DNA from: a virus
Virus record (IMG/VR): IMGVR_UViG_3300044522_001050
Location: 1-35,621 of that record
Reading direction: 5' to 3' (one strand)
Length of the DNA: 35,621 nt
Each line of letters begins with the position of its first letter. Within the stretch, counting starts at the first letter, position 1. The position numbers and the translations under genes were made by a program. The notes beneath the pieces are model-generated. The model searched no databases. It was not told the DNA's origin and saw nothing but the letters and a program-made list of their open reading frames with translations. Shown here piece after piece: positions 1 through 35,621 of the stretch.

Positions 1-152
1 GGCGAAGACTCGATGACGTTGAGGATGGGCTGCGTGATGAAAGCGGCAAAGGCCTCGCGGGCTTTGACGGCTTCCGTCATGTTGCGGGTGTCAGCCATCA
101 GCTTGAAAAGCTTGGTGTTGGCTGCGTTCTTTTCGATAGTGATTTTTTTCAT
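1..152 (-). CDS. Probable major capsid protein, N-terminal fragment (cut by window edge)
   Basis: Only the first 50 or so residues are visible; the gene runs off the left end of the window. The protein starts MKKITIEKNAANTKLF and continues into a helical stretch with AREAFAAFITQPIL, which resembles the N-terminal helix of HK97-fold major capsid proteins of large phages. The ATG at 150-152 follows a recognisable AAGGA about 12 bases upstream, one of the few Shine-Dalgarno-like sites in this window and fitting for a highly expressed gene. Position also supports a capsid gene, because it comes right after protease-scaffold and a small probable decoration protein. The call is an inference from a short fragment and gene order; another head protein is possible. 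Confidence 0.5.
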   Translation of the reverse strand, partial: MKKITIEKNAANTKLFKLMADTRNMTEAVKAREAFAAFITQPILNVIESS

Positions 153-173
153 TTGAGTGAGATCCTTTCAGGA

Positions 174-839
174 TTAGGCGTTCATGTTGAGCTGGAGCAG
201 CGCATAGCCGCCCTGAGCAGAGAACTCACTGGCGATGCCCGTGTTGGACGAGGCCGGAAGGGTGGTGATCCACTTACCGATAACATGGGCTTGCGTGTAG
301 GCAACAGCGGTAGCGGTCGCAGCGAAGTTCGCGCTAAGGGGATCAACGACGCCGATGGTGCCGTTACCAGAGTAAGAAACGACGGCAAGCTTGCCGGGGG
401 CAGGAGCCCCGAAACGCTGATCGATAGCGTAACCCCACAAGCCGAGAACCGAAGCCTTGGTGGCAACCGGAACAGACTCGCCGGAAATAACGGCACCGAT
501 TTCTTTGGCGCGGCGCTCGTTGTAGCGCAGGGGCTGGCTGTTCTCATCGAACTCCAGAGTGCTGAGCAGGGTAACGCCGAGCGAGTTGAAGCGGGTGTCG
601 CCCGAAGAGGTCGGGGTGACTTTCAGCTTCGTCTCGTAGCGGTAAGAGGCCGTGAGCGCGATAGGCGCACCGACGCTGGAGTTAGACCAGCCATCCGCAT
701 TCTGCGGGTTAGCGGCTCCAGTGACGATCTTGACAAGCTGACCAGCGAGACCAGACGACTGGTCAAGCGAGAAGAACGGGATGACATCGTGGTCATTCAC
801 GTCCTTGAGGGGATAGAGGCGAGTGCGAATAGTAGCCAT
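174..839 (-). CDS. Small structural protein, candidate head decoration protein
   Basis: A 221-residue protein with no signal peptide, membrane segment or cysteine cluster. It is rich in Ser, Thr, Ala, Gly and Val, and the spacing of hydrophobic residues suggests a mostly beta fold. It lies between the protease-scaffold gene (stop about 50 bases upstream) and the probable capsid gene (ATG about 20 bases downstream), where head decoration or capsid-stabilising proteins are often encoded. I do not recognise a named family. The start ATG-GCT is preceded by AATAACC, with no Shine-Dalgarno sequence but the ACC-ATG context seen repeatedly in this window. The structural role is inferred from position and composition only. 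Confidence 0.55.
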   Translation of the reverse strand: MATIRTRLYPLKDVNDHDVIPFFSLDQSSGLAGQLVKIVTGAANPQNADGWSNSSVGAPIALTASYRYETKLKVTPTSSGDTRFNSLGVTLLSTLEFDENSQPLRYNERRAKEIGAVISGESVPVATKASVLGLWGYAIDQRFGAPAPGKLAVVSYSGNGTIGVVDPLSANFAATATAVAYTQAHVIGKWITTLPASSNTGIASEFSAQGGYALLQLNMNA

Positions 840-892
840 GGTTATTAGTCTCTAGTAGAGAGTGAGTTGAGTTTTGTTGAGTTCTGAGGTTA

Positions 893-1600
893 TTATTTCT
901 TGGCGGCAGACAGCGGCTTGCCGTCGAGCTTAAAAGATTCGGCAAAGGCGTTTTTCATGGTGGCAAGGAGATCCTCGTCCACGTTCACGCCGTTCACGAT
1001 TTTTGTATCGGTGCTGCCATTGTCTTTGGCGGAGGCAAAAGCGGCCTTGAGATCCACCGAGGCTTTAGCGTCATCAGCGTCTTTGTGGTCGCTGGCTTTA
1101 CCGCCTTTGTCGCAGCTGTCGTCCGTCTTGTCCTTGTCGAGGGTCTTCTTGAACGTCGGGTCGCCGCCGCGCTTGAACTTGCCAGCCATCAGCTTCTTGC
1201 ATTTCTTGGCATAGGCGGCAAAGGCCTCGTCCGACAGCTCGCGGATATCAGAGGCGATGAGCTGGCGGTCTTCGTCATCAAGATCGAAATCCTCTTCAAA
1301 CGAGGCCATACGCTCTTGGTACTTGGCGGCGAGTTCAGACGCCTGAGCGCGCTGGGTCAACTCTTCGAGCTGCTTGCGAACTTCGGCAATCGCCACTTCG
1401 AGTTCGGCGCTGCGCTTTTCAGCTGAGGCCTTGGCCTCTTCAGCGTTTTTCAAGAGGTTTTTCTCCGCCTCGATCTTGGCGACGTATTCTTCAGAGCCCT
1501 TGTTGATGGCTTCCTGAATGAGGGCGACGGAAGCGGTGGCTTCCATTTTGCAGATTTCAGCCCAGTTCTGTTCAATGTCGGAAATAGTCTTGATGTCCAT
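893..1600 (-). CDS. Nested scaffold-only product from an internal start (predicted)
   Basis: This is the C-terminal 235 residues of the protease-scaffold gene, read in the same frame from an ATG at 1598-1600 (MDIKTISDIEQNW). The start is exactly at the boundary between linker and coiled coil. A copy of the bipartite late motif (1621-1646) lies 20 bases upstream, at a distance like those in front of whole genes here. Nested protease/scaffold genes that yield extra free scaffold are well known, for example lambda C and Nu3. That a separate protein is made is an inference; no Shine-Dalgarno sequence precedes this ATG. Confidence 0.5.
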   Translation of the reverse strand: MDIKTISDIEQNWAEICKMEATASVALIQEAINKGSEEYVAKIEAEKNLLKNAEEAKASAEKRSAELEVAIAEVRKQLEELTQRAQASELAAKYQERMASFEEDFDLDDEDRQLIASDIRELSDEAFAAYAKKCKKLMAGKFKRGGDPTFKKTLDKDKTDDSCDKGGKASDHKDADDAKASVDLKAAFASAKDNGSTDTKIVNGVNVDEDLLATMKNAFAESFKLDGKPLSAAKK

Positions 1601-2803
1601 AGGATTAGGTCTATTGAGGTTTACACGCGGATTGTCCGGAGTTATATTTTTTTGTTGACTTTTCTGTGAAATATTTTCAGAGGCGGCTGAGAGGGAGGTA
1701 TTCAAGCTGTCAATCACGACTGGTGCATGAGAGGGAAAAAAGATCTTTCCGCTCTTGATTTCGACCACCTCACTCGTCGCTCCCTCACGAGTGTTGCGCA
1801 CACCTTCGTCGGTGCCCAAAATCGTAGCCTTGGCCGATTGACTGTTGCTCAGTTCGATTACATAGCCGAAACGCAGAGCGTTATATTGGCCATCTGGCAG
1901 AGCAACAGGCTCTTTCATCCGAAGCTGGTTCGTGGATGCGGCGGCCTCTTCTCCGGGGCTAGACACAATAGCCTCTTTCGGCTGGGATCGATCCATGGTA
2001 GTCACCTCAGCCGGGACACCATTGTCTGGATTCTCTGGAATGTTCTCTGCCACAATATTTTTCGTAATAGGCAAAATTCCCTTGACATCTGCGGCGGGAT
2101 TCGACACGATAGAGTATCCAAGGATGACTGGAGAGCCTTTGATAATTCGGAAAAGCAGATCGCCGTTATTTGCGCGACCATTGCCCCCGTTACAGGTAAG
2201 AAGACGGTCGTATGCTCCGAAATTCTGGTCGTCGGACGAAATAACCTTGGCGTCAAAGAGATTCTTGGAGCCCACACCGATATCATAGGCCTGAAACGCG
2301 ATTTCCCATGAGAGGCTCAGGGCCTCCGTGCCCACGGAATCATCATTCATCGTGAGGTACTTGGAGAGCATGGGGTTGACAGCTTTCCACAGCGCGCCGA
2401 CCACGGACATATTGAACGGCTCTTTCAGCATGGCGGCTTCGGATGCGGTGATTGGCTCGCTAGTCCCAAAGCGCGTAACAGCAGAATCAAGGATAAAGCC
2501 CACTACGCTGTCGCGGTCATGTTCGGTCGAGATGAACTTGTGCTTCGCCGTATGGTTAATCGCGAGAGCGGTCTCCGTCGTTACAGAATCCCCGTTCTTG
2601 TTGACCATGCCAGCGACAGCGCCATCAGCCGCGAAGTAAAGCAGGTCAGGATTGTCCTCGGGGCGAATTCCGGAAGGCAACAGCCCTCTGAGAGCATCAA
2701 TCGATGCTTTTGCGACAAAACGATCTTGGTCCGATGGCGAAACTATGCGGGCCGAGGTTTCAAATCTAGACTTGTAGAGATAGTCGGCGGGTAGTGTGGA
2801 CAT
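893..2803 (-). CDS. Prohead protease fused to scaffolding protein
   Basis: A 636-residue two-part protein. Residues 1 to about 240 look like a prohead maturation protease: a VNKNGD segment near 67-72, a His in STEHDRDSVVGFI (His95) and a Ser in LSLSWEI (Ser165) match the usual His and Ser placement of phage capsid proteases. Residues about 250-400 are a low-complexity linker. Residues 402-636 form a charged coiled coil rich in Ala, Glu and Lys (about 410-495), then an acidic segment (EEDFDLDDEDRQ) and a lysine-rich tail, as in scaffolding proteins. The protein would assemble inside the procapsid and then digest the scaffold. An internal in-frame ATG at residue 402 follows a promoter-like motif (see the nested feature). 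Catalytic assignments are by pattern, not alignment. Confidence 0.78.
   Translation of the reverse strand: MSTLPADYLYKSRFETSARIVSPSDQDRFVAKASIDALRGLLPSGIRPEDNPDLLYFAADGAVAGMVNKNGDSVTTETALAINHTAKHKFISTEHDRDSVVGFILDSAVTRFGTSEPITASEAAMLKEPFNMSVVGALWKAVNPMLSKYLTMNDDSVGTEALSLSWEIAFQAYDIGVGSKNLFDAKVISSDDQNFGAYDRLLTCNGGNGRANNGDLLFRIIKGSPVILGYSIVSNPAADVKGILPITKNIVAENIPENPDNGVPAEVTTMDRSQPKEAIVSSPGEEAAASTNQLRMKEPVALPDGQYNALRFGYVIELSNSQSAKATILGTDEGVRNTREGATSEVVEIKSGKIFFPSHAPVVIDSLNTSLSAASENISQKSQQKNITPDNPRVNLNRPNPMDIKTISDIEQNWAEICKMEATASVALIQEAINKGSEEYVAKIEAEKNLLKNAEEAKASAEKRSAELEVAIAEVRKQLEELTQRAQASELAAKYQERMASFEEDFDLDDEDRQLIASDIRELSDEAFAAYAKKCKKLMAGKFKRGGDPTFKKTLDKDKTDDSCDKGGKASDHKDADDAKASVDLKAAFASAKDNGSTDTKIVNGVNVDEDLLATMKNAFAESFKLDGKPLSAAKK
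1621..1646 (-). promoter_or_regulatory. Late-promoter-like bipartite motif inside the protease-scaffold gene
   Basis: Read on the minus strand it begins TATAACT and ends CGCGTGTAA, 26 bases in all, matching the copies at 14398 and 33656 in both boxes and in spacing. It lies within coding sequence, 20 bases ahead of the in-frame ATG at 1600. Confidence 0.55.
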
Positions 2804-2807
2804 ACGT

Positions 2808-2827
2808 GCGTGTAAGGGGTTACACGC
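2808..2827. repeat. Perfect inverted repeat in the protease-scaffold leader
   Basis: GCGTGTAA, four bases (GGGG on the plus strand), then TTACACGC. The arms are 8 bp and perfect, ending 4 bases from the start codon of the 2803 gene. It could be an RNA hairpin near the start or a DNA operator, and it overlaps the GTGTAA box of the late motif. Confidence 0.6.
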
Positions 2828-2845
2828 ATTTTTTGCCCAATTTAA
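2820..2845 (-). promoter_or_regulatory. Late-promoter-like motif before protease-scaffold (degenerate left box)
   Basis: On the minus strand the site begins TTAAATT and ends GCGTGTAA, with the same 26-base length as the better copies. The right box is perfect, while the left box keeps AA at positions 4-5 and T at 7. It ends 16 bases before the ATG at 2803. Its right box is also one arm of an inverted repeat (2808-2827). Confidence 0.45.
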
Positions 2846-2865
2846 CTAAAAATGCAAAAACTAGC

Positions 2866-3606
2866 CTATTCGTTAAAAAACGTATCTTGCGCTATCAAGG
2901 TCAATAGCGCCTCTTGATCTGGGGTAAACTCAACCATAGACTCACCCTCAGCCCAACCGTAAAAAGAGGTCTTTCTGACATGCTCTTTTGAGCCGATCTC
3001 CACCAGTGGATTCGCAAATCCGTAAAAAGAAGATTTCGATCTGGTTTTCGCTGTCCAGACAGGAATTCCCAAGTTGTTTTCAGAAGACTCCGAGATGGAT
3101 TTTGAAAAACCGACAGAGGAAACGACTCCATGAGCCGCGCCCTTGAAAAACTGAGTGGATTTTGAGGAGGAAGAGCGCTCGGCAACCCCAGCAACAATCC
3201 CATAGAAACGGGGGGCTACGGGACGCTTGCCGCGAGACGACTTGATAACGTCGGCGCGAATCTCGGATTTGGAGCCTGAAATGTCTTTGATCTCGGTCTC
3301 AAAAACCGTGACAAGATTCGGAAACTTTATCGTCTCATACTTCGGTTCCGGGGCAGGGGCAAAGAGCGCTCTGCGGACCTTTCCGCGACGGTCGCTTACG
3401 CCACCACCGCCACCCCCACCGCCAACAGGCTTTGGAGGAGTAGGTGGAACCGGCGCTGGGGTCTCTCCGAAATAGAGCTGTTGGCCATAATACGACTGAC
3501 CAAACGTGGCAGAGCCAAACATACCGCCCGCATTGGGCCTAATGGTAATTTGTTCGGCCTGCGAAGCGCCGTAGAAGGATTGACCGTAAAAATATGCGCC
3601 AAACAC
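2866..3606 (-). CDS. FYG-repeat protein, probable virion component
   Basis: A 246-residue protein that I do not recognise. The N-terminus carries aromatic Tyr/Phe-Gly-Gln repeats (YFYGQSFYG, then FGQSYYGQ). A proline run and a run of eight glycines follow near residues 50-70. The rest contains about four loosely repeated units that begin FYG or FFKG followed by an Ala (RFYGIVAG, QFFKGAAHG, SFYGFANP, SFYGWAEG), each then rich in Ser and Lys. The start used is GTG at 3604-3606, because no ATG lies near the repeat start; the late-like motif 3616-3641 ends 9 bases before it. Placement between the glycosyltransferase pair and head genes suggests a structural or fibre-associated role, but this is inference. 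Confidence 0.6.
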   Translation of the reverse strand: MFGAYFYGQSFYGASQAEQITIRPNAGGMFGSATFGQSYYGQQLYFGETPAPVPPTPPKPVGGGGGGGGVSDRRGKVRRALFAPAPEPKYETIKFPNLVTVFETEIKDISGSKSEIRADVIKSSRGKRPVAPRFYGIVAGVAERSSSSKSTQFFKGAAHGVVSSVGFSKSISESSENNLGIPVWTAKTRSKSSFYGFANPLVEIGSKEHVRKTSFYGWAEGESMVEFTPDQEALLTLIAQDTFFNE

Positions 3607-3615
3607 AGTAAGAGA

Positions 3616-3641
3616 TTACACCTAAAAGAGGCTAAGTTCTA
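3616..3641 (-). promoter_or_regulatory. Late-promoter-like motif before the FYG-repeat gene
   Basis: On the minus strand it begins TAGAACT and ends TAGGTGTAA, with the standard 26-base span. One base of the left box differs from TATAACT. It overlaps the stop codon of the acetyltransferase gene (3632-3634) and ends 9 bases before the GTG start at 3606, so any transcript starting after it would be almost leaderless. Confidence 0.45.
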
Positions 3642-4090
3642 ACTGTGTCCCGGACTCTGGCGGGCTCCCCGCGAACCATAGAGAAGGCTTCAACGTCCTT
3701 TGTTACGATGGCTCCAGCCCCAATCCGCGCTCCTTTTCCAATTCTGACCCCGGGCAAAAGAACCGCGCCAGCGCCAATGGAGGCATCATCTTCAATGATC
3801 GGAGGCTCTGCCCTGTAGCCCGGGTTGCTCACGACCGGGTTACGATCATCGCACGCAACAACGCCGGGGCCAATAAAGACGCTGTGCCCAATCCGGCTGT
3901 TGGGCGGCAGAAAGGTGTTAAAGCCAATTCTCGTTCCATCTCCAATGGTCGTTCCATGGCCGATTTCGCAGCAAGAACCGATGTTGCAGTTCTTTCCAAT
4001 TTCAACGTTGGCAAGGACTACGGAGAAGTTCCAGACGCGAGTTCCCTCGCCGATAACAGCAGTGGGGTGAATAGAATTGATTACGCTCAT
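3632..4090 (-). CDS. Hexapeptide-repeat (left-handed beta-helix) acyltransferase
   Basis: A 152-residue protein made almost entirely of [LIV]-G-x4 hexapeptide repeats, the signature of the left-handed beta-helix acyltransferase fold. Examples are VEIGKNCNIGSCCEIG and IGKGARIGAGAIV, followed by the typical end GEPARV. The opening IHPTAVIGEGTRVWNF and the loop VACDDRNPV resemble WbpD/WlbB-type N-acetyltransferases that acetylate an amino group on a nucleotide sugar using acetyl-CoA. Its ATG overlaps the stop of the glycosyltransferase gene (ATGA), so the two are co-translated and probably act on the same glycan. In a phage this could modify virion proteins or host surface sugars. The enzyme class is clear; the substrate is not. 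Confidence 0.88.
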   Translation of the reverse strand: MSVINSIHPTAVIGEGTRVWNFSVVLANVEIGKNCNIGSCCEIGHGTTIGDGTRIGFNTFLPPNSRIGHSVFIGPGVVACDDRNPVVSNPGYRAEPPIIEDDASIGAGAVLLPGVRIGKGARIGAGAIVTKDVEAFSMVRGEPARVRDTVRT

Positions 4091-5064
4091 AGGTTTTTGT
4101 AAATCTCGATCATTGCCTTGGCGGTTTCCGACACGTCTGGGACAATCTCTTTTTTGCGAGGCTCCACTTCGCCGTTCAAAATATTGACGAGTTCAGCCGC
4201 AAAGACCCGCTGATCCCCCTCTGTTATCCAGTAGTCCGAATAGGGGTTACCGGCATACGAAATGGTTTTCGCGCCTGACGCATTCGCCTCAAGACACAGG
4301 CGGTTAAAGTCTCCGTAGCGCACCATCCCAAGGAAGAAGTCCGTTGAGCAGAATGCATTGCGCAGCGTATCGTGATCAAAGGCGATTGGGGAGATATGGC
4401 TCCAGTAAGAAGTCCCGTTGCGATTGACCATTGGGAAGAACCAGCGGTGCATATCATTCGGGAGATAGGGGTGGTGTAGGCGCGCCTCGCCTTTTACGTT
4501 CGGGGCGATCCAAGGTCCCCATGCCATGAAAAGGTCGAGAGACCATTTGATGGTGTGCTGATTTTCACAGGTCAAAACCGAAGGGGAGCCAGCGAATTTA
4601 CCACGAGTGGGCAACGGCTTCCAGAAGTTCTTGTCAACACCGAGGGGGATGCAGTGGACGGCGCGCCCCTTGTCGCACAGGCTTTGCCAAATAGCCTGAT
4701 GGCGCGGCCAAAAAGTAACAATGGCATCGGCTGTTCTGAGCCAATTCTGCGTCAGCATCCACCCATCGGAATGGCCATAAGACTTTTTAGCCCCCTCTTC
4801 AACAGATCCCTGAAAAATGTGCTCTGGAGTTCCATGACATACCCAAACGATCTTGAGCGGCTTTTTCACCCGCTTACGCATGGAGTCTGGGAAATGGGTG
4901 TGGCTTACGTGAATGTCAGCGTCAAGCCCAGCGTCAAAAGTGCTGGCGTCCTGAGGATTGCAAAGGATGGAGTCATACCCCAAAGCTTTTTCGCTGGCCA
5001 CGCAAGATTCGGCAACGCGGGCCATGCCTGAATTATTGCGGATTGTCCAATGGGCTATTTTCAT
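4087..5064 (-). CDS. GT-B family glycosyltransferase (GT4-like)
   Basis: A 325-residue protein with the layout of a GT-B glycosyltransferase. It has an N-terminal Rossmann-like start (MKIAHWTIRNNSGMARV), a mid-protein HCIPLGVD (residues 137-144, matching the N/P-x-GVD segment of GT4 enzymes), and a C-terminal donor-binding segment FNRLCLEANASGAKTISYAG (253-272), equivalent to the E-x7-E/LEAxASG region. No signal peptide or membrane segment is present, so it should act in the cytosol on a nucleotide-sugar donor. It overlaps the acetyltransferase by 4 bases. The pair lies between the fibre and head genes, so glycosylation of a virion protein such as the Ser/Thr-rich fibre is one possibility. 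Donor and acceptor are unknown. Confidence 0.82.
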   Translation of the reverse strand: MKIAHWTIRNNSGMARVAESCVASEKALGYDSILCNPQDASTFDAGLDADIHVSHTHFPDSMRKRVKKPLKIVWVCHGTPEHIFQGSVEEGAKKSYGHSDGWMLTQNWLRTADAIVTFWPRHQAIWQSLCDKGRAVHCIPLGVDKNFWKPLPTRGKFAGSPSVLTCENQHTIKWSLDLFMAWGPWIAPNVKGEARLHHPYLPNDMHRWFFPMVNRNGTSYWSHISPIAFDHDTLRNAFCSTDFFLGMVRYGDFNRLCLEANASGAKTISYAGNPYSDYWITEGDQRVFAAELVNILNGEVEPRKKEIVPDVSETAKAMIEIYKNL

Positions 5065-5084
5065 AGGTGGTGTATAAACCGCCT

Positions 5085-5112
5085 ATGATGATAGTTTTCC
5101 CAGAAAGGTCAA
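5085..5112 (-). promoter_or_regulatory. Sigma-70-like promoter for the glycosyltransferase pair
   Basis: Minus strand TTGACC, 16 bases, CATCAT, followed by the ATG 20 bases later at 5064. The CTTGAC box and 16-base spacing are shared with sites at 11760, 21860, 34644 and 35143. An imperfect inverted repeat (CATAGGTGG with CCGCCTATG, 5062-5087) spans from the -10 to the start codon and could be an operator. The -10 box is weak. Confidence 0.35.
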
Positions 5113-5134
5113 GACAAAAGCGAAGCCTCAGAGA

Positions 5135-6058
5135 TCACCAGCAGGAAATGATCACAAGGCCGTCGCCAGCCTTGCCACCTTGCCCTCCAGTTACACCTTG
5201 ACCGCCGCCGCCGCCGCCGCAGCCAAAGCCGCCTTGGCCACCCTTGCCACCAATATTACTCCCCGTCGGATTAGAGCCGCCGCCAGTTCCACCAGTCCCG
5301 CACAGGCCTTGGAACTGCCAAAAGCCCGAGTTGCCATGGCCGCCACTCGCGAGACCGCCGGGAATCGTAGTAATAAGACCAGCGCCGGTAATTGCGCCGC
5401 CAGCAGTTAGATTGTTGTTATTACTGGTGGTTCCACCTCCTCCAGATCCACCGCAAAGCATTGAGTTGACCATGGCCGTTACAGCCGCAGCCGCACCTGC
5501 GGTAATACCACCCGCACCACCCGCAATACTAACGTCCGCCTTCCAAGCACCCGGGTAAGAAAGCTGCATAGCAGTTTGCACTGCAATAGTGCCTGCGGCA
5601 CCCGCAGCGCCAGTTGTTCCAGCAGCCGCTGGAGCAGCAGGATTATTGGCATTGGCCGAAGTATAAAGGTTTGCGGCTGTAATACTTCCACGAATGGCCG
5701 AAACGTAGGAGTTCATGCCAATGACACCGGGTCCGTTAGCCGCGCCGCCGTTTGCTCCCACGCCTACAGAAATATGTAGAAACTCGGGAAGGAAGAACGC
5801 AGGAATAATCAGTTTTGTATAGCCGCTAGATCCACCGCCGCCGCCACCGGCACTAATTCCAGAGTTTCCAGCAGGACGGGAATTTCCACCAGCCCCAGAC
5901 GCCCCAGAGCCAATGCATAGAATACTCACCATCATTGCGCCCTTTGGCTTTTGCCAAACCTGCCAGCTGCCAACCGTGACAACAGAACTGATGCCAGCAG
6001 CGTAAAAGATTTGGTTCAAGCCTCCGCGTCCAATCGGAAAGTGGAATGTGTCAATCAT
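5135..6058 (-). CDS. Glycine-rich protein, candidate fibre-tip adhesin
   Basis: A 307-residue protein. An N-terminal part of about 60 residues (MIDTFHFPIGRGGLNQ...) is followed by long glycine-rich tracts (GGGGGGSSGYTK, GGSGGGGTTSNNNN, GGTGGGSNPTG, CGGGGGGQG) separated by hydrophobic and Ala-rich segments. Such alternation is known in glycine-rich phage tail proteins and in gp38-type adhesins of phage S16, where glycine runs pack as polyglycine-II helices with the variable loops at the end. The start at 6058 overlaps the upstream stop (TGATG) and has GGAGG 9 bases before it; a longer reading frame to 6091 exists but would overlap the neighbour more. It follows the giant fibre and a 153-residue protein, which fits a tip or receptor-binding role. 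Role inferred. Confidence 0.7.
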   Translation of the reverse strand: MIDTFHFPIGRGGLNQIFYAAGISSVVTVGSWQVWQKPKGAMMVSILCIGSGASGAGGNSRPAGNSGISAGGGGGGSSGYTKLIIPAFFLPEFLHISVGVGANGGAANGPGVIGMNSYVSAIRGSITAANLYTSANANNPAAPAAAGTTGAAGAAGTIAVQTAMQLSYPGAWKADVSIAGGAGGITAGAAAAVTAMVNSMLCGGSGGGGTTSNNNNLTAGGAITGAGLITTIPGGLASGGHGNSGFWQFQGLCGTGGTGGGSNPTGSNIGGKGGQGGFGCGGGGGGQGVTGGQGGKAGDGLVIISCW

Positions 6059-6519
6059 CAGTAGTTGCCTCCGAAAATGATAGCGCCCCAATTCAGATTG
6101 CTGGTTTGAGCGGTGTGTTGAGAAATGTGGAGATATTGACCTGAACCGATGGCGCGGCCAACAGGAACTTCGTAGTAGTTGGCGGCGTTTGTAGCGCTCG
6201 ATGCGGCAATGATGGGAACACCGACTTCGGAAAAGAGAAAAGTATTTAGGTCAGTTGTCAACCCGGGAACAGGCACAGTGCTGATATAGGTACGAAGCAC
6301 AGTAGCGACGCTATTGGTTGCTCCTGACGCCATACATGTCCAACGAATAGTGTCAATGTAGCTGCCATTTGGCCCACCGGAAAACGCGGCAATCATATTA
6401 TCAATGCCCACGCCAGCGCTGTAGCCATCGCTGCGAGGAACGGCCCATGTATTAGGAATGGAATTGAACGTGACAACTGGAGTTGCAGTGAACAGTGGAT
6501 TGTTATTTGGTGCTGGCAT
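6058..6519 (-). CDS. Small probable fibre-associated protein
   Basis: A 153-residue protein starting MPAPNNNPLFTATPVV, rich in Ala, Ser, Thr, Val and Asn, with no signal peptide or membrane segment. Predicted structure by eye is beta-rich. It sits 22 bases after the giant fibre and overlaps the glycine-rich protein by one base, so the three form a tight cluster: shaft, this protein, tip candidate. I do not recognise a named family. It might be a fibre connector, a tip domain or a carbohydrate-binding module. No Shine-Dalgarno sequence precedes its ATG. Confidence 0.6.
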   Translation of the reverse strand: MPAPNNNPLFTATPVVTFNSIPNTWAVPRSDGYSAGVGIDNMIAAFSGGPNGSYIDTIRWTCMASGATNSVATVLRTYISTVPVPGLTTDLNTFLFSEVGVPIIAASSATNAANYYEVPVGRAIGSGQYLHISQHTAQTSNLNWGAIIFGGNY

Positions 6520-6541
6520 AAGAATTTAGGTAAAGGACAAA

Positions 6542-9500
6542 TCAAAAAAGGGCCATACGGGCTTCATTCACACCCACAAGCACATCATTGATGGCGTTAC
6601 TGGCGATAGTGGAGCTTATGGTTGAAATCAAAACGCTTTGTGACAAATTGTCGGAAGCTTCTATCGTCGCCACGCTTGTCGCCATAGAGCGGGCGACTGA
6701 GTCGGGAGCGCCGCCATTGGCAGTGGATTGCGCGGCTGAAATCAGGATGGATTGAGATAGGTTGTCGGAGCTTTCCGTAGTCGCCACACTAGTCGCCATG
6801 GAACGGGCAACAGAATCAGGAGCCCCACCGTTCGCGGTCGATTGCGCAGCTGAAATCAACAGGCTTTGAGACAGATTGTCGGAGCTTTCGGTCGTGGCCA
6901 CGCTCGTCGCCATCGATCTCGCCGTTGAATCTGGAGAACCAGCGCTGGCAGTAGACTGGGCGGTACTAATCAGGATCGATTGACTTGTATTGTGCGAGGC
7001 CTCAATAGAGAGGTTGGTTGACGCTACCGTGGAAACGCTCAGAGCCTTGGAATCTGCGGTCGAGGCATTGGTTGTTGCCGTAGAGATCAGGATCGACTGA
7101 GAAAGGTTTTGGCTTCCCATCACGCTCAGATTGGCCGAGATGACAACGGAATCGCTAACCGCTTTAGAGTCGGCTACGGACGCATTGGTCGTAGCGGTTG
7201 AGATAAGAATGCTCTGAGACGTATACTTCGAGTCGGTAGTAGTCTGGAGAGTGGAGATGACCACGGAATCCGAAACTGCTTTGGAATCGGCCACGCTGGC
7301 ATTGGTGGTGGCCGTGGAAATTAACGTGGATTGAGACGTGTCCTTGCTGTCCGCCGAAGACTGCGCGGTCGAAGCACGTGTGCTCGCGCTATCAGCCGCG
7401 CTAATTGCTAGGCTGTCAACCTTGAGGGAATCGTCTCCTGCGGAGATTTGAGCGCTAACCGCGCTTTGGACTGTCGATCCAGCGGTTACGCGCGAGACGG
7501 CGGCAGAAGCGCCAGAGGTGTATTCGCCAGAGCTTACGGCTTTTGAATCCGCAGTCGAGGTCAGAAGTGAAACCGACAGAGCTTTGGAATCAGCCGCAGA
7601 GGCATTTGTGGTGGCCGTGCTAATCAGAACGCTCTGGGAGACATTTTTGGAGTCGGTGCTCGTTTGCAGGGTCGAGATGACGACAGAGTCAGAAACGGCC
7701 TTGCTGTCAGCAGTGCTGGCGTTTGCCGTAGCAGTGGAAATCAGCGTAGATTGGCTGGTGTTCTTGCTATCCACAACCGATAGATTGGTGGAGTCTACAG
7801 TTGAGCTGGAAACTGTCTTGCTGTCAGCCACGCTTGCGGCCAACCCCGCGCTGGCAGCTTTGGAATCTGCGGTGCTGGCGCTTGAAGAATCAGTAACCGC
7901 CAACGAACCAGCAGAAACGGCTTTGGAATCAGCAATCGACGCCTGTGCGCTGGCGCTGTCGGCGGCGCTAATCGCCAAACTGTCAACCTTCAGAGAGTTT
8001 GTGCCGGTAGAAATCTGCGCGCTAACTGCGCTCTGCACAGTTGAGCCAGCCGTGACCCGAGAAACAGCCGCAGAAGCTCCCGAAGTATACTCACCCGCAC
8101 TAAGGGCTTTGCTGTCGGCTGTAGAAGCATTGGCCGTGGCAGTCGAGATAAGGACGCTTTGGGAGAGATTATCAGACGACTCTGCCGTGGCGACGCTGGT
8201 CGCCATTGATTGAGCTGTGCTATCCGAAGAGCCAGCGCTAGCAGTAGAGAGCGCAGCGGAAATCAAAAGAGACTGAGAGAGATTGTCTGAAGACTCAGTT
8301 GTCGCAACGCTTGTAGCCATCGAGCGGGCTATGCTATCTGGCGCGCCACCGCTCGCGGTAGATTGGGCCGTGCTGATCAGAATGGATTGGCTTGTGTTAT
8401 CCGAAATTTCCGTGGAAAGATTCGCGGAAACAACCGCCGAAATACTGAGGGTTTTAGAATCTGCGACTGATGCTCTCGTGCTGGCGCTATCGGCGGCGCT
8501 AAGAACCAAGCTGTCGGTCTTCAGAGCGTCTGTACCAGTAGAGATTTGTGCGCTAATCGCGCTTTGAACCGTCGAGCCCGCTGTCACGCGAGAAACGGCT
8601 GCCGAGGCACCGGAAGTGTATTCTCCGGCGCTCAATGCCTTGGAGTCAGCGGTAGAGGTTAGGACCGAATCAGAAACCGCCTTGGAATCGGCAATCGATG
8701 CATTGGTTGTCGCCGTGCTAATCAGAATACTTTGCGACACGTTCTTGGAGTCGGTCGAAGTCTGAAGAGTCGAGATCACTACCGAGTCGGAAACGGCTTT
8801 GCTGTCAGCGATGCTAGCGTTTGCTGTCGCGGTGGAAATGAGAGTGGATTGACTGCCGTTCTGGCTAGTCGTGATAGAAAGATTCGTGGAATCAACAGTG
8901 GAACTAGACACCGTTTTGCTATCCGCCACGCTTGCGGCGGAACCCGCGCTAGCCGCCTTGGAATCAGCCGTGCTTGCGCTGGTCGAATCCGTAACGGCCA
9001 AAGAACCGGCTGACACAGCTTTGGAATCAGCCGTGGAGGTAAGCGTGGAAACGCTCAAAGCTTTTGAATCGGCGGTCGAAGCGCGAGTGCTCGCGCTATC
9101 AGCCACGCTAATTGTGAGGCTATCAAGCTTGAGTGAATTTGCTCCAGACGAAATCTGCGCGCTGACCGCGCTCTGAACGGTAGAGCCAGCAGTAACACGG
9201 GAAACGGCTGCCGAAGCTCCATCCGTATACTCTCCAGAGCTTAACGCTTTAGAATCAGCGGTAGAAATCAGCGTGCTCTGACTTGTGTTCTTGGAGTCGG
9301 TTGTTGTTTGAAGAGTGGACGTTACAACCGAGTCAGATACCGCTTTGGAATCTGCAATAGAAGCGTTCAGGGCTGCGCTCGTTGCCATGGAACGGGCAAC
9401 GCTATCGGGCGCGCCTGCATCGGCAGTAGACTGCGCAGTAGAAATGAGCAGAGACTGCGAGAGATTGTCCGAAGATTCCGTAGTCGCAACACTGGTGGCC

Positions 9501-11728
9501 ATGCTCCGAGCCACCGAATCTGGTTGACCACCACTAGCCACGGACAAGGCCGAAGAAATCAGCAGAGATTGCGACAGATTATCGGAAGACTCTGTGGTGG
9601 CAACACTCGTCGCCATGCTTCGGGCAACAGAGTCAGGAGATCCTGCGCTAGCGGTGGACAAAGCCGTCGAAATCAACAGGCTTTGCGAGAGATTGTCTGA
9701 AGATTCTACCGTGGCAACGCTGTTGGCCGCAGAAAGGGCATCGGAAATGAGCGCCGACTGAGAAACGGCTCGTGAAGAATCTACCGAAAGATTAGTCGAG
9801 ATTACCACCGAATCTGAAACAGCTTTGGAGTCTGCGGTAGAGGCCGCAGCTGTAGCGGTGGAGATCAAAACGGACTGAGAGGCAATTTTTGAATCACTGC
9901 TAGTCTGAAGAGTGGACGTGACAACAGAATCAGAAACCGCTTTGGAATCAGCGATAGACGCATTGGTCGTCGCGGTCGAAATAAGCGTAGATTGAGAAAC
10001 GTCTTTGCTGTCAGTGGTGCTTTGAACAGTGGAAATAACCACTGAATCCGAGACGGCCTTGGAGTCAGCCGTGGATGCGCGTAGGCTAGCGCTGTCTGCC
10101 GCGCTCAGAACGAGGCTTTCGACTTTGAGGGAATTTGTTCCGGTCGAAATCTGCGCGCTGACCGCGCTTTGAACCGTGGAACCCGCTGTGACACGGGAGA
10201 CCGCAGCCGAAGCCCCAGCTGTGTATTCTCCAGAGCTAAGCCCCTTAGAGTCAGCAGTGGAAATCAGAAGGCTTTGACTCGTGTCTTTGGAGTCGCTCGT
10301 CGTCTGAAGCGTAGACGTAACGACAGAGTCGGATACCGCCTTAGAGTCAGCAATCGAGGCATTGGTTGCCGCGCTTGTCGCCATTGAACGCGCCACAGAG
10401 TCAGGAGAACCAGCAGTTGCTGTTGATTGCGCCGTGCTGATGAGAATGGATTGCGAGGTATTGTCAGAGGCCTCAGTTGATAGGTTCGCAGAGACAACAG
10501 TAGACACACTCAATGCCTTAGAATCAGCCGCCGAAGCATTGGTGGTGGCCGCGCTGATCAATGTGCTCTGCGAAGTGTTCTGGCTGTTCGCCAAACTGAG
10601 GTTGGTCGAGATAACAACGCTGTCCGAAACGGCTTTAGAGTCCGCCGTGGAAGCATTGGCGGTCGCAGTCGAAATCAATACGGACTGAGAGTTGTCTTTG
10701 GAGTCGCTGGTCGTTTGAAGCGTAGAGATTACAACTGAGTCGCTAACGGCCTTGCTGTCCGCAGCACTCGCGGCTGTCCCAGCACTGATGGCAGACGATC
10801 TTGCCACAGAATCAGCAGCGCCGTTATCAGCGGTTGATTGCGCGATGCTGATCAAAACAGACTGGCTTGTATTGCGCGAACTCTCAACGGAAAGATTGGT
10901 CGAGATTACGACGCTATCCGATACGGCCTTGGAGTCGGCGGTTGAAGCTGCGGTTCCAGCACTTGTGGCCAAACTGCGGGCCGTAGAATCGGCCCCTCCG
11001 GCAGTGGCAGTAGAGAGAGCGGCGGAGATAAGGACGCTTTGAGACAGATTGTCAGAAGCTTCCGTTGTCGCCACGCTCGTCGCCATGGAACGGGCGACGG
11101 AGTCTGGAGTGCCTGCACTGATTGACGACTGAGCCGCCGAGATCAGGACCGACTGGCTGAGATTGTTTGAATCTGCAAGCGACAGATTCGTAGAAATAAT
11201 GACCGAATCGCTGACAGCTTTAGAATCAGCAACCGAAGCATTGGTGGCCGCGCTGTTGGCCATAGATCTGGCGACAGAATCCGTTCCACCAGTCGTGGCG
11301 GTAGACAAAGCGGCAGAAATCAAAAAGCTTTGAGACAAAACGTCCGAGGCTTCCGTAACCGCAACGCTTACAGCCTTAGAATCCGCAACGCTTGCCGCAG
11401 CAGTGTTGCTGGAAATCCCGGTTTCAAGATCATTGACAACCTTGATCGTAATCGTATTGGCGATCTGGTCTCCGACCAAAATGGTCCGAGCTGTAGTGCC
11501 CTCCTGAGCGCGAACAATCGTGAAAGTATCTCCGGTAATTCCAGTAACCCGAATGATTTCAGCGTTAGTAGACAATGGACCCGTTCCAGCAGGCCAAACC
11601 GTACAGTTGAATGGCGGCGCGGGAAACACGGCAGCACCTCCGGCGGACAAAACAAGCGAGGTTCCACTGGACGGGGAAACCGGAGCCGTTAAGACGACAG
11701 AGTAAGCAAAATTGCTATGATTGTCCAT
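6542..11728 (-). CDS. Giant Ser/Ala/Thr repeat fibre (1728 residues)
   Basis: Residues 1 to about 105 form a folded N-terminal domain with AEIIRVTGITGDTFTIVRAQEGTTAR and DQIANTITIK, a module common at the start of phage tail-fibre proteins. From there almost to the end the protein is a repeat of 7- and 14-residue units such as ADSKAVSDSVVIST and SQSVLISTATANAS, with regularly spaced Val/Ile/Leu among Ser, Ala, Thr and Asp. This suggests a long trimeric coiled coil or similar fibrous shaft. A longer block with GEYT...GASAAVSRVTAGSTVQSA occurs five times, and a block ending DSVARSMATSVATTES many times. It ends VLVGVNEARMALF with no obvious globular tip, so a partner may supply the tip. It has a sigma-70-like promoter (11738-11765), and its leader is nearly absent. 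Confidence 0.85.
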   Translation of the reverse strand: MDNHSNFAYSVVLTAPVSPSSGTSLVLSAGGAAVFPAPPFNCTVWPAGTGPLSTNAEIIRVTGITGDTFTIVRAQEGTTARTILVGDQIANTITIKVVNDLETGISSNTAAASVADSKAVSVAVTEASDVLSQSFLISAALSTATTGGTDSVARSMANSAATNASVADSKAVSDSVIISTNLSLADSNNLSQSVLISAAQSSISAGTPDSVARSMATSVATTEASDNLSQSVLISAALSTATAGGADSTARSLATSAGTAASTADSKAVSDSVVISTNLSVESSRNTSQSVLISIAQSTADNGAADSVARSSAISAGTAASAADSKAVSDSVVISTLQTTSDSKDNSQSVLISTATANASTADSKAVSDSVVISTNLSLANSQNTSQSTLISAATTNASAADSKALSVSTVVSANLSTEASDNTSQSILISTAQSTATAGSPDSVARSMATSAATNASIADSKAVSDSVVTSTLQTTSDSKDTSQSLLISTADSKGLSSGEYTAGASAAVSRVTAGSTVQSAVSAQISTGTNSLKVESLVLSAADSASLRASTADSKAVSDSVVISTVQSTTDSKDVSQSTLISTATTNASIADSKAVSDSVVTSTLQTSSDSKIASQSVLISTATAAASTADSKAVSDSVVISTNLSVDSSRAVSQSALISDALSAANSVATVESSDNLSQSLLISTALSTASAGSPDSVARSMATSVATTESSDNLSQSLLISSALSVASGGQPDSVARSMATSVATTESSDNLSQSLLISTAQSTADAGAPDSVARSMATSAALNASIADSKAVSDSVVTSTLQTTTDSKNTSQSTLISTADSKALSSGEYTDGASAAVSRVTAGSTVQSAVSAQISSGANSLKLDSLTISVADSASTRASTADSKALSVSTLTSTADSKAVSAGSLAVTDSTSASTADSKAASAGSAASVADSKTVSSSTVDSTNLSITTSQNGSQSTLISTATANASIADSKAVSDSVVISTLQTSTDSKNVSQSILISTATTNASIADSKAVSDSVLTSTADSKALSAGEYTSGASAAVSRVTAGSTVQSAISAQISTGTDALKTDSLVLSAADSASTRASVADSKTLSISAVVSANLSTEISDNTSQSILISTAQSTASGGAPDSIARSMATSVATTESSDNLSQSLLISAALSTASAGSSDSTAQSMATSVATAESSDNLSQSVLISTATANASTADSKALSAGEYTSGASAAVSRVTAGSTVQSAVSAQISTGTNSLKVDSLAISAADSASAQASIADSKAVSAGSLAVTDSSSASTADSKAASAGLAASVADSKTVSSSTVDSTNLSVVDSKNTSQSTLISTATANASTADSKAVSDSVVISTLQTSTDSKNVSQSVLISTATTNASAADSKALSVSLLTSTADSKAVSSGEYTSGASAAVSRVTAGSTVQSAVSAQISAGDDSLKVDSLAISAADSASTRASTAQSSADSKDTSQSTLISTATTNASVADSKAVSDSVVISTLQTTTDSKYTSQSILISTATTNASVADSKAVSDSVVISANLSVMGSQNLSQSILISTATTNASTADSKALSVSTVASTNLSIEASHNTSQSILISTAQSTASAGSPDSTARSMATSVATTESSDNLSQSLLISAAQSTANGGAPDSVARSMATSVATTESSDNLSQSILISAAQSTANGGAPDSVARSMATSVATIEASDNLSQSVLISTISSTIASNAINDVLVGVNEARMALF
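7380..10290 (-). repeat. Five long repeat blocks within the giant fibre
   Basis: A block of about 60 residues, ADSKALSxGEYTxGASAAVS and then RVTAGSTVQSAVSAQIS up to DSLxxSAADSASxRAS, occurs five times. The GEYT segment lies near 7520, 8090, 8615, 9225 and 10225. The protein copies are nearly identical, but the DNA copies differ at many synonymous positions. Confidence 0.8.
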
Positions 11729-11737
11729 GTGTTTGGG

Positions 11738-11765
11738 ATGGTGAGACTTTTGTAAATCAAGTCAA
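11738..11765 (-). promoter_or_regulatory. Sigma-70-like promoter for the giant fibre
   Basis: Minus strand TTGACT (within TTTTAGGCTTGACT), 16 bases, CACCAT, with the ATG only 9 bases after the -10 box, so the mRNA would be almost leaderless. The 13-base string TTTTAGGCTTGAC recurs exactly at the 21860 site. The -10 match is poor; the shared upstream string and spacing are the main support. Confidence 0.35.
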
Positions 11766-12116
11766 GCCTAAAATGAATCGTCCTGCGGGCAATTTGAACC
11801 CATCTCCGTCTTCAATTTCCCTCATCTTTTCAAACTCTGAGGCCCAAAGGAGATTGCCACCGGTTTCAGAATCCCAAAGAGCCGCGTGAGAAATCTTGGC
11901 GCTCGGCAAATCTTCAAAAAGGACAGAAGACACAAGCTCGGTTTGACCCTCGGAAACGAGCGAGAAAAGGGCTTTGGCGGGGAACCTCTTGTAAGATTTG
12001 CCGGACAGCTCCCCGGCCCCACCAGCATCAGGATTTCTTTCATGAAGAGCGATATAGACCTCTTGATCGAAAAGGCTGTTCATTAGCTTGTTTCGGGCGT
12101 AGCGTGATAGAGGCAT
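11757..12116 (-). CDS. Small phage tail/fibre protein
   Basis: A 119-residue protein with the pattern of a widespread small phage protein often annotated as a tail-fibre protein. It has an N-terminal helix (RYARNKLMNSLF), then VYIALHERNP, a Gly/Glu-rich GELSGKSYKR segment, ISHAALWDSETGGNLLWASE and an end of LPAGRFILGLT. In that family the usual sequence reads YVALxTxxP ... EVSGGxYxR ... VTHxAIYDAxTGGNLL ... FPAGxLxL, so the match is good by eye. It lies 5 bases after the portal gene and just before the giant fibre, which fits a virion or tail role. Exact placement in the particle is unknown. Confidence 0.72.
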   Translation of the reverse strand: MPLSRYARNKLMNSLFDQEVYIALHERNPDAGGAGELSGKSYKRFPAKALFSLVSEGQTELVSSVLFEDLPSAKISHAALWDSETGGNLLWASEFEKMREIEDGDGFKLPAGRFILGLT

Positions 12117-12121
12117 GGGAA

Positions 12122-14353
12122 TTATTCCGTTTCGTTGAACTCAAAACCCTGAGCAGTCTTTACGACTTTGACTTTTTTGGGTTTACGAGTGGGCTGATCG
12201 AGCTGAATAGTGAGCTTATCATTGATGGGGGTCGCGGGGACCACGGGAGCAACAGAAGCCTTGGCGGTTTCCATGACGACGGTTTGAGCCGCAGCAGTGG
12301 CAACTTTGCGAATCATTTCTTCGTCCATGACCTTCGGCTTTTCCGCCTGAGGAGTGTAACGAGGTGCGCCTTCCATAGAGGCTTTTGAATGGTAAAGCAA
12401 AGCGGCGTCCCAAGAATCGACTTCAAACTGCTCGGAAATCTCTTCCAGTTCTTGAGCGGTCTCGCTCGGAATCAGTGGCGGACTCTTGATGGCCGAGGCA
12501 ATGGCTTTGACCCACTGCTCTACGGGCTTAGTGCCCATGATTGCGCGGGCAAGAGACTCGATTATGCTTCTCTGAGTATCGTTCGGCTCGCTGACCTTAA
12601 ACTTCTTCTGGATTTCGGCCACAAGACGGTCACTGGCCTTGAGATTCTGGGCGTAAGCCTTGATAGAAAAGCCTTCTGCGGCTTTTGCGGTCGTGCCGAT
12701 AGGAGAAGATTTGCGGATGCCAATCTGCTTTTCGCCACCAGATCCAGAGGGGCGACCATTTGAGCCTGAAGCTCCACCGTCTTTTTGACCGCCAATCAGA
12801 GGCATAAACAGCCCCTTGTCACGCTGGGCTTTATAGGCCTTCTGACCCTCTTCCATTTCGTCGTAGTCTGGAAGCACATCGGTTTCAATAGCCTTGACCG
12901 CTTGGTCTGCCGTAAGGACTCCGAGCTGCGCCAGAGACGTGTAAATACGCATGAGCACAGCTTCGTCTTGCAGATTGATCTTTCGGAAGCTGATGTTGGG
13001 AACGGTGCGGAAGCCCATGGCGTCGCACACCTGTTGAACCTCGGGCATCAGGAAATTGACGAGAAGATTGTTCTGCCCCTCTTCCAAACGCTGAATGAAA
13101 ATCTTGGCCTTGATCTGAGCGTTGGCAAATTTGTCATCGCCCGTGAGAATCGATTGGAGACCCTCACGAATATCCGCGTCAACGACCTTGTATTTTTCTG
13201 GCCCGAGGATATCCTTGATGTCGGGGATCGCCCATTGAGCCTTGGTGGTATAGTCAGCCACGAGCACACGGCTGATCGTCTGATTGGTGAACAGGTTTTG
13301 CAGCCGCGCAATGTTCTTGACGTTGATACCGTTACCGCCGTTGTATTGCGTTCCGGACTCGCCCGTCGTCACGATGAGGAGAGCGTGCTCAATCTTGCGC
13401 GCCAGCTCTTTGTCCATCTTCTTCAGCTCCAGCTTGTACTCGATATCCGCGAGGACAGGGTAGAGCATGGGGATAGAGAGGGGCTCGTAGTCCTGCTTTT
13501 TGTAGAAGAAGAAGCGAAGACGATCAGCCTCAAGCGGAATGTAGACGCCAAGAGGAAAGGAGTTGCCAGCTTGAATCATCTGCTTGACCTCTTTGGGAAG
13601 CGACTGATAGACCTGTTCATCTTGAACGGTCATAGGATTCTTGAGGCGCACCAGCTCGTAGGTAGAGAGCAGCCGGACGTAGGAGTGCGGATAGGTCAGG
13701 CCAGTTGGCACGAAGATATTCGCGGGGTTCAGCAACTCGTAGCGAATTGGGATCTTGTTGTCTTTCGCGCCGAAGGATTGCTGAAGATTCTTGTAGTAGG
13801 AAGGCCCGAATTTGCCACTGAATTTGTAGATGAACGGATTGCCCGAGCGGTAATACTCGCGGAAAAGCTGCTCGTTCAATTTCGTAATGTTGATAGCGTT
13901 AAACCACTCCTCGAAAAAGGTTTTGACCGTGCTGTTATTGCACTTGATGACCATGGGCTGGTTAGAGAACTCCACGGAGACCTCTACGGCGTTTCTTGCA
14001 ATCGCGATGCCCGCCCACGCTTTCGCGCACAGCTCTATGGAGTCTTTTGCGCCGACATAATCTCGATTGCCGCTAAAACCAGCATACGGCATCGGGATAG
14101 CCCTGATATTCTGAAACGCGGTCGGATCGGTCAGCCCATTATTAGCCTGACTGTTGCGATACGAGGTGGTCAAAGAAGCGGAGCTGGCGCGAGCCTCTTG
14201 AGTCTCACCGTAAGCTACATCCGGAAAGGGTAATGGCGTGATATCTGGACCCTGCGGAGTCGTATTGACCGTGATAGATTGCGGCGTGGACGCCTCAGCC
14301 TGTTTACGAGGCTGGTCCCAATACTCTGAGGATTTCGTATATTTTCGGGCCAT
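12122..14353 (-). CDS. Portal protein
   Basis: A 743-residue protein. It has the length and features of phage portal proteins: a long helical region after residue 100 (IELCAKAWAGIAIARNAVE), a conserved-looking central part (IPIRYELLNPANIFVPTG, LYPVLADIEYKLELKKMDKELARKIE), and then a helical segment with the QRLEEGQNNLL and SLAQLGVLTADQAVKAIETD stretches typical of the crown or stem end. The C-terminal 200 residues or so are low complexity, with Lys/Pro tracts. It follows the large terminase directly, the canonical packaging order. As a dodecamer it would form the DNA channel at the capsid vertex and dock the terminase. A late-like motif (14398-14423) lies upstream. The assignment rests on these features and synteny. 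Confidence 0.85.
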   Translation of the reverse strand: MARKYTKSSEYWDQPRKQAEASTPQSITVNTTPQGPDITPLPFPDVAYGETQEARASSASLTTSYRNSQANNGLTDPTAFQNIRAIPMPYAGFSGNRDYVGAKDSIELCAKAWAGIAIARNAVEVSVEFSNQPMVIKCNNSTVKTFFEEWFNAINITKLNEQLFREYYRSGNPFIYKFSGKFGPSYYKNLQQSFGAKDNKIPIRYELLNPANIFVPTGLTYPHSYVRLLSTYELVRLKNPMTVQDEQVYQSLPKEVKQMIQAGNSFPLGVYIPLEADRLRFFFYKKQDYEPLSIPMLYPVLADIEYKLELKKMDKELARKIEHALLIVTTGESGTQYNGGNGINVKNIARLQNLFTNQTISRVLVADYTTKAQWAIPDIKDILGPEKYKVVDADIREGLQSILTGDDKFANAQIKAKIFIQRLEEGQNNLLVNFLMPEVQQVCDAMGFRTVPNISFRKINLQDEAVLMRIYTSLAQLGVLTADQAVKAIETDVLPDYDEMEEGQKAYKAQRDKGLFMPLIGGQKDGGASGSNGRPSGSGGEKQIGIRKSSPIGTTAKAAEGFSIKAYAQNLKASDRLVAEIQKKFKVSEPNDTQRSIIESLARAIMGTKPVEQWVKAIASAIKSPPLIPSETAQELEEISEQFEVDSWDAALLYHSKASMEGAPRYTPQAEKPKVMDEEMIRKVATAAAQTVVMETAKASVAPVVPATPINDKLTIQLDQPTRKPKKVKVVKTAQGFEFNETE

Positions 14354-14397
14354 GTGAAAAAGAAAGACGCAAAGTCAGAATTGACCCGCACCAGTCA

Positions 14398-14423
14398 TTA
14401 CACGGATTTCAGAGGCAGTTATA
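14398..14423 (-). promoter_or_regulatory. Late-promoter-like bipartite motif before the portal gene
   Basis: Minus strand TATAACT, 13 bases, GTGTAA. It occupies the gap between the terminase stop (14449) and the portal start, ending 44 bases before the ATG. The 15 bases CTGAAATCCGTGTAA are identical in the copy at 33656, although the neighbouring genes are unrelated. Confidence 0.6.
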
Positions 14424-14448
14424 CGAAAATTGCAGGGAAAGTGAGAAT

Positions 14449-16347
14449 TTACCCCCCACCAATCAGCACATACGGAAAATCTTCTGGCGGCTCCTCGGAG
14501 GGGACCGCTTGCGAGTCCAGATACATCTTGATAGCCCAAACCCCAAGAAGAAGGGCCGAGTACGAGTCCTTTCTGACCTTGTTAGGGCCACCAGTCCTCT
14601 TCATATTCTGCGGCAAATCCCAATTCTGGGTGCCCAAAGATGTCTGTTTTACCTGAATCATCGAGCATTCCTTGCGGGTCAAGTCCAACAGATTATCCTG
14701 ATGCTCAATGAATTGAGAGGGGCTTAGCTCACACAGTTCCTCATGATCTTTGAGCAGCGGGACCACGGTATTGCTACCGATATCGATGTTCTTGCCAGAT
14801 TCCTCGGAGTTTGCAGCAATCTTGCCCGCGAACATGACGCCCTTGTGGTCAAAGCAGCCCTGAAGATACTCATTTGCAGCCTTCTGGAAAGGCGAGAGGA
14901 ACGGCTGCTTTTGGACGATCCGACCAATAGTCCGGTTGTAGCTCTTTTTGATCTGTTCTGGCATCTCGGAAAAATTGTCCTTGGCGAACTCGCACTCGAT
15001 GTCGATCAGCTCGATCTTGGCGCGCTTGAACCGCTCCGACTGGTTACACATGTTGATGAACTCCACTTCGCTACCTTGGGAGGCGTCAATGGCCAAGTAG
15101 ACGACGTTGAAGTGAGTCAGAAGGTAGTGCAGATACATCTCATGATCCTTCAGATTGCCGCCTGCGACCGCGTAGGAATGAACCACCATGCCAATCTTCT
15201 TGCCATCCAATCTCTGAACAATCTTCAGCACGCACATGGCGAAATGGTCAGAAGATTCAGATCCCGACAAGGATGGGTCAATAGCTACGACGTATTCGGC
15301 CAGCTTTTCGCCCACCAATTCGAGCGTGGGAGTCGCGCCATCCTCAATAGAGCAGCCAACCATCTTGGCCGCACGAAAATAGCCGTCTGAGTCGCCCTCA
15401 AAAATCGCGCCATACTCCCGGTTGAACATGGATTCGGAAAAGCCGCGCTTATCCTCCTCGATCTGCTTCATGTTCAGTAGGCCCTCCGGCGCGGCCTCAT
15501 AGCCAATGCGGGAAATGAAGTAGGAGAGACCAGCCTCCTTCAATGAGGCGGCGCGCGTCTCTTTCGTGAGCAAATCGCACCAGTCACAGTAGGTTTTGTA
15601 CATGTGCTCGAAGGTGTAAGACGCCGAGGACAGGAAGATCACCTTCTTTCGGTCATCAATAATCTCGCGCTCTGCTTCAGTCATGAGACCTCGGGCAATC
15701 AGCTCGTCCTCGCGCTCTCTCTGCTGGAGCTGCTCTTTGATTTTGCTGTTGGACGCCAGAAACGGCCTAAGCACCTCATTGATAATGGTCTCCGGCATAT
15801 ACGCGTATTCGTCCACGATCATTGTGTCGGCGCGGATACCACGGATCTTTGTGCCGTCCCCGAGGGGGAGGCACAGGATGGACGATCCATTGGGAAGGAC
15901 CCATTTCCACTCATCCGTCTTGCGCTGTAGGGGCTGTGGGTAGCACGCGCGAAGCATTCCAGCCTCTTTGTCATTGACGAATTTCTCACACTGCTCCAAA
16001 ATGCGGCGGCTAGCACGAAACGCAAAGGACATGATGACAATGCGGTGGTTGGGATTGTAGATCGCCCAAAGCATCGCGAAGATTGCCGCGCAAATCGACT
16101 TGCCGATACCGCGCCCCCAGACGGCCATGTTGAAATCGTTCCTCATCCAGCCCTTGATGAGGAGTTCCTGCATGGGGTAGATTTTGATCCCAGCCACCAT
16201 CTCCAGAGTAAACGCAGGGTTAGCGATGAGGAATTCGGCCAGCAAAGCCTTGGCCTCTTCCTCGGAGATGTCTCCTTCTATAGCGTTGATCTTGGCGTTC
16301 ACGTCCTCAATCGGACGGATGTTATTGTTTGTGTCGATCCAAGCCAT
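14449..16347 (-). CDS. Terminase large subunit
   Basis: A 632-residue packaging motor. The ATPase domain has the Walker A variant WGRGIGKS (residues 77-84), Walker B TMIVDE (175-180) and a coupling motif FLSSAS (239-244). The nuclease domain shows an RNase-H-like first Asp in VVAIDPS (Asp357) and a second acidic strand in VYLAIDAS (Asp421). The enzyme binds concatemeric DNA, cuts it and pumps it through the portal. Its ATG lies 15 bases after the nuclease gene, preceded by CATCACC with no Shine-Dalgarno sequence. Genes before it (nuclease, duplicated-HTH protein) and after it (portal) complete a packaging module. The call is firm. Confidence 0.96.
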   Translation of the reverse strand: MAWIDTNNNIRPIEDVNAKINAIEGDISEEEAKALLAEFLIANPAFTLEMVAGIKIYPMQELLIKGWMRNDFNMAVWGRGIGKSICAAIFAMLWAIYNPNHRIVIMSFAFRASRRILEQCEKFVNDKEAGMLRACYPQPLQRKTDEWKWVLPNGSSILCLPLGDGTKIRGIRADTMIVDEYAYMPETIINEVLRPFLASNSKIKEQLQQREREDELIARGLMTEAEREIIDDRKKVIFLSSASYTFEHMYKTYCDWCDLLTKETRAASLKEAGLSYFISRIGYEAAPEGLLNMKQIEEDKRGFSESMFNREYGAIFEGDSDGYFRAAKMVGCSIEDGATPTLELVGEKLAEYVVAIDPSLSGSESSDHFAMCVLKIVQRLDGKKIGMVVHSYAVAGGNLKDHEMYLHYLLTHFNVVYLAIDASQGSEVEFINMCNQSERFKRAKIELIDIECEFAKDNFSEMPEQIKKSYNRTIGRIVQKQPFLSPFQKAANEYLQGCFDHKGVMFAGKIAANSEESGKNIDIGSNTVVPLLKDHEELCELSPSQFIEHQDNLLDLTRKECSMIQVKQTSLGTQNWDLPQNMKRTGGPNKVRKDSYSALLLGVWAIKMYLDSQAVPSEEPPEDFPYVLIGGG

Positions 16348-16362
16348 GGTGATGAGGGCGTT

Positions 16363-17277
16363 TTAGAGGACTCCCTCGTTGATAAGATGCTGAATATCGA
16401 TACGGCGGGCGGCGTCGCCCCAGTTGAGAACAGTAGAGATGACCTTTGTCATGTGCAGACGGTCTTCGCAGAAGGCAAATTGAACTGAATCTCCATAGGT
16501 CTGAGACAGCTCGCGGATATTGTGAAAGACAACCTGTGGCAAGACCTTGGTATGAGCGCGGATCTTGGAGATTTCGTCAAAGTGAAGGGCCGAATGGATA
16601 TCGGTCTCACACAGTACAACCAGATAGCCGCCAACCTCTTGACACCGCTGAATTTCACGGACAAAACGGTCGTAACCGCCGATCAAGGTGCCTATTAGAT
16701 CGGCCAAGGACTTACGCTCAACTGCTACGGTTTGATCGGCCTGAAGCGCGTAGTCCCCGTACTCAAGCTTGGTTCGCACTGTGGCAACGCCGCCGAACGC
16801 AAGATAGTCCTGTTCACGGGTATCAATAATCAGGGGTTTAGGGCTGATGTTGAGTGAGCGTGGGCATTCCAGCTCGAATCGGCGCTTTAGCCCTAGCTCA
16901 TCACACGTGGCGCGATAGCGGGGGAGAGCCTCAAAAAATCGTGCCCTTGGCCACCCCAGAGATTGCAGTTCGGTGTCGCCCATGGCGAACGACAGACCCT
17001 TCATTTCTGTTCGATCCCAAAGCATTTGCAGAGCATACTCTACCACTTCTGTACGCGGCGCAGTCTTAAACCAGCTTTTCATGGCTTCTGGGCTGACGAA
17101 GTCCGTCTCGAAATACTGGATGTGGTCTTTGAATGGGATGGGCTGACCCGTGGCCTTGCACGCGCGAGGATGATACTGGAGGTAATACTCCGCTTGCTTC
17201 AGCTTCAGCTTGAATCTCAGGTGCTTGTGAAGTGCGACCAGATCTGAATGAGTGGTATTATCGGCGAGACAGAGCAT
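16363..17277 (-). CDS. ERCC4/XPF-type nuclease
   Basis: A 304-residue protein. Its central domain carries the ERCC4 nuclease signature: IDTREQ (151-156), GDYAL (174-178) and VERKSLADLIGTL (186-198), which contains the catalytic ERKxxxD. The following strand (YLVVLCE) also fits. XPF/MUS81-family nucleases cut branched or flap DNA. The N-terminal 140 residues show no family I recognise. It sits between the candidate small terminase and the large terminase, separated by 6 and 15 bases. It may resolve branched replication intermediates before packaging, a role played by endonuclease VII in T4; that role is inference. The domain call is strong. Confidence 0.87.
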   Translation of the reverse strand: MLCLADNTTHSDLVALHKHLRFKLKLKQAEYYLQYHPRACKATGQPIPFKDHIQYFETDFVSPEAMKSWFKTAPRTEVVEYALQMLWDRTEMKGLSFAMGDTELQSLGWPRARFFEALPRYRATCDELGLKRRFELECPRSLNISPKPLIIDTREQDYLAFGGVATVRTKLEYGDYALQADQTVAVERKSLADLIGTLIGGYDRFVREIQRCQEVGGYLVVLCETDIHSALHFDEISKIRAHTKVLPQVVFHNIRELSQTYGDSVQFAFCEDRLHMTKVISTVLNWGDAARRIDIQHLINEGVL

Positions 17278-17283
17278 CGGGGG

Positions 17284-18426
17284 TTAGAGCAGGATATTGT
17301 CTTTGTCCAGCCCGAAAAGCTCGCTTTTGAGATTGTCCATCGTGCTCAGTCTATTGACCTCGCCCTTCAAAGCCTCTTTGTATTTTGCCGCCATCTTCAT
17401 GATCTTCTCTCGGCTGGACTTGACCCTCATCGCCTCAACCAGCTGATGCATAGACGCGCTGGACTGGATCTTCTCAGCCATTCTCTTCGAGCGGTCGCCC
17501 ACGAGAGATTTCAGAAGCGCGGCCTGCTGCTTCATAGACGCATTGGCCTTCTCGCGGACCGAATTGAGCAGTTCGATTTCCGTGATGTTCAGTTTGCCAT
17601 CGGATGATCCAGACAGCATGCCGTTAAGCCGCTCGTCCAACAGCTGTACGGTTCGCTCTACCTGATTCTTCTTCACGGTTTCCCCGGAGAACGAGATGTA
17701 CTGATGGACCTCCTCTTGGGTTAGGTCCGTTTTGTTCCAGCAGAACCAGATGAACGTGGACTCGAAGAGAATGCGGTCGATCTTGCGCACGTATTTTGTG
17801 GCCTCGATCTTGAACAGGGGCAGCCCCATGTAGCGCAGGAGAGTGTTTAGCTGCTTCTGGTCGTTGGCAGACAGATTGGATGGGTCAAACAGGGGCTTGT
17901 CCCCATCCTTCAAATTCATCCCATACGCCGTCATCCTTTGAATCAGCATTTTGTGGTCACGCGGCGCTTCGTAGTCCTCGTCATCCGCCAGCTCATCATT
18001 CTTCTTGTAATTCGGGTCAATGGTCTTGAGATAAGAGGAAACTAGGCGCGTCTGCCGACTTGCAAAGGCCAGCTGAGGATCTCCAAAAATAACCTTGGCC
18101 AACTCCCATGGGCCAGAGGCGTTGATGTAGTTGTTCCGAATGTATTCCTTGTGGTCTTCCGAGAGTTCCGAGTCCGACATGACCTCTAGAGTGGCTGTCC
18201 CCACAGATGGCGTGCGAATGGCCAAGGGGGAGAACCCCATCGTGTCTTTTTTGCGAGCTGTGGCAATCCAGCGGCGAACCTCGTTGTATTTGTGGTCGCG
18301 GCGCGTAATGGTCGGCTCCGAAAACACGGCGCGCGCCAATTCCAAAGGTTCCATTTTCCAGTTTTGCTCTAGAAATAAGATTTGGCTTGACTCAAAGACA
18401 ATTGGGGGTTTGGCTTCTTTGGCCAT
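17284..18426 (-). CDS. Protein with duplicated HTH-like motif, candidate small terminase
   Basis: A 380-residue soluble protein with no named family that I recognise. The start chosen is ATG-GCC at 18426 (ACC-ATG context). A longer frame to 18489 would overlap the sigma gene. The N-terminal part contains two related segments: residues about 15-54 (NWKMEPLELARAVFSEPTI) and 94-136 (NYINASGPWELAKVIFGDPQL). Each is followed by basic and helical residues (RRWIATARKK, RLVSSYLKTI), giving a tandem helix-turn-helix-like arrangement that could bind DNA. The C-terminal part (about 290-380) is basic and helical. Position two genes before the large terminase suggests a small terminase or packaging initiation factor. 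A transcription role next to the sigma gene is the main alternative. Confidence 0.55.
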   Translation of the reverse strand: MAKEAKPPIVFESSQILFLEQNWKMEPLELARAVFSEPTITRRDHKYNEVRRWIATARKKDTMGFSPLAIRTPSVGTATLEVMSDSELSEDHKEYIRNNYINASGPWELAKVIFGDPQLAFASRQTRLVSSYLKTIDPNYKKNDELADDEDYEAPRDHKMLIQRMTAYGMNLKDGDKPLFDPSNLSANDQKQLNTLLRYMGLPLFKIEATKYVRKIDRILFESTFIWFCWNKTDLTQEEVHQYISFSGETVKKNQVERTVQLLDERLNGMLSGSSDGKLNITEIELLNSVREKANASMKQQAALLKSLVGDRSKRMAEKIQSSASMHQLVEAMRVKSSREKIMKMAAKYKEALKGEVNRLSTMDNLKSELFGLDKDNILL

Positions 18427-18446
18427 GGTAATAGATGGGTAGGAAA

Positions 18447-19160
18447 CTACGCTAGATTTTCGTCTTCGATGATTTCTTTGGCTAGACAAACCACTTTTTT
18501 GCGAAACTTGAGAATGGTCAGATAGCCCGGATACATGCGCTTGGAAGGCTTGTATTTCATGATCTTTCCGACCTCGCGCTCCTCCTTATTCTGGATGAAC
18601 AGGAGCTTGTACAGCTTCCACTCGTGCTTGTTGAGTTTAGCCTGTATTTTTTGATCGATCACGGTCTTCGCGCCTTCAATATTCACATTGTCTGAGGGGC
18701 GAGAGTCAACCTCCCTGATATGGTTCTCAAGGGGGAGTGTCTGTTCTATCGCGTTGTGGTTTTTCTTGCGCATCTCCCAGAGCTTGTAAGCGAGACACTG
18801 GCCACACTGTTTGCCGCTTGGGGTTTGACTGCACGTGTCATTGCCGGTATTGAAAACACAGCCGCCTTTTCCTTGGATGCAGGGGCGAGAGTGCGCGTAA
18901 TGAAGATCTCTCAGGCAGTTTTTGATCGTATTGGAAATCAAGACGTTCACCCAGTGAGAAAACTCCCCTCTTTCAGCGTCGAATTGGTGGAAATTCAGAT
19001 AAACGCGGGACAGAATAGTCTGGGAGATATCATCAAAAGAAGTGGAGACCAAGGTCCATTTTTTGCGACGCTTCTCTATTTCGTGAACGATGGACTCGTA
19101 CCTCTGGTCAAAAGTCAGATCAGGCTCAGGCAAATTGGCTCTTCGCGATGCGGGAGGCAT
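18447..19160 (-). CDS. Sigma-70-like factor with cysteine-rich insertion
   Basis: A 237-residue protein. Residues 40-90 match sigma region 2: FDDISQTILSRVYLNFHQFD, then RGEFSHWVNVLISNTIKNCLRD, like the core-binding and -10 recognition helices. Residues 94-122 hold five cysteines (94, 101, 110, 119 and 122) that probably bind zinc. Near the C-terminus, LNKHEWKLYKLLFIQNKEER and the following basic stretch resemble a region 4 HTH. It would direct host RNA polymerase to phage promoters, as T4 gp55 does for late genes, and the bipartite motif repeated in this window is a candidate target. The start overlaps the zinc-ribbon gene stop (TAATG). The sigma identity is by pattern; the link to the motif is inference. 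Confidence 0.72.
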   Translation of the reverse strand: MPPASRRANLPEPDLTFDQRYESIVHEIEKRRKKWTLVSTSFDDISQTILSRVYLNFHQFDAERGEFSHWVNVLISNTIKNCLRDLHYAHSRPCIQGKGGCVFNTGNDTCSQTPSGKQCGQCLAYKLWEMRKKNHNAIEQTLPLENHIREVDSRPSDNVNIEGAKTVIDQKIQAKLNKHEWKLYKLLFIQNKEEREVGKIMKYKPSKRMYPGYLTILKFRKKVVCLAKEIIEDENLA

Positions 19161-19609
19161 TAGTTTTTGATCATGTGTTTCATTGCTTCCTGCTTGATAG
19201 CCTGCTCCTCAGGGGAAAGAGTGGGGCGGACGAAACCTCCGTCTGATTTGCGGAGGGATTCCACGGTCATGGGCGTATCAATCTCGCCTGTCACACGGGC
19301 AAATGCATTTTTGTCCAACCCGATTGACTCAAGGGTATCGCCCTCGTTGCCAGCAGCCAATTCCGATTCGGACGCCACGACATTGCCTTCTGTGCTCCAG
19401 CGGTCAATGCGGCGGGCGACAGGTCGCTCCACAGGGCGGGCAGCCGCCTTGGCTGCAATCCCGGGCGCTTCGGGATTCGGACTCAAGATAGATCTAAAGG
19501 CTTTGAGAGGGTCAGTCGAACCATCACAATACGGGCATTTGACGGGCTTTACACCGGAGTAGGTAATCTTGGAGCCGCAGGAGGGCTGGAGACAAAATAG
19601 AACAGGCAT
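19160..19609 (-). CDS. Small zinc-ribbon protein
   Basis: A 149-residue protein with an N-terminal zinc ribbon, Cys6-x4-Cys11 and Cys25-x2-Cys28 (CLQPSC ... CPYC). After that comes a disordered stretch rich in Ala, Arg, Pro and Glu, and a C-terminal helix (SPEEQAIKQEAMKHMIK). It overlaps the sigma gene by one base, so the two are co-expressed. A small zinc-binding protein paired with a sigma-like factor could be a transcription co-factor (in T4, gp33 links gp55 to the clamp, although gp33 has no zinc ribbon). No function can be assigned from sequence. Confidence 0.7.
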   Translation of the reverse strand: MPVLFCLQPSCGSKITYSGVKPVKCPYCDGSTDPLKAFRSILSPNPEAPGIAAKAAARPVERPVARRIDRWSTEGNVVASESELAAGNEGDTLESIGLDKNAFARVTGEIDTPMTVESLRKSDGGFVRPTLSPEEQAIKQEAMKHMIKN

Positions 19610-19627
19610 ACGATGGGTGGGTTAAGA

Positions 19628-20698
19628 TTATTTTTGGTCGAAACTAACCAGCTTTTGATTGATCAGGGCTTTCATGGAGGGATCTTCTGCGGTCTTGATC
19701 TGACCATTGACCCTCACGTATTTCTTCAGCCGCTCATCGATGACCGGGGCGACCTTGGCCCAGACATCGGAGGAGTCAGTCTTGATATCAGACATTGAGA
19801 GAACCAGCGCGTCGCCCAGCTTCTCCTCTTTCCGGTGTGCGACAAGGGCATAGATCACTAGGCCCACCGCCACGACTCCAGCGGCAATCAGGACCATCCA
19901 AACCTTGACAACCCAGATGAGAACAGCGGCTCCAGTGGTAACTGTACCAAGGACAACCAGACCGGTCTTGCCCACCGGGCTATAAATCACGCCGATAGCG
20001 CACAGGAGAGACAACCCACCGAGGACCATAGACGCTTTTGTCTTGATCGCTTGGATAGCGGCGGCGTCATCAGCTCGGGCCTTCTCCAAGGCGACAATCC
20101 CTTGCTGAAGGGCGATGATACCCTGTTGTTTGGTGTCGAGCTGGGTCCTGTAAGAGACCTCAAGGTCAACACGAGCCTTTTCAGAGGCGGCCAGCCTGTC
20201 TTGCCAAGCCTTTGTGGCGTCTACCAGCTTGGTATTCTCGGCGATGGCGGCGGCGTGAGACTTCTGAAGGTCGGCGAGGCTCGTTTTTGTGGCGTCAAGC
20301 TCAGTCTTGATGCGTTCATTGATCTTAAGGAGAGTCGGCTGGTCAGGCAGTTGATTGCCCAGCGCAGTCCAGCTCTCAGCGACAAAATTGTGAATCACGA
20401 GGTCCGTCCGAGTCGGAACCATGATGGTCGAGAACGTCTGGGATGCTCCATACAGCCCATTGGCCGCAGCACGCATCTGACCGTCTTTGGCGGCGATTAC
20501 GCCGTCCTTATTCGAGGAGATTTCAGCGGCCTTCGCGGCAATCTTGCCGTCATATTCCACGCGGAGAGTGGCGATTTCTCGCTCTTTCTCCTGCTGCGCG
20601 CCGGTCAACCGATTGATCTGATTCTTGACCGTGCTGCACCCCGTGATAAACAGCCCAAGAGCCACGATCAGAACAGTTTTACAAGTGGCTTTGGTCAT
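19628..20698 (-). CDS. Coiled-coil lipoprotein with C-terminal membrane segments (spanin-like layout)
   Basis: A 356-residue protein. It begins with a lipoprotein signal (MTKATCKTVLIVALGLFITGC) whose lipidated Cys would be residue 21. Residues about 25-220 are a charged Ala/Lys/Glu-rich helical region, with coiled coil most likely at 130-220. Three hydrophobic segments follow (about 223-240, 244-267 and 268-287), then a soluble tail of about 70 residues. A lipid anchor at one end, a helical rod and membrane segments at the other is the layout of unimolecular spanins such as T1 gp11, which join outer and inner membranes for lysis, although this protein is much longer. No holin or endolysin gene is seen nearby. 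Exclusion or envelope attachment are alternatives. Confidence 0.68.
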   Translation of the reverse strand: MTKATCKTVLIVALGLFITGCSTVKNQINRLTGAQQEKEREIATLRVEYDGKIAAKAAEISSNKDGVIAAKDGQMRAAANGLYGASQTFSTIMVPTRTDLVIHNFVAESWTALGNQLPDQPTLLKINERIKTELDATKTSLADLQKSHAAAIAENTKLVDATKAWQDRLAASEKARVDLEVSYRTQLDTKQQGIIALQQGIVALEKARADDAAAIQAIKTKASMVLGGLSLLCAIGVIYSPVGKTGLVVLGTVTTGAAVLIWVVKVWMVLIAAGVVAVGLVIYALVAHRKEEKLGDALVLSMSDIKTDSSDVWAKVAPVIDERLKKYVRVNGQIKTAEDPSMKALINQKLVSFDQK

Positions 20699-20711
20699 GG
20701 GCGGGGACGGG

Positions 20712-21269
20712 CTAGATCTTCAAAAGAATCCGAGATGCAATCTGAGCCTCTGTCAGATTCAGAATCTGCGGAGCTTTTTTCGACTGGGGCTCCAGATAAA
20801 TGAGCCCCTTATTCGTGAAGACGATAACGACGGAGTGCGCAACCAATGGGTTGAATGAATTCGGCATATACCAGAACTCACCAACGGCCAGTTTGTTGGC
20901 CTTTGCCCCGAATATGAAATGGTCGTTGTAGTAGTCCGTCTGGAGACCGTCCACGTATTTCTCCGTGAAGATCGTGCAGTTTGCACGGGGATTCCATTTG
21001 GTGATTTTGTCTCGGAACAGGCGCTCCCAAAAGGCGTCGTGGTATGCCTTCATGAGGTAATCATAGTCCACGACCTCGTAGACCTCAGAGGAATACTTGT
21101 CCGAGAAAAAACCATAGCTCAACTTCGCGGCCATCTCAGTCCGCGTAATGAGAGTCTTGGTATAAACAGGACTTCCCGGCTTTTTAGGAGCACAGGAAGT
21201 AAGGAAAAGAAAGGCCCCAGCCGCGATTACGGTCAACAGGGCGACCGCTGGTTTTAGTGTGAGCTTCAT
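20712..21269 (-). CDS. Lipoprotein with papain-like (Agglutinin_C-like) catalytic pattern
   Basis: A 185-residue protein with a lipoprotein signal ending LFLTSC (Cys26). The mature part contains NPRANCTIFTEKYVDG (Cys98), FWYMPN and LVAHSVVIVFTNKGLIYLEPQ (His145, Glu160). The order Cys, then His in an AH-hydrophobic strand, then Glu/Asp in EPQ, recalls papain-fold cysteine proteases of the MOA agglutinin C-terminal type, which is known in some phage proteins. It may therefore be a membrane-anchored protease or a binding protein built on that fold. The gene lies 13 bases ahead of the second lipoprotein gene and is probably expressed with it. The fold is a suggestion from motif order only. Confidence 0.6.
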   Translation of the reverse strand: MKLTLKPAVALLTVIAAGAFLFLTSCAPKKPGSPVYTKTLITRTEMAAKLSYGFFSDKYSSEVYEVVDYDYLMKAYHDAFWERLFRDKITKWNPRANCTIFTEKYVDGLQTDYYNDHFIFGAKANKLAVGEFWYMPNSFNPLVAHSVVIVFTNKGLIYLEPQSKKAPQILNLTEAQIASRILLKI

Positions 21270-21308
21270 AGGGCGAGGAACGGCTGGGGCAAGTGTGGAG
21301 AGACTCGA

Positions 21309-21746
21309 TTACTCGGCAATCACCGGCTCAAGAACCGAGAGAATTGACGGGGAGATCTGATTCACGTCCAGATTGAGACCCTCAAGAGGAAGCGAGAGGA
21401 GGCCACTGGTGCTCTCCTGAGAGGCGAAGATTTCAGCGATCTTGTCATTCAAGGCCTTGACAGAGACCTCGTCGTCCTGCTCAATGCGACCAGTGCCGCC
21501 AGACACCTCGTTGATTACGGCATCGCGGGCCTTGGTAAAATCCTCCGAAACGCGCTTCAGAGCCGTGAGGCCCTTGGCGATATTCCAGCGGACCTTGCCG
21601 GAGAACTGGTAGGGGACGACAACGATCTTGTCGCTTTTGCCGTCTTCGCCCTTCACGACGGTTTGGGTGCCTTCCAAAGAGGAAAGGGCAGCGTTGATCT
21701 CAAGGAGGGTCTTTACAGACAGGGTGGAAGCTACGGTGGTTGGCAT
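21309..21746 (-). CDS. Small conserved-looking phage protein
   Basis: A 145-residue protein starting MPTTVASTLSVKTLLEINAAL. Its pattern, ALSSLEGTQTVV ... VPYQFSGKVRWNIAKGLTALKRVSEDFTKARDAV ... LNLDVNQISPSILSVLEPVI, recalls short hypothetical proteins found in many prophages; I cannot give a function. The start at 21746 is preferred over an in-frame ATG at 21842, because the likely -10 box (21838-21843) covers the upstream one. The leader would then be about 90 bases. It is mainly helical, with no membrane segment or signal. Confidence 0.6.
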   Translation of the reverse strand: MPTTVASTLSVKTLLEINAALSSLEGTQTVVKGEDGKSDKIVVVPYQFSGKVRWNIAKGLTALKRVSEDFTKARDAVINEVSGGTGRIEQDDEVSVKALNDKIAEIFASQESTSGLLSLPLEGLNLDVNQISPSILSVLEPVIAE

Positions 21747-21837
21747 GATGTTGATAAAACGAGGGACGATTGACTTGTTGATGTGATCTGAGATGTTCGG
21801 CGCGCCGTGTGGCAGTGCAAAATACCCCAGACCCTCT

Positions 21838-21865
21838 ATCATGAGGGCTTTGCATGAAATGTCAA
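21838..21865 (-). promoter_or_regulatory. Sigma-70-like promoter before the 21746 gene
   Basis: Minus strand TTGACA (perfect -35, within TTTTAGGCTTGACA), 16 bases, CATGAT. It lies in the gap after the 21964 stop and a strong hairpin. This suggests that the hairpin separates two transcription units and that this site starts the lipoprotein-sigma-packaging unit. Confidence 0.42.
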
Positions 21866-21902
21866 GCCTAAAAGAGAACCGGTCTCAAAGGGGCGCGGCC
21901 TA

Positions 21903-21935
21903 GCCGCGTATCGGGCTCAAGGCCTGATACGCGGC
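21903..21935. terminator. Strong intergenic hairpin, terminator candidate without T-run
   Basis: GCCGCGTATCGGGC, loop TCAAG, GCCTGATACGCGGC. This is a 14-bp stem with one G-T pair and a 5-base loop. It lies after the stop at 21964 and before the promoter at 21838-21865, where a terminator would be expected, but no T-tract follows on either strand. Confidence 0.5.
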
Positions 21936-21963
21936 AGTGCGATCAAGAGGGGAAAGCCAAGGT

Positions 21964-22275
21964 TCAGACGATGCCCTCTGGCGCAACTGGGTCAGGCTCA
22001 GTCACGACTGGCGCAGGCGGCGCGCTCAGCTCGGCATACTCCTGATAGGCGATAGCCGTGATGATTTGGGAGCCGAGGGAATACGAGTAGGAAACGCCGT
22101 TTACCACGACCTCTTTGGCCGATTGAAGAGGCCAGTTTACGCTTTCCCACGGGGCTTGGAAGATGATTCCATCCACATTGGTCTCTTTCGAGAAATAGGC
22201 AGTGGCGACGGGAGAGTCGCCTTGCGGATCAGTTTGAATGCGCGCGAGGGCAGTTGTAACAGTAGCAGTAGACAT
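21964..22275 (-). CDS. Small hypothetical protein (103 residues)
   Basis: A 103-residue protein starting MSTATVTTALARIQ. It has a beta-rich middle (GIIFQAPWESVNWPL, VVVNGVSYSYSLGSQII) and a Pro-rich tail (APPAPVVTEPDPVAP). The start at 22275 in ACC-ATG context is preferred to an in-frame ATG 39 bases upstream. It lies downstream of the giant fibres and ends about 30 bases before a strong hairpin, so it is probably the last gene of the fibre unit. No family recognised. Confidence 0.58.
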   Translation of the reverse strand: MSTATVTTALARIQTDPQGDSPVATAYFSKETNVDGIIFQAPWESVNWPLQSAKEVVVNGVSYSYSLGSQIITAIAYQEYAELSAPPAPVVTEPDPVAPEGIV

Positions 22276-22343
22276 GGTAGTGATAAGACTAGGTTGGATG
22301 TTGATTAGGCCCAAAGCGGATTGGCCGCGCTAGGCGAAAAGGA

Positions 22344-22724
22344 TTAAGGCGGGTCTCCCGGATAGACCTCGATGAATATCTCCATGGGCGAGGAAACCCC
22401 GGTGCGGCCAGCCGCGCTGACGCCCGTGCAGCGGAAGGTCGTAGAGTAATAGCCTCCAGCGCCGACCGTGCCGTCCCAGCGAAAAGAGGTTCCGCTTGTA
22501 TTTGTAGGTGAACACGTGATAGTGGGGGAACCGGCAACCGCACCCCATGAAAAAGTGTATGGGGCGACGCTACCGATGCAGAACCCCGTGCTAGCTGCAA
22601 AATTAAGGATAGCCAAAGTCCCCGCGCCTAAATTTGCGTAGCTTCCATATGCAGCAAATTCAGGGAGGGAGACTGTAAAACCGCCAGCCACGAAACCTAC
22701 ATCGGTAAAGGATAAAGTGCGCAT
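22344..22724 (-). CDS. Small Cys-containing Ig-like structural protein
   Basis: A 126-residue protein starting MRTLSFTDVGFVAGG. The second half (SPTITCSPTNTSGTSFRWDG ... TTFRCTGVSAAGRTGVSS) has the Cys/Trp/Cys spacing and strand pattern of an Ig-like or PKD-like domain, of the kind often displayed on phage virions. It starts 18 bases after the stop of the 1727-residue fibre and is probably co-transcribed with it. The role may be host or glycan binding. The Ig-like reading is by eye and uncertain. Confidence 0.58.
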   Translation of the reverse strand: MRTLSFTDVGFVAGGFTVSLPEFAAYGSYANLGAGTLAILNFAASTGFCIGSVAPYTFSWGAVAGSPTITCSPTNTSGTSFRWDGTVGAGGYYSTTFRCTGVSAAGRTGVSSPMEIFIEVYPGDPP

Positions 22725-22742
22725 TGTTGAGCTGTAGCCAGA

Positions 22743-25700
22743 TTACGACTGAACGGACCATGCCGCAATGATGCCGACATCACTCGTGCCGAAACTGGTC
22801 ACGCTGAGAATACCCGTTTTGTTTGCAGCTATCGAAGTCGGAGCGCTTCCGCCAATAAAGACCCACCCAGCGGGGAAGGACAGGGTGCGTGAGACCGTAT
22901 CCCCGACAATTCGGATGACTTGGCCACGGCCCGCCGCTATATTGGACGAGGGATTAAAAGCGGCATTGCCCGTGAGGGTAAGCGTGAGAAGACCGGAAGA
23001 CGTGAAGTTTACGGAGGGGGTCGCGCTGTAGGGAAGGGTGCCAGCGACGGTTTCCCAGCGGTTGGCTGATGCCAAGCCTCCGACAAACAGATTCTCCGAC
23101 AAACCAAGGCTTGTCGCAATGACCGCCGCAGAGATGGTTGACACTCCGGGTGTCACGGAGAAAAATGTCGTATTTCCAGTCTCTGTCATTGTGAACAGGC
23201 TGCTGCCCCCGCTAACCGCCCCACCAACACCGTTTGAAGCGCCGTTTGTAACGATAGTGAAATTGCGGGAGGTTTGATCATTATCGATGTCAATGGCTAT
23301 CTGCACTGAGCCTTTGGAGGCTATGACATTGAGACCATCCGCAACAGATCCTAGAACACCGCTGCCATATTGAGAGAGAAACGTCGTTCCGTCCGTCGCA
23401 TTGAACTTGGTTGCCGTTGCCGCGCTTGCGAATGTGGCAGCAGTATCCGTAAACGAGGCGACAACTGTGCCGCCCGCTTCATCCATACTCTTGACGAGGC
23501 GAAGACCCGAGCTAGCCGTCGCGTCTATGCCATAATTGGCATTGTTCCCATAGTAGAAATGGACACCGGGAGAATCGACCGTGCCATTATCAAACGCCAC
23601 TTCACCAGATGCCCCGCTAAGTGTCGCTTTCGTGCGCGTGCCAGAGCCAAACTGATTGAAGGCGCTGCCGCCTACTGAGTTTAGATAGCTAGCCGTCACT
23701 GCGCCCCCTATACCGACGCCGCCCGCCACGACGACAGCGCCATTAGTGGTAAGACTGGATGGAGTGGTGCCCGAGAAAGTTGCGACATGCGTTGCGGCAG
23801 TCAGCCCACTGTAAAATTTTACGGACTCATAAAATGTCGATCCCTGCTGGTGCCCGAAACGGAATTGCGAGATGTTCGCGCCGTTTTGCATACCGTAAAT
23901 CGCTCCACTGCGGGTGCCGTCTCCGACTCCAAGTACCGGGGTCTCCACGGTAGGCGCAGCGGTAACTTGATAAGCCCCGACAATGCTCGCGGCGGGCGCG
24001 AGACCGATATTCGTGGTGTAGCTTGTGCTTGTGAGGGTGGCGGCTCCGGTAGTGCCGTTAAGCACGAGCGCATTTGCCGTTGCTGTTTTCATCGTGATGG
24101 ACCCGGTGGCCCCACCGTTGAGTTGGATTTGCGCTACTCCGCCGCCGCTACCCGAGAGTCTCAGCCATCCGGCAGCGTGCCCGTTCAGATAGACACCGTT
24201 GGTCGTGGAATAGCTGGAAAGCGAAGCGTCAGCAGAGAATAGTGCGGTGTTAACGGACAGGACCACCCCCGGTGCCGTTATCGCGCCCGTGCTTGTGACC
24301 GCGCCAGTAAGCGTCCAATTAGTCCCATCGTGCCGAGCTTTGATTGCGCCAGTGCCATTTCCAAGGATAATATTATTGATCAGATCGGTCGCAGGACCTT
24401 CGACGTTTGCGCCAAGAATAGTATTACCGGAGCCAGTTACGATCCCAGATCCAGCATTTGCGCCTAAGGCGGTGTTGTAATTACCCTCACTATAAACCGA
24501 CCACCAGCCTGTTTCGGTCTCTACAAATGTTGCGGTGAAGTAGAAGCTGTCAGCGTTAATTACAGTGACAGAATATGACCCGTTATAGTTTACAGTGCCG
24601 GTAATCTCTCGCGTTACCGTTCCGGTCAAACCATGACCAACTGACGTTGCTCTAACTGTGTCAGCTACGGTAGCGGAATAATCCGCGAAAGCGGAAATCG
24701 CTTTAGAAGTTGGCTCAATCGCATAGAGCGCACCCTCCCCATTTGCTGTGTTTCCCCTTCCAGTAGTGTTGTAATAGAGTGCAAAACCTCCAGTCGCATT
24801 GTTTACGCTTCCAGTAGTGTTATTATAGAGCGCTTGATATCCAATCGCAGTGTTGGAAGATCCAGTAGTGTTATTATATAGCGATGCAGATGCAATCGCA
24901 GTGTTGGCAGATCCAGTAGTGTTATTATATAGCGATAGAGATCCAATCGCAGTGTTGGGAGATCCAGTAGTGTTATTAAGGAGCGCTTCAATGCCTACAG
25001 CTACATTGCCAAAAATATCTGAGCCGCCTAGGCCCACTGTTAAACCTTGGATAATCGCCGCGTTCTCGAATATGGCTTTTCCGCTGGACGCGAGCGTAAG
25101 CATGACGTTTCCGAGCGTGTTTGGCGTCGCGGTGGTGCGGAACGTGATGGAACTGCCACCCGAGCCGGTATCCAAATCAATGCTTGCGTGGGTTCCTGCG
25201 ATGTTGGCGAAAACGCCGCTGTTAGGATTGCGATTGCCTGAAAGACCAAAATACTGCCCGCCGCTGGAGTAGAGGAATCCGATTTGGTTAATCGCCGTAG
25301 CACCCGCGCCGATTACGATTTGCGGAGAGGCGGCTTGGAAGTTGCCTTGGCCCGCGAAGGTGGCGGCACGCAGCACGTTGAACCCCGAGTTGTTCGCGGT
25401 TAAATACGCATCCGCGCTCGCATTGCGAAGCGTGAACGTCCCGGCGTCTCCGATGGTCACGAAGCCACTTCCGAGTGTTGGACCGTAGCGCAAATCCCCG
25501 GTGGCCGGGAGAGTCACCGCGCCCGCGAAGGTGGCGGCTCCGGTGGCGCGATCCACGCTCAGCCAAGTCGTATTCGTCGTACTTGCTTGGCGACGCGAGA
25601 AGTAAAGGTTCCCATCGGTTTTCTCAAGGACACCAAATCCGTAGTTGCTCCCACCAAAGCTCAGGCCGGGAACCGTGTCGGAAGCCGTGAGAATGTTGAC

Positions 25701-27926
25701 GCGCCCGGAGGCAAAGTCAGAGCCAACTGCTCCGACGTTCAGATTGCCAATAGCTTGAACATTTGCCCCCGCTACGATGTTGCCCGCACCAATCGCCACA
25801 TTGGTCGCCGCCGTGCCGTTCCCGATAGTGAGTGCGCCGGTGGTGCTGGAGGAGGCGGAGGTGGTGTTTGTGATGTTAAAAACACCCGCGCCGGTAAGCG
25901 TGGCCCGCACAGCCCCTGCTGATCCGTAAAAGTTCAGCGGACCTGAGATAGTGCTAATTCCGAGACCGGCAGAACTATCATCTTCAATCAGTCCCGCATT
26001 TTGCGCATACCGTCCTGCCGTGGCGTAGCCGGTTCCGAGCTTCACCATCCACAACTTGGTGGTCCCATTGGAGGCTGCGACATTTGCGAAGGCTGCTGTG
26101 CCTGCGTTTGAATTGGTGACGGTATTGGTGAGTTCTGCGCCTGCTGACGCTGAGACGTTCAGATTGCCCCCGAAATAACTCGCCCCGCCCGCGTTGCCGC
26201 TCAGATTCACGTTCGTTCCTACGCGGAACGCGCCGCCGCCGCCTGCGCCCACTGCCGTGGCCGTGGCCGTGCCTGCGACGTGCAGACCGCCCGTGCCTGT
26301 GATGTCCGTGGTGGTACCAATCAGGAGATTGCCATTTGTCGGTGAAAAGCGAGCAACCTCACTGGCGAGAAAAAATTGAAGCGGCTGACCAATGGCGTTT
26401 GACGCCAAGATTAGCCCGGTGCCAGTTCCACTAACGCGAGGAGTGGAGAATACTCCGCCTCCCGCGACCCATGCGGTGACTGTACTGCCATTGTAAAACT
26501 CGGCAATCGATGTTCCCGCGCCGCCGTCAGACCCGGTCAGACGAACTGCGGTTCCACCTTTTGACGTAAGGGTGGCAACACCACTTGTACCCTGTCCCAA
26601 GACAAGGGTCGCGCCAGAACTTCCGCCAGAAAGAGTCAGGCTGGTCAAGGCTGGAGCTGTGAAGGATGCGGGCGCGACAGGTTTCGTCCAAGTCACCCCA
26701 GTGGCGGTCAACGTAGCGTTAAGCGCGTTGGTTGAGACATCATAGGCGGTTAGACCAGTGCCATCCTCTAGAGGGAGATAGACAACCGCGCTAATCGGCT
26801 GAATAATCAGATCGTCTATTTGAACGGACTCAGCTGCGCCAACGCTACCCAGCCCAATGTAAAGCTCACCGTTAAGATCGACGTTAATTCCGTCCGTGTA
26901 ATACGCGATGCCAGAAAACTGCTGCCACGAGGCAGTGATTCCTGTTATATTATTGGCCGCGCTGCCCGCAGAATCTCGACCAAGCGACATATTTACAATC
27001 GAACCCGCAGTCCGTCGAATCCAGAGAGAATACCGGAATGGCTGACGCAGGTTGTTTCCGCGCGGTTGTCCGGCGGTGGACTTGTTGATGTACGAGAGTG
27101 AACCCACCCCCAGAGAGTTCAGCTGCATGACGTATGCGCCCACCCCGCCCGTGCGCGTGCCCGCGACTGCCGTAAAGGTAATACCCCCACCACCATTACC
27201 ATTGCTTGTCGCGATTGTAGTGCCGTCTGACGCGCCATTGGCCCATCCGAACCCAGTCCCGATTTGCGATACCTGCGTCCCAAACTTATATCGTTCTGGG
27301 ACTGCTCCATTGAGCTGATAGATTTCTGTCACATCCGATTGCGCAAGCGCGAGATTGTAGAGTGAAACGGAATAGATCTTTCCAACAAACTCCAGACCAG
27401 ATGAGCTGCCTAAGCCCAAGGTCAAATAAGTGGATGTGCATGATCCCGTCGTCCACGCAGGAGGTGTTCCGGCAGTTCCGTCCGCAGCAAGGGTTTGCAA
27501 AACTCCATTTATGTAAACGGAAAGCCCAGTCGTGGTAGAACGAACCATAACAATACTTACGGTTTTCCCCCCAAACGCCGAGACAACAGAAGTGCTAACC
27601 GAAGAATAGCGGTAGTCCGCCGAGGTAGCGCCTCGAAAGACAAGCGCAAGGACTCCACCTGTCGTTACATATCCCTGCACGGAGCCGCCAGCATCGCCAG
27701 AGGTTACGGAGGAGCCCAAAACAAATATTCCCCGCTCGCTTACCGGGTTGGTAGATGGGATTTCCACCATCACAGAGACCGAAAACGCGTCCGTGCCGAT
27801 TGCTTGATTTGTGAGCGTGGATGTTGCCCTCGTGCTTGCCGTTCCATCGAAGGCCAAGCCCCCGCGAGGCGCAAGAGCATTCTTGGTGGATGGAATCAAT
27901 GAGTATTGTGCTGCTTCGTAGGACAT
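22743..27926 (-). CDS. Giant tail fibre with LamG-like N-terminus and YadA-like repeats (1727 residues)
   Basis: Starts MSYEAAQYSLIPSTK at the ACC-ATG of 27926; a longer in-frame start at 28037 is less likely because it adds a non-fibre extension. Residues about 25-205 look like a LamG/concanavalin-type jelly roll (VSVMVEIPSTN ... LSVYINGVLQTL ... GKIYSVSLYNLALAQSD). Residues about 215-395 look like a second carbohydrate-binding beta-sandwich (YSLWIRRTAGSIVNMSLG ... GELYIGLGSVGAAESVQIDDL). The rest is repetitive beta structure: ATFAGAVTLP units and NNTTGSxNTAIG repeats of the YadA-head type near 975-1060. The end (LTLTLTGNAAFNPSS ... VGIIAAWSVQS) is a common fibre C-terminal domain. Probable receptor-binding or side fibre, paralogous to the next gene upstream. 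Confidence 0.85.
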   Translation of the reverse strand: MSYEAAQYSLIPSTKNALAPRGGLAFDGTASTRATSTLTNQAIGTDAFSVSVMVEIPSTNPVSERGIFVLGSSVTSGDAGGSVQGYVTTGGVLALVFRGATSADYRYSSVSTSVVSAFGGKTVSIVMVRSTTTGLSVYINGVLQTLAADGTAGTPPAWTTGSCTSTYLTLGLGSSSGLEFVGKIYSVSLYNLALAQSDVTEIYQLNGAVPERYKFGTQVSQIGTGFGWANGASDGTTIATSNGNGGGGITFTAVAGTRTGGVGAYVMQLNSLGVGSLSYINKSTAGQPRGNNLRQPFRYSLWIRRTAGSIVNMSLGRDSAGSAANNITGITASWQQFSGIAYYTDGINVDLNGELYIGLGSVGAAESVQIDDLIIQPISAVVYLPLEDGTGLTAYDVSTNALNATLTATGVTWTKPVAPASFTAPALTSLTLSGGSSGATLVLGQGTSGVATLTSKGGTAVRLTGSDGGAGTSIAEFYNGSTVTAWVAGGGVFSTPRVSGTGTGLILASNAIGQPLQFFLASEVARFSPTNGNLLIGTTTDITGTGGLHVAGTATATAVGAGGGGAFRVGTNVNLSGNAGGASYFGGNLNVSASAGAELTNTVTNSNAGTAAFANVAASNGTTKLWMVKLGTGYATAGRYAQNAGLIEDDSSAGLGISTISGPLNFYGSAGAVRATLTGAGVFNITNTTSASSSTTGALTIGNGTAATNVAIGAGNIVAGANVQAIGNLNVGAVGSDFASGRVNILTASDTVPGLSFGGSNYGFGVLEKTDGNLYFSRRQASTTNTTWLSVDRATGAATFAGAVTLPATGDLRYGPTLGSGFVTIGDAGTFTLRNASADAYLTANNSGFNVLRAATFAGQGNFQAASPQIVIGAGATAINQIGFLYSSGGQYFGLSGNRNPNSGVFANIAGTHASIDLDTGSGGSSITFRTTATPNTLGNVMLTLASSGKAIFENAAIIQGLTVGLGGSDIFGNVAVGIEALLNNTTGSPNTAIGSLSLYNNTTGSANTAIASASLYNNTTGSSNTAIGYQALYNNTTGSVNNATGGFALYYNTTGRGNTANGEGALYAIEPTSKAISAFADYSATVADTVRATSVGHGLTGTVTREITGTVNYNGSYSVTVINADSFYFTATFVETETGWWSVYSEGNYNTALGANAGSGIVTGSGNTILGANVEGPATDLINNIILGNGTGAIKARHDGTNWTLTGAVTSTGAITAPGVVLSVNTALFSADASLSSYSTTNGVYLNGHAAGWLRLSGSGGGVAQIQLNGGATGSITMKTATANALVLNGTTGAATLTSTSYTTNIGLAPAASIVGAYQVTAAPTVETPVLGVGDGTRSGAIYGMQNGANISQFRFGHQQGSTFYESVKFYSGLTAATHVATFSGTTPSSLTTNGAVVVAGGVGIGGAVTASYLNSVGGSAFNQFGSGTRTKATLSGASGEVAFDNGTVDSPGVHFYYGNNANYGIDATASSGLRLVKSMDEAGGTVVASFTDTAATFASAATATKFNATDGTTFLSQYGSGVLGSVADGLNVIASKGSVQIAIDIDNDQTSRNFTIVTNGASNGVGGAVSGGSSLFTMTETGNTTFFSVTPGVSTISAAVIATSLGLSENLFVGGLASANRWETVAGTLPYSATPSVNFTSSGLLTLTLTGNAAFNPSSNIAAGRGQVIRIVGDTVSRTLSFPAGWVFIGGSAPTSIAANKTGILSVTSFGTSDVGIIAAWSVQS
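24480..24725 (-). other. HGL...YNGSY domain inserted in the YadA-like repeats
   Basis: The protein segment VGHGLTGTVTREITGTVNYN, followed by GSYSVTVINADSFYFTATF, matches a module common in phage and environmental proteins. It interrupts the NTAIG-type repeats, which resume afterwards with NTALGANAGSG. Confidence 0.5.
24760..25010. repeat. Five 51-bp tandem repeats (17-residue YadA-like units)
   Basis: The string ccagtagtgtt recurs at 24760, 24811, 24862, 24913 and 24964, exactly 51 bases apart. Each unit encodes LYNNTTGSxNTAIxxxx on the minus strand. The middle copies are almost identical in DNA (gatccagtagtgttattata), unlike the diverged repeats of the 6542-11728 fibre, so this array expanded recently. 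Confidence 0.88.
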
Positions 27927-28050
27927 GGTAAAAAAAGAGGAGAAAAAAGTCGAAAAGAGCCTAAAAGATTCGAGAGCGATTAAAAGCGGTTCGGGTGAGG
28001 TGCGGTGTGAAGGGGGGGCAAAGGGCGAACCCTTCACCCCTCAATCTTTA

Positions 28051-31000
28051 TTAGATTCTATTCCACTGTACGCCGTCAGACACGAGAGTGGCGGCCTGAT
28101 TGGTAGTGAGGGTCATGGTGTTGGAGCCGTCGATTGTACCGAGGGAGGTCGCGTCCACGGTGATGGTGGCCACGCCCTTGTTTTTAATGATGAACTGGCG
28201 GCCCGTGTTGGAGGAGGCGGCGATCATTGTGACCGTGAACGGGGTTGTAGCGTTGTTACAGACCACTACGTGATCTGATGTTGTCACGGTGTAGGCAGCA
28301 GTGCGTATGGTGCCAATCGCAAGGATGCGGCCAAGAGTCGTTACTGTGCCCGCGAAGGTGGCACCTCGGGACGTATCAAATGTTAAAGCCGCATTGCCAC
28401 CAGAGAATATGCGTGCGGATTGCGCGGCATTGCCGGAGCCGAACGTGAAAACATTAGTGCTGTATGAGTAAAAGGCATCTCCCACCGTATTTCGTCCAAC
28501 ATTGAACGCTACGTCACCCGCAAACACGCTCGCCGCCCCCACGTAGATGCCGCCCGCGACTTGGAGTGCGCCGAAGCCGACGCCGGTGGAAGGGGTGGTG
28601 GAACCGATGTACGCCGGGCCTGCTGCGGATTCGGCGTAGAAAGAATAGTTTCCAGTCGGTGCGATACGTGAACCAGAAGAGTTGGCGTAGAAGTAGGTGT
28701 GGTTTGTGATGGTGCCAGAGGGAGCCTCGGACATGAATGTGGCGCCGCTCGTCTGTGTTCCCGATGTGATTTCAAGCTGACCGGAGACGGCAAAAGCGTT
28801 TCCAGTCGTACCTGCGCGCGCCGGCCTAATTCGTGCCCCTAGCCACGCATTTGCCGCGCCATAAGTCAACGTGCCGGGGTCCAGATTCACATTAAACCCG
28901 AGACCAGTTGAAACAGCTACGCCGATGCTAGCTGCGCCGCCCGTAGCCAACGTGCCTGCAAAGGTAGCGGAAGTTGAGGTAAGTGTCAGCGATGTGGTCG
29001 CGGCTGGCTTGAAAATCATGGAGCCGGTCGCCGTGCTCATCTCGCCGTTGGTGCCGGTCCACGTAAACCCGTAGTTGTCCGAGGTGCCGGTGTAGTGGCC
29101 TGAGTTGTTGGTGCGGTTCAGGACGAAGCCGAGCGCGTTGACGTTGCCCGCGAAGGTAGCGGCCCCAACGCTGTCGATAGAGAGCCGAGAGACGCCGCGA
29201 GCCTTGAAATCATACCCGTTTCCAATGCCGTTAGAGCCAGCGTCAGAGTTAAACTCGATGAGGCCTGACGCCGCCTTATTGGTTATGGTGCTCCGTGAGC
29301 TTGCTGACCCCGCGGTTACCGTGCGGAGGGTCAAAACCAAGTCGGTCGATGCCGCGAGTGCATCGAAGGTTGAAGCAGCCCCCGTCGCGTAAAGCCCACC
29401 TGAATTGATCGTTACCGCGCTGGTGTAGGTGGTAGCTCCTGCGCTATCAATGGTCTGCCGAACGACATTATTTGTCGCGAACACGAGCGAACGAGCCCCA
29501 ACAGACGCCACAAATGCGGCATAAGCCGGTGCGCCGGGGACAATACTCGCGCCAGCACTGTTCTCCAAGCCAATGCGCAAATTGTTCCCCGTGTTTACAT
29601 ACTCGGTGTAGGCGTAGTTGGTGCCGGTAGTCGCAGTCAGTAGCTGGTAGGGTGCGGCGGAGCTGATCGTGACTTGGCCCGCGAAGGTAGCGGCTCCGGT
29701 GGACGACAGCGTGAAATATGACGTTGTGCTGTTGGCGAAAGTGAGCGCGCCGGTTGTCGCCGTGTTGGTCATCTCCCAATCAGAAACGCTGGTTTGCAGC
29801 AGGCGGACACCCACCCCGTTTCCGCTCGGAGTCGTGGCCGAGAATGCGCGAGCTGAGGCGAATGTGCCGCTAGTTGAAATGAGGCCGCCCGCCGTTACCG
29901 TGCTCCCGAAGGTGGCGGCTCTAGTGCCCGCCGTCAGCTTGAAGGCCATTGCGCCACCCAGCGTCAAATCCTGCACGCCAAATTCGTCTGCCCCGTCAAT
30001 GCCAAGACCGAAGCGCCAAACACGAGCCGTCGCGTTGCTTTTACCGAAGTCGATAAGAGCGCCCAAGGTCCCCTGCATTGCGGCAGTCGCGTAAGATGTG
30101 GTGCCAGCGAACGGTGTAAGGGTCCCAATTTGCAGCGAAGCGCCTGCGCTGAGATTGACGTTGCCCGCGAAGGTGGCGGCTCCGGTGGGAGAAATCGTGA
30201 GCCGATCCGTGAGCGTAGTGCCCGTGCCAGCCGCCGCCGTCTGGATGATGACAGATCCGCCAGCGGTGGCCGCGTTTCCACCTTTGCCGCCTGCAATGCG
30301 CAGAGTTCCGCCGAGAACACCCGCGCCATTACCCGATGCAGGTTGAATCCGCGTGCCGTAGTCTGCGGCGGCAGTCTTGCCTTGGCCGATGTAAACCTCG
30401 GACGCAACATTGCCGATACCAAAGACAATGTCTCCAGCTAGAGCAGCCTGAGAATATCCAAGGGCAATTCCAGTTCCAGCTGCGGTGGTAAATGAACCAA
30501 CGGCAACAGCGCCTCCCGTGCTGGTTCCTGCTTGGTATCCGATTGCGACCGAATACTGGGAGGCAGCGTTTGTGGTGTAGCCCAGACTCACCGCGCCAAT
30601 TCCTGTCGCTCCAGCTCCGATTACTGTCGAGGCAAAGGCCCCAGCCGTCGCGTTGTATCCGACCGCAACGGTATCCACGAACGTCGAGGTTGAAGCGCCC
30701 GAGCCAAATCGCTCAGACCTTACGCCAGTGCCGGGATTACTGATGCCGGAGAACACGCTCGCCGCACCTACGCCCATGCCACCCACGACTTGCAATGCGC
30801 CGGAAGTAGTAGTAGTGCTAGCAGTGGTAGAGGCAACCTGAATATCCGAATTCCCCACGCTCCGCTGCTTGATGACCAACGGGTAGAATGCGCCGGTTAC
30901 ATCGTAAGCCCGCATGTTCCCAGTCGCGCTATCAATGCGCCACTGCCACGTCTGAGCGGCAGGCGTTGCAGCGGTAGACGTGAGTTGAATTGACGAATCG

Positions 31001-32289
31001 CCGGAAGCTGTGCTTGTAATTCCACCCCCAAAATACCCCGCCCCGCTCACGCCAATCCCGCCGCCAACTACAACGGACCCCGTGGTAGTATTGGTCGCAG
31101 CAACGTTTGCGAACGCGCGAATAGAACCGTCACCAGCAATTGCCGTAGTTGCGGTGGTTCCCCCAAAGATACGGAACTCTGCAATGTTCGTGGAGAACGT
31201 GGTGTTACCGCCGCGCACCACTAGCCCAGAGCCTGTAAGCGTAGAGGCGGCGGTGCCGTCAGCCCATACAGCGCCGTTAACACCAGCGCCACCCAAGGAT
31301 TGAAGCGCCCCAGTAACGTAACTGGTAGCTGTGGTGGTATCTATGGTTTTGATCGGCAGGTTCATCGTCAGCCCCGCCGTCGTGCCGCTAAAAGTTCCGA
31401 TAGTCGTTGCTCCGTTGCGAATTGCGAGAGACCCGGAACCGTAGGTGCTGCCGAACTGAATTGCTGTTGCAGCTGCACCGGTAGTGTGCGCCAGTTGGAC
31501 TTCTCCACCAGCAACCGCGAGGCGACCGCTGCCGGAAATGTCCGTCGTCGCGCCGATTAGGAGGTTGCCGGTGGGCATCAGGTTCATCCGCTCCGTGGTG
31601 GAAGGTGCGCCGTCAGCCGCCACAGAGAAAGACAATCGCGTCGGCAAGTCTCCCGCGCCCGGGGTGCCTGAGATTATTCCCCTAATGCCCGCAGAGGTCC
31701 GATACGCTGCGCCATCGTAAGCAACGAAGGCATATTCCCCGAAGGTATCACCATCTGCTAATATAGTCGGCGACGCCTTTGTCCCTCGTGATTTGCCGAC
31801 AAGGACGAATCCGTGGTTCCCATCGGTTGTGTTGTGCGCAATCGACCCGATTGATGAGTAAGTGTTACTGGATGCCGAAATTTGCGGCACGCCGACTGCG
31901 TTCGTGACTACACCCGCCGTCGCGCCTACGACGAAGCTCGCGCTGCTGCCCACCGCCAGTCCTCCGCCGCCGAGTGACGCGCCGGTATTAGCGTTACCCA
32001 GCACCAGACTCGCGCCCGAGGTGCCGCCCGCGAGGGTGAGGGCGGTGCCCGCCGCCGCAGTAATCGAATTGACCCCTGTAAGAGCCGCTGCAAGCGCCAG
32101 TGTCCCAGTCGTCAAACTGAGATTGCTCGAAAGAATCACGGACGAAACAGCCTTCAGGGTATTCCCATATAGAAGACTCGATGCGGTCGTGCTGGACAAG
32201 GTCAAGCCCGACGTAATCGTGGCTGATCCGCCGACAGCTAAATTCTGGTCGATAGTGAGATTAGAGGTTATCCCCAGAGAAATTGGCAT
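28051..32289 (-). CDS. Giant beta-rich tail fibre (1412 residues)
   Basis: Starts MPISLGITSNLTIDQNLAVG and continues as short beta-repeat units: many copies of SxGAATFAGxVxxxxG, and a YadA-head-like segment near residues 530-620 (VAVGYNATAGAF, VSLGYTTNAASQYSVAIGYQA). It ends with FIIKNKGVATITVDATSLG and AATLVSDGVQWNRI, a C-terminal module shared by many tail fibres. It shares motifs with the 22743-27926 fibre (NLLIGATTDISGSG versus NLLIGTTTDITGTG; LTLAGGTSGASLVLG versus LTLSGGSSGATLVLG), so the two are paralogues. It lacks the N-terminal lectin-like domains of its partner. AAGGA lies 9 bases before the ATG. Likely a virion side fibre or part of a two-protein fibre. Confidence 0.85.
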   Translation of the reverse strand: MPISLGITSNLTIDQNLAVGGSATITSGLTLSSTTASSLLYGNTLKAVSSVILSSNLSLTTGTLALAAALTGVNSITAAAGTALTLAGGTSGASLVLGNANTGASLGGGGLAVGSSASFVVGATAGVVTNAVGVPQISASSNTYSSIGSIAHNTTDGNHGFVLVGKSRGTKASPTILADGDTFGEYAFVAYDGAAYRTSAGIRGIISGTPGAGDLPTRLSFSVAADGAPSTTERMNLMPTGNLLIGATTDISGSGRLAVAGGEVQLAHTTGAAATAIQFGSTYGSGSLAIRNGATTIGTFSGTTAGLTMNLPIKTIDTTTATSYVTGALQSLGGAGVNGAVWADGTAASTLTGSGLVVRGGNTTFSTNIAEFRIFGGTTATTAIAGDGSIRAFANVAATNTTTGSVVVGGGIGVSGAGYFGGGITSTASGDSSIQLTSTAATPAAQTWQWRIDSATGNMRAYDVTGAFYPLVIKQRSVGNSDIQVASTTASTTTTSGALQVVGGMGVGAASVFSGISNPGTGVRSERFGSGASTSTFVDTVAVGYNATAGAFASTVIGAGATGIGAVSLGYTTNAASQYSVAIGYQAGTSTGGAVAVGSFTTAAGTGIALGYSQAALAGDIVFGIGNVASEVYIGQGKTAAADYGTRIQPASGNGAGVLGGTLRIAGGKGGNAATAGGSVIIQTAAAGTGTTLTDRLTISPTGAATFAGNVNLSAGASLQIGTLTPFAGTTSYATAAMQGTLGALIDFGKSNATARVWRFGLGIDGADEFGVQDLTLGGAMAFKLTAGTRAATFGSTVTAGGLISTSGTFASARAFSATTPSGNGVGVRLLQTSVSDWEMTNTATTGALTFANSTTSYFTLSSTGAATFAGQVTISSAAPYQLLTATTGTNYAYTEYVNTGNNLRIGLENSAGASIVPGAPAYAAFVASVGARSLVFATNNVVRQTIDSAGATTYTSAVTINSGGLYATGAASTFDALAASTDLVLTLRTVTAGSASSRSTITNKAASGLIEFNSDAGSNGIGNGYDFKARGVSRLSIDSVGAATFAGNVNALGFVLNRTNNSGHYTGTSDNYGFTWTGTNGEMSTATGSMIFKPAATTSLTLTSTSATFAGTLATGGAASIGVAVSTGLGFNVNLDPGTLTYGAANAWLGARIRPARAGTTGNAFAVSGQLEITSGTQTSGATFMSEAPSGTITNHTYFYANSSGSRIAPTGNYSFYAESAAGPAYIGSTTPSTGVGFGALQVAGGIYVGAASVFAGDVAFNVGRNTVGDAFYSYSTNVFTFGSGNAAQSARIFSGGNAALTFDTSRGATFAGTVTTLGRILAIGTIRTAAYTVTTSDHVVVCNNATTPFTVTMIAASSNTGRQFIIKNKGVATITVDATSLGTIDGSNTMTLTTNQAATLVSDGVQWNRI

Positions 32290-32380
32290 GGTCGTTTGTC
32301 CTTGTGTGATGTCCTAAACCGTTGTGATACTGTCTGTTTTATCCACCGTTCCGTAAAAATGTGATTAGCGCGCCGCGCCG

Positions 32381-32461
32381 CTATTTGCCCTTGCCACTCT
32401 TCCCGCTGCGTTTGCCGCTGCTACCCTTGGTGGTTTGTGATCCGGTATTATTGATGTGCAT
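32381..32461 (-). CDS. Possible 26-residue basic peptide
   Basis: An open frame in the 180-base gap between the HNH and fibre genes, reading MHINNTGSQTTKGSSGKR and then a GKSGKGK tail. The start has ACC-ATG context and AGGA 11 bases upstream, like accepted starts here. The Lys/Gly/Ser-rich tail would bind nucleic acid or be disordered. It could also be chance. The rest of the gap shows nothing clear. Confidence 0.35.
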   Translation of the reverse strand: MHINNTGSQTTKGSSGKRSGKSGKGK

Positions 32462-32469
32462 GGTGATGA

Positions 32470-33246
32470 TTATCCTAGATTTGAAAACAAGCCAAATGTT
32501 AAAGGCATGGAATCAGACGCGCATGGGATTGGGGCGAGATTGATGGCAATCTTACGAATGACCTGTTGAAATTCTTCTTTTGACCAATCATTTTTCGCCA
32601 GATTCATCGATCCTATGCATAGGCAAATATTCTCTGGTGTATATCCGATACTTGAGTCAATGCGATCTAGCGACACTTTGTATATGCTGTTTGCGGCAAT
32701 TCTAAAGGATTCCAAATCGTTTGGACATAGCATTTTACAGCCAGTATAAGCGCAAAGTCCATTTTGTTTTTTGTAGAGCTTATCAACGTCCTGAATTGTA
32801 ATTTCAAAGGGAATTTTTCTAGCAACCGCGCCCGCTCTCCAGTTTTTAAACATACTCGAATAAATATTCTCGGTAGTTTTTTCCATAAATCGGGCTCTAA
32901 GATGATACATTCTATGGCGGACTTTTTCTGCCAAAGCTGTTTCCGAGTGTTCTTTTAAATATTTTTTTGCATATTTCTCCACGGTTCTCCAATCAATAGA
33001 AATATTCATGAACTCTGTTTTTTTCATTCCATTGGCATAATTCTCCACGATCCGGAGAGACTCATCGTCTGATTTTTTTACATGATCAGCCGTCCCTCTC
33101 CTTTTTACATTCTGGCGCTGTAATGCAGCCATTATGGTTGGAGGGTTGCTCGAAACAGATGCGGCCAATTTAACAGTGCTCTCGCCAGCGAGATAGCGAA
33201 CCGCTATTTCAGCCTCTTGTTCGTCGGTGAATCGTCTTTTAGGCAT
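32470..33246 (-). CDS. HNH endonuclease with N-terminal HTH, probable mobile gene
   Basis: A 258-residue protein. Residues about 5-45 look like a resolvase-type helix-turn-helix (FTDEQEAEIAVRYLAGESTV ... SNPPTIMAALQRQ). The C-terminal part has an HNH-like nuclease core: NGLCAYTGCKM (162-172), VSLDRIDSSIGYTPENICL (191-209) and MNLAKNDWS, the form seen in free-standing phage HNH endonucleases. The start at 33246 is preferred, since it lies 2 bases after the upstream stop. The gene is visibly more A+T-rich than its neighbours and uses different codons, a sign of horizontal transfer. It is inserted between a small structural gene and the fibre gene without breaking either. It would cut a related phage at this locus to spread itself. 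Confidence 0.82.
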   Translation of the reverse strand: MPKRRFTDEQEAEIAVRYLAGESTVKLAASVSSNPPTIMAALQRQNVKRRGTADHVKKSDDESLRIVENYANGMKKTEFMNISIDWRTVEKYAKKYLKEHSETALAEKVRHRMYHLRARFMEKTTENIYSSMFKNWRAGAVARKIPFEITIQDVDKLYKKQNGLCAYTGCKMLCPNDLESFRIAANSIYKVSLDRIDSSIGYTPENICLCIGSMNLAKNDWSKEEFQQVIRKIAINLAPIPCASDSMPLTFGLFSNLG

Positions 33247-33248
33247 TT

Positions 33249-33593
33249 TTAGGTAGCCGACCAAGCTAGAAAGTGACAGAGGGCGGACCCGCTTACGGAA
33301 ATATCGCCCAAATAATTCTGTTCAACAAGAATACCGCCATCCGAGCCAAATGGTCCAAAGGCCGCAGAGACGGTCGCGGGCTTGAGAAGCACGTTGAAAT
33401 TGCCCGTTCCAGCGGGGCCACTGTTGTAGGCCACAAAAAGCGGGCCGCCCGACCCGATGACCTGAAGGTAGGCCGCCTTGCGACCGGCATTGGCCGGGAA
33501 ACACACCCCAGTAGTCATCACCGTGGCTGATCCCGATGGCGCGGAGCTAGAAATCGTAGAATAGGGCTGATTGACCGAGGTTACAAGTGGCAT
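33249..33593 (-). CDS. Small structural protein (114 residues)
   Basis: Starts MPLVTSVNQPYSTISSSAPS and continues as a Ser/Gly/Ala-rich beta-type chain (AAYLQVIGSGGPLFVAYN, GGILVEQNYLGDISVSGSAL). The pattern resembles small virion surface or decoration proteins, but I recognise no named family. It is preceded by a 62-base leader after a strong late-like motif (33656-33681) and a hairpin (33623-33647), which suggests high and regulated late expression. It is the first gene after PhoH in this unit. Confidence 0.6.
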   Translation of the reverse strand: MPLVTSVNQPYSTISSSAPSGSATVMTTGVCFPANAGRKAAYLQVIGSGGPLFVAYNSGPAGTGNFNVLLKPATVSAAFGPFGSDGGILVEQNYLGDISVSGSALCHFLAWSAT

Positions 33594-33622
33594 GGGAAGA
33601 AGAGGGATAAGTAAGACGTTCC

Positions 33623-33647
33623 GCCCAGCCCCGAGATGGGGCTAGGC
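33623..33647. other. Leader hairpin before the 33593 gene
   Basis: AGCCCC, loop GAGAT, GGGGCT, extended by GCC/GGC past one mismatch. It lies between the late-like motif and the ATG, so it would be in the 5' leader. It has no T-run. It could stabilise the mRNA or stop read-through from PhoH. Confidence 0.55.
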
Positions 33648-33655
33648 AGTGGGAG

Positions 33656-33681
33656 TTACACGGATTTCAGACTGATTTATA
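33656..33681 (-). promoter_or_regulatory. Late-promoter-like bipartite motif before the 33593 gene
   Basis: Minus strand TATAAAT, 13 bases, GTGTAA, beginning right after the PhoH stop codon. The left box equals the first seven bases of the T4 late promoter consensus TATAAATA. This is the best copy together with 14398-14423. Confidence 0.6.
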
Positions 33682-33682
33682 C

Positions 33683-34510
33683 CTATTTATCCGGAGTCGT
33701 TTTAGCGGGAAACATCGGCTCGCTCTTGGACGAAGCCATTCTATGGGCATCGAGCCGTTCCACGATATAACGGACGAGACCAGAACGCACAATGTCGGCA
33801 GCGGTGAATGAAAAGCAGTGAATGCCCTGATTTCTGCTGTCCTCATCGTTAAACAGGTCGAACATTTTGGAGAATCCACTAGATCCATTGATATCCGACT
33901 GGTCCATGTCTCCCGCCACGATCAGCTTAGAGAATTTTCCGACACGCGTGATCAAAGTGGTCATCTCTTTGAACGTGAGATTCTGAGACTCGTCCGAAAG
34001 GACCATGCGAGCGTTAAAACTGCTACCGCGAAGGTAATTGATGGGCAAACCTGAGATTCGCTCATCCTTGACGAGTCGATCCACATCTGGGCGCGGCAGC
34101 AGCTCGTCCAGCTTGTCATAAAGAGGCATCAGGAACGGGTTCATCTTGTCGTTTTGGTCGCCCGGCAGACTTCCGAGGGACTTAGACGCGCTCTCTGCGA
34201 TGGAGCGAATGTAGAGAACGTCAGAAACGGTATGTTTTTGAAGGAGAAGCAGCCCACAGTAGACCGCGAGGAAGGTCTTGGATGTTCCGGCAGGCCCGCT
34301 GAGGAACACGAGTTTGGTATCTTTGTCGAGAATCAGCTCAATCAGCTGTTTCTGCTTGTCTGTCAGGTCATCCCGCTCTCTGAGGTTAATCGGATAGTCA
34401 ATTTTGTCTCGCTGCGGGACCCTTGGGGACTGATCCTTGGATTTCTTGGTCACCGCGTCGTTTGGCGCGGCAACTGTGTTGTTTTTTCGAGTCTTTTTGT
34501 GTTTGGACAT
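33683..34510 (-). CDS. phoH: PhoH-like ATPase
   Basis: A 275-residue protein. After a basic N-terminal tail of about 40 residues, the ATPase core has Walker A SGPAGTSKTF (residues 71-80), IRSIAESASKSLGSLPGD (the PhoH-specific segment) and Walker B MVLSDESQN (169-177, the DExQN form), followed by the strand LIVAGDMDQ. PhoH-like proteins are common in phages and are thought to be RNA-linked ATPases or helicases induced under phosphate stress; their role in infection is unresolved. It diverges from the plus-strand T5orf172 gene across a 177-base gap. A weak GTGTAA site (34590-34615) lies 80 bases upstream of the start. Confidence 0.92.
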   Translation of the reverse strand: MSKHKKTRKNNTVAAPNDAVTKKSKDQSPRVPQRDKIDYPINLRERDDLTDKQKQLIELILDKDTKLVFLSGPAGTSKTFLAVYCGLLLLQKHTVSDVLYIRSIAESASKSLGSLPGDQNDKMNPFLMPLYDKLDELLPRPDVDRLVKDERISGLPINYLRGSSFNARMVLSDESQNLTFKEMTTLITRVGKFSKLIVAGDMDQSDINGSSGFSKMFDLFNDEDSRNQGIHCFSFTAADIVRSGLVRYIVERLDAHRMASSKSEPMFPAKTTPDK

Positions 34511-34589
34511 AGACTGAGCGGGTGGATTGGACTGTGTGGAGCGCGCTGTTTGAAGGCACGGTGATCCTTATGGTTTCTGACAACAGAGA

Positions 34590-34615
34590 TTACACGGGGT
34601 TTGTGTCTGTTTCGG
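34590..34615 (-). promoter_or_regulatory. Weak late-motif-like site upstream of PhoH
   Basis: The right box CCCGTGTAA is intact, but at the expected position the left box is CCGAAAC, keeping only AAA. It is probably a degenerate copy or chance. It sits in the 177-base divergent region, which otherwise holds only the plus-strand promoter at 34644. Confidence 0.25.
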
Positions 34616-34643
34616 GAAAAAGTGTGAAGACACAGATTTTGGC

Positions 34644-34671
34644 TTGACACGGAAAAGAAAAGGGAGAGAAT
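34644..34671 (+). promoter_or_regulatory. Sigma-70-like promoter for the plus-strand cluster
   Basis: TTGACA (within GGCTTGACA, as at 21860), 16 bases, GAGAAT, with the ATG 16 bases later at 34688. It is probably an early promoter, since this cluster points away from the structural genes. The -10 is weak. Confidence 0.42.
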
Positions 34672-34687
34672 CGATGGGCATACCACC

Positions 34688-35125
34688 ATGAGTAGCATCC
34701 CACTAAGACAAAGCGGCATTTTATACGCCATGACCAATGCTTCCATGCCGGGGCTGGTAAAAATCGGAGTGACTACGGACACGGCGACGAACCGCGCGAA
34801 GCAGCTGACGGCAGCCACAGCCAGCCCGACGCCCTTTCATGTGGTTTACCAGAAGGTAGTCTCCGATTGTAATGAGGCGGAGGCCAAGGTCCATGCCGCG
34901 CTGGCGGGACGGCGGGTTAATGAAGGGAGAGAGTTTTTCGAGGTCTCTGTCTATGAGGCGGCCATTGCCATGGACAGAATCTGCGGCGGGGAACGCTATC
35001 AGCCCAAGCCTTTGACGCCGTGGGCCGAACTTTTTGCCTCCTTCCCTGACGACGGTGATGGCCGCGCCCTGACCCGCGAGGAACAGGCCCGCTGTAGGGC
35101 ACTTGAGAAAGAGCAGCGAGGATAG
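34688..35125 (+). CDS. T5orf172/GIY-YIG superfamily protein
   Basis: A 145-residue protein. The N-terminal half shows the T5orf172/MUG113 pattern: GILYAMTNASMPGLVKIGVT (10-29), an Arg in NRAKQL, SPTPFHVVYQKVV, NEAEAKVHAAL, and NEGREFFEV. This family belongs to the GIY-YIG nuclease superfamily and is frequent in phages, but its cellular target is unknown. The C-terminal 45 residues are acidic and then basic (ALTREEQARCRALEKE) and look like a helical tail. It starts at ACC-ATG, with no Shine-Dalgarno sequence at normal spacing. First gene of a divergent cluster that probably carries early or host-interaction functions. Confidence 0.85.
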   Translation: MSSIPLRQSGILYAMTNASMPGLVKIGVTTDTATNRAKQLTAATASPTPFHVVYQKVVSDCNEAEAKVHAALAGRRVNEGREFFEVSVYEAAIAMDRICGGERYQPKPLTPWAELFASFPDDGDGRALTREEQARCRALEKEQRG

Positions 35126-35142
35126 ATATCGTCAGATTTCTC

Positions 35143-35170
35143 TTGACGGCTGGTCAAAATGGTGTAGGAT
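35143..35170 (+). promoter_or_regulatory. Sigma-70-like promoter before the membrane peptide
   Basis: TTGACG, 16 bases, TAGGAT, then ATG 10 bases after the -10 at 35181, so the transcript would be nearly leaderless. Same CTTGAC box and 16-base spacing as the other sites. Confidence 0.4.
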
Positions 35171-35180
35171 TTCTCTCGAA

Positions 35181-35342
35181 ATGAACACCACCACCACAAT
35201 CGTTAGTTTTTTCACCACTAATTCTCCGCTGCTGAATCTCAGCGCGACTCAAACCGCCATTGTGCTTTTCCTCACGGGAGTCGGCGCGTTTTACACGGGA
35301 AAGCTGACGGCGCGCCTGACAAAATGGGCGTTGGCGCTCTAA
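35181..35342 (+). CDS. Small single-pass membrane protein (53 residues)
   Basis: MNTTTTIVSFFTTNSPLLNL, then a hydrophobic segment (AIVLFLTGVGAFY, about residues 26-38), then the basic end KLTARLTKW. A single membrane helix with a positively charged C-terminus would place the tail in the cytosol. The start at 35181 is chosen because a promoter-like site ends 10 bases before it; a longer frame from 35103 would overlap the preceding gene. Short membrane proteins in phage early regions can be exclusion or holin-like factors, but nothing specific shows here. Confidence 0.55.
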   Translation: MNTTTTIVSFFTTNSPLLNLSATQTAIVLFLTGVGAFYTGKLTARLTKWALAL

Positions 35343-35356
35343 GCTGATCTTGTCCT

Positions 35357-35621
35357 GTGGCAAAGCCTCTGAGAGTGCAAAAGGGCGAGGCGGGCTATGA
35401 CGTAGACATCACGAGGTCTAACAATGGCCCATGGGGCAACCCATTCATCATCGGCATTCACGGAACCCGTGCGGAAGTGATCGCGCAATACGCGGAATGG
35501 CTGCCGCGCCAACCTGAGCTGATGGCCCGCCTACCCGAATTGAAGGGCAAAGTCCTTGGGTGCGCCTGCCGCGCAGACCAGAAATGTCATGGAAACGTGC
35601 TTCTCAACCTTTTAGCGAATT
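35357..35621 (+). CDS. DUF4326 domain protein (cut by window edge)
   Basis: Starts GTG at 35357 (MAKPLRVQKGEAGYDVDITR), 14 bases after the membrane peptide gene. The sequence NGPWGNPFIIG, EVIAQYAEWL and ELMARLPELKGKVLGCAC ... CHGNVLL is the DUF4326 pattern, with its conserved Gly-Cys-x-Cys and Cys-His-Gly. The family is widespread in phages and bacteria, function unknown; the Cys and His residues suggest a metal or catalytic site. The frame is still open at the window end, but family length suggests only a few residues are missing. Confidence 0.85.
   Translation, partial: MAKPLRVQKGEAGYDVDITRSNNGPWGNPFIIGIHGTRAEVIAQYAEWLPRQPELMARLPELKGKVLGCACRADQKCHGNVLLNLLAN

Follow-up and report, generated by a model that had tools for sequence, protein, structure and literature searches.

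A GTGTAA box as a candidate late promoter element in a clade of uncultured phages, with a putative ECF-like sigma factor as its likely reader

Introduction

The late promoter of phage T4 consists of a sole element, TATAAATA, located at -13 to -6. The late sigma factor of this phage is gp55 (PMC3014915). The late promoters of AR9 and phiKZ carry the motifs AACA-N6-TA/G and TATG and are read by phage multisubunit polymerases, and the leaders in AR9 are 26-491 nt long (PMC5312081). Among promoters of the ECF type, those of Neisseria sigma-E combine a -10 box CGTCTAAH with a spacer of 12-13 nt and, six bases on, a conserved A (PMC2893595), and those of E. coli sigma-E have the -35 box GGAACTT (PMC8103513). 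No description of GTGTAA as a phage promoter was found in the open-access papers searched.

Here we analyzed the 35.6-kb virus record IMGVR_UViG_3300044522_001050 (the whole stretch of 35,621 nt is referred to as the window), which contains a two-box motif, TATAA(C/A)T-N13-GTGTAA. The motif shares with ECF sigma-E promoters the two-box layout and a conserved start purine downstream. Its right box in the form CGTGTAA is one base apart from the ECF -10 box CGTCTAA (C to G) and is preceded by a spacer of 12 nt, within the Neisseria range, and TAGAACTT in the left box region has a central A-tract in common with GGAACTT. It differs from the ECF promoters in that the -35 box is not conserved in the clade, that the driven genes appear to be phage late genes, and that the predicted start lies about 9 nt past the box. 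Likenesses to the T4 late promoter are a putative phage-encoded sigma factor, a short -10-like element, the lack of a clade-wide -35 box and virion genes as targets; the differences are another box sequence, TATAA located in the -35 region, no match of the sigma protein to gp55 and leaders that are often predicted to be absent. The AR9 and phiKZ late promoters are similar in having a short motif near the start site, late genes as targets and promoters inside ORFs, but differ in both motif and polymerase. In our reading the GTGTAA element would belong to those late promoters of phages for which the phage supplies its own sigma factor.

Results

GTGTAA boxes in the window

The recognizable genes of the window, which encode TerL, a portal-like protein, an ERCC4-type nuclease, PhoH, large fibre-like proteins and a sigma-like protein, are all located on the minus strand. 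An earlier note, made from the sequence alone, had listed five sites of the two-box motif on this strand, and all five were recovered at their coordinates (Table 1). For the strict pattern TATAA[AC]T-N13-GTGTAA there are exactly three matches, every one of them on the minus strand; the reversed pattern has none. GTGTAA occurs 16 times in the window where 8.0 copies are expected, and 16 or more were seen in 0 of 100 shuffles. At five of the six window promoter sites the box has the form CGTGTAA. The sixth site of the set, at 34590, had been put aside in the earlier note as a weak outsider; since phoH carries the box in most relatives, we count this site as a member. The left-box register ahead of phoH reads CGAAACA. 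The box at 1621 is not intergenic but sits inside the ORF at 893-2803. The gene at 2866-3606, behind the 3616 box, starts with GTG.

Sigma-70 promoters (TTGACA-N17-TATAAT) showed no excess over shuffles in positions 1-18000 of the window (11 versus 10.5), and none was found on the gene strand at the box sites within that region. The 2820 box is also one arm of a palindrome at 2806-2829 (GCGTGTAACCCCTTACACGC), the other arm of which is at 2810-2815; the palindrome is located at the predicted transcript start and may represent a pair of facing boxes or else an RNA hairpin.

Table 1. Predicted promoter elements and associated genes in the window.
Feature	Position	Strand	Remarks
GTGTAA core box (CCGTGTAA)	14398..14403	-	upstream of portal gene; predicted +1 14389, T/G at 8/9 nt past box
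GTGTAA core box	33656..33661	-	upstream of gene 33249-33593; predicted +1 33647
GTGTAA core box	1621..1626	-	within protease-scaffold ORF, 20 nt 5' of internal ATG 1600; predicted +1 1612
GTGTAA core box	2820..2825	-	upstream of protease-scaffold gene, gap 16; predicted +1 2811
GTGTAA core box	3616..3621	-	upstream of gene 2866-3606, gap 9
GTGTAA core box	34590..34595	-	upstream of phoH, gap 79, no left box of the TATAA type; predicted +1 34581
Left (-35-like) box TATAACT	14417..14423	-	portal promoter
Left box TATAAAT	33675..33681	-	33656 promoter
Left box TATAACT	1640..1646	-	1621 promoter
Degenerate left box TTAAATT	2839..2845	-	2820 promoter
Left box TAGAACT	3635..3641	-	with next base GAACTT, close to ECF -35 GGAACTT (PMC8103513)
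Protease-scaffold-like ORF	893..2803	-	downstream of portal, before capsid-like genes; internal promoter and in-frame start
Portal-like protein gene	12122..14353	-	behind 14398 box; weak tblastn match of orthologue to phage G portal; synteny with TerL
Terminase large subunit (TerL)	14449..16347	-	no box in 103 orthologues
Putative ECF-like sigma factor gene, 237 aa	18447..19160	-	Sigma70_r2, Cys-rich insert, C-terminal helical domain
PhoH-like gene	33683..34510	-	behind 34590 box

Conservation of the box in relatives

No close relatives were found among GenBank phages, and no close cultured member of the clade was found. The first relatives were recovered through PhoH, and about 160 further loci came from alignments of TerL and of the sigma protein. 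Alignments were needed, as a single TerL or sigma protein used as a query identified no relatives in viral contigs; a TerL search of genome contigs yielded no relative. TerL relatives in IMG/VR number more than 500. Most loci that contain these genes preserve the order phoH - sigma - g17284 - ercc4 - TerL - portal.

In a set of 106 non-redundant loci (1.41 Mb), no hexamer was more enriched than GTGTAA in the sense-strand sequence upstream of genes, with 260 copies versus 5.1 expected from its coding frequency. Another 115 copies upstream of genes are antisense, many of them from divergent neighbours. GTGTA was present in 81 of 83 distinct TerL-portal junctions (4.7 in shuffles), and the two exceptions, L151 and L152, both have altered portal boxes. 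No enrichment was found in 62 loci of other phages that were reached only via PhoH (7 versus 7.3). The base preceding the box in the relatives is usually A or T.

Orthologues were scored as boxed when GTGTAA or GTGTAT was present within 130 nt of the gene. Boxes were found for portal (65/85), phoH (45/58) and protease (7/16), and for none of the 363 orthologues of TerL (103), ercc4 (98), g17284 (83) and sigma (79). The window matches the clade in this respect, with boxes ahead of portal, protease and phoH and none ahead of the other four genes. As the sigma-g17284-ercc4-TerL operon has no box, it would be expressed from another kind of promoter. The comparative data, comprising enrichment, junctions, orthologue placement and the gap and +1 pattern described below, lend strong support to the earlier proposal that late genes are preceded by a phage-specific promoter. 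The reading of GTGTAA as a clade-wide phage promoter element is well supported.

Two arrangements in the relatives are worth recording. Divergent genes (for example in L127, L124, L082 and L200) share short regions in which the boxes face each other, TTACAC-Nk-GTGTAA, at preferred spacings near 7-8, 16 and 39 nt; this layout speaks for the promoter reading. Directly 5' of the portal gene in L152 (14169-14197) and L191 (5173-5188), TCACTTT/CCACTTT is repeated with 9-12 bp spacing; [TC]CACTTT was considered as an element upstream of portal in high-GC relatives and rejected, being inconsistent between phages.

Genes behind the boxes

Of the 196 ORFs of G002, a 170-kb relative, 25 are boxed. The boxed genes that could be identified encode tape measure, minor tail, virion protein, tail fibre, tail fibre assembly and portal, with ribonucleotide reductase (GTGTAT 17 nt upstream) as the exception. 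The block from 60 to 120 kb, with genes for DNA polymerase, DnaB-like helicase, UvsX, RIIA and clamp loader, contains two boxed genes. In this relative the identified boxed genes are thus mostly virion genes, and replication genes are mostly without a box. It is from this virion class that we infer late timing.

The C and Nu3 genes of phage lambda are nested scaffold genes. The ORF at 893-2803, for which no family match was found, resembles such genes as a fused protease-scaffold ORF with an inner start, and its internal ATG at 1600 is probably the nested scaffold start. L074, L151 and L191 likewise have an internal box ahead of a nested scaffold-like start; in L074 and L151 the codons at this box specify a similar peptide, so that constraint on the protein may have a share in its conservation.

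A putative ECF-like sigma factor

The Sigma70_r2 domain (PF04542) was matched in all seven members of the sigma-like protein family that were scanned, with a best value of 1.5e-7, and the window protein scored 24.5 bits at a cut-off of 24. The best PDB sequence matches are mostly ECF sigma factors, all of them weak. An AlphaFold model of the protein has a mean pLDDT of 85 and a pTM of 0.47, with the C-terminal helices modelled with confidence. Sigma factors fill the top of the list of Foldseek neighbours, Mycobacterium SigH first, at E values of 0.04 or worse and none below 0.001; the alignments to SigH and other sigma factors, also at 0.04 or worse, cover both domains. No Pfam match for sigma region 4 was found at the C-terminus, and a Cys-rich insert with four invariant cysteines and a low-confidence linker lie between region 2 and the putative region 4. 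No PHROGs family match, to gp55 or otherwise, was found for the protein. The product of 18447-19160 would behave like an ECF sigma factor and is a putative member of this family.

The sigma gene is conserved together with the clade. This co-occurrence does not single it out, because g17284, its neighbour, for which no Pfam match was found, and other genes co-occur as strictly. We consider the phage ECF-like sigma factor the likely reader of the box, and estimate at roughly three in four the probability that GTGTAA is the -10-like core of a late promoter recognized by this protein. An unlikely alternative is that the promoter core is read by an alternative sigma factor of the host, or else by the host polymerase together with an activator from the phage. 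It would fit a link between motif and sigma factor that consists of co-occurrence and is equally strong for g17284 and others, as well as the situation in L152, in which the sigma gene is present and no GTGTAA was found upstream of genes within the locus examined. It is opposed by the existence of a phage protein with sigma region 2 whose best structural neighbours are sigma-factor folds, and by a box that is one base off the ECF -10 motif and unenriched in other phages.

Transcription start and leaders

Of 635 genes that follow each other tightly on one strand, 9 have the box, versus 128 of 217 genes at gaps of 15-49 nt (p 3e-80), a contrast that is partly due to very short gaps hardly fitting a box. 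Intrinsic terminators end directly upstream of 18 of 321 box sites versus 4 of 456 control starts (p=1e-4). The distances between GTGTAA and the start codon set in abruptly at 8 nt, which is also their mode (48 sites, with 6 sites below 8 nt). A Shine-Dalgarno motif precedes 2% of the starts at gaps of 6-14 nt versus 40% at gaps of at least 20 nt, with the caveat that at the shortest gaps the box itself occupies the Shine-Dalgarno space; the depletion persists at gaps of 10-14 nt (3/116 versus 239/1003, p=1e-9). At the long-gap sites (n=86), the ninth base past the box is a purine in 74% and C in 1% of the cases and is preceded by a pyrimidine. This Y-R step at 8/9 nt past the box fits five of the six window sites. 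Because the onset of start codons, the Shine-Dalgarno pattern and the Y-R step combine, +1 is predicted nine bases past the box, which would place the box at about -14 to -9. Genes with a short gap are predicted to have leaderless or nearly leaderless mRNAs.

That GTGTAA acts in translation, as a ribosome-binding element of a non-Shine-Dalgarno type, would account for the modal site 8-14 nt 5' of the start codon where Shine-Dalgarno motifs are absent. We hold this to be very improbable, since boxes are also located 20-130 nt upstream, often alongside a Shine-Dalgarno motif, are nearly never found in tight operons and abut terminators, and since the initiator-like Y-R step keeps a fixed distance from the box and not from the ATG. 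The 16S molecule carries a GTACAC stretch with which the box might pair, but position 6 of the box avoids C in the relatives, which argues against such pairing.

The left box

TATAA[AC]T has only three minus-strand copies in the window, and every copy precedes a GTGTAA by exactly 20 nt. The shared left box at this offset outscored all 5000 shuffles, also when the 33656 site was dropped. A clade-wide left box was absent in 187 non-redundant sites and in the other genomes tested singly; weak clade-wide signals were traced to A/T-rich positions adjoining the box or to the coding end of TerL. The two-box motif of the earlier note is real, but its conserved core is the right box and not TATAA: judged by sequence comparison, the left box is a genuine element of this phage without conservation among the relatives, and GTGTAA appears to be the only element conserved across the clade. 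A -35 box with an AAC core at fixed spacing was seen in the window and not clade-wide, and the absence of a conserved -35 outside this phage is unusual for an ECF-type promoter.

Because +1 is placed nine bases past GTGTAA, the left box would lie at -34 to -28, in the -35 region. The likeness of the left box to the T4 late promoter that had been suggested does not stand, as by the predicted start GTGTAA would be the -10-like element; a T4-type reading of the TATAA box as a TATAAATA -10 element was ruled out by its wrong distance from the inferred start.

The genes flanking the sites had also been described as unrelated, but sites 14398 and 33656 are not fully independent: they have 16 contiguous identical nucleotides (spacer and right box) and may therefore be copies of one another. 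This identity would be expected if the 26-bp sequence were a short mobile or recombinogenic repeat that had been copied to several places in the genome, an explanation to which we give almost no weight, as the remaining sites have only the boxes in common and GTGTAA is found at orthologous positions in highly diverged relatives.

Discussion

In the preferred reading, a promoter core recognized by the phage ECF-like sigma factor, RNA polymerase with this sigma factor would melt the DNA at GTGTAA and start at a purine about 9 nt downstream. A gene start 8-14 nt past the box would give a leaderless or nearly leaderless transcript for which Shine-Dalgarno is not needed, and a start further off would give a normal leader, often with a Shine-Dalgarno motif. 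In this phage TATAA(C/A)T or TAGAACT at -35 would probably be contacted by sigma domain 4, and the boxes would drive portal, protease, the nested scaffold and phoH. For the broader picture we see even odds: this uncultured lineage may run its whole late programme via its own ECF-type sigma factor and a single GTGTAA box, with no conserved -35 needed, many virion genes leaderless, and a -35 box gained or kept in individual lineages.

For this clade, which counts more than 500 terminase relatives in IMG/VR, there is now a signal for transcription, a candidate for its reader and a prediction of the start site. Sequence alone would suffice to call late genes and true start codons in its genomes, and leaderless translation of phage structural genes becomes directly testable.

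Several other features of the window were observed. The 1728-aa protein encoded at 6542-11728 consists of degenerate 114/117-nt repeats, is rich in Ser, Ala and Asp (ADSKAVSDSVVIST) and is probably a fibre. Four 51-nt tandem units at 24740-24988, within a gene for a 1764-aa fibre-like protein, encode repeats of the NTAIGSLSLYNNTTGSA type. The C-terminal stretch of the product of 32470-33264, which adjoins the gene behind the 33656 promoter, is HNH endonuclease-like (LCAYTGCKM...LDRIDSSIGYTPENICL), and the protein is possibly a homing endonuclease. At 3632-5064 a hexapeptide-repeat acyltransferase gene lies beside a glycosyltransferase-like gene among virion genes, a pair that perhaps serves glycan decoration.
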